From the NCBI RefSeq assembly GCF_012641075.1, contig NZ_JAAXLJ010000016.1, positions 1-59,525 on the forward strand: a stretch of DNA of 59,525 nucleotides, written 5' to 3'. The DNA comes from Secundilactobacillus angelensis (GTDB lineage Bacteria > Bacillota > Bacilli > Lactobacillales > Lactobacillaceae). The notes beneath the pieces were generated by a model. That model was not told where the DNA came from, ran no database searches, and worked only from the letters and a program-made list of their open reading frames with translations. Position numbers and translations under genes: made by a program. Every line of letters begins with the position of its first letter. Position 1 is the stretch's first letter. Positions 1-59,525 of this stretch are shown in pieces.

Positions 1-32
1 GACCACTTTCTAAAAATACTGTAAACTAAAAA

Positions 33-62
33 AGTACTTAGACCAATTAAGGTCCAAGTACT
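33..62 (+). terminator. Hairpin, probable terminator of an upstream gene
   Basis: AGTACTT (33-39) pairs with AAGTACT (56-62) and GACC (41-44) with GGTC (51-54) around an AATTAA loop. The T run behind it is poor, so this may be a weak terminator or processing site for the gene left of the window. Confidence 0.45.
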
Positions 63-138
63 CTTATAAAGCTAAATCAACTCTACTTGACGAAGAGCCA
101 CAATTTTTAGTATTTGTTTGGTAAAAGGAGGATTTGTT

Positions 139-531
139 ATGTCTGATCAAGATGTCAAACAAGCATTTTCGCATTATGCCAAGCTATCACTGGTAAACAA
201 GACTCGCTCACTTTATGTGGAGGAGCAGCACAAAGTTCCTGAAGTTCCACTAAATGAGGAAACGCTGGAATACCTGATTGATGAGATGCTACCGGGCGTT
301 AAATTAATTAAAGCGGAACAAGCAGCACACCTTGAAGAGTATTTCATCAATGAAAGGCTGGTTATTTCAATAGCCAGATTGACCGATCCACAAAAGAAAT
401 TACTCTATTATAAATATGTTGAGCAGCTTTCGGATAAAGCTATCGGACAAATCTTGCACGTTAGTAGTCAAGCGATTTCTAAACAGCATCGCAAGGTCTT
501 AAGCAAAATTGCTGCTACTTTCTTCGACTAA
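139..531 (+). CDS. Sigma-70 region 4-like regulator, Tn916 Orf7-like
   Basis: A 130-residue cytosolic protein. Its C-terminal half (about residues 78 to 125) reads as a sigma-70 region 4/helix-turn-helix: LTDPQKKLLYYKYVEQLSDK, then a recognition helix with SSQAISKQHRKV. Length and domain position match the Orf7 proteins of Tn916-type ICEs, which control transfer genes (family knowledge). The start chosen is the ATG at 139, because AAAGGAGG (124-131) sits 7 bp upstream; an upstream in-frame TTG at 118 lies before that RBS. The next gene, 79 bp downstream, is Orf8-like, and the pairing supports the assignment. A generic sigma-like phage regulator is the main alternative. Confidence 0.75.
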   Translation: MSDQDVKQAFSHYAKLSLVNKTRSLYVEEQHKVPEVPLNEETLEYLIDEMLPGVKLIKAEQAAHLEEYFINERLVISIARLTDPQKKLLYYKYVEQLSDKAIGQILHVSSQAISKQHRKVLSKIAATFFD

Positions 532-609
532 TTTAGTCATCAAGATTCGTTCACCCCCTCCTCCATAAGAATTAGACGACCCAAATCTAACTTTACGAGG
601 AGAATAGCG

Positions 610-810
610 ATGAATTATACCGAAACGATTTGTGCAGCTCAACAAGGTGATCCAATTGCCATGGCAAAGCTTATTAAAGAATTTCAGCCATTAATTATCA
701 ACATCACTACTTGGGGCCATTCATATTTTGACGAGGATCGTTACCAAATATTAAACGAACACTTTATCCACACTGTTCATAAATTCAATTTAGAACGCTA
801 TCTAGAGTAA
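610..810 (+). CDS. Tn916 Orf8-like small helix-turn-helix protein
   Basis: A 66-residue protein opening with ETICAAQQGDPIAMAKLIKE, followed by an FQPLI segment and an acidic, Phe-rich C-terminus (HTVHKFNLERY). This is the pattern of the short Orf8 proteins (HTH_16-like) that follow Orf7 in Tn916 elements and help control excision and transfer. An AGGAG box (597-601) precedes the ATG. It lies directly downstream of the sigma-like gene, probably in the same transcript. A hairpin motif follows 14 bp after the stop. In Tn916 the xis/int pair would come soon after; here about 8.3 kb of cargo lies between. Confidence 0.7.
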   Translation: MNYTETICAAQQGDPIAMAKLIKEFQPLIINITTWGHSYFDEDRYQILNEHFIHTVHKFNLERYLE

Positions 811-824
811 TCACTGAAAGTAAA

Positions 825-856
825 TTAATCTTTTTTTCGATTAAGTTGCTTTTTTA
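825..856 (+). repeat. Cargo-flanking hairpin motif, copy 1
   Basis: TTAATC (825-830), a T7C loop, then GATTAA (839-844), followed by gTTGCTTTTT. A second copy at 8728 has CTAATC/GATTAG, so the outer pair changes from T-A to C-G and the stem is kept. It may be the terminator behind the Orf8-like gene. The two copies bracket the cad-ars cargo. Confidence 0.5.
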
Positions 857-950
857 ATTATTCTTGTGTAGCGGAGTCAACGGATCTTTTTTGTATGCGC
901 AACGAACAGAATTACTGTTTTGAACCACTAATCTGGACAAACAGCTGTTT

Positions 951-1121
951 TCATTTTTTCACACTGAATAACATACGACTCGTATCCGCTTTTAAATCTG
1001 GGACATCCATGAAATTGTTAGAAAGCTCTGAACCTTCTTTCAAAAGTCGTTGAAACATAGTGTCTATCATGAAACTACTTGTATTCATATCTGATAATGT
1101 AGTTGGATCAGTATTAGTCAT
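951..1121 (-). CDS. Small ORF of unknown function in a decayed-looking region
   Basis: An open frame of 56 residues beginning MTNTDPTTLSDMNTSSFMID and ending LFSVKK. I do not recognise it. No convincing ribosome binding site precedes the ATG, and a TAA stop lies 15 nt upstream in frame. The composition is polar with no membrane segment. The neighbourhood (811-1463) otherwise holds only hairpins and repeats, so this may be a relic of a lost gene rather than an active one. Confidence 0.25.
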   Translation of the reverse strand: MTNTDPTTLSDMNTSSFMIDTMFQRLLKEGSELSNNFMDVPDLKADTSRMLFSVKK

Positions 1122-1167
1122 CAAACTAAGTTTTTAATCACCAATAATATCGTTCCTTATTTAATTC

Positions 1168-1232
1168 TGACCATAATTGTCTCTTCTTTCGTGATAACAG
1201 CTTTCTTGTATGGTCAAAACTAAAATTGTCTC
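1168..1232. repeat. Short inverted and direct repeats between regulator pair and cadD
   Basis: TGACCATA (1168-1175) and TATGGTCA (1209-1216) form a perfect 8-bp inverted repeat. AATTGTCTC occurs directly repeated at 1175-1183 and 1224-1232. Together they look like the scar of an insertion or a binding site array. No transposase gene is present. Nothing else could be supported between 1233 and 1463. Confidence 0.35.
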
Positions 1233-1463
1233 GTGTACGCCATCAATCCAGACAAAACAAAATGTTTCTCCTACCGCCCCCTAAATAACAAAAAGTCTCA
1301 GTTTTACGTAGAATATCACGCTAAGCTAAGATCGTCGTTCACTTTCATATTATAATATGTTTCAAATCCACACCCGTAATTCGAAACAATTTTTTTTGCA
1401 AGTAACCAATTCTCTGATGCCACTATAACACCTCTATATAAACAAAAAAGATATCCTATTTTT

Positions 1464-2078
1464 TCAAAAAAGTATTTTAATAAGATGTGAAATTGTGTCA
1501 CTCTCTAAAATAATCATCATGCCTAATCCAATATAAATAATTGCCATAATCCAATTACCAAATTTATCTAACAATTTCTTAACAATCTTCACACGCGAAA
1601 ATTTATCACCCAAATAGACAAGTATGAAGATACAGAATGTAAAAACAATAAACGTCGTTATTAGTTGTTCGATTGTTAACGATACAAAGTAAGGCACAAA
1701 AAGTCCAATGTTATCAGAGCCACAAGATGCAACGGTGATTAAAGCAACCGTTGCGATCAAATTTTTGTCTTTTCGCTGTTCGATTTTTTCATCAACCTCA
1801 GCGGCTTCATCTTCGTCACTCAGGATATATTTAATCCCAAAGCCAATCGGTATTAAACCTAAAAATCCAAGAATCCACTTAGCAGGCACATAGTGAAGTA
1901 CTAACGCAAAAAAAAGACTGATTGCTATCAATGTGTATGAACCTAAAAATTGACCAATATAAATTTGTTGCTTATGTTTTGTTGACCGATATTTTGAAAA
2001 TAATAACATCAGAATAACTAATAAATCAATCGCGGTGGAGGCGTATAGCACAATACCAGTTATAATGGTTTTAATCAT
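1464..2078 (-). CDS. cadD: CadD-type cadmium resistance transporter
   Basis: A 204-residue membrane protein with about six hydrophobic helices and an acidic cytosolic loop (SDEDEAAEVDEKIEQRKDK) after helix 3. Residues such as YASTAIDLLVILMLLF near the N-terminus and SCGSDNIGLFVPYF in the middle match the CadD cadmium-resistance family, which lowers cytosolic Cd(II) by export or sequestration. Family members normally begin MIxT, so the ATG at 2078 is preferred over the ATG at 2096. It lies just behind the ArsR-family repressor gene and is surely co-transcribed with it. A Cd/Zn specificity is inferred from the family only. Confidence 0.85.
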   Translation of the reverse strand: MIKTIITGIVLYASTAIDLLVILMLLFSKYRSTKHKQQIYIGQFLGSYTLIAISLFFALVLHYVPAKWILGFLGLIPIGFGIKYILSDEDEAAEVDEKIEQRKDKNLIATVALITVASCGSDNIGLFVPYFVSLTIEQLITTFIVFTFCIFILVYLGDKFSRVKIVKKLLDKFGNWIMAIIYIGLGMMIILESDTISHLIKILF

Positions 2079-2103
2079 AGCAACATCCCATTTCACATAT
2101 TTA

Positions 2104-2460
2104 TTAACCCGTAATTTTACCTGTGTCTTCTGCTAAACACCAAGCACGTTCTAATAGAATAGCAGTACATTCATCAATAATTTCATAGTTGATGAAATTT
2201 CCATCACGTTCAGTTTTCACAATTTTTTGATCAACTAATCGCTGCAACTGGTTAGAAATAGCTGCAGTTTTCATATTAAGCCTAGCCGCAATCTTGCCAA
2301 CTGATATTTTAGGCTCGCGCGTTAAACAATGTAAAATTCTTAATCTTGTATCATTGGATAGAACTTTAAAAAGTAAGACGATCTCACTTGCGTTCTCTTC
2401 ACTCAGTAAATCACGGCTAGCTAATTCTGGTTTATCCGGACAACAGTCTACTTTTATCAT
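2104..2460 (-). CDS. cadC: ArsR/SmtB-family metal-responsive repressor of cadD
   Basis: A 118-residue winged-helix protein: LSNDTRLRILHCLTREPKIS, a recognition helix in KIAARLNMKTAAISNQLQRL, then the wing ERDGNFINYEI. It has Cys6-Cys7 at the N-terminus, Cys45 in the helix before the recognition helix, and Cys98 and Cys108 in the C-terminal helix. The classical ELCVCD metal site of CadC/ArsR is absent, so the thiolate set must differ. It represses its own operon through the dyad at 2496-2523 (inference). AAGGAGG sits about 8 bp before the ATG. The name cadC rests on context with cadD; CadX-like or CmtR-like would be equally fair. Confidence 0.8.
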   Translation of the reverse strand: MIKVDCCPDKPELASRDLLSEENASEIVLLFKVLSNDTRLRILHCLTREPKISVGKIAARLNMKTAAISNQLQRLVDQKIVKTERDGNFINYEIIDECTAILLERAWCLAEDTGKITG

Positions 2461-2495
2461 GCGTATCCTCCTTGTAATACAATTATGTGACGACC

Positions 2496-2533
2496 AACTA
2501 TTACATTATATCATGTAATAGTTTAATGGTGAA
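2496..2533 (-). promoter_or_regulatory. cadCD promoter with overlapping perfect operator
   Basis: On the minus strand TTCACC (2533-2528) and TATAAT (2510-2505) are 17 bp apart. Over the -10 lies a perfect 11-bp inverted repeat, AACTATTACAT (2496-2506) and ATGTAATAGTT (2513-2523), with a 6-bp spacer. The repressor would block polymerase directly. Confidence 0.75.
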
Positions 2534-2597
2534 CCATATTTTACACTTAATATTAGTAATTGAAACTCCATCACAAAAATAACTAGGTTATAAAACG

Positions 2598-2644
2598 CCA
2601 ACATCCAGTTGACGCTTAAAATATAAGCTTCAACTGGATGTTGG
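2598..2644 (-). terminator. Terminator of the ars operon (perfect 15-bp stem)
   Basis: CCAACATCCAGTTGA (2598-2612) and TCAACTGGATGTTGG (2630-2644) pair perfectly around a 17-nt loop. On the minus strand the stem is followed by CGTTTTATAA. It separates the ars operon from the cadC promoter. Confidence 0.75.
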
Positions 2645-2662
2645 AATATTTTAAATAAATAA

Positions 2663-4063
2663 TTAATATTTCAAACTTTGTTGCTCCCAATTCTGAGTCG
2701 CAATCTGTACTGCATCCCAAGGTGAGCCAACTGGTGGTGAATAGGATAAATCTAAATCACTAATTTCCGCCACCGTCATATTATTAAAAATTGCCACTGC
2801 AAAAATATCACAACGTTTGGCAACTTCACTACCGTAATAACCAATTACCTGTACGCCTAAAAGTCGGCCGGTATGTTGATCACCGGTAATCCTGATCTTA
2901 ATCTTATGTGCACCCGGAAAATACGCTTTATGATCATCGACGTCGGTTGTTACAGTAAATGGCGCAAAATCTGCCTGTATGGCCTCCTTTGCTAATAATC
3001 CAGTCCGCGCAACTACTAGATCAAATACCTTTAGCACTTGAGTCCCAATGCTACCCTTAAAGGTACGTGGAACACCAGCAACATTGAACCCGGCAGTTCG
3101 CCCTTGTTTGTGTGCCGTTGTGCCCAGCGGTAAGTAAGCCTTCCCTAACAAATGATGTTTTGTTTCAACTAAATCACCGGCCGCCCATATATCTGGTAAC
3201 GTAGTTTGCATATATTGATCAACCTTGACGGCACCAGCAATTCCAGTTTCGGAACCAGCTGCGACTAATAAATCAGTATTCGGCTGAACACCAACCACAA
3301 CTAAAGCCAAATCAAAATCATAAGTATTTATCTTTTGATCCGCATTCACACCAACAACCTTCACCTTAGTTTCAGTTTCATTAATTTCTGAAACAGTTAA
3401 GTTAGTTGCAACCTGAACATCATTAGCAACTAATTTTTGATGAACGATTTGGCCTAAATCAGCATCGACCGTTGATAGTATCTCTGCGCCACGTTGAAAA
3501 ATAGTCACGTTTAAATGACGTTTCTGCAACGCCTCCGCCATTTCAATCCCAATATAGCCGGAGCCTACGATAGCCACATTTTGCACACTGTTTGTAGTCA
3601 AATTCGTTTCAAGCGCAAAATAATCTGCCATCGTATGCAAAACACGAACTTTACTATTCTGCTGTTGTGTACGCGCTAAGTCTATCCCTGTAATACCAGA
3701 TAATTTTGGCTTGGCTCCAGTGGCTACAACCAAATGATCATAATGATAAATTTGTAATTCACCCGCAAACGAATGCGCGATAACTTCATGTTGCTGCGGA
3801 TCAATTTTCTTAGCAATCATATTCATTTGAAACTCAACGCCAGTCGACGTTAATTCTTGTAAATCCCGATGAGCTAATGAATGCCAATTGGGTACCTCCC
3901 CACTAACTGCATAGGGCAATCCACAAATTGATAAATTAGGGTACTCATCTGCCAATAATACTTGAACTCTTAGTTGCGGTTTAAGTTCTTTGGCCTTTAA
4001 GGCCGCTGAAATACCAGCGTCACTACCACCGATGATCAATAATTTTTCTGCATCACGTACCAT
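2663..4063 (-). CDS. CoA-disulfide reductase/NADH oxidase-like flavoprotein of the ars operon
   Basis: A 466-residue two-dinucleotide-binding flavoprotein. The FAD site is IIGGSDAGISAAL near residue 11, followed by the active-site stretch PNLSICGLPY with Cys47. The NAD(P)H Rossmann motif VAIVGSGYIGIEMAEAL lies near residue 165, the second FAD motif WAAGD near 295, and a C-terminal dimerisation domain ends with YSPPVGSPWDAV. The single redox Cys47 in SxCGLPY is the mark of CoA-disulfide reductases, NADH oxidases and persulfide reductases rather than of CXXXXC disulfide reductases. It is the last gene of the ars operon, 23 bp behind arsD2. A role in keeping thiols reduced for ArsD/ArsA is inference. 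Confidence 0.8.
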   Translation of the reverse strand: MVRDAEKLLIIGGSDAGISAALKAKELKPQLRVQVLLADEYPNLSICGLPYAVSGEVPNWHSLAHRDLQELTSTGVEFQMNMIAKKIDPQQHEVIAHSFAGELQIYHYDHLVVATGAKPKLSGITGIDLARTQQQNSKVRVLHTMADYFALETNLTTNSVQNVAIVGSGYIGIEMAEALQKRHLNVTIFQRGAEILSTVDADLGQIVHQKLVANDVQVATNLTVSEINETETKVKVVGVNADQKINTYDFDLALVVVGVQPNTDLLVAAGSETGIAGAVKVDQYMQTTLPDIWAAGDLVETKHHLLGKAYLPLGTTAHKQGRTAGFNVAGVPRTFKGSIGTQVLKVFDLVVARTGLLAKEAIQADFAPFTVTTDVDDHKAYFPGAHKIKIRITGDQHTGRLLGVQVIGYYGSEVAKRCDIFAVAIFNNMTVAEISDLDLSYSPPVGSPWDAVQIATQNWEQQSLKY

Positions 4064-4086
4064 TTAATTAATTCCTTTCACTCCGG

Positions 4087-4416
4087 TTAATGAACACGTG
4101 CCCGACTTAAATCTTGCTGTAGGTAGTCTGAGAACTCTTGAAAAGTTGGATAATCTTTTTGTTTAACGATTTTACCATTGACCATAGTAATTGGTAAAAT
4201 TGCGACGCCATACTTTTCTAATAAGTCATGCACTTGTTGACTATGAACAAAGGCATCTGGGTTTTGTGCTAGATTTTTACGTGTGATTCTGTTTTTGCTG
4301 TCTGCATTAACATGACGCTGAATTGCAGTCGTTTGAATAAGTTTCTTGTTAACACTTGGCCCACAAACACCAGTTGCGCAACACATTGCTGCTTCAAAAA
4401 TCTCTATTTTGATCAT
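4087..4416 (-). CDS. arsD: ArsD arsenite metallochaperone, second copy lacking C-terminal Cys pairs
   Basis: A 109-residue ArsD: IEIFEAAMCCATGVCGPSVN places Cys12, Cys13 and Cys18, the As(III)-binding triad that hands arsenite to ArsA. The thioredoxin-like fold continues to LPITMVNGKIV. Unlike the first copy it ends QDLSRARVH with no C-terminal Cys-Cys pairs; these are dispensable in E. coli ArsD (family knowledge). Its first codons overlap the 3' end of a broken reading frame. With two divergent ArsD copies, one may serve ArsA and the other the flavoprotein or a regulatory role (inference). Confidence 0.9.
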   Translation of the reverse strand: MIKIEIFEAAMCCATGVCGPSVNKKLIQTTAIQRHVNADSKNRITRKNLAQNPDAFVHSQQVHDLLEKYGVAILPITMVNGKIVKQKDYPTFQEFSDYLQQDLSRARVH

Positions 4417-4738
4417 CTTTTACCTCACCTATCAGGCGGTCAAAATGATCAAACTCTTTCTCCACTTGAGTATAGTCACGAAAATAACTAACCGCTAAAT
4501 TATCTAGAATTAACTAATTGATTTGCAAAAAGGCCGTTTCCACCTGAGACAAGTTCTGTTGAATTACTAGTTCATGGCTATATTTTAATTCAAGCAGATT
4601 AATTTATTGATTGGCTTGAATCAGATACGCCGCAGAAATTGCTTCTATTTCTGCACTTACAACTTGCTTCACCAAAGTATCGATTATGTTTAGACTATTG
4701 CCCAATGAATTCTGTTGCTCATATTTAGTTTGCATCAT
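4394..4738 (-). pseudogene. Broken ars-operon gene with two in-frame stops
   Basis: A single frame runs for 114 codons from an ATG at 4738, which has AAGGAAGG just upstream, to a TGA at 4396-4394. It is interrupted by TAA at 4606-4604 and TAG at 4516-4514. The translation begins MMQTKYEQQNSLGNSLNI and after the stops reads SYFRDYTQVEKEFDHFDRL. It is acidic and helical with no membrane segment. The length, position and RBS argue for a former operon gene. I do not recognise the family. It fills the otherwise empty 338 bp between arsB and arsD2. Confidence 0.65.
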
Positions 4739-4754
4739 AATCAGCTATCCTTCC

Positions 4755-6050
4755 TTAACCAAAGATACTTAACGATAACCATAAACCACATAGTGTAATG
4801 AATAAAACTGGAATCGTGATCGTGATACCAATTTTAAAATAAGTGCCCCAAGCAATCTTAACGTCCTTTTGCGCTAGAACATGTAGCCAAACTAAAGTTG
4901 CTAATGAACCGATTGGCGTAATTTTTGGTCCTAGATCAGAACCAATAATATTAGCATAAACTAAGGTTTGGTGCATTAAGCCAGAGACATTCGCCCCTTT
5001 GATCGATAAAGCATTGATCATCACAGTTGGCATGTTATTCATGGCCGACGACAAGAACGCAGCCATATAGCCCATGCCCATGGTGGCGACAAAACGCCCA
5101 CCAGTTGCCATTTTAGCAATGATTCCCGCAAGCAATGCCGTTAAGCCAACGTTTTGTAGGCCATAAACCACCACGTACATTCCAATTGAGAAGAAAACAA
5201 TATTCCACGGTGCACCTTTAATAACGGCCTTGGTATTGACGTGATGACTTAGCTGACCGACTAGCAAAAAGATCAAGGCAATCGTCAAAGCAATAATCGA
5301 AACTGGAATATTTAGGAAGCTACTGCTAAAGTAACCAATCAATAACGCTGCCAGCACGACCCAAGAAAATTTAAATAATCGTTGATCCTTGATCGCCGAT
5401 TTTGGTTCAGCAACTTGGCTGGCATCATAGTGTTTAGGTAACGCCTTACGAAAATATAAGTACAAAATACCGATGCTAGCAACTAATGAAAAAAGATCCG
5501 GTAGCCACATCCGTAGCGCATACTCCGAAAATGTGATACCAAAGAAATCAGCTGATACAATATTGACTAGATTACTGACAACTAACGGTAGTGATGTTGC
5601 ATCAGCGATGAAGCCACTAGCAATGATAAATGGGAAAACCCGCTTTTCATCGAAATGTAACGCACGGACCATTGCCAAGACGATCGGCGTTAAAATCAAC
5701 GCTGCACCATCGTTAGCAAATAAGGCGGCGACAATTGCACCTAAAACGGCGATCAGAATGAACATGCGCACGCCATTACCTTTAGCTAGCCGCGCCATAT
5801 GTAAGGCAGCCCACTCGAAAAAACCAATCTCATCCAAAATTAGTGAGATCAAAATAATTGCGACGAAAGATAAAGTCGCGTTCCAAACGATTCCGGTGAC
5901 AGTGCCAACATCTTTAAACGTGACCACCCGGAATAATAGTGCTAGAACGGCACCACCAATCGCAGTCCAGCCAATTGATAGTCCCTTAGGTTGCCAAATA
6001 ACAAATAATAATGTCAGTAAAAATATAAAAACGGCGAAAAAGACTTGCAT
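4755..6050 (-). CDS. arsB: ArsB arsenite efflux permease
   Basis: A 431-residue polytopic membrane protein, the usual ArsB length, with about 11 to 12 hydrophobic helices. The family motif [20 protein letters not shown] is present near residue 115, as is the second-half motif [20 protein letters not shown]. It exports As(III)/Sb(III) by proton exchange alone or as the channel of the ArsA-driven pump. The ATG at 6050 is chosen because the GGGAGG box lies just upstream; a TTG at 6062 overlaps that box. No arsC is in the operon, so arsenate would have to be reduced elsewhere. Confidence 0.93.
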
Positions 6051-6070
6051 GGTTCCTCCCAACTACCAAA

Positions 6071-6092
6071 ATCAGGGTATTGCTACCCTGAT
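6071..6092 (-). terminator. Intra-operon hairpin between arsA and arsB
   Basis: ATCAGGGTA (6071-6079) pairs with TACCCTGAT (6084-6092) over a TTGC loop. The stem is short and perfect and no strong T run follows on the minus strand. It probably adjusts ArsA to ArsB ratio or protects mRNA ends rather than stopping transcription. Confidence 0.5.
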
Positions 6093-6125
6093 TAATTGAT
6101 ACCTTTATTTCAAATTTTAATAACG

Positions 6126-7856
6126 CTAAATCGTTAATAACGCCTGCTCAAAATCTGGTTGCCATTGTTCAACTGCAAAATGACCATTGGAAATCTGCTT
6201 AACCTTTTCGATCCATTCAACTTCATTTTGCGCCCGGGCCTGCAAACAAGGATGCGTTGTTTCCGTTGCCAGCATACTTTGATTGACCAACCACCAGGTG
6301 TGCGCAATTTGGGCCCGATCTAGATCATCATTCAAGCGCATCGACTCATAAACTGGCGTTGTTTCCGGTAAAGTCACCATTACAATTTCAGTCTGCGCTG
6401 GATCTTGTAGCCGCGGTAACAGATCAACGATTGCTTGAGGCACATCACCGGCAGTGCGTTTGACTTCTTTGGCATAGCTTTGAGTCGAATCCAGTAGCAG
6501 TAGCGTATGGCCGGTTGGCGCCGTATCGATGACTACAACATCACTATCATTTTGAGCGACAATGTTAGCAAAAGCGCGGAAAACGGCAATTTCTTGCGTA
6601 CATGGTGAGCGTAGATCCTCAGCCACATAGTCAACATCGGCCGATTTCATGGTTTGACGCGCCGTCGTCAGCACTTCATTTTGATAGTCCTTAAGTACCT
6701 GCTGTTCATCAATATGACTGATGGTGATTGCAGGATCATCTGTGTTAAAGAAATCAAGATGATCAGCCGGATCAGTGGTGGCTAAATGAACGGTTTTATG
6801 CTGGGCCACCAGCTTTTTAGTGATCTGCACGGCCACCGTAGTTTTACCTACGCCGCCTTTACCCATGGTGAAAATAATTTTTTTGTTAGTCTTAATTAAA
6901 TCAGCAACAATGGTATCTAAATTAGGATAGTGATTGGTAATTGCCGGATAAGTTGCTAAACTTGGTTGTTCCGGTTGTAAAACTAATCTCAACTTATCTA
7001 GGCCAGTAACATTGTACGCTCGTAACGGTACTTCTGCTTGGGGCAACGCCTGTAATGTTGCTGGCATCTGTTGCAAATCAGTCTGCTGCTGCTCAAAAAT
7101 AGCATGGGAAGCACGATCAGTCGGTGTTTTCAACGTTCCATTAATAATTAATTGTTGATTTTGCATGCCAATATCAGCTAATTCTTGGGCTGCCCGCGCC
7201 GCTTCCAGTAATGATGCTTTTTGGGGACGCGTGACTAACATTAAGGTGGTCAATTCGCCATTACTTAAAGTAGCCACAGCCTTGGCGTAAATTGCTTTTT
7301 TGTCGCCCATCCCGGCTAGTTGGCCTAAGCATGAAGCCCCACGATCATTTTCCGCCAAGTAATTATTCCAAGCTGAGGGCAATTGCAGCATACGCAACGC
7401 ATGACCAGTCGGCGCTGTATCAAAAATAATATAATCAAAGCGCTGATCGACAGCGGGATCAGTTAAAAATTTAGCGAATTCATTAAACGATGCGATCTCG
7501 ACCGTACATGAACCAGACAACTGTTCCTCCATATTTTTGACTGCTGCATCCGGTAACACGCCGCGGTAAGGACCAACGACGCTTTCCCGATATTCACCGG
7601 CAGCAGTCACCGGATCAAAGTTAGCGGCAAATAGACCGGGCACACCGGTGATTGCCTTGGGTTTATTGGTCAAATCAGTATCAAATACATCCTGTAAATT
7701 ACTAGCTGGATCAGTGGAGACCAGCATCACTTGCTGACCGCTATCAGCTAGATTGATGGCGGTGGCACTAGCCGTTGTGGTCTTACCGACGCCCCCTTTA
7801 CCAGTGAAAAATAAATAATGAGTTAAATTAGCATTTTGTGGTTGATATTCGCGCAT
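6126..7856 (-). CDS. arsA: ArsA arsenite-pump ATPase
   Basis: A 576-residue tandem ATPase. A1 has the P-loop GKGGVGKTTTA at residues 19 to 29 and DTAPTGHALRML; A2 repeats this with GKGGVGKTTVA near 332 and DTAPTGHTLLLLDST. The three metalloid-binding cysteines are recognisable in SGSCTVEIASF, RGASCLGQLAG and RSPCTQEIAVF. The protein receives As(III) from ArsD and powers ArsB. The ATG at 7856 has TAGGAG nearby; an earlier in-frame ATG at 7883 lies upstream of that box. It is the third gene of the operon. Confidence 0.95.
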   Translation of the reverse strand: MREYQPQNANLTHYLFFTGKGGVGKTTTASATAINLADSGQQVMLVSTDPASNLQDVFDTDLTNKPKAITGVPGLFAANFDPVTAAGEYRESVVGPYRGVLPDAAVKNMEEQLSGSCTVEIASFNEFAKFLTDPAVDQRFDYIIFDTAPTGHALRMLQLPSAWNNYLAENDRGASCLGQLAGMGDKKAIYAKAVATLSNGELTTLMLVTRPQKASLLEAARAAQELADIGMQNQQLIINGTLKTPTDRASHAIFEQQQTDLQQMPATLQALPQAEVPLRAYNVTGLDKLRLVLQPEQPSLATYPAITNHYPNLDTIVADLIKTNKKIIFTMGKGGVGKTTVAVQITKKLVAQHKTVHLATTDPADHLDFFNTDDPAITISHIDEQQVLKDYQNEVLTTARQTMKSADVDYVAEDLRSPCTQEIAVFRAFANIVAQNDSDVVVIDTAPTGHTLLLLDSTQSYAKEVKRTAGDVPQAIVDLLPRLQDPAQTEIVMVTLPETTPVYESMRLNDDLDRAQIAHTWWLVNQSMLATETTHPCLQARAQNEVEWIEKVKQISNGHFAVEQWQPDFEQALLTI

Positions 7857-7936
7857 ATATATTCTCCTAACATAGATAATCATCTATATATAATTTAAAA
7901 GAAACGGCTGTGCCATTTCTTGCTTCAACCAAAAAA

Positions 7937-8296
7937 TTAGCAGCAGCCACTTCCACCACAACAGCCGCTTGATTGATCAGCCGGCACGAAAACTAAACCA
8001 GTATATTCCGATAACTCATCAATTGTTGGGTAAGCGCCGGTTTTAACAATTTTGCCGTCGACAACAGTGATCGGCAATGTTGCATCGGCATCATCCTTGA
8101 TTGCAGCTAGAATATCGGCCCGCTGACTAAAGACATCTGGATTATTGCTAAGATTATACCGGTCGGCTTCAACGCTGGAAACACCTTGTAACGCGTCAAA
8201 CGCTGAAGTGATCATTAATAGATCTTCATTGACCGCTGGCCCACAAACCCCGGTAGAACAGCACATCGCTGGTTCAAATAATTCAACTTTTTTCAT
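7937..8296 (-). CDS. arsD: ArsD arsenite metallochaperone, first copy with C-terminal Cys pairs
   Basis: A 119-residue ArsD with Cys12, Cys13 and Cys18 in FEPAMCCSTGVCGPAVNED and the ArsD core LPITVVDGKIV. It ends GCCGGSGCC, giving vicinal pairs Cys112-Cys113 and Cys118-Cys119, close to the pairs of E. coli ArsD. It delivers As(III) to ArsA and may act as a weak co-repressor. The gene overlaps the arsR 3' end, so translation is probably coupled. The ATG at 8296 is used since MKKVELF is the standard N-terminus; GAAAGG lies 12 bp upstream. Confidence 0.93.
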   Translation of the reverse strand: MKKVELFEPAMCCSTGVCGPAVNEDLLMITSAFDALQGVSSVEADRYNLSNNPDVFSQRADILAAIKDDADATLPITVVDGKIVKTGAYPTIDELSEYTGLVFVPADQSSGCCGGSGCC

Positions 8297-8642
8297 TAGT
8301 GATAACAACCTTTCTGGAATGACTTGTCTGCTGATCTATGCAATCGTCACCATGACAAACGCATTCTTCATTGCTGGCTAAAAGTAGTTCAGTCCCTTGC
8401 CTAAATTTAGCCGTAAATTCAGCCTGCAATGTATAATGCTGCCACTTACCCTCTTTACGTGCCGTGACGATCCCAGCATTTTGTAAAACTTTCATGTGGT
8501 GCGATAACGTTGGTTGTGAAAAATCAAAATGTTCTAAAATATCACAGGCACAAAGCGAACCGCAGGAAAGTAAATCAATGATTTTGAGACGATTAGGGTC
8601 AGCCATTGCTTTTAGCATTAGCACATAATTTTGATAATCCAT
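8283..8642 (-). CDS. arsR: ArsR arsenite-responsive repressor
   Basis: A 119-residue winged-helix repressor. SLCACDILEHF supplies the As(III) thiolates Cys31 and Cys33 just before the recognition helix FSQPTLSHHMKVL, and the wing is ARKEGKWQHYTL. An extra Cys-rich tail (EECVCHGDDC) may add metal ligands. This site differs from that of the cad regulator in the same element. It is the promoter-proximal gene of the ars operon and has two operators upstream (8662-8704). A stop-overlap with arsD follows. Confidence 0.93.
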   Translation of the reverse strand: MDYQNYVLMLKAMADPNRLKIIDLLSCGSLCACDILEHFDFSQPTLSHHMKVLQNAGIVTARKEGKWQHYTLQAEFTAKFRQGTELLLASNEECVCHGDDCIDQQTSHSRKVVITNEKS

Positions 8643-8661
8643 TGACGTTCTCCCCTCACAA

Positions 8662-8715
8662 ATATAGACACGTATCTATATCTACAATATAGACCTATAT
8701 CTATGTAAACGTCAA
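8662..8715 (-). promoter_or_regulatory. ars promoter with two ArsR operators
   Basis: On the minus strand TTGACG (8715-8710) and TATATT (8691-8686) are 18 bp apart. Two copies of ATAGA-N6-TCTAT lie at 8664-8679 (7-bp arms at 8662-8668 and 8675-8681) and 8689-8704, centres 25 bp apart. One overlaps the core promoter and the other the start region. Confidence 0.7.
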
Positions 8716-8727
8716 GCATTATTTCAG

Positions 8728-8756
8728 CTAATCTTTTTTCGATTAGTTTGCTTTTT
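8728..8756 (+). repeat. Cargo-flanking hairpin motif, copy 2
   Basis: CTAATC (8728-8733), T6C loop, GATTAG (8741-8746), then TTTGCTTTTT. It matches copy 1 at 825 in loop, stem and 3' tail, with one compensated base pair. It lies just upstream of the ars promoter and at the start of the leader of the excisionase gene. Confidence 0.5.
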
Positions 8757-8759
8757 GGG

Positions 8760-9130
8760 TTTCATTTTCTATTTTTATCTGTATGTATATAGTGAGCAGG
8801 CAATAACACCTGTGAGTCCTTTGAAAACTGAATATTGCTACCCTGACTTTCTGACTTTACTTGAACTGTTGATCTGCGGACGCCATGACCAGAAGTGCGA
8901 GCGCCTCCCACACTTTGATTACGATTTTTAACTGATGATCGTACAAGTTAAGTCAATAATGATACTTCCGCGAGGCTCCCACGTAAGCAGGAGAGGTGAA
9001 ATTCCTATGTCCGTTAGTGACGGAACTGGGTAGCAAGTTTTCCGACACAATTGAGCTGCACTTATTCCCCAATCCTGTTAATATGGAAGCTAAGATATAC
9101 GGTCTAGCTTCCAGCGAAAGGAGGCTAATT
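8760..9130 (+). ncRNA. Structured non-coding leader upstream of the excisionase/integrase genes
   Basis: No gene is evident in these 370 bp. Three local stems stand out: CTCC/GGAG enclosing CACGTAAGCA near 8975; TCCGT-TAGTG-ACGGA near 9010; and TGGAAGCTA (9084-9092) with TAGCTTCCA (9105-9113), 4 bp ahead of the AAAGGAGG of the next gene. The last could control access to that RBS. The family of Lacto-int RNAs, reported near integrase genes of Lactobacillales, is a possible match, as is an oriT- or Xis-binding region. None of these can be confirmed without a covariance search. Confidence 0.4.
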
Positions 9131-9379
9131 ATGGTTCACGTTGTCACTATGACTAAACATGAACTTGTGGCTTTAGGATATGGACCTTGGGCTTCTAAAG
9201 ACATTATCAGACGTGCAAAGCTGTTAATGGTTCAGAAAGGCTGTCCATATTACGAGTCACCAAAGCTAGGCCGCGTTCCAGTAACTGCGGTTGAAGAAGT
9301 ATTAGGTCTTACGCTCAATGCGCGAACTCTTTCAGAGTTAGCTAAAATCGGTGCATCTGCGTCAGAGGAGCAATCATAA
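9131..9379 (+). CDS. DUF3173 protein, probable excisionase
   Basis: An 82-residue basic protein with the DUF3173 pattern: TKHELVALGYGPWASKDIIR, AKLLMVQKGCPYYESPKLGR, then VPVTAVEEVLGL. This reads as a small winged-helix DNA-binding protein. Genes of this family sit directly upstream of tyrosine integrases in many ICEs of Streptococcus and Lactobacillus and probably act as recombination directionality factors (context inference). AAAGGAGG (9117-9124) fixes the ATG at 9131; longer upstream reading is not supported. Its stop overlaps the integrase ATG by one base, so the two are translationally coupled. Confidence 0.85.
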   Translation: MVHVVTMTKHELVALGYGPWASKDIIRRAKLLMVQKGCPYYESPKLGRVPVTAVEEVLGLTLNARTLSELAKIGASASEEQS

Positions 9380-10614
9380 TGACAAAGACAACCGAAGTAA
9401 TAAAAAAAGCAAAAGACGGCACCTATTATTTCCGTGCCAACATTGGTGTGGATGAACGAACTGGTAAACGTGTCCAAAAACGCCGTAGCGGATTTAAAAC
9501 AATGCGTGAAGCAAAGACTGCTTATCGTGATTTAATGGCGAATGGGGTTAAAGAAGGTTCAACAGATCAGATTACCTTTGGTGACTTCTGCCAGCAATTC
9601 TTTATTCCTTGGTATGAAGGTCATGTCAAAAAGGCTACTTTTGACAGTCGCGTTAGCGTCTTTCGAAAGCAATTCAAAGGATTTAACAAGTATTTCATTA
9701 ACAAAATTACGCCGGTGGACATACAGAAATGGCAAATCATGATGAAGAGTCAAGTAAGTAATTCATACACCCGCCTAGTTCAATGCTTGTTATCTTTGGT
9801 TTTTGATCGTGCAATTGTACTAGGATTCTGTGAAGAGAATCCAACAAAAATTGTTGGCAATTTAAAGAAGGAAAAGAAGAAAGTCGATTTCTGGACTAAA
9901 GCCGAGTTTGAGAAAGTTATTTCCTTAATGGATCTTAATGACTACTATCAGCGTTTCAATTTCACCACAATTTGGCTTCTATTTATGACCGGTGCCCGCA
10001 TCGGTGAAGCAACCGCTCTTCAGTGGGAAGACGTTGATTTTAAAGCCGGTACGATCCGGATCAACAAAACACTTTATTATTTAAATGCGTTTAACTATGA
10101 ATTTACTTCACCCAAAACTCGCGCCAGTGCTCGGACAGTTCCGTTAGACAAAAAGACACTTGAATATCTCTCCGAGTGGAAAGAGATTCAAGCGTCTGAA
10201 GTTAAAACAGATTTTGTGCTTTCATACAATGGTGTGCCAACTACTCGCGGATCACTGTCTCAAGTAATCAACGTCTATTCTAAGGCCGCGAATGTTCATC
10301 GAATTCGTGTCCACGCGCTTCGACATTCTCATGCTTCCTTGTTAATTAGTATTGGGGAAAACCCATTAATTATTAAGGAACGTTTGGGACATGAAGACAT
10401 TCAAACAACTTTAGGAACTTATGGACATCTATATCCAAATAGTAACTTTGAGACAGCACAACACCTTAATGGTCTAGTTGATTTCACTCCGGCGGATCAT
10501 TCAGTCGTTGTCCCCACTCGTAATCAGTTTACGGGCAAGAAACACATTACTGGTGCCATTTCGGTGCCAGCAACGGGAAATACAGAAGAAAAGAGTCAAG
10601 AAACGCCGGTATAA
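9379..10614 (+). CDS. int: Tyrosine site-specific integrase
   Basis: A 411-residue tyrosine recombinase. Residues 1 to 55 form the arm-type DNA-binding domain (DGTYYFRANIGVDERTGKRV), 65 to 165 the SAM-like core-binding domain, and 170 to 365 the catalytic domain. Active-site residues are visible: Arg207 in GARIGEA, Lys246, His312 and Arg315 in HALRH, His338 in LGHED and Tyr348 in TYGHLYP. A 40-residue Thr/Pro-containing tail follows. It catalyses insertion and excision at the guaA 3' end, which lies 23 bp downstream. All key residues are present, so it should be active. Confidence 0.95.
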   Translation: MTKTTEVIKKAKDGTYYFRANIGVDERTGKRVQKRRSGFKTMREAKTAYRDLMANGVKEGSTDQITFGDFCQQFFIPWYEGHVKKATFDSRVSVFRKQFKGFNKYFINKITPVDIQKWQIMMKSQVSNSYTRLVQCLLSLVFDRAIVLGFCEENPTKIVGNLKKEKKKVDFWTKAEFEKVISLMDLNDYYQRFNFTTIWLLFMTGARIGEATALQWEDVDFKAGTIRINKTLYYLNAFNYEFTSPKTRASARTVPLDKKTLEYLSEWKEIQASEVKTDFVLSYNGVPTTRGSLSQVINVYSKAANVHRIRVHALRHSHASLLISIGENPLIIKERLGHEDIQTTLGTYGHLYPNSNFETAQHLNGLVDFTPADHSVVVPTRNQFTGKKHITGAISVPATGNTEEKSQETPV

Positions 10615-10631
10615 CGGTATTTATATCTTAG

Positions 10632-10665
10632 CTTCTACTATTCCCACTCAATCGTCGAAGGCGGC
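10632..10665. other. Probable attachment site (att) at the guaA 3' end
   Basis: The integrase gene stops 23 bp before the guaA stop codon (10638-10640). Elements with integrases so placed recombine in the last codons of guaA, which encode a conserved TIEWE end. The exact core cannot be defined because the matching repeat lies outside the window. Confidence 0.55.
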
Positions 10666-12197
10666 TTACTCGTAACATCATACACTATCCGGTTAACATG
10701 CTTCACTTCGTTTACGATACGTGTTGAAATCTGAGCTAACACTTCGTATGGAATGTGTGCAAAGTCCGCAGTCATCCCATCAATAGAAGTTACGGCACGG
10801 ATACCAACGGTGTAATCATATGTCCGGCCGTCACCCATGACACCGACAGAACGGATACCTGGCAGAACAGTGAAGTATTGCCAGATGTCGCGGTCTAAGC
10901 CGGCTTTTTTGATTTCGTCACGGAGGATAAAGTCACTATCACGAACGATTTCCAGTTTTTCAGGAGTAATTTCACCAATCACCCGGATTCCTAAACCAGG
11001 ACCTGGGAATGGCTGACGCCAAACGAGATCTGAAGGCATGCCCAACTTCTCGCCCAATTCACGTGCTTCGTCTTTAAACAAAGTCCGTAATGGTTCGATC
11101 AGTTGGAACTTCATGTCTTCCGGCAGGCCACCCACGTTATGGTGGGACTTAATAGTTTGAGCAGTATCAGTACCGGACTCAACTACATCGGTGTACAAAG
11201 TACCTTGAGCTAAGAAGTCGATTCCATCCAGCTTTTGAGCTTCATCGTTAAACACTTGGATGAACTCGTTACCAATGATCTTCCGCTTCTTTTCAGGTTC
11301 GCTAACACTCTTTAGCTTGGATAAGAACCGATCAGCAGCATCAACTTGAATAATGTTCAAGCCAAACTTGCCCTTCAGACTATCCATAACCTGTTCAGCT
11401 TCGCCCTTTCGTAAAAGGCCGTGGTCTACAAAAATGGAAGTCAGCTGATTGCCGATGGCTTTGTGTAACAGCACACCCACAACGGATGAATCCACACCGC
11501 CGGAAAGTCCTAGCAGTACCTTCTTGTCACCAACAGTTTCACGAATATGTTGAATCTGCAGATCAATGAAATCATCCATTGACCAGTTAGCTTCAGCATG
11601 GCAAACATCGAAGGCAAAGTGCTTCAAAATATCGTTACCGTAGTCGGTGTTACGCACTTCAGCATGGAATTGAATCCCATAGAAATTCCGTGCGGTGTCC
11701 TGCATTGCGGAAATTGGGCATTCAGGACTAGTAGCAACCGCGGTAAAGCCTTCTGGCACTTCAGTGACTAAATCACCGTGGCTCATCCAGACGTTTTGTT
11801 CCTTAGGCGTGTTGGCAAATAACTTGGCATCATCACTGGTCACGGTAATGGCTGCACGACCGTATTGACCGTTATCAGACTTCACTTGACCACCTAAATT
11901 GTAAGCCATTAACTGCATCCCATAACAAATTCCCAGAATTGGAATACCTAACTTGAAAATCTCAGGGTCGACCCGCAGCGCGTCCTCAGCGTACACACTG
12001 TTGGGCCCACCAGAAAAGATGATACCCTTGGGATTTAGAGCTTTTACTTCGTCAGCAGTGATCTCGTGGGACATCAATTCAGAGTAGATACCCAGGTCAC
12101 GGATCCGACGCGTAATGAGCTGATTGTACTGTGAACCGAAGTCCAGCACAATGATCTTATCAAAGGACGATAAATCCACCTTTGCCAATCCATTCAC
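10638..12197 (-). CDS. guaA: GMP synthase (glutamine-hydrolysing)
   Basis: A 519-residue GMP synthetase converting XMP, ATP and glutamine to GMP. The N-terminal class I amidotransferase has Cys91 in LGICYGMQ and His178/Glu180 in QFHAE. The ATP pyrophosphatase domain has SGGVDS at 232-237. The C-terminal dimerisation domain ends in [15 protein letters not shown] precedes the ATG. The gene is complete despite abutting the mobile element, so integration has kept or restored its 3' end. Confidence 0.98.
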
Positions 12198-12235
12198 ACC
12201 TTTCTTATTAAACAGAGCTTGAAACCATTAGTTAT

Positions 12236-12264
12236 ACTATACAGATTCTTGTAATAACGGTCAA
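12236..12264 (-). promoter_or_regulatory. guaA promoter
   Basis: On the minus strand TTGACC (12264-12259) and TATAGT (12241-12236) are separated by 17 bp, giving a leader of about 30 nt. No purine riboswitch is seen. Confidence 0.65.
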
Positions 12265-12375
12265 TCAAAATGAGGAAGATTTAATCGTTCGGATTTTATC
12301 AACTAATTTCAATTATGGCAAGCCTGAACACTCACAAATAACCGTATTTTACTAACATCTAGCCAAAAAGACCAG

Positions 12376-13299
12376 TTATGACTTCCGCAACATGACCTGA
12401 TCGATAATGTGCTGCTCACCCTTATGGATGATCAAATCGGCTCGACTGCGAGTAGGCAAAATGTAATCTTCCAAATTTGGCAGATCAACGCTATACCAGA
12501 TATTCTTAGCGGACTCCACAGCGTGCTTCAGCGGCACCTTAGTATAGGAATGGTAATAGTTATCGGGGTCATTTTCTGCCAGCTTCAGCAGGGCTTTAAA
12601 CCGCTCCAGATACCATTCTTCAATCAACTTTGGTCGTGCATCCACATAAATGGAAAAGTCGGTGAAATCGGAAACGTAAATTTGCTCAGAACTTGGTAGT
12701 TGCAACGTATTGATTCCTTCGATAATCAAAACGTCTGGCCGCTCAATTTCTTGAACTTCATCCGGCACAATATCGTAATTCTTGTGGGAATACACCGGCA
12801 CCTCCATCAGCTCTTTACCCGATTTAACATCGTTTAAAAAGGTGATCAACGCCTTCATGTCGTAACTTTCCGGGAAACCCTTGCGTGTCAGCAGCCCGCG
12901 CTTCTTTAGTTCAGCGGTGGAGTAGAGAAAGCCATCGGTCGTCAGCATTTCAATGCGCCTTCTAGGAAAGAAGTGATTCATCAGCACTTTCAGTAGCCGC
13001 GCCGTAGTACTCTTTCCCACTGCCACACTACCGGCAATCCCAATAATGTAAGGCACCTGTCGCGGATTCTGTCGCAAAAAGTTGGCTTTGGAATTTTGCC
13101 AGACATCAAAGTGCTTGATCAAAAGCCCCAGGTAGTGAATCAAAGGAATGTAAATATCCTGCACGTCCTGCACCGAAATGCGGTCGTTAAAGGCTTGAAT
13201 CTGCTTCAAACTTGCTTGGGTCAGCGGCACCGATGCTTCCTGATAAAAATCGCGCCATTCATTTTTGCTAAATACATCGTAATTCATCATATCAGTCAT
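12376..13299 (-). CDS. coaA: Pantothenate kinase, type I
   Basis: A 307-residue bacterial CoaA that phosphorylates pantothenate in the first step of CoA synthesis. The P-loop GSVAVGKST is at residues 90 to 98, and the CoaA signatures TTDGFLYSTAELKKRGLL and GFPESYD follow. The length is standard (about 310). GATGAGG lies roughly 10 bp before the ATG; an ATG four codons in is an alternative start. Type I enzymes are normally feedback-inhibited by CoA (family knowledge). Confidence 0.96.
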   Translation of the reverse strand: MTDMMNYDVFSKNEWRDFYQEASVPLTQASLKQIQAFNDRISVQDVQDIYIPLIHYLGLLIKHFDVWQNSKANFLRQNPRQVPYIIGIAGSVAVGKSTTARLLKVLMNHFFPRRRIEMLTTDGFLYSTAELKKRGLLTRKGFPESYDMKALITFLNDVKSGKELMEVPVYSHKNYDIVPDEVQEIERPDVLIIEGINTLQLPSSEQIYVSDFTDFSIYVDARPKLIEEWYLERFKALLKLAENDPDNYYHSYTKVPLKHAVESAKNIWYSVDLPNLEDYILPTRSRADLIIHKGEQHIIDQVMLRKS

Positions 13300-13388
13300 T
13301 CATGTCAGCCTCATCATATTCCGTAAATACTAAATTGAGTTCATTATACACGAGCCATCACGTCTGCGCTATAACGCGTTGTGATAAC

Positions 13389-13427
13389 TTAAAAGCGATC
13401 GAACCGCAAAGATTCAATCGCTTTTAA
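13389..13427. terminator. Bidirectional-looking terminator of helD
   Basis: TTAAAAGCGAT (13389-13399) pairs with ATCGCTTTTAA (13417-13427) around a 17-nt loop. It lies 3 bp behind the helD stop and is flanked by A and T tracts. Confidence 0.8.
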
Positions 13428-13429
13428 AT

Positions 13430-15724
13430 TTACTCTTTTACATACTCATCATCAGGCACGTTATCAAACAGTGGTGACAGCTCATCCGTTGCCAACACCG
13501 TCAGTTCATGCATCGCCCGTGAACAAATCGTGTACATCAACTGACGTTCATCATCCTGATGGTAATTCTTCGCGGAGGCTTCCCAAACGATGACCGCGTC
13601 GAATTCCAACCCCTTAGCTAAGAACGACGGTACGATGATAACCCCTGGCGCCAACCGTTGATTCTCCGATTGGATCAAGGTCGCCTTCACTCCGGCAGCC
13701 TGTAAATCATCCGCCAGCTTACGACAATCTGTCAATGACTTACCAATGATAGCGGTAGATTCATTTTCGTTATTGTTAGCCCGCAACTGCTCAATCAGCC
13801 GCTTCAACGTTGCTTGCCGGTCAGGTTGGACGCTGATCACTGGCAAAGCACCATCCCGCGCAAAGGCCTTCACCGCTTCCCCGTTCACTAAGATGTGGCG
13901 GGTAAAATCGGTGATTTGGGCGGTTGAACGATACGATTGCGTTAACTGAACCACCCGGGTCTTTTCCGGATCAAACATGGTACTCAGTTCGCTCAGCAGT
14001 GACTTGCTATTTTCTTTGGTGAAAATGGCCTGGTTCAAATCACCCAACAAGGTGAACTTCGCCCGTGGATAACTGAACTTCAAGTAAGCCAGCTGGAATG
14101 GCGTATAGTCTTGAATTTCATCAATAAACACGTAGCGCATATCCTTTTCACCATGGTGGCCGGTCATCTTGTCGTACAGATACAGGTATGGTGAAATGTT
14201 ACTTAAAGTTATTTTCGACTGCTTAATGTCAGCCACGGTACGCTCAACGCTGGCTTTCCAGTCAGCCTTGGTAATACCGTACTCATCAAGGTTGATGATG
14301 GCTGGAATGCTTCGTAGCATATGAACCATCTGACCGTTAATACTTAAGAACCGGTTGCGCACAACGGCTTGTCGAATGGGTGCGAAGGCCTTCATGACGA
14401 TTTTTCTGGCGTAGAATTTGTATTCCTTGTCAGCGTCTTCAATCTCTTGTGGGTCTTCACCCTTCATCTGGTTCATTTCTTCTTGGCTGAGGTCTTGGAC
14501 GGCTTCTTCAACCCACTTAGCCCGCATCTCGGAACTGATTCGGCGATTGAGCAGCTTGACCAGCTGTTCGCGAGTGCCGTCCAAACGGTTGAACAGACGA
14601 TAATTTTCATTAAAACTATAGTAGATTTCGTGAATTTTCTCTTTGGTAAAGAACGGTTTTCCTTTGAAATTAATGTTCCGGAAAATCATGTCTTCTTTTT
14701 CCAAATGATTGGCGTAAGCGGTGACCGCATTGTAGAATACTAAACTGCCCTTTAGCGCGTCAATCCGCTTTTCAGCATCACTGTAATCTTCACTGAAGCG
14801 TTGTGCCAGCGTCTCCACGGACATCTTCGGTAACCGGTGGCCGGTATACTGGTAATACGTCATTTGGACCATGTTTTGCTCACCCAGTTCAGGCAGCACT
14901 TGGTCGATATAGTCGTTAAATAATTGGTTTGGTGAAAATAGGATCACTTGGCCGGACGTTAATTTTCCTCGATAACGGTACAGCAGCCAAGCCACTCGTT
15001 GTAGAACGGCCGCCGTTTTACCGGAACCCGCTGCCCCTTGAACGAACAACAGGTCGGACTTCGTATCCCGGATAATCTGGTTCTGCTCTTTTTGAATGGT
15101 AGTGACGATACTCTTCATCTTAGTATCGGACTGCTCACTCAAGGCGTCCAGCAACATCTGATCACCGACAGCTTCTTCAGTATCAAACACCGTTTTAATG
15201 GTGCCATCTTCGATCTGGAACTGACGCTTCAACTGCAAATTAACGGTTTGTTCCCCATCGGGCGTCTGGTAGGTCACGTCCCCTAAACCGCCATCGTAAT
15301 AAACACTAGAAATCGGCGCACGCCAGTCATATACTAGAAAACGATCAGGTTCGTCAGAAAAAGAAGCCAGCCCAATGTAAATGGTTTCTGATTTGGGCTC
15401 GCCAACTTCATGGAAATCAATTCGAGCGAAGTAGGGCGTCTTTTCCATTTTCTTCAACGTATTCAATTCATCCGTAGCATGCTGCCAGCTGTTTTGGCGT
15501 TCGCTGAGCTGTTGCTGTTGCGCATGAACGGACAGACCGGTTTCCATGATGCCTTCATAGGAATCGGTTTTCAGCCGTAATTCATTGACCAGATTACTGC
15601 GAATACCAGCCTCATCCGACTTTGCGTTGTCGATTCGTTCCTGCGATTTAGCCTGAGCAATTTTAATTTTATCAATGACGACGTTTAAATGTGCTTGTTC
15701 TTGCTGTTTAATCGTATCTGCCAT
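13430..15724 (-). CDS. helD: HelD-type UvrD-like helicase, RNA polymerase recycling factor
   Basis: A 764-residue superfamily 1 ATPase. The N-terminal coiled coil (about residues 1 to 100) is typical of HelD and probes the RNA polymerase channels. The Walker A motif is VQGAAGSGKTAAVLQRVAWL near residue 230, the Walker B motif is FIDEIQDYTPFQ, and later helicase motifs include LTQSYRST and the KGLEFDAVIVWEAS stretch. HelD uses ATP to remove stalled RNA polymerase from DNA and nucleic acid (family knowledge). It is monocistronic, with its own terminator, and divergent from the antiporter gene. Confidence 0.93.
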   Translation of the reverse strand: MADTIKQQEQAHLNVVIDKIKIAQAKSQERIDNAKSDEAGIRSNLVNELRLKTDSYEGIMETGLSVHAQQQQLSERQNSWQHATDELNTLKKMEKTPYFARIDFHEVGEPKSETIYIGLASFSDEPDRFLVYDWRAPISSVYYDGGLGDVTYQTPDGEQTVNLQLKRQFQIEDGTIKTVFDTEEAVGDQMLLDALSEQSDTKMKSIVTTIQKEQNQIIRDTKSDLLFVQGAAGSGKTAAVLQRVAWLLYRYRGKLTSGQVILFSPNQLFNDYIDQVLPELGEQNMVQMTYYQYTGHRLPKMSVETLAQRFSEDYSDAEKRIDALKGSLVFYNAVTAYANHLEKEDMIFRNINFKGKPFFTKEKIHEIYYSFNENYRLFNRLDGTREQLVKLLNRRISSEMRAKWVEEAVQDLSQEEMNQMKGEDPQEIEDADKEYKFYARKIVMKAFAPIRQAVVRNRFLSINGQMVHMLRSIPAIINLDEYGITKADWKASVERTVADIKQSKITLSNISPYLYLYDKMTGHHGEKDMRYVFIDEIQDYTPFQLAYLKFSYPRAKFTLLGDLNQAIFTKENSKSLLSELSTMFDPEKTRVVQLTQSYRSTAQITDFTRHILVNGEAVKAFARDGALPVISVQPDRQATLKRLIEQLRANNNENESTAIIGKSLTDCRKLADDLQAAGVKATLIQSENQRLAPGVIIVPSFLAKGLEFDAVIVWEASAKNYHQDDERQLMYTICSRAMHELTVLATDELSPLFDNVPDDEYVKE

Positions 15725-15826
15725 AGCGTCCTCCAGTCGTAAATTCGATATTAAAGTATATCACTAATTGCATCACATAAGAACCATCTAGCACTATTAT
15801 TCCTATAAATGATTCGAGGCAAAATT

Positions 15827-17683
15827 ATGGATCAAATTTCATTAGTCATTATTCTGTTAGCCGCATTGGCCATTCCGCTGATTATGGCGCGATTTAAATT
15901 AACCCTGCTGCCCACTGCCGTCGTTGAAATTATTGTCGGCGTGGTCCTGGGTCCCAGCCTATTTAACGTGATCCATAGCAACGATACGTTAAGCATGCTT
16001 AAAGACGTTGGCGTTATCGTGCTGTTGTTCCTCAGTGGGCTAGAAATTGATTTCAGTCTATTCAGTCGCAAACGCAACGACCTGACACCGCTGGAACAGA
16101 AACAATCCGCTAACGCGCCAAAGTATTCACCGGTGGTTTTGGCATTCATGTCCTACGGCGCCATCGTGATTATGTCAGTGGGGCTAGCTTATGGGCTTAA
16201 ATTCACTGGCCTGTTCACCGATGTTTGGTTGGGCATGATCTTATTCATGACCATTTCTCTGGGGATCGTCATTGCCGCTTTAAAGGAAAAAGAACTGCTG
16301 AGTAAGCCTTTTGGCCAAACGATTCTACTAATTTCTGCGTTGGGTGAAGTGGTGCCTATGATCGGTCTGACTTTTTACGCGTCAGCATACAGCCCCACTG
16401 CAAAGTCATTGTGGCTGTTGCTGTTGATTTTGTTGGCGGCCGGTCTTCTGGTGGTGCGATTTAAAACCTTCTTCAAATTCTTTGACCGCATCAACAAATC
16501 AACCACTCAATTGGATGTTCGGCTCTCCTTCTTCGTCATCGTCCTCTTGGTGACCATTGCAGAATCGGTTGGTGCTGAAGGCATTCTGGGTGCTTTCTTA
16601 GCAGGTATCGTCATCAAACTGCTCGAGCCTCACGAAGAAACCAAGGTTCGGCTAGATTCCATCGGTTATGGCTTCTTCATTCCCATCTTCTTCATTATGA
16701 GTGGTGTCGGATTGAACTTGCGGACATTATTAGCTGATCCTAAAACACTGATTTTGATTCCCATCTTTTTGATTGCTTACCTGGTGGCTAAAGCCGCCAT
16801 TTGGCCTATTTTACGTCTACGATTCACCACTGGTAACGCCTTTGCAGGAACTGCCATGAGCAGCACGACGCTGACCGTTGTGCTAGCCATTTTGCAAGTT
16901 GCTCAGCATTTGCATCGCATCACGGCACAGCAGTCAGGTGCTTTCCTGCTGGCTGCCATCCTGACATGTATCATCGGCCCAATAACCTTCAACAGGCTTT
17001 ACCGGACTGAAGCAGCCGACGCCAAACCGCTGAACGTTCACTTTATTGGAACGAACTTGTTGACTGTTCCAGTAGCACAACAGCTGACCAAGCACGGCTA
17101 TGACATTCATATGTATACCGATCAAGAACGAAACTACCGGGCCTTTAATAGTGAAATTGATGTTCATTTGCTAGAAAACTTAGTTCCCAATGACCTCGTT
17201 GAATCTGGCGTTTTTGACACAGATATGATTGTTTTGGGTCAGAGCAACTCCAAGGAAAATTATCGGCTGGCAAAATCAGCCAAACAGTACGGTGTCCCAC
17301 GGGTCATCGCAAGATTTGAAGACCCCAATATTCTCGATGAGCGCAAAGACACCTTGTTCAAGCTCGGTGTGGAAGTTTTCAGTACGCCGGATGTTCAGAT
17401 CAGCATGCTGCGCAGTTTGATTGAAACCCCATCGACGCTGGAACTGCTGACTTCTACCGAGGCAGGCGTTTACGAAGTTCAGTTGCGTAACCACAAGTAT
17501 GTGGACATCCAGATCCGCAATCTGCCATTTATTGACGACATCACCATCGCCCAGATTTACCGCGAAAAGCGCTTCGTGCGACCTAGTGGTGATACACCGC
17601 TAAAACTTAACGATCGAATCCTATTTACCAGCAGCAAGCAGCAATCCGCTCAAATTCGTCGTGAATTGGGCAAATTAAACTAA
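15827..17683 (+). CDS. CPA2-family cation:proton antiporter with TrkA domains
   Basis: A 618-residue protein. Twelve or so membrane helices fill residues 1 to 395 (Na_H_Exchanger fold, LSGLEIDFSLF and AEGILGAFLAGIVIKL). A TrkA-N-like Rossmann domain follows near 400 to 520 with a degenerate FIGTNLLTVPVA nucleotide loop, then a TrkA-C domain. It probably exchanges K+ or Na+ for protons under nucleotide control. GAGG (15816-15819) favours the ATG at 15827 over the one at 15809. A second, shorter CPA2 protein is encoded at 36354-37499. Confidence 0.88.
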   Translation: MDQISLVIILLAALAIPLIMARFKLTLLPTAVVEIIVGVVLGPSLFNVIHSNDTLSMLKDVGVIVLLFLSGLEIDFSLFSRKRNDLTPLEQKQSANAPKYSPVVLAFMSYGAIVIMSVGLAYGLKFTGLFTDVWLGMILFMTISLGIVIAALKEKELLSKPFGQTILLISALGEVVPMIGLTFYASAYSPTAKSLWLLLLILLAAGLLVVRFKTFFKFFDRINKSTTQLDVRLSFFVIVLLVTIAESVGAEGILGAFLAGIVIKLLEPHEETKVRLDSIGYGFFIPIFFIMSGVGLNLRTLLADPKTLILIPIFLIAYLVAKAAIWPILRLRFTTGNAFAGTAMSSTTLTVVLAILQVAQHLHRITAQQSGAFLLAAILTCIIGPITFNRLYRTEAADAKPLNVHFIGTNLLTVPVAQQLTKHGYDIHMYTDQERNYRAFNSEIDVHLLENLVPNDLVESGVFDTDMIVLGQSNSKENYRLAKSAKQYGVPRVIARFEDPNILDERKDTLFKLGVEVFSTPDVQISMLRSLIETPSTLELLTSTEAGVYEVQLRNHKYVDIQIRNLPFIDDITIAQIYREKRFVRPSGDTPLKLNDRILFTSSKQQSAQIRRELGKLN

Positions 17684-17711
17684 ATCAAACACTTATTTTG
17701 GAGGTAAGTCA

Positions 17712-18374
17712 TTGGCAAATTTTGACGTTTATTTCGTGCGACACGGACAAACTGTCCTCAACAAGTACCATCGAATTCAAGGTTGGATCGACGCAGCCCT
17801 CACTGATAAGGGCATCCAAGATGCCAAATCAGCAGGAAAACGGCTAGCGCATATTCCGTTCTCCAAAGCTTATACCAGCGACTCCGAACGGGCTCAGCAC
17901 ACCTCTGAATACATTCTGGCAGCCAACAAAGGTACGGTCAATAAGGCTACCATTGCACCAGCCTTTCGAGAAGAAAATTTCGGCTACTTTGAAGGTAACG
18001 ACGAAAACCAAACTTGGCACATGATCGGCGGACCTGATGGCAACATTACTTTCAACGCCATGATTTCGGCTTATACGATTGAAGGTGTCAAGGATCGAAT
18101 TGCTGCTCAAGACCCCTTTAATGATGCTGAAGATAACGCGACGTACTGGAAGAGATTGCAACCCGGATTCGACATGTTGATGCGGGACTGTGTCGATGGC
18201 GATAAAGTATTAGTTGCCAGTCATGGGACGACTATCCGCAGTATCGTGTCGCGGTTCCAGCCAGACATTGACGTAGCGGTTTCCGCCCTGAATGGGTCAG
18301 TGACCAAGTTGGAAGTGCGCGGTGATGATATTGCCGTAGCTTACTATAACCGGGTGGATGATCGGCTGGATTAA
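17712..18374 (+). CDS. Histidine phosphatase (phosphoglycerate mutase-like) family protein
   Basis: A 220-residue branch 1 histidine phosphatase. RHG at residues 10 to 12 holds the phospho-accepting His11; Arg59 lies in SDSERAQHT and the second His in VASHGTTIRS. The extra loop (GGPDGNITFNAM) sets it apart from GpmA, so a small-molecule phosphatase is more likely than glycolytic mutase. The start is TTG at 17712 with GGAGG 8 bp upstream; no ATG fits. It follows the antiporter by 28 bp and is probably co-transcribed. Confidence 0.85.
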   Translation: MANFDVYFVRHGQTVLNKYHRIQGWIDAALTDKGIQDAKSAGKRLAHIPFSKAYTSDSERAQHTSEYILAANKGTVNKATIAPAFREENFGYFEGNDENQTWHMIGGPDGNITFNAMISAYTIEGVKDRIAAQDPFNDAEDNATYWKRLQPGFDMLMRDCVDGDKVLVASHGTTIRSIVSRFQPDIDVAVSALNGSVTKLEVRGDDIAVAYYNRVDDRLD

Positions 18375-18388
18375 TTTGTTCTACCTTG

Positions 18389-18430
18389 AAGACCAGTCTT
18401 AGTGGGTAATCACTGAAACTGGTCTTTTTG
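18389..18430 (+). terminator. Intrinsic terminator after the phosphatase gene
   Basis: AAGACCAGT (18389-18397) pairs with ACTGGTCTT (18418-18426), with an inner AGTG/CACT stem and a T run after it. Confidence 0.85.
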
Positions 18431-18501
18431 TTTGCACCCCATCCTCTTGCGTGCTACATTAGCGGTCGTATTAACTGAGTTGTAAAAAGGGGGCGGATTT
18501 C

Positions 18502-20280
18502 ATGGCTGACAAACAAGCAGAGTCAAAAGCTAACGGTTCATTGATGGAAATGTTTCGTTTTGTCTTCAGCAAAGTGCTTAAAAAGCGCTGGTTACTGGTA
18601 TTAAACATCTTGGCTCTAACTGTCATTACGCTATTACAGTTTGTGATGCCACAGATCGAACAGTTCATCATCGATAAGGTTATCCCGCAGCGCAACTTCC
18701 AGTGGCTGTTCGGGGCAATCAGCATTCTTTTGCTGGCGGCGATAGTGTTGGGCATTTTCACGTACATTTCCACCTACTACATGACCGTGATGAGTCAAAA
18801 CGCCATCACTGATTTGCGTAACCAGCTGTATGAATATTTGTTAAAATTGGATACTAGTTTCTTCGAATCAAGTAAAACGGGCGATTTAATGACTCGTTTG
18901 ACCAGCGACATCAACAACCTGCAGAGCCTCATTTCTGCCAATATGCTCAACATGATTGGTAACTTGTTCACTTTTGTAGGTGTGCTGGCGCTCATTTTCT
19001 ACATTAACTGGCAAATGGCATTAGCAGTCAGCCTCACCTTTCCGCTGATGTTCATTGTTTACCGGGTCTTTCGAGTACGGATTCGCACCGCCTTCATGAA
19101 CGCTCGTCGCTCGCAATCCAGGATGTCGAATCAGATGCAGCAAACCCTAACCCAGATTGATCTGATCAAGAGCTTCAACAGTGAAGACACTGAAGCTCAG
19201 CGGTTTGATCATTTTGCTGATACCAACCGGAAAGACATGATCACCGCCGGCCGGAATCAGGCCATATTCTCACCACTAATTGATGGCATCAACACGCTTG
19301 GAATCGCCATTGTACTCGCTCTAGGCGCCTACTTTATCATTAAGGGGCAACTCACAGTTGGTGCGTTGGTTGCCTACCTGAGTTATGTGGCCATGGTTCA
19401 GTCGCCAATTCAAGCCTTTACTCGACTGCTGAATCAACTGCAGCAATCCTTGGTTTCATACGGTCGGATCCAGTCAATCTTACAAGAACGGCCACAGGTG
19501 CTAAATGCTGCTGATCCTAAGCCATTCCCACAGTTTTCTAAGGGAATTGTCCTTGACCACGTAAACTTTACTTACGATGCCGCAAAACAGCCAGAAACTC
19601 ACGATGCTACCTTGAAAGATATTTCTTTTACCATCCCATACGGTAAAACTACGGCGCTCGTGGGTCGCTCCGGCTCAGGTAAAACCACGATCACTCGGCT
19701 GATTGACCGCTTCTATGACTTAGAAAGTGGCAGGATTACGTTTGATGGCGTGCCAATCCAGTCAATTGATATTGCCTCACTACGACGAAATATCGCTATT
19801 GTGTCACAAGACATCTTCATCATTGATGGCAGCATCCGCAACAATATTTTGTATGGTCGACCGGACGCTACTGACGCTGAAGTTTGGGAAGTCGCTAGAT
19901 TAGCAGATTTGGAAACCTTTATTCAAGAATTGCCCGATCAACTGGACACTCAAGTGGGTGAACGCGGCGTCAAGCTCTCTGGTGGTCAGAAGCAGCGAGT
20001 TTCCATTGCCAGGGCATTATTAAAAAACGCACCAATCATCATTTTGGATGAAGCGACCGCTAGTTTGGATAATCAATCCGAAAAAGCCATTCAACACGCT
20101 TTGAATAATTTACTGGAATCTCGAACTTCACTGGTAATCGCTCACCGGTTGTCGACCATTCACGATGCCGACCAGATTATTGTACTGGAAAATGGCCGGG
20201 TGGTAGAAACTGGCACGCATGAAAGTTTGTTGAAGGCTGGTGGTGCTTATAAGAAGTTGTATGATGCGCAGTTTGAATGA
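18502..20280 (+). CDS. ABC exporter half-transporter (multidrug/lipid type)
   Basis: A 592-residue fused membrane and ATPase subunit. Six helices occupy residues about 25 to 320 (type IV exporter fold). The ATPase has Walker A VGRSGSGKTTITRLI near 390, the signature LSGGQKQRVSIARALL near 495, Walker B IIILDEATASLD and the switch histidine in IAHRLSTI. It would work as a homodimer exporting drugs or lipids, as BmrA does. A strong AAGGGGG box precedes the ATG. It stands alone between a terminator and stem-loop repeat A. Confidence 0.9.
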   Translation: MADKQAESKANGSLMEMFRFVFSKVLKKRWLLVLNILALTVITLLQFVMPQIEQFIIDKVIPQRNFQWLFGAISILLLAAIVLGIFTYISTYYMTVMSQNAITDLRNQLYEYLLKLDTSFFESSKTGDLMTRLTSDINNLQSLISANMLNMIGNLFTFVGVLALIFYINWQMALAVSLTFPLMFIVYRVFRVRIRTAFMNARRSQSRMSNQMQQTLTQIDLIKSFNSEDTEAQRFDHFADTNRKDMITAGRNQAIFSPLIDGINTLGIAIVLALGAYFIIKGQLTVGALVAYLSYVAMVQSPIQAFTRLLNQLQQSLVSYGRIQSILQERPQVLNAADPKPFPQFSKGIVLDHVNFTYDAAKQPETHDATLKDISFTIPYGKTTALVGRSGSGKTTITRLIDRFYDLESGRITFDGVPIQSIDIASLRRNIAIVSQDIFIIDGSIRNNILYGRPDATDAEVWEVARLADLETFIQELPDQLDTQVGERGVKLSGGQKQRVSIARALLKNAPIIILDEATASLDNQSEKAIQHALNNLLESRTSLVIAHRLSTIHDADQIIVLENGRVVETGTHESLLKAGGAYKKLYDAQFE

Positions 20281-20306
20281 GATGTTCACTTTTATGTAGC
20301 CGTAAC

Positions 20307-20420
20307 GCGTTCAAGAGCCCAGAGTCCGGCCATGTAAGACAAATAAAGCAGGTTCCCAAAGTTCACGGGAACCTGCTTTATTTGTCTTACACTCTGGACT
20401 CTAACCGGGCTCTTTCACGC
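20307..20420. repeat. Long stem-loop repeat A (AAGTTC family)
   Basis: A perfect 24-bp stem (20334-20357 with 20367-20390) carries the loop AAAGTTCAC. Below it AGAGTCC (20321-20327) pairs with GGACTCT (20396-20402), AAGAGCCC (20313-20320) with GGGCTCTT (20407-20414), and GCGT (20307-20310) with ACGC (20417-20420). AACC forms a one-sided internal loop at 20403-20406. It sits between the convergent 3' ends of the ABC exporter and oppF. No U run follows the helix. Confidence 0.85.
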
Positions 20421-20426
20421 TCAATT

Positions 20427-21386
20427 CTATTTCACGCTCAAACCCATTTCCTTAGCCCTCTCCTGATACATCGGGATCTCGTCCTGACTGCATTGGACAA
20501 AGTGATGTGGGACAATTTCCACTAATTCACGTTTCTTTGAGCCATCTTCGTACTTTGGATCGTACTTAATCTGCGTCCGCGTGCGCTCATACTCTGGATC
20601 CGGCACGGGTACAGCTGACAGCAAGCTTCTGGTGTAGTCATGCAACGGGTGGTTGTAGACTTCATCCGAGGTGCCAACTTCCAGCATCCGGCCATAATGC
20701 AGCACGCCAATCCGGTCTGAGATGTACTTGACCATTGACAGATCATGGGCGATGAACAAGAAGGTTAATTTCCGTTCCCGCTGCAATTGCTTAAGCAAGT
20801 TGACCACCTGGGCTTGAATGGAAACATCCAAGGCCGAAATCGGTTCGTCAGCGATGATGAACTTGGGTTGCACAGCCAGCGCTCGCGCAATCCCGATCCG
20901 TTGCCGTTGCCCACCGGAAAATTCGTGGGGATAACGGCTGGCATGGTCACGGTTTAAACCAACAGTTGCCAGTAAATCAGCGACTTGTTTACTGCGATCT
21001 GCATCATCCTTAGCCAAATGATTAATGTCGATACCTTCAGCCACGATATCCTTGACTTTCATCCGAGGATTTAGGGAAGCATATGGATCTTGAAAAATCA
21101 TTTGCATATCACGGCGAAACTGCTGCATTTTTTGGTGATCTTTCAGGCCAATAATTTCTTGATTATTAAACTTGATTGAGCCGCTGGTTGGCGTATACAA
21201 ATGGATAATCGCCCGGCCAGTCGTCGTTTTACCTGAACCAGATTCACCAACTAAGCCAAAGGTTTCACCCTCATAAATATCGAAGGAAATATCATCAACA
21301 GCTTTAACTTCGTCGCGTTTACCAACGTTGAAATACTGTTTCAAATGCTTAACTTCAAGCACTTTTTTAGCGTTATCAAGCTCCAT
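20427..21386 (-). CDS. oppF: Oligopeptide ABC transporter ATPase OppF
   Basis: A 319-residue ATPase of peptide importers: Walker A GESGSGKTTTGRAIIHL near residue 47, signature SGGQRQRIGIARAL, Walker B KFIIADEPISALD, plus the C-terminal OppF/DppF extension after residue 240. With OppD it powers uptake of oligopeptides, a main amino-acid source for lactobacilli. Its ATG overlaps the oppD stop (TAATG), so it is translationally coupled. It is the last gene of oppABCDF. Confidence 0.94.
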   Translation of the reverse strand: MELDNAKKVLEVKHLKQYFNVGKRDEVKAVDDISFDIYEGETFGLVGESGSGKTTTGRAIIHLYTPTSGSIKFNNQEIIGLKDHQKMQQFRRDMQMIFQDPYASLNPRMKVKDIVAEGIDINHLAKDDADRSKQVADLLATVGLNRDHASRYPHEFSGGQRQRIGIARALAVQPKFIIADEPISALDVSIQAQVVNLLKQLQRERKLTFLFIAHDLSMVKYISDRIGVLHYGRMLEVGTSDEVYNHPLHDYTRSLLSAVPVPDPEYERTRTQIKYDPKYEDGSKKRELVEIVPHHFVQCSQDEIPMYQERAKEMGLSVK

Positions 21387-22483
21387 TATTGCTGTTCCTC
21401 CTCTTCTTCGATTTGATGATGCTGTGCCTTAGCCAATGCAGCTTTTTGCATTTCAGCAAACTTTTCTTGGCGCTTAATGATCTGGTCTGGCGGCGTTACC
21501 TTGGGTGCATCTGGATGCAATAGCCAAGTAGCCGCGTAATGCGTATCAGAAACCTTGAAAAATGGGGGTTCCTGTTCCGTATCAATCTTTAAGGCATACG
21601 GGTTCCGTGGGGCAAAGGCATCACCCTTTGGCGGATCCAGTAAGTCTGGCGGTGTCCCTGGGATAGAAGCAAGTTCTGCACTGTTTGTATCCAAGGTTGG
21701 CATCGAACTCAACAGGCCCCATGTGTAGGGGTGCTTTGGGTTGTAGAAAATCTCGTCAACGGTTCCGTACTCCACGATTTTACCGGCGTACATGACCGCT
21801 ACCCGATCAGCCATCCCAGCAACCACGCCTAAATCATGCGTGATAAAGATGATTGACGTTGAAATTTTATCCTGTAATTCACGCATTAAATTCAAAATTT
21901 GAGCTTGAATGGTCACATCCAAGGCAGTTGTTGGTTCATCAGCAATCAAGATTTCAGGATAGTTAATCAACGCAATCGCAATCACGATCCGTTGCCGCAT
22001 CCCACCTGAAAATTGGTGCGGATAATCGTTGATCCGATTCTCAGCATCCGTAATGCCGACCAACTTCATCATTTCCAAGGCTTGTGCCATGGCTTTTTCT
22101 TTTTTAACACCCTTGTGAATCATCAGCGGTTCGGCAATTTGTCTGCCGATTCGCATAGTAGGATCCAGCGAGGTCATTGGGTCTTGGAAAATCTGGGCGA
22201 TTTGAGCGCCGCGTAAATTCTCCAGTTCCCGTTCAGACATCTTCAAAACGTCTTTGTCGTGGAACTGAATGTTACCACCATCAACCACCGCGTTATTCGC
22301 TAGCATACCCATAATTGAGCGTGTCGTCACCGTTTTACCGGACCCTGATTCACCAACAATGGCTAAGGTTTCACCCTTCTTTAAATCAAAGCTGACGTCG
22401 CGAATGGCTTTGACTTTGCCAGCATAGGTGTTGAAATTGATTTTTAGGTGATTGACGGCCAAAATAGTTTCATTACTTTGCAT
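21386..22483 (-). CDS. oppD: Oligopeptide ABC transporter ATPase OppD
   Basis: A 365-residue ATPase with Walker A GESGSGKTVTTRSIMGML near residue 41, signature FSGGMRQRIVIAIALI and Walker B ILIADEPTTALD. The C-terminal region includes the OppD-type NPKHPYTWGLLSSMP stretch and ends in a charged EEEEEQQ tail. It pairs with OppF on the cytoplasmic side of OppBC. It overlaps oppF by one base and starts 13 bp after oppC. Confidence 0.94.
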   Translation of the reverse strand: MQSNETILAVNHLKINFNTYAGKVKAIRDVSFDLKKGETLAIVGESGSGKTVTTRSIMGMLANNAVVDGGNIQFHDKDVLKMSERELENLRGAQIAQIFQDPMTSLDPTMRIGRQIAEPLMIHKGVKKEKAMAQALEMMKLVGITDAENRINDYPHQFSGGMRQRIVIAIALINYPEILIADEPTTALDVTIQAQILNLMRELQDKISTSIIFITHDLGVVAGMADRVAVMYAGKIVEYGTVDEIFYNPKHPYTWGLLSSMPTLDTNSAELASIPGTPPDLLDPPKGDAFAPRNPYALKIDTEQEPPFFKVSDTHYAATWLLHPDAPKVTPPDQIIKRQEKFAEMQKAALAKAQHHQIEEEEEQQ

Positions 22484-22496
22484 GGTTTCAATTCAC

Positions 22497-23519
22497 CTAC
22501 TCTTTCGTTTGCGGATCAAAGGCATCCCGCAGGCCATCGGCAAAGATGTTAAAGGCAATCATGATTAATGATAAGACAATGGCTGGATACCACATTTGAT
22601 ATGGCAAAAATTGGAAGTTCTTTTGACCATCGTTCAACAACGTCCCAAGTGATGCTTGAGGGGCACTAATTCCGATACCAACGAAGGAAAGGAAGGCCTC
22701 GAAGAAGATTGCACTGGGAATGGTGAACATGGTTTGAATGATAATAATACTGGACAGATTAGGCAGTAGATGCTTAAAGGCAACCTTGATTGAACTTTCA
22801 CCCAAGGTTTTAGCCGCTAACACATACTCCTGTTCCTTTAACTCCAGGGTTTGCGCTCGGATTAGCCGGGCCATTGTGGTCCAGCTTGAAAACGCGATTG
22901 CCAAGGTAATGGACATCATACCGGGCTTGAGAATCAAAATCAGCAACACAACGACAACGAGTGTTGGAATTGACATGATGATTTCGATGACCCGTTGCAT
23001 GAAGTTATCGACCCAGCCGCCCTTCCAGCCGGAGAAGAGGCCAAAGGTGACACCGATCAATAGATCCACCGCCGTTGCCACGATCGCAACCGTTAAGGAA
23101 ATTCGGGTACCAAAGAGAATTCGAGATAACATATCACGACCCAGATAATCGGTTCCTAGCCAGTAGTGCACACCCGCACCGGCACCAGCTGCCTGGTAAG
23201 CATTAACTCGACTACCAGCCTGAACCAGTGTCCCGTTAATACCGTTAATGTTAATTCCAGGCCACTTCGGTGGTAGGTTAGCAAATTGCGGATTAACTGC
23301 ATTAGGATTATGTGGTGAAAAGAACGCTGATCCAAACGCTAATACGAAGAAGATGATGAGAATAATCATCGCCACAATCGCACTTTTATTCTTTTTTAAG
23401 CGGCGCCAAGCATCCTGCATAAAAGTCAGGTTTGGTGCTGCAATTTTTTCACTGTCGAGATGTTTTGACTTATCAAGAGGTTCAAAACTATCTGCAGGAA
23501 GTTTTACTTCGTCAGCCAT
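22497..23519 (-). CDS. oppC: Oligopeptide ABC transporter permease OppC
   Basis: A 340-residue permease with a cytosolic N-terminal tail of about 45 residues, the first helix at about 48 to 68, an extracytoplasmic domain, and five further helices. The EAA loop in the second half (EQEYVLAAKTLGESSIKVAFKH) is the contact for the ATPases. It forms the channel with OppB. RBS and spacing place it in one transcript with oppB 15 bp upstream. Confidence 0.94.
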   Translation of the reverse strand: MADEVKLPADSFEPLDKSKHLDSEKIAAPNLTFMQDAWRRLKKNKSAIVAMIILIIFFVLAFGSAFFSPHNPNAVNPQFANLPPKWPGININGINGTLVQAGSRVNAYQAAGAGAGVHYWLGTDYLGRDMLSRILFGTRISLTVAIVATAVDLLIGVTFGLFSGWKGGWVDNFMQRVIEIIMSIPTLVVVVLLILILKPGMMSITLAIAFSSWTTMARLIRAQTLELKEQEYVLAAKTLGESSIKVAFKHLLPNLSSIIIIQTMFTIPSAIFFEAFLSFVGIGISAPQASLGTLLNDGQKNFQFLPYQMWYPAIVLSLIMIAFNIFADGLRDAFDPQTKE

Positions 23520-23534
23520 TTAGTTACCTCCTAC

Positions 23535-24464
23535 TTAATTGCTCTTGCCAGAAATTCGGATTCGTGGATCGATAATTCCATAGACGATATCGGTGATCAA
23601 CAGCACCACCATCAGCATGACACTATACACGATGGTAACCGCCATGATTGTTGGGTAATCATTAGTCAAAATTGACTTAACGAATTGCTCTCCAATACCT
23701 GGAATAGAGAAGATGTTTTCAATAACCATCGACCCAGTCATGATATTAACCGCTAACGGTCCAATAATCGTGACCACTGGAATCAAACTGTTCCGCAAAG
23801 CATGGTGATAGATCACACCCCATTTACTGAGTCCTTTGGCTGTGGCTAACTCAATGTAGTCGGAATTTAACACGTCCACCATTTCCGTTCGTGTGAACCG
23901 CGCCGTATCCGCGAACGGCGACGCGGCCAGCGCAATCGTTGGCAAAACGGTGTAGGCGAATCCGCCCCAGTCGGCAATTGGCAGTAGATGTAATTTCAGT
24001 CCAACAAAGTACTGCAGCAAAACCGCCAGCACGAAACTTGGGATGGAGATACCCAAGATTGAAACAATCGTAGTGGTTGTATCAACCCAGGTGTTCTTCT
24101 TGATGGCACCTAAAGCACCAACTAAGATCCCAGGAATCACACCAAGGATCATGGCTTGAATCCCTAGCAAAAGGGAAGGCCCAATCCGGCTTGAAATCAA
24201 GTAGGAAACCGGTTGATCACTAAATTGGAAGGAAGTTCCAAAATTACCCTGGAACACACCGCCAACGTAAATCAAATACTGTTGCCAAACCGGTTTAGTT
24301 AACCCATACTGCTTCAAAATTAAGTGTTGCTGTGCCGGTGACAGCTTTTGCTGGTTTTGCAGCGGTGTTCCTGGCAGTAATTTCATTAGGAAAAACGTCA
24401 CGGTAATGACGATGAATAACGTTAACAGCAGATAAAAGATCCGCTTCAATAAATATTTCGCCAT
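23535..24464 (-). CDS. oppB: Oligopeptide ABC transporter permease OppB
   Basis: A 309-residue permease with six helices: an N-terminal helix at residues 9 to 29, an extracytoplasmic loop with LPGTPLQNQQKLSPAQ, and an EAA loop (DYIELATAKGLSKWGVIYHH). The C-terminus DPRIRISGK is typical of OppB/DppB. It lies 158 bp behind oppA, beyond a hairpin that may lower its expression relative to the binding protein. Confidence 0.94.
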   Translation of the reverse strand: MAKYLLKRIFYLLLTLFIVITVTFFLMKLLPGTPLQNQQKLSPAQQHLILKQYGLTKPVWQQYLIYVGGVFQGNFGTSFQFSDQPVSYLISSRIGPSLLLGIQAMILGVIPGILVGALGAIKKNTWVDTTTTIVSILGISIPSFVLAVLLQYFVGLKLHLLPIADWGGFAYTVLPTIALAASPFADTARFTRTEMVDVLNSDYIELATAKGLSKWGVIYHHALRNSLIPVVTIIGPLAVNIMTGSMVIENIFSIPGIGEQFVKSILTNDYPTIMAVTIVYSVMLMVVLLITDIVYGIIDPRIRISGKSN

Positions 24465-24524
24465 GAATATACCTCACATTCTAGTTACTTAGATTATATC
24501 ATTACACTTTTGACCTAATATGTA

Positions 24525-24567
24525 AAAGTAAGAGAGAGGAACAATCCCCGTTCCCATCTCTTACTTT
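24525..24567 (-). terminator. Hairpin between oppA and oppB, partial terminator
   Basis: AAAGTAAGAGA (24525-24535) pairs with TCTCTTACTTT (24557-24567), with an inner GGAAC/GTTCC stem. On the minus strand it is followed by TACATATT. Such a hairpin would keep oppA mRNA more abundant than that of the membrane subunits. Confidence 0.65.
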
Positions 24568-24622
24568 CTCAAAACACTAATGTTACTCATTCCCATTTAT
24601 TTACCAATCATAACCTAAGCGA

Positions 24623-26251
24623 TTACTTCGACAAATATGCGTGGCTAAAGTCCCATTGTGCACCGGTTGGGAAGTATTGCACACCATGAACCTTAGACTT
24701 CAACATTTGACTTTGAGTTTGTTGATAGAGTGGTACAACGCCTTGTTGTTGCATGATGGTCTTTTCAGCGTTAACCAGATCATTCCAACGAGCATTGGTA
24801 TTGTTAGCATCTTTACCTTCAGCGTTTTTAACGTCCGTATCATAAGAACTGTTCTTCCATTGACCACGGTTGTAGGCGTTATTCGAAGTAAACAGTGAAC
24901 TAAACGAAATTGCGTCTGGGAAGTCAGCAATCCAGCCACTAACAACCATGTCGAATTGGCCCTTTGTTGAACGGCTCAAACGAACGTTAAATGGTACGTT
25001 GCTGGTTGTCACTTTAAGCCCTGGCAGCTTGTTTAATTGACTTTGAAGGAACTCAGCGGTCTTCTTACCAGCTGGTGTATCATCTGAAAGCAAGTTAAGC
25101 GTCATGCTTGATTTACCAGACTGCTTAAGGGCTTTCTTCCAGTAGGTTTTAGCCTGAGCCAAGTTATACTCAGTTCCTGACTTAACGTAAGCAGCATCCG
25201 CAAAGTCCTTGTTACCCTTTTTAGCAAGATTCGTTGGTACTAATCCCTTGGGCGTTTGAGACCCATCCGCTAAGATATCTTTTGTTAACTGACCATTATT
25301 GATAGCCATGTTAACGGCTTTGCGCGCATTGAGATTATTCTTGAAGAATCCTTTGCGTTGGTTCATTTCGAGATAGAAAGTTGAGGCGGAGTTCCGAACG
25401 TGCATCTGCTTAGAATTCTTAAACTGCTTGTACTGGGTACCATCAGTAATCAATTCATCAACCTTGCCACTTTGATACTGGCTGAGCCAAGTGCCTTGAT
25501 CCTTGATGACTTGGAACTTAACCGCCTTTAGCTTAGTCGCTTTAGCGTCCCAGTAGTTCTTATTCTTGGCTAACGTCCAAGTATTATTGGTTCCGTTCCA
25601 GCCGGTCATCGTAAATGGCCCGTTATAAACGGCCTGCTTAGAGTTAGCTGCAAACTTAGAGCCGTACTTTTCAACCACTTTTTGATTTTGTGGGAAAAAT
25701 GCGGGTGCGCCCACAATATACTTGAAGTAACTTTGTGGCCGTGACAACGTGACAACCACTTTATAGTCGCCATCCGCTTTGATACCTAGCTTGGAAGGCG
25801 CCATCTTACCCTTGTTGACCGCGCTAAAGTTCTTCACGTGGTCGTACAAGTAAGCATACTGCGAAGCCGTCTTTGGCTTAACGGTCCGTTGCCAGCCATA
25901 AACGAAATCTTTGGCAGTCACGGGGTCACCGTTACTCCACTTCGAATGACGCAGATTAAAGGTCCAGGTCTTGCCATCCTTTGAAACCTTATAGTTCTTG
26001 GCAACCCCAGGACGAAGCTTTGATCCCTGTCCAATTCGAAGTAACCCTTCATCCACGTTGTTTAACGCAGTCGCACTGACAATATCAGTGGACTTAGATG
26101 GATCCATGGTCGGTAAGTTGGACGTCTCCACCCAATTAAGTGTCTGATCGGTCGCCAAACTCTTGTTGCTACTCTTAGAACCACAGGCAGCTAACAGTAA
26201 TACTGAAACCCCTGAAACTGCCCCTAAAGCTAAAGCCTTGTTGAACTTCAT
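24623..26251 (-). CDS. oppA: Oligopeptide-binding lipoprotein OppA
   Basis: A 542-residue solute-binding lipoprotein. The signal peptide MKFNKALALG...VSVLLLAACGSKSS has a lipobox with the lipidated Cys near residue 23. The cluster 5 binding-protein fold follows (FVYGWQRTVKPKTASQYAYL, YNGPFTMTGW). Length is normal for OppA. AAGGGGAG sits about 10 bp before the ATG at 26251; a longer frame from 26305 lacks the signal at its start and is rejected. It is the first gene of the operon. Confidence 0.95.
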   Translation of the reverse strand: MKFNKALALGAVSGVSVLLLAACGSKSSNKSLATDQTLNWVETSNLPTMDPSKSTDIVSATALNNVDEGLLRIGQGSKLRPGVAKNYKVSKDGKTWTFNLRHSKWSNGDPVTAKDFVYGWQRTVKPKTASQYAYLYDHVKNFSAVNKGKMAPSKLGIKADGDYKVVVTLSRPQSYFKYIVGAPAFFPQNQKVVEKYGSKFAANSKQAVYNGPFTMTGWNGTNNTWTLAKNKNYWDAKATKLKAVKFQVIKDQGTWLSQYQSGKVDELITDGTQYKQFKNSKQMHVRNSASTFYLEMNQRKGFFKNNLNARKAVNMAINNGQLTKDILADGSQTPKGLVPTNLAKKGNKDFADAAYVKSGTEYNLAQAKTYWKKALKQSGKSSMTLNLLSDDTPAGKKTAEFLQSQLNKLPGLKVTTSNVPFNVRLSRSTKGQFDMVVSGWIADFPDAISFSSLFTSNNAYNRGQWKNSSYDTDVKNAEGKDANNTNARWNDLVNAEKTIMQQQGVVPLYQQTQSQMLKSKVHGVQYFPTGAQWDFSHAYLSK

Positions 26252-26613
26252 ATGCAACACACTCCCCTTATGTGAATCGGATAAAAATACTAATATATGT
26301 AACAATAAACTGTTTTTATTGTATATTAGGAAATCATTAAATTCAACTGTGTTTTATCATTTTTAAAGCATAAAGCGTTTACTTTAGCGAAATAATAGGC
26401 ATCTTTTTTTGAATAATTTTTACGGTATCGAATAAATACCCTCTGTTTCACCCTCCTTAGACGAAAATTGGTCAATCTTTATTCGTTCAGACTAACAATC
26501 GAATTATTAAAGAATTATAAGTTTGCTGGCACTCGTAAACTCTTGGCTCCAGAAACTAAATACCAGTGTGCCCTATGTTATACTGAGTCTAAACAGTTAA
26601 GGATGGTGACAAC
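26252..26613. promoter_or_regulatory. Divergent oppA-hflX intergenic region with oppA promoter
   Basis: On the minus strand TTGAAT (26346-26341) and TACAAT (26323-26318) lie 17 bp apart, giving an oppA leader of about 60 nt that is very AT-rich. On the plus strand only a TATACT (26579-26584) ahead of hflX is evident, with a poor -35. No CodY-like box could be named with certainty. Confidence 0.55.
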
Positions 26614-27891
26614 ATGGATAACAGCGAACTTGTGCCGGTCATTAACATTGGCCTTAATACAGGACGCTATAACTTTGATTATGCCATGGAAGAGTTAAAG
26701 GCCTTGTCAGAAGCTAATAACATGAACGTGGTGGAAACCACGGTACAAAATCTTAGTCAACCCGTTGCCGGTACCTACTTTGGAACCGGTAAAGTGGAAG
26801 AATTACGGGACATCGTTGTGGATACAGGAGCGGAAATCGTCGTTGCCAATGACGAATTAACTCCAAGCCAGATTAGAAACCTGGAAAAAATCGTGAAAGT
26901 CCCCGTGATGGATCGAACCGGTTTAATTCTCGCAATCTTTGCCAACCGAGCACAAAGCCGTGAAGCTAAGTTACAAGTGCAACTGGCTAAATTGCAGTAT
27001 CAGATGCCCCGGCTCCACACGGCCATGAACCAGCGACTGGACCAACAAACCGGGACTAGTTCGGGTGGTGGTTTCACCAACCGTGGTGCAGGTGAAGCAC
27101 AGATTGAATTAAGTCGTCGGACCGTGCAACGACAGATTAACCATGTGCGTCATGAACTAAAGGACGTCGATAAATCAGCCGAGATTAAGCGTCAGCAACG
27201 CGAAAAGGTTCAACTGCCTAACGTTGCGCTAATTGGTTATACCAACGCCGGTAAGTCAACAATTATGAACGAACTGATTAAACGCTACGGGATGAACGAT
27301 GATAAGCAAGTCATGGTAAAGAACATGCTCTTTGCTACTCTCGATACGAGTGTTCGTCAACTTCAGTTCGACGATTCTAAAAAAATGCTTTTAAGTGATA
27401 CGGTTGGTTTTGTTTCTCAACTGCCAACCACTTTGGTGGAAGCATTTAAATCAACTCTATATGAGGCTGCTAACGCTGATTTATTGATTCAAGTTGTGGA
27501 CTATTCCAGTCCTAACCGAATCGATATGATGTCCACTACCAAGAAAACACTGACCGAAATTGGCGTTCCCAATCTGCCAATGATCACCGTCTACAATAAA
27601 GCTGATCTCACTGACAACAACTACCCATCACGTGCTGGTGACGAGATTGTGGTCTCAGCTAAGGATCCTGCCTCTATCGATCTGCTTGTTCAGGTCATCC
27701 GCGAAAAAGTCTTTAAGAACTACGTCACCGCTACCTTCTTGATTCCGTTCGAAAAGGGCGATGTTGTTTCCTATTTGAACGAACACGCCAGCGTTAAATC
27801 AACCGACTATCTTGAGAATGGGACGAAGATTGAAGCTGAAGTCACTAACGTTGACTATCAGCGATTTGAACGATTCGTATTAGAAAAATAA
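26614..27891 (+). CDS. hflX: Ribosome-associated GTPase HflX
   Basis: A 425-residue GTPase. The HflX N-terminal domain (residues 1 to 180, with GTYFGTGKVEEL and VVANDELTPSQIRNLE) and the coiled linker lead into the G domain: G1 GYTNAGKSTI near 207, G3 DTVGF, G4 NKAD. A short C-terminal domain follows. HflX splits stalled or heat-damaged 70S ribosomes and is linked to antibiotic tolerance. AAGGATGG precedes the ATG, and a terminator follows at 27904. Confidence 0.96.
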   Translation: MDNSELVPVINIGLNTGRYNFDYAMEELKALSEANNMNVVETTVQNLSQPVAGTYFGTGKVEELRDIVVDTGAEIVVANDELTPSQIRNLEKIVKVPVMDRTGLILAIFANRAQSREAKLQVQLAKLQYQMPRLHTAMNQRLDQQTGTSSGGGFTNRGAGEAQIELSRRTVQRQINHVRHELKDVDKSAEIKRQQREKVQLPNVALIGYTNAGKSTIMNELIKRYGMNDDKQVMVKNMLFATLDTSVRQLQFDDSKKMLLSDTVGFVSQLPTTLVEAFKSTLYEAANADLLIQVVDYSSPNRIDMMSTTKKTLTEIGVPNLPMITVYNKADLTDNNYPSRAGDEIVVSAKDPASIDLLVQVIREKVFKNYVTATFLIPFEKGDVVSYLNEHASVKSTDYLENGTKIEAEVTNVDYQRFERFVLEK

Positions 27892-27903
27892 TCTTTTAAC
27901 GTC

Positions 27904-27947
27904 AAGAACCGCCACCCTGATGAAACATTGGGGTGACGGTTCTTTGT
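27904..27947 (+). terminator. hflX intrinsic terminator
   Basis: AAGAACCG (27904-27911) pairs with CGGTTCTT (27937-27944), with an inner CACCC/GGGTG stem, then TTGTTAT. Since this already ends hflX, repeat B behind it is not needed as terminator. Confidence 0.8.
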
Positions 27948-27965
27948 TATCACTGCTCTAAACGT

Positions 27966-28076
27966 GCTCAAACAAGCAAAGAGTTGCATCTAAGGGCACG
28001 CAACAAAAATTCCCAAAGTTCAGGGAATTTCCATTGCGTGCCCTTAGACTCCACTCTTTAACCGCTTGTTTTCACA
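27966..28076. repeat. Long stem-loop repeat B (AAGTTC family)
   Basis: AAACAAGC (27970-27977) pairs with GCTTGTTT (28064-28071); aa opposes TTAACC (28058-28063); AGAGT (27980-27984) pairs with ACTCT (28053-28057). A 14-bp stem (27990-28003 with 28034-28047) and AAATTCCC/GGGAATTT follow, closing on AAAGTTCA. It is followed directly by repeat C. Confidence 0.85.
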
Positions 28077-28091
28077 CTCTCTCACTTAAAC

Positions 28092-28200
28092 GTGCTCACC
28101 AAGTCAGAGGTCTGCACAGAACAGCACCCCACCACAAATCCAAGTTCGGGATTTATGGTGGGGTGCTGTTCTGCTTCGGTCTCTAAACGCCTTGGTTCAC
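28092..28200. repeat. Long stem-loop repeat C (AAGTTC family)
   Basis: GTG/CAC, ACCAAG (28098-28103)/CTTGGT (28191-28196), AGAG (28106-28109)/CTCT (28181-28184), an 18-bp perfect stem (28117-28134 with 28156-28173) and AATCC/GGATT close on AAGTTCG. The 5' flank TAAACGTGCTCA is identical to that of repeat B. Together B and C fill the space between convergent hflX and the glutamine-type transporter operon. Confidence 0.85.
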
Positions 28201-28210
28201 ACTCTGGGTA

Positions 28211-28864
28211 TTAACTCATCCTGCGATCCAACGACCGAGACAATAGCGATAATGCGTAACATACAATGAAGTACATAATCGCGATCATTAAGAACATCGG
28301 TAGAATGTACGTTGAGTTTTGACCATAAACGATTTGAGCGTTATGCATCAAATCTGGTAGAACGATAATCGTTGCTAGTGATGTATCCTTGATCAGGGAA
28401 ATAAACTGACTGACCAACGCCGGAATCATCTTTTTCATCGCTTGGGGCAAGACCACGTGGTACATGGCTTGTCCGTAACTCAGCCCGTTAGCTCTGGCAC
28501 CTTCCATTTGACCAGGGTCAACAGCAGCAATACCAGACCGCACGATTTCTGCAATCATCGTTGATTCAAAAACGGTCATGGCTAATATTGTTGCCCATAC
28601 ACTACTTGGACGGAAGCCTAAGTTTGGCAGGCCAAAGTAAGTGAAGAAGATGATTAGCAGCAACGGTAAGTTACGAATAATGTCGATGAACAAGCCGACA
28701 ATCGGTGACACAACTTTAATGTTCACGTAACGGATAATACCTAAAATTGAGCCCAAAACGTAGCTCCCAACAATGGAAACGACGGATACAGCCACCGTAA
28801 TCCAAAGGCCTTGAAGCAAGTAATGGATATTGATCCATGAATATGCATTGATAAAGTCTTTCAT
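28211..28864 (-). CDS. Polar amino-acid ABC transporter permease (second)
   Basis: A 217-residue HisM/GlnP-type permease with five helices and the EAA loop GQMEGARANGLSYGQAMYHV. It forms a heterodimer with the permease encoded 12 bp upstream. Together with the binding protein and ATPase of this operon it imports glutamine, glutamate or a similar polar amino acid. It is the last gene of the operon, ending just before repeat C. Confidence 0.92.
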   Translation of the reverse strand: MKDFINAYSWINIHYLLQGLWITVAVSVVSIVGSYVLGSILGIIRYVNIKVVSPIVGLFIDIIRNLPLLLIIFFTYFGLPNLGFRPSSVWATILAMTVFESTMIAEIVRSGIAAVDPGQMEGARANGLSYGQAMYHVVLPQAMKKMIPALVSQFISLIKDTSLATIIVLPDLMHNAQIVYGQNSTYILPMFLMIAIMYFIVCYALSLLSRSLDRRMS

Positions 28865-28876
28865 GACTGCACCTCC

Positions 28877-29515
28877 CTAGGCTAATTTCTTTTCAAGATA
28901 ACGCATCCAGTAACTTAGCGGTAATGTGATGATCAGATACAAAATACCAATGCAAATGTAAGTACTCATGGTATTCAATGAATCTGAAGCAATTACATTA
29001 CCTTGATACATCAGATCAAAGCCGGCAACGAAGGCTAGCACTGATGAATTTTTAACTAAGTTAATAAACTGGTTGCCCAGCGGCGGAATCACATAACGAA
29101 AGGCTTGTGGAAGAACAATATGCCGCATTGCTTGCCACCAAGATAACCCGTTGGCTCGGGCACCTTCCATTTGACCGGGATCCACCGAATTGATCCCAGA
29201 ACGAACCGTTTCAGCGATAAAGGCTGAGGTGTAAATTGTTAACCCGATTGTCCCAGCGGTAAAACCATTGATTTTCGCAACAAACATCGGAATCACCACG
29301 AAAAAGAACATGGTGATAACCAGTAACGGAATGTTCCGGAAAACTTCAATGTAGATTCGGGCAATCACGCGTAAAAACTTGATTGGTGTGGTTTCAAAAA
29401 TGGCGAACATCGATCCTACAATCAAGCTGAAGAATAGTGCAATCACACTACACAACAAGGTTTGACCGAATCCTTGGAGCAATAGACCGCCATAATTATG
29501 AAAAATAGCTATCAT
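28877..29515 (-). CDS. Polar amino-acid ABC transporter permease (first)
   Basis: A 212-residue HisM/GlnP-type permease with five helices and EAA loop GQMEGARANGLSWWQAMRHI. The ATG overlaps the last 4 bases of the binding-protein gene, so translation is coupled. It shares the EAA loop sequence with its partner permease nearly residue for residue, which fits a recent duplication. Confidence 0.92.
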   Translation of the reverse strand: MIAIFHNYGGLLLQGFGQTLLCSVIALFFSLIVGSMFAIFETTPIKFLRVIARIYIEVFRNIPLLVITMFFFVVIPMFVAKINGFTAGTIGLTIYTSAFIAETVRSGINSVDPGQMEGARANGLSWWQAMRHIVLPQAFRYVIPPLGNQFINLVKNSSVLAFVAGFDLMYQGNVIASDSLNTMSTYICIGILYLIITLPLSYWMRYLEKKLA

Positions 29516-30351
29516 CGTTCCATCTCCTTAACATTCATGCCAGGTACGTTACCAAACCACTTTTTCAAAATACGGTTGTACTGACCGCTCTGTTCAACTT
29601 TAGTCAAGGCCGTATTAAGGTCACGCTTGAACTCTGGTTGGCCTTTATTGATAGCAATACCGTATGGTTCTTTGGTAAATGCCCCACCAGTCAGAACGTA
29701 GCCAGGGTTTTCAACTGACATACCGGCTAAAATCCCGTTATCAGTGGTTAAGGCTTCACCTTGACCCGACTTCAATGCCGTCATCGCTTGGGCATAGTCA
29801 GATAATTGCAGCACCTTTGCTTTTGGCGCAAATTTGGCAACGTTTTGAACGGAGTTAGAGCCAACCACGCCCAATACAGTAGCACCTTTATGATTTAAAT
29901 CCTTGACGCTCTTAACTGAGCTACCCTTTTTTACCAGCAGGGATTGCCCAGCATCAAAGTAAGACCGAGAAAAGTCGACCTGCTTCAACCGCTCTGGCGT
30001 AATGGTCATGGTAGCCATAATGGCGTCAATGTTCCCGTTCTTCAATAACGGCATCCGGGTCGAACTCGTCACTTGAACAAAGTCCGCCTTGCCTTTGGGA
30101 CCTAAAATCTGTTTAGTGAGCGCCTTAGCCATATCAACTTCAAAACCCTTGATCTGACTATTTTTAACGTCCATTAAACCAAACAATTTCGTATCAGCTT
30201 TAACACCCCAAGTAATCGTGTTGGTCTGCTTGGCACGAGTCACTACGTTTTGATCTGCCAATGACTTTGATCCACAGGCACTCAGTACAAGCACTAGCGC
30301 CAAACTAGAGATGATAACGCTGACCAATCGGAATAATTTCTTCATGCCCAC
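29512..30351 (-). CDS. glnH: Glutamine/glutamate-type binding lipoprotein
   Basis: A 279-residue cluster 3 binding protein. The lipoprotein signal LALVLVLSACGSKS places the lipidated Cys near residue 26. The fold shows FEVDMAKALTKQILG and STRMPLLKNGNIDAIMATMT, with the typical ligand residues in TITPERLKQVDFSRSYFDAG. Substrate is inferred as glutamine or glutamate by family; arginine or cystine binders look similar. It lies between the ATPase gene (12 bp) and the permeases. Confidence 0.87.
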   Translation of the reverse strand: MGMKKLFRLVSVIISSLALVLVLSACGSKSLADQNVVTRAKQTNTITWGVKADTKLFGLMDVKNSQIKGFEVDMAKALTKQILGPKGKADFVQVTSSTRMPLLKNGNIDAIMATMTITPERLKQVDFSRSYFDAGQSLLVKKGSSVKSVKDLNHKGATVLGVVGSNSVQNVAKFAPKAKVLQLSDYAQAMTALKSGQGEALTTDNGILAGMSVENPGYVLTGGAFTKEPYGIAINKGQPEFKRDLNTALTKVEQSGQYNRILKKWFGNVPGMNVKEMER

Positions 30352-30363
30352 ACCTCCTGACTT

Positions 30364-31104
30364 TTAATGGGTAATAATCTTACTTAAGAATTGACGGGCA
30401 CGTTCATTGCTTGGCTGCCCATCAAAGAACTTCTCTTTAGTATCGTCTTCCAAAATCCGACCATCGGCCATGAAAATAACCCGGTTAGCCACTTCACGAG
30501 CGAAGCCCATTTCGTGGGTAACCACTAACATCGTCATGGAAGAGTCTCGAGCAATGTCCTTCATAACGTTCAGCACATCATCAATCATCTCGGGATCCAA
30601 GGCACTAGTAGGCTCATCGAACAACAATGCTTTGGGCTTCATTGCCAAAGAACGGGCAATGGCAATTCGTTGCTGCTGACCACCAGAAAGCTGCGATGGC
30701 ATCTTTGGTGCTTGATCAGCTAATCCCACTCGGTCAAGCATGTTCATGGCAATCTTCTTATTTTCTTCTTCTGGTCGTTTCAAAACCAGTCGAGGCGCTA
30801 ACATGATGTTCTCTAAAATCGTTTTATTTGCATACAAATTAAAGTGTTGGAACACCATCCCAACATTCTTGCGAATCCGGTTCATATCAGTCTTTCTATC
30901 AGCCAAATCCTGACCATTAACAATTAGCTGACCTTCTTGAATCCGCTCCAAACCGTTAACAGTCCGAATCAAGGTAGATTTACCAGAACCAGATGGGCCA
31001 ATCAGTACGACAGTTTCACCGGCATCAATGGTTAGATTGATGTCATGCAAAGCATGGAAATCGCCGTAGAACTTTTGAACATTGTGAAATTCAATCATTG
31101 ACAT
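30364..31104 (-). CDS. glnQ: Polar amino-acid ABC transporter ATPase
   Basis: A 246-residue ATPase: Walker A GPSGSGKSTLIRTVNGLE near residue 37, signature LSGGQQQRIAIARSLA and Walker B ALLFDEPTSALD. The ATG at 31104 is chosen because GGCGGAGGG lies 7 bp upstream; an upstream ATG at 31182 would read through the leader hairpin. It is the first gene of the operon, behind a leader of about 220 nt. Confidence 0.93.
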   Translation of the reverse strand: MSMIEFHNVQKFYGDFHALHDINLTIDAGETVVLIGPSGSGKSTLIRTVNGLERIQEGQLIVNGQDLADRKTDMNRIRKNVGMVFQHFNLYANKTILENIMLAPRLVLKRPEEENKKIAMNMLDRVGLADQAPKMPSQLSGGQQQRIAIARSLAMKPKALLFDEPTSALDPEMIDDVLNVMKDIARDSSMTMLVVTHEMGFAREVANRVIFMADGRILEDDTKEKFFDGQPSNERARQFLSKIITH

Positions 31105-31165
31105 GTTTTTTCCCTCCGCCTTTTGGAAAATAGCGACCAATCTATAAAGTAGTCTACAACAAGAT

Positions 31166-31213
31166 AAGCGAACAAGCTGCATGGTCTGAAAGAGGCATAC
31201 AGCCCGCTCGCTT
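31166..31213 (-). promoter_or_regulatory. 18-bp leader hairpin of the glnQ operon
   Basis: In the minus-strand RNA the arm 31213-31196 (AAGCGAGCGGGCTGTATG) pairs along all 18 positions with 31183-31166 (CATGCAGCTTGTTCGCTT). Four pairs are G-U, and the 12-nt loop is at 31195-31184. The opposite strand would have four A-C mismatches, so the structure belongs to the operon mRNA. It ends 61 nt before the glnQ ATG. Confidence 0.65.
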
Positions 31214-31332
31214 AGACGGCTGAAATCACTTAATATATGGTTCGCGTGAATTGCACTTTATTGAAAATGCGCGTCCGGAAGCCCTGAAATAGTGTTTTAA
31301 TTTCATACGCTTCTAATTTTGACTCATATTAA

Positions 31333-31361
31333 ATATTAAACCATATTCACCAATTGGTCAA
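31333..31361 (-). promoter_or_regulatory. Promoter of the glnQ operon
   Basis: Minus-strand TTGACC (31361-31356) and TAATAT (31338-31333) are 17 bp apart. Transcription would begin near 31326, giving the long leader. Between 31362 and 31560 a CCGCTGT/ACAGCGG inverted repeat is the only other structure I see. Confidence 0.65.
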
Positions 31362-31561
31362 AACAATCAAACGCAAGAAGCCCGCTGTATCGGCTCTCAT
31401 TATAGTAAAAACAGCGGTAAATCAAGCGTGAGTGCCTACGATATTTTTTTCATCAAACGGTAGAATATTCATTTATTTAGAAATATTCATTTTCCTATCA
31501 TGAAAATCTCATTTGGCTATTTATGTATACAGACCATTGGTTTAATTACCTGCTTAAATAG

Positions 31562-31592
31562 AAAAAAACAGGCCTCCGTTTAGGGCGCCTGT
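31562..31592 (-). terminator. Terminator of the DUF6681-like gene
   Basis: On the minus strand ACAGGC (31592-31587) and GCCTGT (31573-31568) enclose a 13-nt loop and run into seven Ts. Confidence 0.8.
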
Positions 31593-31605
31593 CTTAAAAG
31601 TAACT

Positions 31606-32550
31606 TTAATGGTAGCGTTTCATTCGTGATGTCGGTGCATCGTGTGTGGGATCAGTCTTCGGTACATTAGGATGGGACATGAGTGTGGTGTCAGTTTGAC
31701 GCTGTTGTGATTTATGCTCTCGCTCATAAGCTAGTTGAACTCGAATCGTGTATGGTGCCTGCTTTTCAATAGGTTCATTACGTCCCATCTCCATGTACGG
31801 GCCACCGACCAAGATGACGTTGGCGAGGTAGAGTCGTACCTTATCATAAACGTCTTCGATAGGCTGCAAGCCCACCGTCGTAATTTTACCCATGGGGGCT
31901 TTTTGTGCCTGATTCATCCCTGCATAGACGATCATTTGCTGACCGTCCTGCTGCAACTCAAAATAGGGAATGTTAACCCCTAGACCAATTGCGTAAACCG
32001 GCTTTTTAGTTTTCTCCAGTTGCTGGGCTAATTCTCGAGAACCCAGTCCACCGTAATTTGGTGTCATTAGCTGCATTTGCTGTAACTGATTAGCTAACTG
32101 AGCAATATTACTGCTTTGTTCAGCACTCACTGCGACCTTGCCAGGCAGGATTTTTTTACTGTCAAAATAACCATTAGCTGGTATATTCGCCCCGTTTAAC
32201 AGACTGTTACCACGTTGTTCACGAGTCTGTTGCATTCCTTCATGGGTTGGATCAGCCCCACCCAGCGTTTTACCCAGAGCCTTTTCAATCTTCGGTGAAA
32301 TATCTAACGGTGCCTGCTTCTCAGTAAAGTAGTAGAAAATGTTCATGACTGAGAAATACGCCAAGATAACAGCCACTAACAAGATGAGACTGCCCCGTAG
32401 TGCAAAACCGTTTTGAATCCAGCGCACCGAAACGTACAGTAAGTAGATAACACCAAAAACGCCAAGAATGGTGTAGATCCGGTTTTTTAATTTGACGTTT
32501 AAGTTTACGTAGCCCAGGTAGTGATTGATCATATCTAAGAAACTAAACAA
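31606..32550 (-). CDS. Membrane-anchored protein, DUF6681-like
   Basis: A 314-residue protein with two adjacent N-terminal helices (about residues 26 to 45 and 52 to 75), then a long cytosolic or exposed part containing MTPNYGGLGSRELAQQLE and a C-terminal block VRLYLANVILVGGPYMEMGR. I recall this pattern from the lactobacillal DUF6681 family, function unknown. The start is TTG at 32550: AAGGAGGTG is 9 bp upstream and no ATG fits. It follows the Ser-rich exported protein by 14 bp, so the two probably form an operon. Confidence 0.6.
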   Translation of the reverse strand: MFSFLDMINHYLGYVNLNVKLKNRIYTILGVFGVIYLLYVSVRWIQNGFALRGSLILLVAVILAYFSVMNIFYYFTEKQAPLDISPKIEKALGKTLGGADPTHEGMQQTREQRGNSLLNGANIPANGYFDSKKILPGKVAVSAEQSSNIAQLANQLQQMQLMTPNYGGLGSRELAQQLEKTKKPVYAIGLGVNIPYFELQQDGQQMIVYAGMNQAQKAPMGKITTVGLQPIEDVYDKVRLYLANVILVGGPYMEMGRNEPIEKQAPYTIRVQLAYEREHKSQQRQTDTTLMSHPNVPKTDPTHDAPTSRMKRYH

Positions 32551-32564
32551 ATGGTGTCACCTCC

Positions 32565-33041
32565 TTATTCTCCCGTTGTCTGACCGTTATCACCGGTATT
32601 ACCTGTGCTATCGGAATCAGTATTGGTTTGCGTATTATCAGTTTGTGAAGATGTCGTTGCCGATTTAGAATTATTCGTGCCATTATTAGTAGTTTCTCCT
32701 CCAGTAGACCGCGTCTTGCTAGAAGTCTTATTGGCATTACTCGTCGCGGTTTGTGGGTTTGAAGACGTCGTGCTCGTGTCGTTTTGATTATTTTGTGAGC
32801 TGGAATCCTTTTTCTTTGAACTATCGCTGCTAGCCTTCTTCTTATCCGAAGATTTACTATCAGAATTAGACGACTGCTTACTTGAATCCGACACTGAATT
32901 ATTGGAGACGACCTGTGAACTGGCTGGTCTGCCTTCATTCGAGTGACTGACTGAGTTGACGACCACGTTGGTTGCACCCAGTGCTAATGCGATTGAAACG
33001 ATTGCAAACGGGGTGATAAATGGTGGTGTCCGATATGCCAT
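32565..33041 (-). CDS. Ser/Asn/Thr-rich membrane-anchored protein of unknown function
   Basis: A 158-residue protein with one hydrophobic N-terminal segment (FITPFAIVSIALALGATNVV, residues 8 to 27) followed by about 125 residues of low-complexity Ser, Thr, Asn, Lys and Asp. This is the make-up of a secreted or wall-spanning tail anchored in the membrane. There is no lipobox or LPXTG motif. AAAGGAGG precedes the ATG. I do not recognise a family. The tail will vary quickly between strains, and repeats there can expand or contract. Confidence 0.65.
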   Translation of the reverse strand: MAYRTPPFITPFAIVSIALALGATNVVVNSVSHSNEGRPASSQVVSNNSVSDSSKQSSNSDSKSSDKKKASSDSSKKKDSSSQNNQNDTSTTSSNPQTATSNANKTSSKTRSTGGETTNNGTNNSKSATTSSQTDNTQTNTDSDSTGNTGDNGQTTGE

Positions 33042-33109
33042 GCTAATTCCCTCCTTTAAACTTTTTGTTCCCCATTAGTATCTCAAATTATGATTAATAA
33101 ACAACAAAA

Positions 33110-33136
33110 CAAACCTTAAATATTAAATAAGGTTTG
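33110..33136 (-). terminator. Terminator of the Fur-family gene
   Basis: CAAACCTTA (33110-33118) pairs with TAAGGTTTG (33128-33136). On the minus strand the stem is followed by TTTTGTTG. Confidence 0.75.
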
Positions 33137-33146
33137 CTTCCTGAAT

Positions 33147-33584
33147 CTATTTTGCCAATAGCTTTTGGCAATCCGGGCAGACACCGTAGAGTTCAATCCG
33201 ATGACCGACGATGCTGTAACCTGGCAGTTGCGACTGAAACACATCCATCGGGCATTCCTTAAGCTCTGTAACTTTACCACAGTTTTGACAGATAAAATGG
33301 TGGTGGTGAAGGTGACTAAAATCACACTGGTATTTGACCCGTGCCTGATCACCTTGGACTTGCTGTTCAACCATTCCAGCTTCTTCAAACTCTTTGATGT
33401 TGCGGTAAATGGTATTATGACTCATTCCTGGGAACTGTTTTCTCATATACTCGTCAACAAGCGTGACGTCATGGTAATGATCCTGGTTTTCGAGTAAGTA
33501 ATTCAGTAGCGCCTTGCGCTGTTTAGTGACCTTCAAATGATTCTTTTTAAGTTCTGTTAACGCCTGTGTAAGCTCTGCTGGCAT
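33147..33584 (-). CDS. Fur-family metal/peroxide regulator
   Basis: A 145-residue Fur-fold repressor. The DNA-binding domain covers residues 1 to 85 (VTKQRKALLNYLLENQDHYH, SHNTIYRNIKEFEEAGMV). The dimerisation domain carries HLHHHHFICQNCGKV, and the structural zinc is held by CQNC and CPDC. Whether it acts as Fur, Zur or PerR cannot be read safely; a Zur/PerR-like box lies in its own promoter. It is monocistronic. Confidence 0.87.
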   Translation of the reverse strand: MPAELTQALTELKKNHLKVTKQRKALLNYLLENQDHYHDVTLVDEYMRKQFPGMSHNTIYRNIKEFEEAGMVEQQVQGDQARVKYQCDFSHLHHHHFICQNCGKVTELKECPMDVFQSQLPGYSIVGHRIELYGVCPDCQKLLAK

Positions 33585-33619
33585 ATTTATGGCACCTCTT
33601 TGAAATTCCGTTGGTTAAA

Positions 33620-33634
33620 TAATAATGATTACGC
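33620..33634 (-). promoter_or_regulatory. Fur/Zur/PerR-type box upstream of the Fur-family gene
   Basis: On the minus strand GCGTAATCATTATTA agrees at 11 of 15 positions with both the Zur (TCGTAATNATTACGA) and PerR (TTATAATNATTATAA) consensus. It overlaps the presumed promoter and suggests autoregulation. Confidence 0.5.
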
Positions 33635-33684
33635 TTAAGACAGTGTATCACAAATAAATGAACAATGACACAGATGTCCTTCTT

Positions 33685-34248
33685 CTACAAAGCAGAAGCT
33701 CGTAATTGGGTAACAATCGTGTCCAATTTTTCTTGAGTATTTCCCCAATGATCATTTTGAATAACCGTAGCAACACCTTTTAAATCCGCTGGCAACGTGA
33801 GATCACGGCTGTACTCCTTGCTCTTAATCCGAGATTGGATCATCTCCAGCTGATCACCACGGTCTCTAAGCCGCTCGTGTAAAATCACAGATTGGCCAAC
33901 CGTCAAAAACAAGATGAACGCCTGCTCTTTTAGTTCACGTACATAAGTCTCTGCCCCCTTAGTATCAAGGACAATGCTCACCAAATCGTTTTTTTCAAAG
34001 GCGCGTTGAAGGCCTTCATACGATGAACCATACTGATAGCCGGCGTAGGTAACGGACTCCAGATAATGGTTACTAGCAAAACTAGCATCCGTTTCAAAAT
34101 AGTAATCCACGCCATCCTTTTCACCAGGGCGCATCGGCCGAGTGGTATGCGTGATGATCCGCGGAATTTGGAATTTAGTTTTTAAATAGGTACTCACCGT
34201 TGTTTTACCAGTTCCCGTCGCACCCGTAATAACAATGACGTGCTTCAT
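33685..34248 (-). CDS. Guanylate kinase-like nucleotide kinase
   Basis: A 187-residue P-loop kinase: ITGATGTGKTTVSTYL at residues 6 to 21, then the GMK-like ITHTTRPMRPGEKDGVDYYF and SVTYAGYQYGSSYEGL. It resembles guanylate kinase in the GMP-binding half, but divergence in the lid leaves room for another nucleotide. A second canonical gmk is expected elsewhere in the genome. The ATG at 34248 follows GGGGGA; an upstream GTG overlaps the Nudix stop. The gene is coupled to the Nudix gene upstream. Confidence 0.75.
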   Translation of the reverse strand: MKHVIVITGATGTGKTTVSTYLKTKFQIPRIITHTTRPMRPGEKDGVDYYFETDASFASNHYLESVTYAGYQYGSSYEGLQRAFEKNDLVSIVLDTKGAETYVRELKEQAFILFLTVGQSVILHERLRDRGDQLEMIQSRIKSKEYSRDLTLPADLKGVATVIQNDHWGNTQEKLDTIVTQLRASAL

Positions 34249-34259
34249 GATTTCCCCCA

Positions 34260-34685
34260 CTATTTAGCCGCAATCTTTGCGGAAATGTATTGATGTGCCC
34301 GCTTCATCAACTGTTTGAGATTATCGTAAGTCAAGCGGTCAACTGCTTCATCCTCGGTAAACCAGCCGAAGTCGCTGATTTCGACATCCTGCTTTTTGAT
34401 CTGAGCGTCAACGGGGACTTCGCTAATAAATAAATGCACTTCCTTATGATTACCATTTGGAAGCTCGTATTTCAATTCATCGTGGTAGCTGGTATCCAGT
34501 TCAACGTGCAGTTGAGTCTCTTCACGTATTTCTCGGATCGCCGTTTCATCCAACTTCTCGTTGCCCTCAACGTGGCCTTTGGGAAAGCCCCAAAAATCAC
34601 TGGTTGCACTTTGCAGCAACAAATACTCTGGCTTCCCGTCCTGAACCCGATAAACGACTGCACCACTTGCCACTTCAGTTGTCAT
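34260..34685 (-). CDS. Nudix hydrolase, diadenosine tetraphosphatase type
   Basis: A 141-residue Nudix protein with the box GHVEGNEKLDETAIREIREE at residues 37 to 56. Tyr/Trp features (FWGFPKGH) and size match asymmetric Ap4A hydrolases. It would remove Ap4A or other nucleotide by-products. The box ends in Thr where Gly is common, as in several Ap4A-type members. It starts from ATG 34685 with GGAGG upstream and is followed at once by the guanylate-kinase-like gene. Confidence 0.82.
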   Translation of the reverse strand: MTTEVASGAVVYRVQDGKPEYLLLQSATSDFWGFPKGHVEGNEKLDETAIREIREETQLHVELDTSYHDELKYELPNGNHKEVHLFISEVPVDAQIKKQDVEISDFGWFTEDEAVDRLTYDNLKQLMKRAHQYISAKIAAK

Positions 34686-34892
34686 TGTAAAATCATCCTC
34701 CGCACATGTTAATTACTCCTATTTTAGCCTAATAAGCAGTGCAAGCAAACTGTGAAATCTCTGTTTCTGTCAATAATCGTCAAAATTGCTGAATTTCCAA
34801 TGCTCGAGTTAAGCCCTGCATTGCTTTTAAAGAACAACATGGTTAAGATAGATTTAAAATTCTTTTCAATCTTTAATTTTGGAGGAACCAAT

Positions 34893-36299
34893 ATGTCATC
34901 ACTTTTTTCACGTCTTTTTCGTCGGGAAAGAGTTGACCGTTACTTGGAAACTGACAAGAAATTTATCAAAACCATGTCAGCGGTTGACTTGATTTCACTG
35001 GGAATTGGTGCCGTCATTGGTACTGGGATCTTCATTCTTCCAGGCACTGTGGCTGCAACTAAGGCCGGCCCTGGGATCATTCTTTCCTTCGTGCTAGCAG
35101 CCGTGGTTTGTTCTACTGCGGCCATGTGTTACGCCGAATTTGCCTCAGCTTTACCGGTTGCTGGGAGCGCCTATTCATACGGTAACTTGGTTTACGGTGA
35201 AATTATTGGCTGGATCCTCGGCTGGGCTTTGATTTTGGAATACGTTCTCGCCGTTGCTGCCGTTTCCAGTGCTTGGGGAGCTTACTTTAAGTCCTTCATG
35301 AGTGGGTTCGGCGTCGACATTCCAGCAGCCATCGTTGGACCGCTGGATATTGCCCACGGCTCTTACGGTAACTGGATCGCCATTATCATCGTACTCATTA
35401 TTTCTTCCATGCTGGCACACGGGGTGAAATCTTCCGTTCGACTCAACAACATTATTGTTTTCGTTAAAATTGCTATTATTTTGTTGTTTGTCCTCGTCGG
35501 TGCGTTTTTCGTCAAACCAGGCAACTGGCACCCCTTCATGCCCTTCGGTTTCCACGGTGTCCTAGCTGGTTCATCAGCGGTCTTCTTCGCTTACCTTGGC
35601 TTCGATGCTGTGTCTAGTTCCGCTGCTGAAGTCAAGAATCCCAAGCGCAACATGCCGGTTGGTATCATTGGTACCCTGATTATCGCAACCTTGCTATACG
35701 TGATGGTTGCCATCGTTCTCACCGGGATGATTAGCTATACTAAACTCAACGTTGCCGATCCGGTTTCATTTGCGCTGCAGATTGTTCACCAAAACTGGGC
35801 AGCTGGTGTTATTGCGTTAGGTGCCTTAGCCGGGATGTTCACCATGATGGTTACCATGATCTACAGTTCGTCACGCTTGATTTACTCGGTTGGCCGAGAT
35901 GGTTTACTGCCCAAGTTTCTGGGCAAATTGGACCGTCATGGCAACCCAATCAACAGTCTGCGAACCATTACAGTCGTGATCGCGGTCATGGGCGGTTTCG
36001 TTCCACTAGACCAACTGACCAACTTGGTTAACATCGGTACACTAATCGCTTTCCTGTTCGTTTCCTTTGGCATTATCCCACTGCGGCATAACAAGGAAAT
36101 CGAAAATAATCAAGGATTTCAAGTTCCATGGTATCCTGTATTACCAGTCATTTCTGGACTACTATGCATGTTCATGCTGACCCAGCTTCAAGCTGAAACC
36201 TGGATTGCTTCTGGCATCTGGTTCTTATTTGGGCTGATCCTATACTTCAGTTATGGCATCCGTCACAGCCGGTTAAATAACCTGGATAACGCCGAATAA
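34893..36299 (+). CDS. APC-family amino-acid permease
   Basis: A 468-residue permease with 12 helices. The APC signature GIGAVIGTGIFILPG lies near residue 39, and helix 6 carries FFAYLGFDAVSSSAAEVKNP. The closest pattern is the CAT/YfnA-like cationic or branched amino-acid permeases; the substrate is unresolved. The ATG at 34893 is fixed by GGAGG (34881-34885). An upstream ATG at 34752 would add 47 residues with no homology and is rejected. Confidence 0.9.
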   Translation: MSSLFSRLFRRERVDRYLETDKKFIKTMSAVDLISLGIGAVIGTGIFILPGTVAATKAGPGIILSFVLAAVVCSTAAMCYAEFASALPVAGSAYSYGNLVYGEIIGWILGWALILEYVLAVAAVSSAWGAYFKSFMSGFGVDIPAAIVGPLDIAHGSYGNWIAIIIVLIISSMLAHGVKSSVRLNNIIVFVKIAIILLFVLVGAFFVKPGNWHPFMPFGFHGVLAGSSAVFFAYLGFDAVSSSAAEVKNPKRNMPVGIIGTLIIATLLYVMVAIVLTGMISYTKLNVADPVSFALQIVHQNWAAGVIALGALAGMFTMMVTMIYSSSRLIYSVGRDGLLPKFLGKLDRHGNPINSLRTITVVIAVMGGFVPLDQLTNLVNIGTLIAFLFVSFGIIPLRHNKEIENNQGFQVPWYPVLPVISGLLCMFMLTQLQAETWIASGIWFLFGLILYFSYGIRHSRLNNLDNAE

Positions 36300-36310
36300 C
36301 TGGTCAAAAT

Positions 36311-36342
36311 AAAAACACCGAATTCATTTTCGGTGTTTTTTT
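36311..36342 (+). terminator. Terminator shared by the permease and antiporter genes
   Basis: AACACCGAA (36314-36322) pairs with TTCGGTGTT (36329-36337). A and T runs on the two sides allow it to work in both directions between convergent genes. Confidence 0.85.
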
Positions 36343-36353
36343 ATCTAAACATT

Positions 36354-37499
36354 CTATTCCAACCTAGCAATAGAGTGTTTTAGCAATAATGGTGCAATCA
36401 CCGTGGACAGAATAATGACCACGATCAATTCCGAATACAACTCTGGCGCCAGTAATTTAGCCTGATACCCGATTTGAGCGATAATTAATGCCATTTCACC
36501 ACGGGAAACCATGCCGGCACCCACAACGTAGGCGCTATTAAAGCTGAAGCCAAGAATTTTAGCGCCTAGCCCGCCACCGATCAGTTTTGAGAGAACGGCG
36601 ACAATTGTCATACCCAGAATCAACAAAATGTTGCTCCAGAAATGATCAAACCGCATTTCGACACCAATGCTAACGAAGAAGATGGGTACGAAAAAAGCGT
36701 AACCGATTGGACTAATATTAGCTTCGACCTCCGTTTGAGCACTGGTTTGTGCCACTGCGATACCGGCAAAGAAGGCACCAATCACGGCGCTTAAACCCGT
36801 CAAGTCAGCTAAATACGCCATTCCCAAACAAATAATGAGTGACATAATCGGCACTGACTGTGGTACTGGCAGCCGTTCAAACAACCGAATCAAAAACGGT
36901 GCGACCCAGCGAATAACCAGGTAAACCATCACAAAGTACACCAACTGTTCGCCGATACTTAAGGCCAGATTGGGTTCTCCAGAACTACTGCTTGAAAACA
37001 TGCTGACAAAGACACTCAGAATCAAGACTGCCATAATATCATCAACCACAGCGGCACCAAGGATGGTCGCACCTTCCTTGGTGTTTAACTTTCCGAATTC
37101 CCGCAATACTTCAACCGAAATAGAAACTGAGGTTGCGGCAAAGACCACGCCCCAGAAAATTGCCCGCTCAAAATTTTGGTGCATCACTACGCCATAAATA
37201 TAAAAACAGATCATGGGCAAAATGACACCCATGGTTGCCACACTGATAGCGGGTTTAAAATACTTTTTAAGCAGTTTTAAATCACTTTCCAAGCCAGCCA
37301 TGAACATTAAAATGATCACACCGATTTCAGCGCCCGCCGTTAATAATTCGCCGGGACGAATCCAATTAAGTAACGCTGGTCCCAGCAAAATTCCCACCAA
37401 GAGTTGGCCAATCACACTGGGAATACCAATCCGCTGACTCAGTGCACCAGCAATGGTAGTAGCAAATAAAATTAGCGCTATTTCGCCAATATAGTTCAA
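36354..37499 (-). CDS. CPA2-family cation:proton antiporter, membrane domain only
   Basis: A 381-residue membrane protein of about 12 helices, IGIPSVIGQLLVGILLGPAL near residue 22 and FMAGLESDLKLL in the middle of the first half, ending after the last helix. It lacks the TrkA domains seen in the protein at 15827, so it is the NapA-like short form. The best start is TTG at 37499 with GAAAGGA upstream. Ion specificity (Na+ or K+) is not visible. Confidence 0.88.
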   Translation of the reverse strand: MNYIGEIALILFATTIAGALSQRIGIPSVIGQLLVGILLGPALLNWIRPGELLTAGAEIGVIILMFMAGLESDLKLLKKYFKPAISVATMGVILPMICFYIYGVVMHQNFERAIFWGVVFAATSVSISVEVLREFGKLNTKEGATILGAAVVDDIMAVLILSVFVSMFSSSSSGEPNLALSIGEQLVYFVMVYLVIRWVAPFLIRLFERLPVPQSVPIMSLIICLGMAYLADLTGLSAVIGAFFAGIAVAQTSAQTEVEANISPIGYAFFVPIFFVSIGVEMRFDHFWSNILLILGMTIVAVLSKLIGGGLGAKILGFSFNSAYVVGAGMVSRGEMALIIAQIGYQAKLLAPELYSELIVVIILSTVIAPLLLKHSIARLE

Positions 37500-37628
37500 A
37501 TAAACGTTCCTTTCTATCCTTGTCCTCAAATTAATTATTACCAGTGTATCATGACTCAAACCTCTCTGGCTATCGCCTGGCTTGCGTTATAATGAAAATA
37601 TCACTCGACTATAGGAGGCTTTCGTTCA

Positions 37629-40028
37629 ATGAAAATTAATCAATTTGCAATCGCTCCAACGACTTTAGCTGATGAAAAAGCCGAATTACTAGGCATTCAG
37701 TTTATCAACCAATCTGATTTACAGCTGACGCCCCACCGGTTACTGCATCGCTTACTTCAGCAAAGTTTTCCCGAAGTTATGAGCACTGAGGCTGCTGACA
37801 GTAAAATTGCTAATCTGCTAGCAGCTGATCAGCTAGATGCGCTGTCACTCACCCAAACCAGCTATGACATTAAGCCCTTACATATTTTGAATCTGATCCT
37901 ACAACTATTAGGTTTCGAAGCAGGCCGAGAGTTCGAACTGGATGCACCAGCAAAAATCCCGTCTAAAGTTAATTTACCGAAATTTCGCCACGAGACTCTA
38001 ACCAACGATGATTTACTTCACGCCTGGTACCAATTACTGATTACCCATACAACAACCGGTCAAACTTTTCTAGACCAGCTAGCCGGACGCGGCTATTTCC
38101 AGCGACGAAAAAGCTTACCCAAACCGCTATTTTTTAATGGCAAAGCTCAGCCGGTTTTCGATACCACTCAACTGATTCATGAAGTTGTGTACGTCGAATC
38201 ACCCCAAGATACCGACCACGATGGGCTGCGAGATCTACTAAAAGTCGAAATTACCCGTCCAGTCGAATCTAACCAGCAACCAGTTCCCGTTCTTTACACT
38301 GCTTCACCCTATAATCAGGGTACCAATGACGAGGCTGGTGACGCGCTAACACACGATGTCAACGTTCCATTGACTGAAAAAAAGCCGACATCATCTACTC
38401 ACAGTGACAACCAACCATCTTCAGAGAAGTTGCCTGATCCACGCGTAGTGAATGCTCAGACTACGCAAGCTGATGAAGCATTTGGAAACACCTTCGATTA
38501 CAGCTTGAACGATTACTTCCTCGCCCGCGGTTTTGCTGTCGTCTACGCTGCTGGCATTGGTACTAAAGAATCAGACGGTTTACGCACCACTGGCGACCCT
38601 GAAGAAACAACCTCGACCATTGCTGTGATTGAATGGCTGAACGGCAAGCGAACCGCCTTCACCAACCGAACCGCTAACATTGCGATTGAGGCATCGTGGT
38701 CAAACCGTCACGTTGCAATGACCGGACGCTCCTACCTAGGCACACTTGCCACTGCTGCGGCAACCACTGGCGTTGCTGGCCTGAAAACAATCATTTGTGA
38801 AGCTGGGATCTCAAGCTGGTACGATTACTATCGGGAAAATGGGCTGGTGATTGCTCCCGGTGGGTTCCCTGGGGAAGACGCCGACGTACTGGCAGAAGAA
38901 ACCTTCTCCCGTGAACAACAAGCTGGTGATTACTCTCGCATCAAAACCAAGTGGCAACAGCAACTTGCAACTATTGGTGAGGAGCAAGGCCGTGACACCG
39001 GCGATTACAACGATTTCTGGGACGCTCGCAACTATCGTAAAAATGCTAACAATATTAAAGCTGACGTCATGATCGTCCACGGGCTCAATGATTGGAATGT
39101 GAAACCACGGCATGCGGAAAAGCTCTGGCGCGCAATCAGTCAACTGCCAATCAGTCGTAAACTTATCCTCCATCAAGGACCGCACATTTACATCAATAAT
39201 TTCCGTTCACTAGACTATACCGATATGGTTAACCTCTGGCTATCTCATGAACTCTATGATTTAGATAACTATGCTGAAAAGATTTTACCTGACGTTTTAG
39301 TTCAAGATAATGTCAGTGCTGAAAACTGGCAGGCGTATCCAGATTGGGGTGCACCCGACAATCAAGTTGCCCATTATCATTTAACACCCAGTGGGCTGTC
39401 CACCGAATCGGCAAGCCAAACATCAGTCACGTTCAATGATCATTTAGAACAATCACTCTTCCAGCGATATGCCAAGGATAATGCACAGTGGCAACGAGAT
39501 CTGGTCAAACAATCTTCACCACTTGATGGTCATCGACAGATTTTTCAGGCACCAGTTCAAACTGATGAGCTGGTTATTGATGGCTGTCCAACTTTGCACC
39601 TCAATGTTTCATCTGACCAATCGGTTGGGCTGATCAGCGCGGAATTAGTTGATCTGGGTGAGTTTAAACGACTAAACCCACTACCGACAACGTTGGCAAG
39701 ACAGGCCATGGCGGTGGGATATCATTTCCGTAAAGAGGATTTGCGTGAATATGAGCTCGCCAAAAAAGAGAGCCCCTATCAGCTGATTTCAAAAGCGCAC
39801 ATGAACCTACAAAACCGGAAGACTTTAACCCACGTTGAAACGATTACGCCAGGCAAAGTTTATCCAATTTCGCTGGAACTGCAACCCACGCATTATCGGC
39901 TTACAGCTGGGCATCAATTAGGCCTGATTGTTTACGCTACCGACTTTGGGATGACTGTCCGTGGTAATCAAAATATCACCTACACATTATCGCTTGCTAA
40001 TAGCTGGTTAGAACTTCCTCGCCTATAG
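37629..40028 (+). CDS. pepX: X-prolyl dipeptidyl aminopeptidase PepX
   Basis: A 799-residue S15 serine peptidase, a normal PepX size. It has the PepX N-terminal domain (residues 1 to 150), the alpha/beta hydrolase core with the nucleophile in GRSYLGTLA near 365, the acid in HGLNDWN, His in HQGPHIY and the C-terminal beta-sandwich. It removes X-Pro dipeptides, notably from casein peptides. An AGGAGG box precedes the ATG. It lies next to proline iminopeptidase, and both deal with proline-rich peptides. Confidence 0.97.
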   Translation: MKINQFAIAPTTLADEKAELLGIQFINQSDLQLTPHRLLHRLLQQSFPEVMSTEAADSKIANLLAADQLDALSLTQTSYDIKPLHILNLILQLLGFEAGREFELDAPAKIPSKVNLPKFRHETLTNDDLLHAWYQLLITHTTTGQTFLDQLAGRGYFQRRKSLPKPLFFNGKAQPVFDTTQLIHEVVYVESPQDTDHDGLRDLLKVEITRPVESNQQPVPVLYTASPYNQGTNDEAGDALTHDVNVPLTEKKPTSSTHSDNQPSSEKLPDPRVVNAQTTQADEAFGNTFDYSLNDYFLARGFAVVYAAGIGTKESDGLRTTGDPEETTSTIAVIEWLNGKRTAFTNRTANIAIEASWSNRHVAMTGRSYLGTLATAAATTGVAGLKTIICEAGISSWYDYYRENGLVIAPGGFPGEDADVLAEETFSREQQAGDYSRIKTKWQQQLATIGEEQGRDTGDYNDFWDARNYRKNANNIKADVMIVHGLNDWNVKPRHAEKLWRAISQLPISRKLILHQGPHIYINNFRSLDYTDMVNLWLSHELYDLDNYAEKILPDVLVQDNVSAENWQAYPDWGAPDNQVAHYHLTPSGLSTESASQTSVTFNDHLEQSLFQRYAKDNAQWQRDLVKQSSPLDGHRQIFQAPVQTDELVIDGCPTLHLNVSSDQSVGLISAELVDLGEFKRLNPLPTTLARQAMAVGYHFRKEDLREYELAKKESPYQLISKAHMNLQNRKTLTHVETITPGKVYPISLELQPTHYRLTAGHQLGLIVYATDFGMTVRGNQNITYTLSLANSWLELPRL

Positions 40029-40077
40029 ATTTGTGATATTATGGTAATTAACTTCAATTTGAAACGAGGTAATTCAC

Positions 40078-40989
40078 ATGAAACAAGGCACCACGATTAT
40101 TACTCTAGATAACGGCTACCATCTGTGGACCAATACGCAGGGTGAAGGCGACATTCATCTGTTAGCATTGCACGGTGGCCCTGGTGGCAACCATGAATAT
40201 TGGGAAGATACCGCACAACAACTGAAAAAGCAGGGCCTGAATGTGCAGGTTCACATGTACGACCAATTAGGTTCGTGGTACTCTGATCAACCCGACTACA
40301 GTGATCCCAAGATTGCTGAAAAATATCTCACCTATGACTATTTCTTGAATGAAGTTGAAGAAGTCCGCCAGAAGCTAGGCTTAGACAACTTCTACTTGAT
40401 TGGTCAATCATGGGGTGGTGCATTAGTCCAAATGTACGCTGCTAAATACGGTCAGCACTTGAAGGGTGCCATCATTTCATCAATGGTCGATAACATTGAT
40501 GAATACGTGACTCACATTAACCAAGTTCGTGAAGAAGCCCTACCAGCAGACGCTGTGGCCTACATGAAGAAGCAGGAAGCTGCTAATAACTACGACGATC
40601 CGCAATACCAAAAGTACGTGGATGTCTTAAACGATGGTTACGTTGACCGCAAGAAGCCAGCTGCTATCTCTCACTTGATTCCAACCATGTCACGCCCAGT
40701 TTACGGAGCATTCCAAGGTGATAACGAATTTGTCATCACCGGCAAATTAAAAGAATGGATGTTTGAATCACACCTCAAGGACATTCAAGTTCCTACTTTA
40801 CTGACCTTTGGTGAACATGAGACCATGCCAATTTCAACAGCCAAACGGATGGCAACCGAAATTCCACATGCTCGCTTGGTTACCACGCCAGAAGGTGGCC
40901 ACCATCACATGATCGATAATGCGCCAGTTTACTACGATCATCTTGCAACCTTCATGCGAGACGTCGAAAATAATAATTTTAACGACTAA
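40078..40989 (+). CDS. Proline iminopeptidase
   Basis: A 303-residue S33 alpha/beta hydrolase with HGGPGG (oxyanion loop, residues 32 to 37), the nucleophile Ser in GQSWGG near 109, an acid in the TFGEHE region and His in GGHHHM. It cleaves N-terminal proline, completing breakdown of peptides trimmed by PepX 49 bp upstream. It resembles PepI/Pip of lactobacilli. An ACGAGG box precedes the ATG. Confidence 0.93.
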   Translation: MKQGTTIITLDNGYHLWTNTQGEGDIHLLALHGGPGGNHEYWEDTAQQLKKQGLNVQVHMYDQLGSWYSDQPDYSDPKIAEKYLTYDYFLNEVEEVRQKLGLDNFYLIGQSWGGALVQMYAAKYGQHLKGAIISSMVDNIDEYVTHINQVREEALPADAVAYMKKQEAANNYDDPQYQKYVDVLNDGYVDRKKPAAISHLIPTMSRPVYGAFQGDNEFVITGKLKEWMFESHLKDIQVPTLLTFGEHETMPISTAKRMATEIPHARLVTTPEGGHHHMIDNAPVYYDHLATFMRDVENNNFND

Positions 40990-41008
40990 TAAGCGTCTTA
41001 AACCAATC

Positions 41009-41046
41009 AAAAAGGTTTCGAACTCAACTGAGCTCGAAACCTTTTT
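41009..41046. terminator. Bidirectional terminator
   Basis: AAAAAGGTTTCGA (41009-41021) pairs with TCGAAACCTTTTT (41034-41046) between the convergent iminopeptidase and L,D-transpeptidase genes. Confidence 0.85.
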
Positions 41047-41054
41047 TGTAGTGT

Positions 41055-41642
41055 CTAGTCAATGACAACTTTAGTTCCATAAGTGACGTTGTTGTAAAAC
41101 CATCTGGCATCGGGGACTGCTAATCTCACACAACCATGAGAGTGCGCGGTCCGCCCAAGCATATCGGCTTCCTTGACATTAAACTTACCATACTGGTCGG
41201 TAGGGACACTGTGGAATAGATAAATACCATGATCTTTGAATGATACCCAATCCTTGGCACCCTCTTTAGACTCTGCATTGTAGAAAAATTTACCGTGTTC
41301 AGCTTGAATATGGAAAGTCCCCTTTGGCGTTGAATCATCCACACCAGTTGAAGCATACATGGTGTAAACGGTGTGCTTACCATCCATGATGAACACCCGT
41401 TGCTGCTTCACGGAAACATGGATCCACGGATTCTTCAACTGCTGCCACTTAGGATACGGCTTGTTTTCAGAAGATTTCCGCCAGTTAATATGAGTTGGTG
41501 TCACCTTTTTAGTAGTGACTGCTTTTTTGGTCGTTTGAGTTGCTGCCTGATCACCCTCACTGGGTGTCATTAAATGGTTTGCCGTAACGCCTAATAAGGC
41601 AATGGCAACAATCAGCGCAATTATTTGCAATACCCGCTTCAT
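41055..41642 (-). CDS. L,D-transpeptidase (YkuD domain)
   Basis: A 195-residue exported enzyme. One N-terminal helix (residues 4 to 22) anchors it, a Thr/Lys-rich linker follows, and the YkuD domain runs from about 80 to the end. The catalytic motif HSHGCVRL holds the nucleophile Cys, with an upstream His in IYLFHS. It would cross-link peptidoglycan by 3-3 bonds or attach wall components. It is monocistronic. Confidence 0.92.
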   Translation of the reverse strand: MKRVLQIIALIVAIALLGVTANHLMTPSEGDQAATQTTKKAVTTKKVTPTHINWRKSSENKPYPKWQQLKNPWIHVSVKQQRVFIMDGKHTVYTMYASTGVDDSTPKGTFHIQAEHGKFFYNAESKEGAKDWVSFKDHGIYLFHSVPTDQYGKFNVKEADMLGRTAHSHGCVRLAVPDARWFYNNVTYGTKVVID

Positions 41643-41728
41643 AATCTCTCTCCAAACATGTCTTAGTAGTTATAATTGTAGCATGCAAATATTTCAAGGA
41701 GATAACATTTAGCTAAACTAACAACTTT

Positions 41729-43276
41729 TTACTGATTCTTAAGACTTAGTTTTTCAACGTTCAGCACTTTATCTGCTAATCCCTCGTAGAAACTTACCTC
41801 ATGGCTGACAACGATTGCGTTACCGGGGAACTTGTTGATGGCGTCCTTCAAAGCTTCCTTGGTTTCTTCATCCAGATGGTTCGTCGGTTCATCTAAAATC
41901 AAGAAGTTGCTTGGTTCAAATTCCATCATCGCTAATTTAACTTTTGTCTGTTCACCACCAGAGAGTTGACCGATGGGCTTCATAGCGTTGGCAGCATCCA
42001 GCCCACACTTTGCCAGCTTAGTTCGAATCGCCTTTTGAGGCAGCTTTTCATACTTTGCTTGAATAATTTTAAGCGGCGTTTCCTGGTCATTTTCCCATTC
42101 CAAGTCTTGGCTGAAATAGCTGACCTTGGCGGAAGGTGAAAACTGAGCTGAACCACCCTTTGAATCAATTAAACCTAAAATGGTTTTAATTAGAGTCGAC
42201 TTCCCCACTCCGTTGAAGCCTTCAAAACCAACTTTTTCACCAGTATTTACTGAGAATGTAACTGGTTTTAGCAATGGCCGGTTATAGCCAACGGACAGGT
42301 GATCAACTACCAGTGCATTCTGCGAGCCAGTGTCTTCATATGGAAAGTTAAAGGTCGCCTGAATATTACTCGAAGGTGGATCCACCAAGTCCATATGCGA
42401 CAGCTGTTTCTCCCGGGACTTCGCCTGTTTTGAGCGGGTCCCTGCCTTGAATTTAGCGATGAATTTTTCGGTTTTCTCAATCTTAAGTTGTTGCTTTTCG
42501 TATTCTTTACGCTGGGCTTCTTCTCGTTCCGCCCGTTGGCGCATGGCAGATTTAAAACTACCACGGTACTTAGTGATCTTGCCGAAAGCCACATTAATAA
42601 TACAGTTAGTGACCTGTTCGAGAAAATCATAATCATGAGAAATGATCATGGCAGCACCGTCGAAACCGTTCAAATACTCCACCAGCCAGGCAATGTGGGC
42701 CACGTCTAAGTAGTTAGTCGGTTCATCCAGTAGAATAACGTCTGGATTTTGCAGTAATAACTTAGCTAAAATAATCTTAGACCGTTGACCACCAGACATC
42801 TGGGCAACTTCATGATCGCGGCCAATATCGTCAAGCCCAAGTCCTGTAATGATCCGTTCTATTTCAGTTTCAATATCATAAAAATTGCTGGCTTCCAGCT
42901 CCTCTTGGATTCGGCCAGCTCGTTCCAATAACTTATCGTCCGTAGTTTCCGCATAATCGGTATACAGTTGCGCCATGCGGTCATTTTTATCGTATAAATC
43001 TTGGAATGCCGTATGCAAAAAGTCAATTAGCGTCATGCCTTCTGGAATATCGGCATATTGATCCAGGTAACCCACGTGAACACCACGCTGCCACTTAACG
43101 GAACCGGACAGTGGTAATTCGTCTCCAGTCAGCACCTTGATCAGCGTCGATTTACCAACCCCGTTTTGGCCGACGATCCCCATGTGTTCACCCTTATTTA
43201 GTTGAAAACTGGCATCATCGTATAGTTGTTTATCAGCGAAAGCCATGCTCAGGTCTTCAACTTCTAGTAAAGCCAT
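41729..43276 (-). CDS. ABC-F family ATPase
   Basis: A 515-residue protein of two ABC domains without membrane helices. Walker A motifs are GQNGVGKSTLIKVL near residue 37 and GFNGVGKSTLIKTI near 352; signatures are SGGQRSKIILAKLL and SGGEQTKVKLAMM. The linker (about 240 to 320) is charged and helical. ABC-F proteins bind the ribosomal E site and act in translation or antibiotic protection. The short P-site tip suggests a housekeeping type such as YbiT/YkpA. A leader with paired segments precedes it. Confidence 0.9.
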   Translation of the reverse strand: MALLEVEDLSMAFADKQLYDDASFQLNKGEHMGIVGQNGVGKSTLIKVLTGDELPLSGSVKWQRGVHVGYLDQYADIPEGMTLIDFLHTAFQDLYDKNDRMAQLYTDYAETTDDKLLERAGRIQEELEASNFYDIETEIERIITGLGLDDIGRDHEVAQMSGGQRSKIILAKLLLQNPDVILLDEPTNYLDVAHIAWLVEYLNGFDGAAMIISHDYDFLEQVTNCIINVAFGKITKYRGSFKSAMRQRAEREEAQRKEYEKQQLKIEKTEKFIAKFKAGTRSKQAKSREKQLSHMDLVDPPSSNIQATFNFPYEDTGSQNALVVDHLSVGYNRPLLKPVTFSVNTGEKVGFEGFNGVGKSTLIKTILGLIDSKGGSAQFSPSAKVSYFSQDLEWENDQETPLKIIQAKYEKLPQKAIRTKLAKCGLDAANAMKPIGQLSGGEQTKVKLAMMEFEPSNFLILDEPTNHLDEETKEALKDAINKFPGNAIVVSHEVSFYEGLADKVLNVEKLSLKNQ

Positions 43277-43520
43277 TTAATCATTTACCTCCTTTAATTG
43301 TGTGCAGAGGTAGGCTTTTAAAGCATATCTAAGGGGCTTTCAGCAAACTACCAAACTGGTAACCTGTCAAAAGTCCCTTAGCTGTAACTTTCAGCTTGCC
43401 GGAACACCATCATTTAAACTGCCTTTAAAGGCTAAATTTAAGTTCATTTTCATTTTTTTACAACACTTCACCCTATCACGAAACCTTTTCAATAGCAAGA
43501 AATGAAGCCATAAATCCGCA
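43277..43520 (-). promoter_or_regulatory. Leader region of the ABC-F gene
   Basis: A TATAAT lies on the minus strand at 43525-43520, so the leader may be about 235 nt. CTAAGGG (43329-43335) and CCCTTAG (43375-43381) form the base of a long stem. Nearer the gene TACCTC (43286-43291) and GAGGTA (43307-43312) pair, which would bury the GGAGGT of the ABC-F mRNA. A frame for MKMNLNLAFKGSLNDGVPAS is a possible leader peptide, but its RBS is weak. Confidence 0.4.
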
Positions 43521-43654
43521 TTATATCGGCGTTCTTTACACATAGCACCAAATTTGTTTGATTTCGGCTGCACAGTTCGCTTAGACAGCAATCGGCTATT
43601 TCTCTGCTGTGGTATAATAATTGCCATGAAATAATCAAGCAAAGGATGACAAGA

Positions 43655-44029
43655 TTGAATATAAAAGATATTGATAGCCTGACGTTAACAGTCAGTGATA
43701 TCAATCACGCCGTACGTTTTTATCACGAAGTATTTGACTTACCAATCATTAAGAACAGCGATCAGCCGGCGCTCTGGCTTGGCCATCACCGCTTAGAATT
43801 CCGGACAATCGGTGACAACGATGCGATCACTGCTCACGTTGTGACACCGGGTAGTGCCGAATTAGCACTGGAAACACACGACCCGTTGGAGAATACACTG
43901 TCACATCTAACCAACTACGCGGTTGAAATTGCTGATGGCCCGGTGCCTTACGAAGGCGCTAAGGGCTCGGCAACCGCCTTATGGGTCCGCGATCCGGATC
44001 AGAATCTCATCAAAATTATTACGTATTAG
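43655..44029 (+). CDS. VOC/glyoxalase-family protein
   Basis: A 124-residue VOC-fold protein: DSLTLTVSDINHAVRFYHEV at the start and WVRDPDQNLIKI at the end are the two half-site strands. His and Glu ligands typical of the family are present. The activity is unknown; glyoxalase, fosfomycin thiol transferase and dioxygenase relatives share this fold. The start is probably TTG at 43655, since AAAGGA (43641-43646) lies 8 bp upstream; an ATG at 43646 overlaps that box. TATAAT upstream marks its promoter. Confidence 0.8.
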   Translation: MNIKDIDSLTLTVSDINHAVRFYHEVFDLPIIKNSDQPALWLGHHRLEFRTIGDNDAITAHVVTPGSAELALETHDPLENTLSHLTNYAVEIADGPVPYEGAKGSATALWVRDPDQNLIKIITY

Positions 44030-44055
44030 TCAATTAGGATCGAGGTGCCGAAAGT

Positions 44056-44730
44056 ATGTCCTATATTAAACGTCAAGGTCTCCGTATCGGCGCCTTTGTT
44101 TTATTACTCGCCGTGTACCTTTCAGATTCTATTCTATTGGAACTTGCAACTAAGTATGCCAATAAAAATGCAGCACTAACTGACAAGTACGTTGGTGCGA
44201 TGCTGATCATGGCTGCTAGTGTGTTAGTGCTTTATACCTGGCTATATCATCGACAACTTAAGCAATATAACCCACGTCATTTCGGTCACCAAGCTTTTAA
44301 CTGGCACCGGATCACCCAACTGCTGCTTGCTTTTATTCTCATGTTGGCAGTTCAAATCGCTTGGTCACAACTGATTACACACCATCTATTGCCCATGCCT
44401 AGCAATCAGTCAGCGCTGGATGGTGAAATACAGCAACTTCCCCTTTGGAACACCGTCTACGGGGTATTGTTTGCGCCAGTTTTTGAAGAATACTTGTTCC
44501 GCGGATTATTTTTCAACTTTTTCTTTTCAAAAAATTCGCTTTGGAGCAACCTGATTGGCGTTTTTGTCAGTGGTCTCATTTTTGGTTACCTGCACACAAT
44601 GGCATTTTCTGTCACTACCCTCTTTTATGCATCATTAGGGTGGGTGCTTGCAGGTACCTACCTCTACTTCAAAGATATTCGCTATAGTATCACGTTACAT
44701 TTTCTCAATAATCTGTGGGCTGTAGTGTGA
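44056..44730 (+). CDS. CPBP-family intramembrane metalloprotease
   Basis: A 224-residue membrane protein with about six helices and the CPBP motifs: FEEYLFRG (EExxxR, near residue 148), GYLHTMAF (FxxxH) and LHFLNN (HxxxN/D). Relatives act in bacteriocin self-immunity or prenyl-protein processing. No bacteriocin gene is visible nearby. It follows the VOC gene by 26 bp and is probably in one transcript. Confidence 0.87.
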   Translation: MSYIKRQGLRIGAFVLLLAVYLSDSILLELATKYANKNAALTDKYVGAMLIMAASVLVLYTWLYHRQLKQYNPRHFGHQAFNWHRITQLLLAFILMLAVQIAWSQLITHHLLPMPSNQSALDGEIQQLPLWNTVYGVLFAPVFEEYLFRGLFFNFFFSKNSLWSNLIGVFVSGLIFGYLHTMAFSVTTLFYASLGWVLAGTYLYFKDIRYSITLHFLNNLWAVV

Positions 44731-44789
44731 CACCCAAAAAAATGCATCTTCTTGTTTCTATATTACAAAGCATGGTGTATAATATAGTC

Positions 44790-44858
44790 ACGATAACTAC
44801 TAATGTAGTTCATCAAGCGCGGAAGGACCCAATCTCGTTTTCGAGATTGGGTCCTTTT
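44790..44858 (+). ncRNA. Candidate small RNA with own promoter and terminator
   Basis: TATAAT (44778-44783, with TGG-TG before it) lies just upstream; a TTGTTT -35 is 20 bp away, which is long. The predicted transcript begins near 44790 and holds AACTAC/GTAGTT (44795-44800 with 44805-44810), then an intrinsic terminator, GGACCCAATCTC (44825-44836) with GAGATTGGGTCC (44843-44854) and TTTT. No ORF fits. It could also be a terminator for the protease gene with an adventitious -10. Confidence 0.45.
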
Positions 44859-44908
44859 GTTTCACATTGATTTACATGCCAGTCGATACCAATGAAACCA
44901 AGTGACAC

Positions 44909-45152
44909 TTGCGTAACTTATCACTGGTCTTTATAATAGTAGATATTCTAGTTCGGAGGAATTCAAATGACGAAGGTTGCTAAGCAATTTAATCCCTGGC
45001 AGTTCCGGTAAGCAGGCCGCTCTTTTGATGCGGTTTGAACAACATGTTCAATACACGTGTCTTGCCGGTTACTTTGTCATATGAGTGACGCTGCATGACT
45101 AACCTTGCACGTCGCCCATCCTAGACGACTTCTGTGAGGAGTCGCCTTTTTT
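44909..45152 (+). promoter_or_regulatory. Attenuator leader of the TrpXYZ-like operon
   Basis: TTGCGT (44909-44914) and TATAAT (44932-44937) with 17 bp between them form the promoter. A 14-codon leader gene follows. The end of that gene, CCGGTAAG (45005-45012), can pair with CTTGCCGG (45061-45068) along 8 bp. The intrinsic terminator CGACTTC (45126-45132)/GGAGTCG (45138-45144) then runs into six Ts, 38 bp before the transporter genes. This is the layout of ribosome-mediated attenuation. No T-box sequence is present. Confidence 0.65.
44967..45011 (+). CDS. Leader peptide MTKVAKQFNPWQFR
   Basis: A 14-codon open frame with a strong GGAGGA (44955-44960) 6 bp before the ATG. It carries one Trp (UGG) and two Phe codons close to the end (NPWQFR), and its last codons and stop form one arm of an RNA stem. 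Position, size and downstream terminator make a regulatory leader peptide likely. It might sense charged tRNA-Trp, tRNA-Phe or free amino acid by ribosome stalling; which one cannot be read from the sequence. Confidence 0.6.
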   Translation: MTKVAKQFNPWQFR

Positions 45153-45189
45153 ATTGCATTAATTCTATTTTAGATTGGGGAATCGAATC

Positions 45190-46185
45190 ATGAAGCGACT
45201 ATATGCGTTAATCGCTATTATTGTAGTTTTTCTAGGCTTTGCATACGTTGGTGAAGGTGGCATTGGCAAACCTGCTCAGGTTGCCAAACCAACGGTGGGT
45301 ATCTTGCAACTGATGTCACACCCTGCGTTAGATGCCATCCACCACGGCATTATTCATGGTCTGGAGGAAGAAGGCTATCACCCAGGGAAAAACATTAAAA
45401 TTGATTTTCAAAACGCTCAAAATGATCAAAGTAATTTAATGACCATGAGCAACCGGTTTGTTAACGAAGACGCCAACGCAACGATTGGGATTGCCACACC
45501 GTCTGCTCAAGCGTTAGCTAATGCCACTTCCAAGATTCCAATCGTTTTAGGCGCCGTTACTGATCCTCAAGGCGCCGGGTTGGTTAAGAATAACGAACGT
45601 CCTGGACACAATATCACCGGTGTTTCTGACCAAGCGCCTTTAAAAGAACAGCTCGGTTTGATCAAACAAGTGATGCCAAGGATGAAAACACTGGGCATTT
45701 TCTACACGTCTAGTGACGACTCCGCTGCTGCTCAATACAAGCAATTCAAGCAACTCTGCAAGGAAGAACACATCACCTTAAAGGCTTATTCAATTTCTAA
45801 CACGAATGATGTGGATCAAGTTTCCCAGCAAATGGTTCAAAACGTGGACGCAGTGTATGTGCCAACTGATAACACGGTGGCTTCAGCAATGCAAACACTA
45901 GTCAAAAACGCCAACAGTGCTAAAGTTCCCGTGTTTCCAGCCGTTGATACTATGGTTAAAAGTGGCGGTTTAGCAACCTACAGTATTAACCAATACAAAC
46001 TAGGTGTGCTGACTGGTAAGATGACCGCTGATATCTTAAAGGGTAAGAAGCCGGCAACTACTCCCGTAAAATTCATTCGGCATGGCGATTTAATTTTAAA
46101 CATGAAAGAAGCTAAAAAGCTTGGGATTACCTTCCCTAGCGCGCTAGTCAAACAAGCACAAAAGAAAGGGGAAATCATCAAATGA
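45190..46185 (+). CDS. ABC transporter substrate-binding protein, TrpX-like (COG2984)
   Basis: A 331-residue protein with an N-terminal hydrophobic segment (residues 4 to 22; no lipobox Cys, so it may be anchored or cleaved). The ABC_sub_bind fold follows: VGILQLMSHPALDAIHHGII, NATIGIATPSAQALANATSK and GAVTDPQGAGLV. This family accompanies TrpXYZ aromatic amino-acid importers in Firmicutes. The ATG at 45190 is used because GGGGAA lies upstream; a TTG at 45175 overlaps the region. It is the first structural gene after the attenuator. Confidence 0.85.
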   Translation: MKRLYALIAIIVVFLGFAYVGEGGIGKPAQVAKPTVGILQLMSHPALDAIHHGIIHGLEEEGYHPGKNIKIDFQNAQNDQSNLMTMSNRFVNEDANATIGIATPSAQALANATSKIPIVLGAVTDPQGAGLVKNNERPGHNITGVSDQAPLKEQLGLIKQVMPRMKTLGIFYTSSDDSAAAQYKQFKQLCKEEHITLKAYSISNTNDVDQVSQQMVQNVDAVYVPTDNTVASAMQTLVKNANSAKVPVFPAVDTMVKSGGLATYSINQYKLGVLTGKMTADILKGKKPATTPVKFIRHGDLILNMKEAKKLGITFPSALVKQAQKKGEIIK

Positions 46186-47090
46186 CATTTGGATTAGGCG
46201 TTTCCGCCATTGGTCAAGGCCTGCTATGGGCCACACTTGGCTTGGGATTATTCCTGACCTTTAGAATCTTAGACTTCCCCGACATGACGGTTGAAGGCAC
46301 TTTTCCGATGGGTGCAGCAGCTTGTGTGGCTGCAATCAACAATGGCATTAGTCCCATTTGGGCAACGCTGATTGCGATTGGCGTCGGCATGCTCTGTGGT
46401 TTGGCAACTGGCTTGTTATACACCAAAGGTCGCATTCCAATTCTGCTGGCCGGAATCTTAGTAATGACGGCTGCTTACTCGGTTAACCTGAGAATTATGC
46501 ACGGTCGCTCCAATTTAACCTTGCTAGACAAACCATCATTGTTGAAACTGCCCATTTTTGCACACACACCAATGTATTTCGACAGTGTTTTCCTCGGTTT
46601 TACCGTCATCGTGTTACTCACGTTAGTGCTGATTTACTTCCTGCAAACGGATCTTGGTCAAGCCTTCATCGCGACTGGTGACAACGAAAAAATGGCCCGA
46701 TCGCTAGGAATTAAAACTGATAACATGAAAATTATGGGTTTGATGGTCTCTAATGGTGTCATTGGCTTGGGCGGTGCCCTGGTTGCTCAAAATGACGGTT
46801 ATGCCGACGTCAACATGGGAATTGGTGTCATCGTCATCGCACTGGCTTCCATCATTATTGGTGAAGTTGCCTTTGGTGAACTAACCATGAACCAGCGTCT
46901 GGTGGCTGTCACTCTGGGATCGATTCTCTACCGTTTCGTCCTGTTAGTCGTACTGAAATTAGGCTTCAATACCAACGACTTGAAGCTATTCTCATCGGTT
47001 GTCCTGGCCCTTTGCATGATGGTGCCGGTCTTCCGGGACATGTTCAATTTAAAACGCGTTTGGAAACGGGGGATCTCAACTCATGACTAA
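46182..47090 (+). CDS. ABC transporter permease, TrpY-like
   Basis: A 302-residue permease with about nine helices, from FGLGVSAIGQGLLWATLGLG to LVVLKLGFNTNDLK. It belongs to the BPD_transp_2-type permeases that pair with COG2984 binding proteins. The stretch TGDNEKMARSLGIKTDNMKIMGL is the likely cytosolic loop that contacts the ATPase. It overlaps the upstream gene by ATGA and the ATPase gene by 8 bp. Confidence 0.88.
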   Translation: MTFGLGVSAIGQGLLWATLGLGLFLTFRILDFPDMTVEGTFPMGAAACVAAINNGISPIWATLIAIGVGMLCGLATGLLYTKGRIPILLAGILVMTAAYSVNLRIMHGRSNLTLLDKPSLLKLPIFAHTPMYFDSVFLGFTVIVLLTLVLIYFLQTDLGQAFIATGDNEKMARSLGIKTDNMKIMGLMVSNGVIGLGGALVAQNDGYADVNMGIGVIVIALASIIIGEVAFGELTMNQRLVAVTLGSILYRFVLLVVLKLGFNTNDLKLFSSVVLALCMMVPVFRDMFNLKRVWKRGISTHD

Positions 47091-47856
47091 ACCAATTCTA
47101 GAATTAAAGCACGTTGTTACCAAGGTTAGTCGGAATACGCCCGAAGAACTCACCTTGCTGAAGGACTTGAATTTAACCATCAACGAAGGTGACTTCATTA
47201 CGATTTTGGGTTCCAACGGTGCTGGTAAATCAACCCTCTTCAACACCATTGCGGGTAATTTAACCATCGATTCTGGCGATATCTTGCTACGGGGAGAATC
47301 GATTGCTAACGAATCCGAGGAACGGCGAACCCGCTTCTTGAGTCGCGTTTTCCAAGACCCGAAGCTAGGAACGGCGCCGCGAATGACCGTGGCAGAAAAC
47401 CTGTTATTAGCGAATAAACGTGGTGAGCATCGGCGGTTAACGCCCCGTCATCTTAAACAGCACATGGCTGAATTCAAACAAATGACCAGTGGTATGGGTA
47501 ACGGCTTAGACGAACGGTTAACCACACCAACTGGTAGTCTTTCTGGCGGTCAAAGACAGGCGCTAAGTTTCTTGATGGCTACTTTGAAAAAGCCTGACAT
47601 TTTACTGCTAGATGAACATACTGCCGCTCTGGATCCTAAAACGTCACAAGAGTTGATGAACGCAACTAATGAACGGATCACGGCGCAACACCTCACTTGT
47701 TTGATGATTACCCATCACTTGGATGATGCACTTAAGTATGGGAATCGCCTAGTGGTGATTGGTGATGGTAAGATTACCTACGATGTATCCGGCGAAGACA
47801 AGCAAAAGTTAACTCAGGAAAAACTGTATAGTTTCTTCTCAGACTTACAAGAATAA
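47083..47856 (+). CDS. ABC transporter ATPase, TrpZ-like
   Basis: A 257-residue ATPase with Walker A GSNGAGKSTLFNTI near residue 44, signature LSGGQRQALSFLMATL and Walker B ILLLDEHTAALD. It drives the permease encoded upstream, probably importing tryptophan or another aromatic amino acid. The three genes overlap and form a single operon ending at the hairpin at 47873. Confidence 0.9.
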   Translation: MTKPILELKHVVTKVSRNTPEELTLLKDLNLTINEGDFITILGSNGAGKSTLFNTIAGNLTIDSGDILLRGESIANESEERRTRFLSRVFQDPKLGTAPRMTVAENLLLANKRGEHRRLTPRHLKQHMAEFKQMTSGMGNGLDERLTTPTGSLSGGQRQALSFLMATLKKPDILLLDEHTAALDPKTSQELMNATNERITAQHLTCLMITHHLDDALKYGNRLVVIGDGKITYDVSGEDKQKLTQEKLYSFFSDLQE

Positions 47857-47864
47857 ACCTAATA

Positions 47865-47918
47865 ACAAAAACAGCGCTTCAGCATACCCGGGAATGGGTA
47901 TCCTGAAGCGCTATTTTG
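47865..47918. terminator. Bidirectional terminator
   Basis: AGCGCTTCAG (47873-47882) pairs with CTGAAGCGCT (47903-47912), continued by ATACCC/GGGTAT. AACAAAAAC and ATTTTGTT tracts flank it, between convergent operons. Confidence 0.8.
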
Positions 47919-47947
47919 TTGCTGGAACACGTATTCTCATACACTCA

Positions 47948-49123
47948 TCAATGTTGTGGCTGTTTCAATGCAATTTTAGCAAAGGCCTGAGCAAAATCTG
48001 CCTTCAAGTCATCAACATCTTCAACCCCGACGGATAAACGTAATAAGCCATCAGAGATACCACAAGCATGCCGCTCCTCAGCTGACATCTCGGCATGAGA
48101 CATCTTTGGCGGATACGACAGAATCGTTTCCACTGCACCAAGTGACACCGAGAACACTGGTATCTTGATGTTCTTAACCAACTGGCGAACATTATCTTCT
48201 GACCCGACGTCAAAAGATAATACCGCCCCGCCAGAGGTGGCCTGGCTAAACTGAACATCATGGCCGGCAAAGCTAGTTAACCCAGGATAATTGACCTTCG
48301 TCACAATCGATTGCTTTTGGAACCATTGTGCCAAAGATAATGCCCCAGCTGCTTCAGCTTTTACCCGAACACTCAACGTTTTAATACCCCTCAGCAACAA
48401 CCAGCAGTCACTAATACCAAGCGTGGCCCCCATGGCATTTTGGATAAAGTAGATTGCATCACCCAATTTTTTGGTTTTCGTCACAATCAAACCAGCTAAA
48501 ATATCAGAATGGCCAGCTAAAAACTTAGTCCCACTATGTAAAACCAAATCAACACCCAGATCCAATGGCTTTTGGAAAATTGGGGTCATAAAAGTATTAT
48601 CAGCAAATACTAAGGCATCGTGCGCATGTGCCGTGGAAACGACTTGCTTAATATCCGTCACCTTCAGCGTTGGGTTAGAAGGCGTTTCGATGTACACCAC
48701 CTTAGTGTTCGGTTTAAACGCCGCCTCAAGAGCAGCCTTATCATCACAATCAACAAACGTATAATCAATGCCATAATTGGGCAGGATCTGTGTGACTAAC
48801 CGAAACGTGCCACCGTAAACGTCCTTGGTGACAATCACGTGGTCACCTTGATGCAAAGTAAGAAAAGCTGTGGAAATCGCCGCCATACCCGTTGCAAATG
48901 CAAAACCACGTGTGCCATGTTCTAGTGCTGCAATGCTATCTTCTAGCACATCTCGAGTAGGGTTCCCGCTTCTGGTGTAGTCATATTTTCCAAAATGATC
49001 TAAATCTGGTTGAGCAAACGTCGACGATAACTGAATCGGCGTGTTCAAGGCTCCCGTTTCTGGGTCCGATTTAGTTGTGGTTTTAATTACCTGAGTTGCA
49101 TCATCAAACTTTGAAACCGTCAT
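47948..49123 (-). CDS. Cystathionine beta/gamma-lyase family PLP enzyme (MetC-like)
   Basis: A 391-residue Cys/Met-metabolism PLP enzyme: YDYTRSGNPTRDVLE, GTRGFAFATGMAAISTAF, FADNTFMTPIFQKPLDLG and the Schiff-base Lys in HSGTKFLAGHSD near residue 205. Beta-lyase, gamma-lyase and gamma-synthase share these motifs; context (a T-box with an ATG specifier) favours a methionine-supply role such as cystathionine beta-lyase. It is monocistronic behind the T-box. Confidence 0.9.
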   Translation of the reverse strand: MTVSKFDDATQVIKTTTKSDPETGALNTPIQLSSTFAQPDLDHFGKYDYTRSGNPTRDVLEDSIAALEHGTRGFAFATGMAAISTAFLTLHQGDHVIVTKDVYGGTFRLVTQILPNYGIDYTFVDCDDKAALEAAFKPNTKVVYIETPSNPTLKVTDIKQVVSTAHAHDALVFADNTFMTPIFQKPLDLGVDLVLHSGTKFLAGHSDILAGLIVTKTKKLGDAIYFIQNAMGATLGISDCWLLLRGIKTLSVRVKAEAAGALSLAQWFQKQSIVTKVNYPGLTSFAGHDVQFSQATSGGAVLSFDVGSEDNVRQLVKNIKIPVFSVSLGAVETILSYPPKMSHAEMSAEERHACGISDGLLRLSVGVEDVDDLKADFAQAFAKIALKQPQH

Positions 49124-49200
49124 ATCATTTTCCTCCCTATTTTGCTGCCTTAGTTAGCTGGATGTTAGTTAAATTGATGAATCATGCCCGTCTGATTCCA

Positions 49201-49490
49201 TATGAAATTAAAAAAACCTTCGCCCACATAAATCTGGGCGAAGGTTTTCGCGTTACCACCTGAAATTCACTTAAATCTCACGATTCAAGCCTTAATAAGT
49301 ACAACAATTTCATTGTTATACTCTGCAAGATATCGATTGCTAACGAAGTGGGTAGCAGATTGTCTACCCCCACTTAAGTTCGGAGATCATCTTCAGTTGT
49401 TCCATTTGACTGCTTCGCAGCTACCGCAGTTCTCTTAACAAACTTGCACAACCTACTCTTCTCGTCATTACTTAATATGAGATTATTTCT
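49201..49490 (-). promoter_or_regulatory. T-box riboswitch, probable methionine specificity
   Basis: Reading the minus strand, Stem I opens near GAGAAGAGTAG, and the candidate specifier is ATG at 49390-49388 in GAAGATGATC. The T-box sequence AGGTGGTAACGCG lies at 49261-49249. The terminator AAAACCTTCGCCC/GGGCGAAGGTTTT spans 49248-49213. Uncharged tRNA-Met would release the terminator and turn on the lyase. The variant GGTAACGCG, in place of GGNACCGCG, is less common. Confidence 0.88.
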
Positions 49491-49519
49491 AATTTAACTC
49501 TCATTTAAGAGCCTGTCAA
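49491..49519 (-). promoter_or_regulatory. Promoter of the T-box/metC-like transcript
   Basis: Minus-strand TTGACA (49519-49514) and TAAATT (49496-49491) are 17 bp apart. The leader is thus about 360 nt. Confidence 0.6.
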
Positions 49520-49612
49520 GCCGAGAAAATCAACATTGTAAAACTACTATCTCTCATAATTGGTAAAATCGTACTGACGGAATCTGATGACGAGATTTCT
49601 AAAGCACCTGAC

Positions 49613-50479
49613 CTAAAGTTGCTCATACAGTTTAATCAACCCCTGAGTGCCATCATCGCCTAAGCCCTTTTCATCAACCATCGTTTCGTATAGTTGCTTA
49701 GCAAGCTTAGTGGCTGGCAGGTCTAACTTCATTTTTTCAGCTTCATCCAGAGCAATTCGCAGATCCTTCAGGAAGTGTTTTGCGAAGAAACCTGGCGTGT
49801 AATCACCCTTTAGAATCCGGGGAGCGTAGTTATCCATGCTCCAGTTATCAGCGCCACCACTGCTTAGAGTGGCTAAAACATCCGTCATATTCAATCCGGC
49901 GTGCTGGGCGTAAACCATCATTTCCACAGTTCCCGTCATGGTACCGGCAATCATGATTTGATTAGCCATCTTGGTATGCTGACCCTTACCTGCTGACCCG
50001 AATAAATGCACCTTCTGGCCAACTTCTTCGAACAAAGGTTCAATTTTGTCGTAGGTCGCTTTGTCGCCACCAACCATAACGGTCAAAGTGGCATTTCTGG
50101 CCCCCACGTCACCACCGGAAACCGGTGCATCCAACGCATGTGCACCGAGTTCTTCAGCTTTAACGGCAATCTTTTCCGCCAAAGTCGGTGTGCTCGTCGT
50201 CATATCAACAACGGTTTTACCAGCTGTTAGCGTACTAAAGACGCCCTGATCGCCAAAATAGATTGACTCCACATCAGTAGGGTAACCAACCATCGAAAAA
50301 ATCACGTCTGCTTGCTCGGCAACTTTGGCTGGTGTGTCTAACCAAGTTGCGCCCTTCTCAACTAACGCATCCGTCTTTGATTTCGTTCTGTTATAAACGA
50401 CCAGTTCATTACCGGCATCTAACAAGTGTGCCGCAATGGCCCCACCCATGACGCCAGTTCCGATAAATCCTAATTTCAT
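49613..50479 (-). CDS. 3-Hydroxyisobutyrate dehydrogenase-family oxidoreductase
   Basis: A 288-residue beta-hydroxyacid dehydrogenase: Rossmann motif GFIGTGVMGGAIAAHLL at residues 4 to 20, substrate motif DAPVSGGDVGARNATL near 117, and the catalytic Lys in GKGQHTKMANQ. NRT at positions 30 to 32 in place of an acidic residue favours NADPH. The substrate may be succinic semialdehyde, glyoxylate or tartronate semialdehyde. It lies 12 bp behind the thioredoxin gene in the same direction. Confidence 0.88.
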   Translation of the reverse strand: MKLGFIGTGVMGGAIAAHLLDAGNELVVYNRTKSKTDALVEKGATWLDTPAKVAEQADVIFSMVGYPTDVESIYFGDQGVFSTLTAGKTVVDMTTSTPTLAEKIAVKAEELGAHALDAPVSGGDVGARNATLTVMVGGDKATYDKIEPLFEEVGQKVHLFGSAGKGQHTKMANQIMIAGTMTGTVEMMVYAQHAGLNMTDVLATLSSGGADNWSMDNYAPRILKGDYTPGFFAKHFLKDLRIALDEAEKMKLDLPATKLAKQLYETMVDEKGLGDDGTQGLIKLYEQL

Positions 50480-50491
50480 GGTTCAGCCCCC

Positions 50492-50812
50492 TTAATTGGT
50501 TGCTAATTTTTTGTCTAAATACTTGGCTAACTTATCTTTAGGATATACGCCGGTCACTTTTTCAATGGCCTTCCCATTCCGGAAAAAAACGAGACTGGGG
50601 ATACTCATGACCTTATAATTCATCGCCAAATCCTGATTGTGTTCAACGTTCAATTTACCAAACTTGATGCGATCACCATAGGTTGACTCCAGTTGCTCTA
50701 AAACGGGATCCATCATTTTACAGGGTGCACACCAGCTAGCCCAAAAATCCACGAGAACTAGCCCTTCAGCCGTCTCTTCGGTTAAATTATCCTTCGTTAT
50801 CGTGACCGCCAT
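50492..50812 (-). CDS. Thioredoxin
   Basis: A 106-residue thioredoxin with WCAPC at residues 27 to 31 (Cys28, Cys31) and the cis-proline in SIPS. The usual WCGPC has become WCAPC, still common in secondary thioredoxins. A second one for general use is expected elsewhere. AAGGAGG supports the ATG at 50812. It overlaps the terC 3' end by 26 bp, so the three genes terC, trx and the dehydrogenase appear to be one operon. Confidence 0.92.
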   Translation of the reverse strand: MAVTITKDNLTEETAEGLVLVDFWASWCAPCKMMDPVLEQLESTYGDRIKFGKLNVEHNQDLAMNYKVMSIPSLVFFRNGKAIEKVTGVYPKDKLAKYLDKKLATN

Positions 50813-51551
50813 CTGCCGCCCGCCTCCTTTTTCGAATGACATGGATCAGTAAAGTAATCACTACTGCGGCCAGCACAATCACACCAAAGGCTGCCGCTGG
50901 GATTTCAATATCGATCATTGGAATACTGATAAATAGTTTAATCGCAATTAGGGCAATCAATCCATAAGCCATTGGTTCCAGTTCAGGAATAATGCGCATC
51001 AACCTCATAATCAGCTCAGCAACACCACGCATGGCAAGAATACCAATCATCCCACCAATTAAAACAATCACTGGGTTAGGAGAAATGGCTAAGGAAGCCA
51101 AAACGGAGTCAATCGAGAACACGATATCCATTAATTCAATTTGGATAACAACAGACCAGAACAATGAGATATGGCGTTTCTTATCGGAAACCAACTTCCG
51201 AGTGTGCTTAACCCGAGACTTAGAGAAATACTGAATGGTTAGGAACAGCAAATAGCCCGCTCCCAAAACCTTGATCTCCCAAAAATTAATCAGGTAAACA
51301 CCGATTCCAATAATCAGAAAACGGAAAATATAGGCGCCCCAAATACCGTAAAACAATGACTTTTCGCGGAGCTCCTTGGTTGGCAGAGACTGTGTCTGCG
51401 CTGCTAGTACCACGGCGTTATCTACTGAAAGCAAGCATTCGATCAGCACCAGTGAAAAAATGACCAGCCAATCACTCCCAGAGCTGATGACCGTTTCCCA
51501 ATTATGCAAATCAAAGAATGGACCGTAAAGTTTTCCGATTAAATCGAACAA
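50787..51551 (-). CDS. TerC-family membrane protein
   Basis: A 254-residue protein of about seven helices with the TerC signatures CLLSVDNAVVLAAQ and MDIVFSIDSVLASLAI, whose Asp residues form an ion site. Family members export manganese or take part in metal loading of exported enzymes. No manganese riboswitch (yybP-ykoY) is visible upstream in the short gap. It heads the terC-trx-dehydrogenase cluster. Confidence 0.9.
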   Translation of the reverse strand: MFDLIGKLYGPFFDLHNWETVISSGSDWLVIFSLVLIECLLSVDNAVVLAAQTQSLPTKELREKSLFYGIWGAYIFRFLIIGIGVYLINFWEIKVLGAGYLLFLTIQYFSKSRVKHTRKLVSDKKRHISLFWSVVIQIELMDIVFSIDSVLASLAISPNPVIVLIGGMIGILAMRGVAELIMRLMRIIPELEPMAYGLIALIAIKLFISIPMIDIEIPAAAFGVIVLAAVVITLLIHVIRKRRRAADGGHDNEG

Positions 51552-51638
51552 TCTTAAACATCTCTCCTCTCGTATCTCTTAATAGTCGTATCATACCGAA
51601 ACCAGGGAGTGGCATCAAGTAGGATGTTTCTTCATCTA

Positions 51639-52277
51639 CTAGTAACCATCAAACCGATTTAAGCTATAAGTGTTAATGACATTGATGAGCTTCTTCGCGT
51701 AAGTTGGATCCGTGGCATAACCATTTTGCTGTAACAACTTGGCAGCCGTTCGGTAATTTGTCACGTGAGCTGGCAAAAATTGCTGGGCGACCACGGCATC
51801 ATGGTCTAAAATTGATGCCTCTAAGTTAGGATAAACACGGAAATTCGCGTTAATTCGCTCCTCTTTACCATTGATATATTCAGTGGTTGGAAATGATTTC
51901 GTGCGTCCGTTATAACTCCCCTTGATTCCAAACGGGTTGTTGGCCTGTTGGTACAACTGGGAGTGCCCCCAATTCGACTCGATGATTGCTTGAGCAACCA
52001 CGATACTCGGGAGTACCTGGTGGTTATCTTTATAGACGTTAATCGCTGGTTTTGCCACCGAGTCAATAAACTTTCGCTGCTGCCGCTGTTCGGGAGTTTC
52101 CGAGTTGGTGGGCTTGTTAGCTTGCTCCTGTCGGCTTTCAATGTTGTTCATGACATAGCGGACGCCTAGCCCGCCACCAATGACAAAGAGTGCCAACAAG
52201 AAAATCAGTGTTGCCACTCCCTGCGAATTATTCTTTTTGCTACGGCGTTTTTTCTTGGCCAAAAACTGTGTCTCCAT
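51639..52277 (-). CDS. GH73 glucosaminidase (muramidase)
   Basis: A 212-residue enzyme with a basic N-terminus and one helix (residues 22 to 43) as signal anchor. The glucosaminidase domain runs from residue 70 to the end: LPSIVVAQAIIESNWGHSQL holds the catalytic Glu and the QQANNPFGIKG stretch is typical. It cleaves peptidoglycan during growth or separation. It is monocistronic, with no cell-wall repeat domain. Confidence 0.92.
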   Translation of the reverse strand: METQFLAKKKRRSKKNNSQGVATLIFLLALFVIGGGLGVRYVMNNIESRQEQANKPTNSETPEQRQQRKFIDSVAKPAINVYKDNHQVLPSIVVAQAIIESNWGHSQLYQQANNPFGIKGSYNGRTKSFPTTEYINGKEERINANFRVYPNLEASILDHDAVVAQQFLPAHVTNYRTAAKLLQQNGYATDPTYAKKLINVINTYSLNRFDGY

Positions 52278-52347
52278 TCCTTCAAATTATTCTTGTCTTT
52301 AAAGTTAGTTTAACATGGCGTCGGCTTTACCAAGAATTAATAATTCA

Positions 52348-53325
52348 TTAATTTAAACTGACAGTCTGTAATTGATCAGGAATGCCATAGAATTCAGGCT
52401 TGGTTCGTTCCAGCATTGCTGGCGTTAACTGCAGCTTCACGAGTCCTAATCGATTATAAGATTCAAAATAATAGGATAACGATTCGGTTACTGTTGAAGC
52501 ACGGTAAACTGAATAATTTTGCTGATACGCGGTACTTTTTGGCACACTCACACCATTTAAAAGGTGCCACATGCTGACAATTCCTGAATTTTCATCAGCA
52601 GGTTGATCGGTTCGTTCTTTGTAGTACGCTGCTCGAATGAAGCGTGAACCTGGCGTATACGAACCAGCAGGAATCTTCTTTCCAGAGAAGCTACCCGTCG
52701 TCACCCGCGGTGTATTTAACGGCACTGATCCAGCTTCAAATTCCGGCGTAAAGGTCATATAATCTTCCAACTGTTTAAGCTGCCGTTTAAAGTCATAGGC
52801 GTTGGTGAGAATACCAAGCGGGTTTTCGTATATCTTAAGTGGCTTTTCTGAAGTTTCAATTGCCACGATTCGACCCGACGCATCTGAAGCCACAAAGTGC
52901 AGCTCTGGGTAGCCATAGGGCTTGAACGCCCCTTCACCACTCATCAATTGAATCTCATTCATATGTTCCTCAATTTCGACAATTGACTTGAAGTGCCCTA
53001 ACAAGTACAACGGCAATTCAAATGGGGCAAGTGAATGTTTATTGAGATCCGGCTGGTGATCAAAAATTGCCCCATTGGCAAAGGTTAATTTTTGAACACT
53101 CAATCCAAATTCGTTAATCCCATCAGAGATATCGATTTCCTTATCGTGGGCACCGCCACTGCCAATAATAGCGTAAGAGTTTTGATACGCCTGATTATCA
53201 TACACCGACCGCCAATGGTATTGACGAGGAACAAAAACTGGTCTAGCACCTAACGCATGCCAATCCATCGTTCGACCCAAAACGTGAGTCCCATCCAGTG
53301 AGATTTGATAGATACTCGTACACAT
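52348..53325 (-). CDS. Choloylglycine hydrolase family (bile salt hydrolase / penicillin V acylase)
   Basis: A 325-residue Ntn-hydrolase. Cys2 becomes the N-terminal nucleophile once Met is removed; Arg18 and Asp21 are in GRTMDWH, an Asn is in NPLGILTNAYDF near residue 175 and an Arg lies near 228. These match the catalytic set of bile salt hydrolases. Penicillin V acylase and N-acyl-homoserine lactone acylase share it, so substrate is open. It starts 4 bp after a small gene of unknown function, probably as an operon. Confidence 0.88.
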   Translation of the reverse strand: MCTSIYQISLDGTHVLGRTMDWHALGARPVFVPRQYHWRSVYDNQAYQNSYAIIGSGGAHDKEIDISDGINEFGLSVQKLTFANGAIFDHQPDLNKHSLAPFELPLYLLGHFKSIVEIEEHMNEIQLMSGEGAFKPYGYPELHFVASDASGRIVAIETSEKPLKIYENPLGILTNAYDFKRQLKQLEDYMTFTPEFEAGSVPLNTPRVTTGSFSGKKIPAGSYTPGSRFIRAAYYKERTDQPADENSGIVSMWHLLNGVSVPKSTAYQQNYSVYRASTVTESLSYYFESYNRLGLVKLQLTPAMLERTKPEFYGIPDQLQTVSLN

Positions 53326-53329
53326 GTTG

Positions 53330-53575
53330 TCACCGCTCCCTTGTTTGGCTTAGATGCTGTAACGTATTTTCAAACTGCTGATCAATTCGTTTCTGGCTTG
53401 CTTCTGATATCTGGGTTGCTGGTTGCCCTTTTCTAAGAATGGGTTCCGCCACCTTCAAGTAAGTAAATAAAACTTGGCTGACATCTAAATGATAAACGGC
53501 AGCTAATCGTTTCGCAATTGAAAACCGATTATTAGTATTCAATCCAGCATATGGACTTTGATACTGCTTTGACAT
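53330..53575 (-). CDS. Small protein of unknown function upstream of the choloylglycine hydrolase
   Basis: An 81-residue, cytosolic, helix-rich protein: MSKQYQSPYAGLNTNNRFSI, then AKRLAAVYHLDVSQVLFTYL and a basic and polar C-terminus. There are no Cys residues and no membrane segment. The middle part could be a small helical DNA- or protein-binding unit, but I do not recognise it. A GAAGAG box precedes the ATG at 53575. Its stop lies 4 bp from the next ATG, so it is surely co-translated with the hydrolase. Confidence 0.6.
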   Translation of the reverse strand: MSKQYQSPYAGLNTNNRFSIAKRLAAVYHLDVSQVLFTYLKVAEPILRKGQPATQISEASQKRIDQQFENTLQHLSQTRER

Positions 53576-53690
53576 GGTCTCTTCCACCCTTCATTTCAAG
53601 AAAGTTCATTATAAGCAATTTTTTACCTGAATAATAGTAATTTGAATTGAAATCAATTAATCGCGGACAACCGAGGTAAAAGCTTTATTT

Positions 53691-53734
53691 TATTTCATTT
53701 GAAAATTGAAATACAAACTCTTATCGGCTATGTT
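53691..53734 (+). promoter_or_regulatory. Promoter and inverted repeat upstream of the MMPL gene
   Basis: TTGAAA (53706-53711) and TATGTT (53729-53734) are 17 bp apart. TATTTCA (53691-53697) and TGAAATA (53707-53713) form an inverted repeat over the -35, a likely repressor site. No regulator gene of the TetR type is adjacent. Confidence 0.4.
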
Positions 53735-53793
53735 AATATAGTAGTTATATATATGCGCCTTGAAGGGCGACATTTTAAGGGAGATATTATTCA

Positions 53794-56508
53794 ATGAAAG
53801 AGCGGATACGTCAGTTACACAGTCATCGAATCTTCTCATTGCTGTTTTGGCTCATCGCAATTTTTGCTGCCATCGTGATGATGCCTAACACCTCTGACAT
53901 GATTCAATCTAAGGGACAGCCTCAGTTAGCTAATGATAGCCAGCCGATGGTCGCCCGGAGTATGCAAAGCACATGGGGTAGGAACATTTCCGGTACGTCT
54001 CAGGTTACAGTAGTTTTCAGTAATCCTAACGGAAAGTTGACCACCACCCAACAGTCTAATATTGATAAAACCGTTCAACGTTTGACTGAAAAACAAAAAA
54101 CTTATGGCATCCAGTCTATTCAAACTATGACCACGAATCCGACTGCCAAAAGCCAATTTTATTCCAAAGACGGTTCTACCGAAACCATCCAATTGGCACT
54201 CGCTCAAAATCAAGGCGATTCAAGAGTACTTGCGAAGCAGCTCCGAAGCCAAATTCGAACAGCCGGTTTATCAACTTACTTAACTAGTCCGGAATTAGTG
54301 AACGATGCCGCTAATGAAAACATCAGTCACGTGACAACTTTTGCCGCTATTCTTGGCTTTATTTTAAGCCTGTTAATCATTGGTGTGATCTTCAAATCAC
54401 TGATTGCACCTCTAATCTCCACATTATCCATGCTGATGATGTACGCAGTTTCCCTAAGCTTAGTTAACAACTTAGCTAGTCATACCAGTTTTCCGTACTC
54501 AGAATACCTGCCATTATTAACATTGTTATTGACATTAATTCTTGGAACACTGGGCTTTTACTACCTATTTAACGCATTTAAAGAAAACGCAGCAGCCGGC
54601 CAAGACCCGGCAGAAGCGACAACTCATAGTGTGCATGCCATTCGCAACTTTCTACTGATTCTTGGTTGCACGTTAACGATTCTCTTTGCCAGTTTTTACG
54701 CCTTTAGTTTTTCAACGATTCGGGCAATGTCTAGCCTAGCAATCGTTACGATTGTCACCATTATCGGACTGTACACCATTGCACCGATCTTCATGCAGTT
54801 ACTTGGCGAACGATTCTTCTGGCCAGCCGCTGATCTACCCACCCGACCACACCGTTTCTGGAACTGGATGGCAAGCTTCGGCCTCTGGCAACCATTCGTT
54901 GCAATCATCGCAGTCTTGTACGTTGTCGGTCCCTTTGCCATTTTATACCGGGACAATTTGAATTTCTCGGCGGCTAAAACGGTCGCACCTAACAACGAAG
55001 CAATTTCTGGTATGCGCGTGCTTAACGCCCACTTTGGTGAAGGAAAAGCTACCCCAGTTACCATTTATGTCCGTAGTAAGGATCGGGTGGATAACGAAAA
55101 AGCGCTGCTTCAACTCGATAATTTAACTACCAAATTAAAGTCAATGCCCGGCGTTGCTGGGGTCACATCATTGACTCAGCCTAACGGTCAGCCAATGAAC
55201 CAGTACTACGTTAATACTCAGCTCAACCAGATGAACACCTCACTTCGGGGTGCCACTGATCAACTTTCAACATTACAATCTGATCTCAAGTCTAACCGCT
55301 CGGATCTCAGCCAGGTTAAACTCAGCGAATCTGCTGACAAGCTGGATAGTCTAGTTTCCAAAACCACCACTCTTGCTGACGATACAAGCACCGTTCGTTC
55401 ACAAGTTTCACAGGTTGCGGGCAGAGCTAGCGTTTCTCAAAGCTCATCAGCTTCCAAACGAGTTAGAAATTATCAACGGTTACTCAACCTAGTCAGCAAC
55501 CAGCTTCAGACCGTCGCTAGCAACATGCGGGTCCTCAACGATGAGGCTACTACAGCCGGCAATGATGGCCAAGCTGTTCAATCCAGCGTTTCAGATTATG
55601 CTTCCCAGGTTTCATCCGTTCAAAGCAGTCTAAAGAAAACAACAACTAGTCTAAACGGCTTGATTAAGTCGTATAACAGCATCTACAGTTATCTTTCTGC
55701 TTTACAAGCATCCGATGCCGCTAAGACTTATTACATTACTCCTGAGCAACTCACCAGTATGCAATTCCAGCAATCCTTGGCAAGCAACACGAGTCAGGAT
55801 TACAAAACGACTCAGTTACAAATTTACCTGAAGAACTCTGCATCAAGCCATAACAACGCTGCAACAATCCAACAACTACAGTCTGAAGTCAAAACTCAGT
55901 TGCAAGGGACTGCTCTTAGCAACGCTAAAATTGCCTACACTGGTCAACCAGTTGTTCAAAATACGGTTGAACACGCCATTAAAACAAATGCTGGCTGGTT
56001 ACTCTTAACCATTGGGATCATTACTTTCCTAATTATTGCGATTCTAAGTGGTTCAGTTCTCCAGCCAATTTACTGGTTGACCAGCTTGGCCTTAGCCGTT
56101 ATGGGTGGCGTCCAGTTAGCTGAGCTCACGAGTCACTTTATGTCTGGTGATCCAACTTTCAACTGGCAAGTGCCGTTTATCGCATTTGTGCCATTGCTCA
56201 TTATCAGTATGAGCCTACTGATTCAACTGGCAATTAGCTATCGCTTTAAAGAGGTTAGTTTGCTGGACTGGCTCCAGCCCGGTGTCAGTTCTCTAGGTCA
56301 AACACTTCGTTACCAGTTGTTTACGATGGTTATTATCTGTCTGGTCTTGTTTAGCGCTAATTTTGCGCCACTCACGCAGGCTGGATTGGTAATCTTGTTT
56401 GCAACTATCATCTTCGACATTATCTTGCCGATTATTGTCACATCCGTTGGCAAATTAACCGTGACGTTACCTACTATGCGTCCTCACTTAAAGCGCCACG
56501 CAAAATAA
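53794..56508 (+). CDS. MMPL/RND-family membrane transporter
   Basis: A 904-residue protein: a helix near residue 15, an exported domain (about 40 to 175), five or six helices with the MMPL core (about 180 to 370), a second exported domain (400 to 725) and a second helix bundle to the end. The exported insert 470 to 640 is Ser/Gln/Thr-rich coiled coil (LRGATDQLSTLQSDLKSNRS). Such YdgH/MmpL-like pumps carry lipids or surface components. It is monocistronic with its own terminator. Confidence 0.87.
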   Translation: MKERIRQLHSHRIFSLLFWLIAIFAAIVMMPNTSDMIQSKGQPQLANDSQPMVARSMQSTWGRNISGTSQVTVVFSNPNGKLTTTQQSNIDKTVQRLTEKQKTYGIQSIQTMTTNPTAKSQFYSKDGSTETIQLALAQNQGDSRVLAKQLRSQIRTAGLSTYLTSPELVNDAANENISHVTTFAAILGFILSLLIIGVIFKSLIAPLISTLSMLMMYAVSLSLVNNLASHTSFPYSEYLPLLTLLLTLILGTLGFYYLFNAFKENAAAGQDPAEATTHSVHAIRNFLLILGCTLTILFASFYAFSFSTIRAMSSLAIVTIVTIIGLYTIAPIFMQLLGERFFWPAADLPTRPHRFWNWMASFGLWQPFVAIIAVLYVVGPFAILYRDNLNFSAAKTVAPNNEAISGMRVLNAHFGEGKATPVTIYVRSKDRVDNEKALLQLDNLTTKLKSMPGVAGVTSLTQPNGQPMNQYYVNTQLNQMNTSLRGATDQLSTLQSDLKSNRSDLSQVKLSESADKLDSLVSKTTTLADDTSTVRSQVSQVAGRASVSQSSSASKRVRNYQRLLNLVSNQLQTVASNMRVLNDEATTAGNDGQAVQSSVSDYASQVSSVQSSLKKTTTSLNGLIKSYNSIYSYLSALQASDAAKTYYITPEQLTSMQFQQSLASNTSQDYKTTQLQIYLKNSASSHNNAATIQQLQSEVKTQLQGTALSNAKIAYTGQPVVQNTVEHAIKTNAGWLLLTIGIITFLIIAILSGSVLQPIYWLTSLALAVMGGVQLAELTSHFMSGDPTFNWQVPFIAFVPLLIISMSLLIQLAISYRFKEVSLLDWLQPGVSSLGQTLRYQLFTMVIICLVLFSANFAPLTQAGLVILFATIIFDIILPIIVTSVGKLTVTLPTMRPHLKRHAK

Positions 56509-56526
56509 ATAATTTAGTTAGTTATT

Positions 56527-56574
56527 AAAAGAACGACTAGAGCAGTCATCAAACTGTTCTAGTCGTTCTTTTTT
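56527..56574. terminator. Bidirectional terminator
   Basis: AAAAGAACGACTAGA (from 56527) pairs with TCTAGTCGTTCTTTT (to about 56572), with an inner CAGT/ACTG stem, between the convergent MMPL and MerR genes. Confidence 0.85.
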
Positions 56575-56579
56575 GCGAC

Positions 56580-57023
56580 TTAATTCGAATTGTCGTTCGC
56601 CGGCCGAACCTCATAGCTGGCTTCTCCATTCTCGTACAGACCGTAAAGAACCTGCGTTTTCGCTTTATCAAAGTAGCCCAAGTTCAAATACATCTTTCCT
56701 TCGACAACCTCTACACCATTAAACGCAACTTTAAAAAACTTGCGGGCTAGTAAAATTTCTTTTTCAATACTCCGCATTTTCTCCACGGCTGCCGGAAGTC
56801 GATACCCCTCATCCTGCAGTTTTTTAATGATACTAACTTGAAGAAACGTATGAAAGTCATAGACTCGCGCCTTGTTTTGATCATCACGTGTATTGGCTGA
56901 AATGTACTCACGCTGCTCCCAGTATCTAAGCTGACGCGAGGACACCCCAGTCATGCGACTCAGTTCACCAATGCGAAACACAAAGGTATCGGTGTTGACT
57001 AAATTAGGGATTTGATAATTCAT
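56580..57023 (-). CDS. MerR-family regulator
   Basis: A 147-residue MerR protein with FRIGELSRMTGVSSRQLRYW at about residues 15 to 34 (helix-turn-helix), a wing around EYISANTRDDQNKARVYDF and a dimerisation helix SIEKEILLARKFF. There are no Cys residues, so metal sensing is unlikely. The C-terminal 45 residues form a short beta-rich domain. The ATG at 57023 follows GGCGG; an upstream ATG at 57104 lacks an RBS. It is divergent from the NlpC/P60 gene and might control it. Confidence 0.82.
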   Translation of the reverse strand: MNYQIPNLVNTDTFVFRIGELSRMTGVSSRQLRYWEQREYISANTRDDQNKARVYDFHTFLQVSIIKKLQDEGYRLPAAVEKMRSIEKEILLARKFFKVAFNGVEVVEGKMYLNLGYFDKAKTQVLYGLYENGEASYEVRPANDNSN

Positions 57024-57271
57024 CTCATAACCGCCTCTCAGATTTTGCACCCTTATTATTCCACATTCTTGACTAATGAGCAAAGTCAGTCGCTTGTACA
57101 ACATGTCTTATAGGAAATGTTATTTTACAGGATTGTGAAATTATTACGTAAATTACAGTCTGAAACTGATTGTTTAACGTCATTGACACTGCTTTGTTAC
57201 ATGATTGAAATAAATAACACGTACACTAATTGTTGTACATAAAAACGGATAAGTTAGGGGTTTTAAGTTCA

Positions 57272-57760
57272 ATGAAGAAATTAATCGTAAAAAGTATTAT
57301 TGCGGTAGCAGCATTCTTTAGTTTCGCAGTTGCTGGTGCACAGGCTACTACAGCACAGGCTGCAAGCACGAACGCAACTTACAGCACCGTTTACAACACA
57401 GCTAAGCAAAATTTAGGTAAGCCATACGTTTGGGGCGCAACTGGTCCTTCCGCATTTGATTGCTCAGGCTTTACCAGTTACGTTTACAAAAAGGCTGCCA
57501 AGATTTCTATTCCACGGACAGCACAAGCACAATATAACGCTTATAAGCACGTTAGCGGTTCTAACGTTGAAAAGGGCGACTTAGTCTTCTTCGGTTACGG
57601 TACCGGCAGTATCAGCCACGTTGGCTTATACGTTGGTAACGGCAAGATGATTGATGCCCAAAACCGCGGCGTTGTGAAAGAAAAGGTCCACGCACCATGG
57701 TGGCACGTTGTTGGTTACGCACACGTTACCGATTTTAGCACCACTGCTTCACTAGACTAA
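57272..57760 (+). CDS. Secreted NlpC/P60 endopeptidase
   Basis: A 162-residue exported enzyme. The signal peptide covers residues 1 to about 32 (AAFFSFAVAGAQATTAQAAS), then a single NlpC/P60 domain with catalytic Cys in FDCSGF, His in SHVGLYVGNG and the third residue near PWWHVVGY. It cleaves D-Glu-diaminoacid bonds in peptidoglycan. There is no SH3b or LysM binding domain, so it is a minimal form. TGTTACATGATTGAAAT upstream could be a loose WalR-type site. Confidence 0.9.
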   Translation: MKKLIVKSIIAVAAFFSFAVAGAQATTAQAASTNATYSTVYNTAKQNLGKPYVWGATGPSAFDCSGFTSYVYKKAAKISIPRTAQAQYNAYKHVSGSNVEKGDLVFFGYGTGSISHVGLYVGNGKMIDAQNRGVVKEKVHAPWWHVVGYAHVTDFSTTASLD

Positions 57761-57774
57761 TACACACATATAAC

Positions 57775-57811
57775 AAAGCCGTGATCGTCAAGTTGATGAT
57801 CACGGCTTTTT
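57775..57811. terminator. Bidirectional terminator
   Basis: AAAGCCGTGATC (57775-57786) pairs with GATCACGGCTTT (57798-57809) and is followed by Ts, between the NlpC/P60 and GNAT genes. Confidence 0.85.
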
Positions 57812-57829
57812 AGATTCTTTAGAAACAAT

Positions 57830-58252
57830 TTAAAGGTTCTTCACCATTTTAACGTGCTTGATCCCCACTTCTTCAAACGGTTCGCCAGTTTGCTCAAATC
57901 CTAAACGTTCGTACAATCCGATGGCTGTTGCTTGAGCGTTTAGCTCCAAGTGGCTCTTCGGGGGCATTTCGGCAATTACTCGCTGCAATAAGCCTATGGC
58001 ATACCCATGATGCCGAAAAGCGTTCAGGGTGGCTACGCGTTGAATATGTACTGTCTGTCCTAGATGACGAATTCTTGCAGTAACAACCGGTTGATGCTCA
58101 ACGTAACCAACATAATGCGTCACCTGATCATCTAAACCATCAAATTCTAACTTAGCTGAAATGCCCTGTTCCTTCACAAAAACCGCCTGGCGAATGTTGG
58201 CCGCATCGTGGTAAACCTGACTCTTCGTACCTGTTGCTGACTCAATTTTCAT
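57830..58252 (-). CDS. GNAT-family N-acetyltransferase
   Basis: A 140-residue acetyltransferase, ElaA/YjcF-like: IRQAVFVKEQGISAKLEFDG near residue 20, the acetyl-CoA binding region IQRVATLNAFRHHGYAIGLL near 70, and ALGLYERLGF-like IGLYERLGFEQTGEPF near 108. The substrate is unknown. It is monocistronic and convergent with the NlpC/P60 gene. Confidence 0.87.
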   Translation of the reverse strand: MKIESATGTKSQVYHDAANIRQAVFVKEQGISAKLEFDGLDDQVTHYVGYVEHQPVVTARIRHLGQTVHIQRVATLNAFRHHGYAIGLLQRVIAEMPPKSHLELNAQATAIGLYERLGFEQTGEPFEEVGIKHVKMVKNL

Positions 58253-58367
58253 TACTCAACCCCCTCATCCACTTATTATACCCTATTAGTGCTGGGCGAA
58301 TTCCACGGGATTTCCGGTTCTATATGCTATACTGGGGGCAATAATAATACGAAAGCAGGCGACAATC

Positions 58368-59297
58368 GTGCAAACTCATCACATTTCGCTCTTAACAAAA
58401 AACGCTAAACAAAATATTCGGTTTTACACCCATGTACTTGGTTTACGGCTAGTCAAAAATTCCGTCAACCAAGAAAATATTCATATTCGTCATTTATTCT
58501 ACGGTGATTATTTAGGTACCCCGGGTTCAGTCATTACCTTCTTTGTCTTACCTCTACTGGGACATCGAACAGATGGCAATCACTTTATTAACGGGATCCG
58601 GTTAGCAATTCCAACTGGTAGTCAAGCATTCTGGCAGGAACGCTTAGCCAGTACGGGCATTACAGTAACTAAGACGAGCGACGGTCTTTCATTTGACGAC
58701 CCCGATCAGATTCCCATCACCATGGTAGAAACTGACAACCAGCTCACTGAATGGCAAGTTGTTCCCAATAATGGCATCGACGCCAAATACCAAATCAGCC
58801 GCTTCTTAGGCACTGAACTACACGTACCAGACGTCAGTGCGTCACAGAACTTTTTTGAAAAATTACTCAATCTAACGGTCACTGATAATACGGTCGAACT
58901 TGACGGTGCTGAACAAATTAAGCTAGTGCAAACTACCGATTTCAGTCAAATCACTCGGTTCGGTCGAGGCTCAATCGACCACGTTGCTTTAAGGGTAGCT
59001 GACGAAGCTGAACTGTTACGCTACTATCAACTTGCTGAAGAACAGGGCTGGGACATTGAAATGTACCGCGATCGCGGCTGGTTTAAGAGTCTTTACATTC
59101 GTGAACCCGGCGATAATCGAATTGAACTTGCTACCCCTACCCCAGGATTCAGCCTCGATGAGTCAATTTTAACAATGGGTAACAGTCTCGGTTTACCACC
59201 AAAGTTTGAATCATTGCGGTCAACTATTATGGATTACTACGCTAAGCAAGGCATCGATTTTAGCGATGATGGCGATCTTAGTGCACAGGGTGATTAG
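58368..59297 (+). CDS. VOC-family ring-cleaving dioxygenase-like protein (MhqO type)
   Basis: A 309-residue tandem VOC protein. The first module starts HHISLLTKNAKQNIRFYTHV and the second RFLGTELHVPDVSASQNFFE, with metal ligands including His in GSIDHVALRV and Glu in NRIELATPTPGF. Relatives (MhqA/MhqO) respond to quinone and electrophile stress. The start is GTG at 58368, with an AAGCAGG box upstream; no ATG fits. It is followed by repeats D and E. Confidence 0.85.
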   Translation: MQTHHISLLTKNAKQNIRFYTHVLGLRLVKNSVNQENIHIRHLFYGDYLGTPGSVITFFVLPLLGHRTDGNHFINGIRLAIPTGSQAFWQERLASTGITVTKTSDGLSFDDPDQIPITMVETDNQLTEWQVVPNNGIDAKYQISRFLGTELHVPDVSASQNFFEKLLNLTVTDNTVELDGAEQIKLVQTTDFSQITRFGRGSIDHVALRVADEAELLRYYQLAEEQGWDIEMYRDRGWFKSLYIREPGDNRIELATPTPGFSLDESILTMGNSLGLPPKFESLRSTIMDYYAKQGIDFSDDGDLSAQGD

Positions 59298-59319
59298 GTG
59301 ATTTGATTTAGCTTAATCG

Positions 59320-59430
59320 GGCTTCTCCAAGCAAAGAGCCGCACATAAGGGCGTCTCCGTCTGAGTTCCTAAGTTCATGGAATTCCGTCGGGGACGCCCT
59401 TGTGCTTCGGTCTTTAACCGCTTGGTTGCG
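59320..59430. repeat. Long stem-loop repeat D (AAGTTC family)
   Basis: CCAAGC (59327-59332) pairs with GCTTGG (59420-59425); aa opposes TTAACC (59414-59419); AGA/TCT follows. CACATAAGGGCGTC pairs with GACGCCCTTGTG (59393-59404). The apex is closed by TTCC/GGAA over TAAGTTCAT. Confidence 0.8.
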
Positions 59431-59446
59431 CACCTTGGTTTAATCA

Positions 59447-59525
59447 GGCTTCTCCAAGCAAAGACCTGCTCACAACACAAGCCCACCAAAATTCCCAAGT
59501 TCGGGGAATTCCGGTGGCCTTATCT
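59447..59525. repeat. Long stem-loop repeat E, cut by the window end
   Basis: The 5' flank TTAATCAGGCTTCTCCAAGC is nearly the same as in repeat D (one difference). CCACC/GGTGG and AATTCCC/GGGAATT close on AAGTTCG (59497-59503). The 3' half lies beyond the window. Confidence 0.7.

Follow-up and report, generated by a model that had tools for sequence, protein, structure and literature searches.

The contig studied here (Secundilactobacillus angelensis, NZ_JAAXLJ010000016.1; 59,525 nucleotides, hereafter the window) contains five long stem-loop repeats, A to E, and the question it raises is what such repeats are and what they might do for the genes beside them. The initial annotation, made from the DNA letters alone, had proposed either REP/BIME-like elements moved by a RAYT-type TnpA or RNA elements of gene 3' ends. 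The reading that we favour, at a probability of about 0.5, is that they belong to a mobile family of structured 3'-UTR elements acting as the gene 3' end. The description of five repeats with one architecture is sound: A to D lie where they had been placed and E is partial at the contig end. The features are listed below; element coordinates are covariance-model spans, and the parts of A are in plus-strand coordinates of an element that reads on the minus strand.

20300..20422, minus strand: element A, 4 nt past the TAG of the gene at 20427..21386
20313-20320 with 20407-20414: P1 of A
20321-20327 with 20396-20402: P2 of A
20403-20406: 4-nt bulge of A
20333-20357 with 20367-20391: P3 of A
20358-20366: apex of A
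20427..21386, minus strand: gene preceding A, an ABC transporter ATPase with the oligopeptide-transporter C-terminal domain (Pfam)
27904..27947, plus strand: hflX terminator, distinct from B; hairpin and T-rich tail, read from the sequence
27957..28079, minus strand: element B, the second of the tandem C-B behind the gene at 28211..28864
28085..28204, minus strand: element C, the first copy behind the same gene, 6 nt past its stop codon
28211..28864, minus strand: gene preceding C and B, an ABC transporter permease (BPD_transp_1, Pfam)
36300..36353, no strand assigned: ordinary terminator at an empty site, from alignment with relatives
59312..59435, minus strand: element D, the second of the tandem D-E
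59439..59525, minus strand: element E, incomplete, the contig ending inside it

The remainder of E is found on contig C85, the end of which coincides with the last 62 bases of the window; there E is offset by -5 from a TAG preceded by 258 open codons. As had been annotated, hflX has its own terminator before B. A weak minus-strand match to the covariance model at 43300-43414 (28 bits) was left out of the copy tally.

On the gene-sense strand the element, about 120-135 nt long, forms a hairpin in the order P0, short two-sided loop, P1, 4-nt bulge on the 5' side, P2, asymmetric internal loop, P3 and small apex, an architecture seen across families of Bacilli. Single-strand folding gives z-scores of -15.1 for A, -10.6 for B, -8.4 for C and -5.8 for D, with none of 200 shuffles equally stable. 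The sequences of P1 and P2 change freely, the bulge and internal loops are kept, and P3 is hypervariable with UAA at its start in most copies. Changes on both sides of a pair, with pairing kept, are seen at 29 of 34 pairs among 14 copies from the S. angelensis genome and at 42 of 43 pairs among 54 copies. For the latter the covariation score is 0.817, compared with 0.209 for shuffled and 0.14-0.17 for slid alignments, and 0 of 500 shuffles reach it. The test that had been set beforehand, covariation above background, is thus positive against both kinds of control, and the idea of stems that vary while pairing is preserved is strongly borne out. Two details of the initial annotation need correction. 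Its 'TAACC internal loop' is indeed unpaired, but is really a one-sided bulge of 4 nt whose letters vary: on the gene-sense strand it is mostly GGUU or GUUU followed by AG, and on the strand first described AACC, AAAC, TAGC, ACCC and AGGC occur, of which the final C, together with the G that follows it, is all that stays invariant (14 of 14 aligned S. angelensis copies). The AAGTTC apex, similarly, is common but not universal, since AAGCCC, AAGACC, AAAACC and AAACCC also occur.

The P3 arms were considered as guides to other genomic targets, an idea that was set aside; the excess of exact matches is small. Elsewhere in 802 kb, 7 of 66 arms have a match at 15 nt and 2 of 66 at 18 nt (shuffled, 0 of 66 at both lengths); at 14 nt the figures are 11 and, shuffled, 4 (n = 66). 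The excess possibly consists of unmasked element remnants.

The working strand proved to be the reverse complement of that first described, as judged by gene position and G-U wobble. Position was assessed for 71 copies of at least 50 bits, in 53 arrays over 802 kb of the S. angelensis genome, after exclusion of two contig-end fragments above 50 bits. An ORF end (at least 100 codons) was found on the sense side of 36 arrays and none for the other 17. The assigned stops lie between -33 and +28 nt of the element start in 35 of the 36, with 11 at exactly -2 and one exception at -221, and most are no more than 15 nt away; on the opposite side 21 ORF ends are scattered from -241 to -13. Among 26 additional copies from the same genome, 17 have an ORF, whose stop is at -29 to +5 in 16 cases. 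The same is seen at -27 to 0 for 22 of 26 stops in a genome of another genus (G261; 44 of 49 matches, antisense shadows and one cut match being removed) and at -7 to -3 for 5 of 5 stops (10 arrays) in G518, which belongs to another order of Bacilli outside the Lactobacillaceae. Convergent genes may each own a copy, the two being opposed (C74 21525-/21808+; C1 198835-/199109+). Some copies lie between co-directional genes, one of them between two same-strand PTS genes, where full termination could do harm, and the second and third copies of tandem arrays are far from a stop codon.

G-U wobbles number 135 on the gene-sense strand and 20 on the opposite one (69 copies, the model being derived from the other strand), and two further counts give 100 against 8 and 30 against 9. 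They are scarce in P1 and P2 (18 sense and 7 antisense in 943 cells), an unusual pattern if RNA pairs change slowly by compensation. Since G-T pairs are tolerated in single-stranded DNA too, the wobble bias indicates the strand and not the RNA nature of the element. Covariation, strand-specific wobble, the fixed position at stop codons and the lack of an Rfam match all favour the earlier proposal of a 3'-end RNA element with a selected structure.

If the element acts as a gene 3' end, the presence or absence of an ordinary terminator beyond it is of interest. Among genes with at least 100 nt of room beyond the element, a terminator follows within 100 nt in 1 of 21 in S. angelensis, whereas for other genes with equal room the figure is 109 of 283 (p = 0.0015); at 60 and 150 nt the deficit has p = 0.0009 and p = 0.006. 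A scan without the equal-room rule (2 of 35 compared with 170 of 388; p = 2.5e-6) inflates the effect, because many elements occupy the whole gap and leave no space for a terminator. Outside this genome the scarcity is weak or absent: in G261 the figures at 100 nt are 1 of 16 against 47 of 151 (p = 0.042), with p = 0.32 at 60 nt and p = 0.72 at 150 nt, and in G518 a terminator is retained past the element in 3 of 3 bearing genes. The earlier statement that no U runs follow holds at the element end, but 23 of 71 S. angelensis copies have an internal hairpin followed by a U-tract on the sense strand, and 9 of 71 have one in antisense. The remaining 48 have none in sense, and P0 to P2 covary strongly; both points speak against elements that are simply terminators.

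Copies are far from few. The covariance model gives 129 matches in the S. angelensis genome (E<=10), at least 5 of which are antisense shadows. Across the Lactobacillaceae 158 of 301 genomes have a model match, although model R1 favours long hairpins of every kind (up to 51.5 bits for antisense shadows), so that genomes with low scores alone may be false positives; genera g3, g12, g14 and g21, whose scores approach or exceed 100 bits, are secure. A second model finds matches in 36 of 398 Bacilli genomes, S. angelensis included, and a phylum-wide sample of 398 genomes yields 3 matches, all in Bacilli. Tandem arrangement is frequent, as the 71 copies in 53 arrays show, and seven copies in tandem appear in G548 among the matches listed. 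A check for an already described family found none: in Rfam release 15 no family reaches its gathering score over the window elements or at 17 loci taken from further Bacilli families, the sub-threshold matches over A-C being to microRNA hairpin models and one Staphylococcus aureus sRNA model. Nor is the family described in the available parts of PMC2267715, PMC3446304, PMC12306157, PMC2864571 and PMC8632094, or of the open-licence PMC literature searched. It is apparently new to Rfam and to this literature, in which bcr (PMC3446304) and Enterococcus Efa-1 and Bacillus halodurans Bhal-1 (both PMC2267715) were considered by description.

Comparison of orthologous sites shows copies gained and lost between species. 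Site A is filled in 7 of 8 comparable genomes and empty in G003, while the site after hflX holds 0, 1 or 2 copies depending on the genome. Four further orthologous sites were compared, of which those at 36.3 and 56.5 kb are clear. At 36.3 kb S. angelensis and four relatives have a terminator; in G009 the element stands directly past the stop codon with no recognisable terminator, on alignment by eye. At 31.5 kb the G009 copy lies inside a longer stretch missing from other genomes, and the 18.4-kb site is not comparable in three genomes. The genomes are about 80% identical and the boundaries of filled and empty sites unclean; no target duplication was recognised. These sites, with more than 100 matches in the genome, agree with the suggestion that the repeats spread as a unit.

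As to what might move them, Y1_Tnp (PF01797), the mark of a RAYT gene, was sought in 60 genomes and has no match in that of S. angelensis. Of the 15 genomes of the genus, 8 have no match, and 7 of these 8 hold at least 53 model matches each: S. angelensis itself and G002-G005, G009 and G013. In type-2 copies, the only type examined for this, the conserved unit is longer, and the best-kept of 14 copies show inverted ends, GGCTGTGACA / TGTCACA(A)GCC. A pattern search of the whole S. angelensis genome with up to 3 mismatches found no autonomous partner with such ends; all 15 distal-end matches adjoin type-2 hairpins. Blastn with single Secundilactobacillus copies found no match in plasmids and phages; in plasmids, copies from another Bacilli family and from G261 were likewise unmatched. 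With a G260 copy as query there were 49 matching plasmid records, from Lacticaseibacillus and Lactiplantibacillus; one match covers at least 80% of the query and many cover 25%, at annotated lacT.

On the favoured reading, the element would be transcribed with the gene it follows, in mRNA sense, and the transcript would fold into one long hairpin, P0-P1-bulge-P2-internal loop-P3-apex. This hairpin may set the mRNA 3' end by terminating transcription, blocking 3' decay, or both; termination would proceed through the U-tract hairpin inside about a third of copies. In S. angelensis the element would substitute for the intrinsic terminator of the gene, and copies would spread as whole units. More tentatively, the family could represent Bacilli-wide 'portable gene endings', which would integrate gene-oriented at 3' ends, supply a stop codon on or close to their 5' edge, take over from the terminator and be recognised through P1-bulge-P2-internal-loop RNA or single-stranded DNA by a dedicated mobilising factor, perhaps with an RNA intermediate.

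It is possible, instead, that these are mobile elements of single-stranded DNA, whose hairpin on one strand is read by a structure-specific nuclease or recombinase and whose location reflects integration near terminators, or purging elsewhere, with no RNA function. Freely varying stems with kept bulge and internal loops are what structure-specific recognition would look like, and the almost purely Watson-Crick P1 and P2, the tandem arrays and the longer, MITE-like type-2 unit all fit; the terminators persisting in G518 look as if the element had inserted between stop codon and terminator. Against this, the S. angelensis genome lacks a Y1/RAYT gene, tolerated random insertions should scatter intergenically as the other-side distances do, whereas stops cluster within about 30 nt, and the terminator scarcity behind S. 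angelensis copies suggests a useful function. The initial proposal of REP/BIME elements mobilised by a RAYT transposase draws on their interspersed, often tandem palindromes at gene 3' ends, but is scarcely tenable given variable stems, the length of the unit and repeat-rich genomes without PF01797.

Two further readings concern function alone. A hairpin no more than about 15 nt from the stop could slow the terminating ribosome and so lower or tune expression, as has been reported for some Escherichia coli REPs: PMC12306157 describes ribosome stalling by REPs that lie up to 15 nt from a stop codon, and the majority of assigned stops here are as close. This is unlikely, as it leaves the conserved inner loops and the terminator scarcity unaccounted for and does not suit distant tandem copies. 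That the elements are merely long ordinary intrinsic terminators accords with the sense bias of U-tract hairpins and the few terminators beyond S. angelensis copies; it is very improbable, since the P0, P1, bulge and P2 arms downstream of the U-tract would be needless and yet covary strongly, most copies lack such a hairpin, and the architecture is identical across Bacilli families.

Several lactobacilli each have some 100 matches or more (copy numbers across genomes being lower bounds or approximate, from the matches listed). A family of that size would account for many gene 3' ends, break assemblies and mislead annotation. Stems that vary almost freely yet stay paired, in an element apparently standing in for the terminator in S. 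angelensis, make a test case for the passage from repeat to host gene regulation. The family also makes it testable whether a structure-recognising mobility system exists in Bacilli.

Among known systems, Rfam families have the covariation of structured RNA in common with these elements, and none matches at its gathering score. The REPs and BIMEs of enterobacteria and pseudomonads are likewise interspersed palindromes, clustered at gene 3' ends. REPs are conserved in sequence and linked to RAYT; the present family, in contrast, is conserved in structure, oriented with the gene, about 120-135 nt long and found in a genome without a Y1 transposase. REPs measure 20-40 bp according to PMC3733652, and PMC12306157 places some of them no more than 15 nt from stop codons. 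They have been proposed to influence mRNA decay and translation. The bcr1-bcr18 repeats of the Bacillus cereus group are also interspersed, some being MITE-like, and 40-51% of copies in two strains are transcribed within UTRs, operons or other units, according to the accessible part of PMC3446304. They too are Firmicute repeats, described for the B. cereus group, and a relation to the present family is conceivable. The MITEs RUP, BOX and NEMIS are short, non-autonomous, form long hairpins and may occupy UTRs. Inverted ends are seen in the best-kept type-2 copies. S. angelensis shows no autonomous partner of the type-2 unit, and P1 and P2, being free to vary, are not a fixed transposase site. 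The integron attC is a folded, strand-specific site just past a stop codon, with a variable stem and bulged bases. Unlike attC, the elements have no GTTRRRY/RYYYAAC core pair discernible by eye and are dispersed behind chromosomal genes; like attC, they have a fold that abuts the stop codon, a variable stem, a bulge and a single working strand.

The five hairpin repeats of the window, which the initial annotation had assigned to one architecture, do share it, and they belong to a real, large family of structured, stop-codon-linked repeats. Four are complete; the contig stops within the fifth, E, and so truncates it. The initial annotation had described them on the plus strand; gene calls show that they abut gene 3' ends on the opposite one.

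Copies of the element in the window
20300-20422, minus strand: element A, complete, behind the gene at 20427-21386
27957-28079, minus strand: element B, complete, in the tandem C-B behind the gene at 28211-28864
28085-28204, minus strand: element C, complete, in the same tandem behind the same gene
59312-59435, minus strand: element D, complete, in the tandem E-D behind a gene on contig C85
59439-59525, minus strand: element E, cut copy at the contig end

A, B, C and D fold far more stably than their shuffled versions (200 per element), with z-scores of -15.1, -10.6, -8.4 and -5.8. The end of C85, another contig of the same genome, has the sequence of the window's end, sharing its last 62 bases, and the window adjoins C85 via element E; the gene preceding E-D there has 258 open codons and a TAG at offset -5 from the element. 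Contig ends lie in or near copies at window position 59525 and in contigs C85, C2, C49, C70, C74 and C76, so that the repeats are the apparent cause of breaks in the assembly. Besides these copies, the window holds a weak match (28 bits) to R1, a covariance model built from 14 own-genome copies on the strand first described, at 43300-43414 (minus strand), which may be a degraded copy or a hairpin by chance and is left out of the copy count. It also holds, at 8956-9010 (plus strand), a hit to RF02913, the pemK RNA motif of Rfam (48.7 bits), which overlaps the start of an ORF at 8996-9379.

The tie to stop codons is evident from 71 own-genome copies of at least 50 bits on six contigs (802 kb), forming 53 arrays, two contig-end fragments being omitted and the ORFs considered being those that end on the sense side and span 100 codons or more. 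Such an ORF end accompanies 36 of the 53 arrays, and in 35 of these 36 the stop codon lies within -33 to +28 nt, counted from the start of the element. In 11 of the 36 the offset is -2 exactly, and the stop, TAG or TAA, ends with the first base of the element. On the opposite side, 21 ORF ends are scattered from -241 to -13. Of 26 additional copies on other contigs, 17 have a sense-side ORF, with stops at -29 to +5 in 16. The same placement is seen in a genome of another Lactobacillaceae genus, G261 (34 arrays; stops at -27 to 0 in 22/26), and in one of another Bacilli family, G518 (10 arrays; -7 to -3 in 5/5). Convergent genes may each have a separate copy, in the gene's own direction. One copy, on the Lacticaseibacillus paracasei plasmid pWX3, separates two co-directional PTS genes, one for IID and one for a DUF956 protein.

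Anatomy of the element, in gene sense, from 5' to 3' and from the outer stem (P0) inwards
5' edge: after the stop codon region, e.g. GAGYGUG or AGGUGYG; AAAAGCG in many copies of other Bacilli families
P0: between the 5' edge and P1
P1: 6-8 bp
Bulge: 4 nt on the 5' side, mostly GGUU or GUUU, with AG next
P2: about 7 bp
Internal loop: asymmetric, of GGAGU/AUGCA or AGAAU/AUGGCC types
P3: start mostly UAA facing UUA, the rest hypervariable
Apex: often GAACUU, with the 3' arms next
3' edge: CACGUUUCGGCUAUAUAA or similar

Among the 14 own-genome copies, 29 of 34 consensus pairs have changed on both sides. Across 54 copies, double changes are found in 42 of 43 pairs, pairing holds in 92.2% of 2297 cells, and the covariation score of 0.817, compared with 0.209 for shuffles and 0.14-0.17 for slid controls, lies above the background that the initial annotation had allowed it might not exceed. 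If a single strand folds, G-U pairs are expected to persist there and to be missing from its complement. In 69 copies aligned to R1, the ratio of gene-sense to reverse G-U pairs is 135:20 (P0 23:4, P1 8:2, P2 10:5, P3 94:9); it is 100:8 in G261 (41 rows, one an antisense shadow) and 30:9 in G518 (12 rows). This bias points to the mRNA-sense strand as the folded molecule, either as RNA or as single-stranded DNA, both of which fit the wobble data. A structure of RNA type is maintained on that strand.

Wobbles in P1 and P2 are so few in the same 69 copies (18 sense and 7 antisense in 943 cells) that it is as if whole copies were replaced rather than repaired stepwise. At site A, that of element A, several bases of P1 and P2 differ together from one species to another, which would fit such replacement. 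By eye, three tandem copies at locus L014 (contig C74, 39620-40060) have P1 and P2 letters in common and a quite different P3 in the third, as if its inner stem had been exchanged within a conserved frame. Also by eye, a copy at site A in another Secundilactobacillus genome (locus L142, G008) seems compound, with the outer arms of one element around a second element's 5' arm and apex, which suggests recombination between tandem copies.

Terminators were counted as U-tract terminators within 100 nt after the element, for genes that leave room for 100 nt or more, and compared by Fisher test. In the own genome one follows 1/21 bearing and 109/283 other genes (p = 0.0015), with similar results at 60 nt (1/27 and 122/388, p = 0.0009) and 150 nt (0/10 and 88/202, p = 0.006); a scan there without the room condition overstates the effect (2/35 and 170/388). 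The scarcity in G261 (1/16 and 47/151, p = 0.042) is not significant with 60 nt (p = 0.32) or 150 nt (p = 0.72), and in G518 the direction is opposite to that in the own genome (3/3 and 62/157). A U-tract hairpin lies inside 23 of 71 own-genome copies on the sense strand and inside 9 of 71 on the other. On these counts, replacement of the terminator by the element is supported in the own genome; the case for it is weak in G261, and G518 shows no sign of it.

Few further copies would have refuted the initial annotation's view; R1 matches 129 places (E ≤ 10) in the own genome of 2.6 Mb, of which five or more are antisense shadows of the same hairpin. It is positive in 15/15 Secundilactobacillus genomes, the genus to which relatives of the neighbouring gene hflX at 80-97% protein identity belong, and at E ≤ 0.001 in 158/301 Lactobacillaceae genomes and 23/40 genera, although low-scoring genomes among these may in part hold unrelated hairpins. 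At E ≤ 1e-6 a second model, R2, built from 54 copies on the strand opposite to R1, finds at least 150, 126, 134, 42 and 20 matches in five further genomes of Lactobacillaceae; for five from other Bacilli families the counts are 27, 15, 82, 11 and 17. Matches occur in 36/398 genomes of a class-wide Bacilli sample (E ≤ 1e-4, own genome included) and in 3/398 of a phylum-wide one (E ≤ 1e-5), namely the own genome and two others from Bacilli. In G548, which belongs to a different order of Bacilli, seven tandem copies with a period near 123 nt lie at 59029-59894 of its contig C2.

Copies come and go between species. At site A, comparable in eight genomes of the genus, the element is present in G000 (the own genome), G001, G006, G008, G009, G012 and G013, and the site is empty in G003, with an ordinary terminator instead. 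By eye, the ORF there ends in MGLEVL* in G003 and in MGLSV or similar in bearing genomes, consistent with a putative insertion into the last codons. Behind hflX, the own genome and S. pentosiphilus carry two copies and S. yichangensis carries one, while S. silagei and S. hailunensis lack the element. At 36.3 kb, again by eye, a terminator follows the stop codon in the own genome and four relatives; in G009 an element of subtype type 2 lies directly 3' of the stop codon, without a recognisable terminator. At 56.5 kb, where G013 was not anchorable, the element is absent in four genomes and decayed in G006, its hairpin now ending, by eye, in a T-run.

The initial annotation had offered two readings, a REP/BIME-like element moved by a RAYT or a 3'-end RNA element. 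A structured 3'-end element that has spread as a unit is supported; RAYT as the mover is not, as the family fails the defining REP tests and a Y1 transposase is absent from the own genome. Type-2 copies (AACTCAGATTCCGGCC on the strand first described) are part of a larger unit, some 230-250 nt in length; the best preserved of 14 copies show its inverted ends, GGCTGTGACA/TGTCACA(A)GCC. No autonomous form of it was seen, since 15/15 genome matches to its distal end adjoin type-2 hairpins. Most likely, the element provides the gene it follows with a 3' end.

No Rfam family, a possibility raised at the outset, matches the elements at gathering score, either in the window or at 17 loci from other Bacilli, where one Bacillaceae-1 hit lies just outside the element. 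Literature searches found no description of the family, which is apparently undescribed. The two nearest described kinds are the bcr repeats, likened here by description and not by sequence, and the REP elements. The family probably works as REP and other 3'-end repeats do; its anatomy, its orientation rule and the free variation of its stems distinguish it from them.
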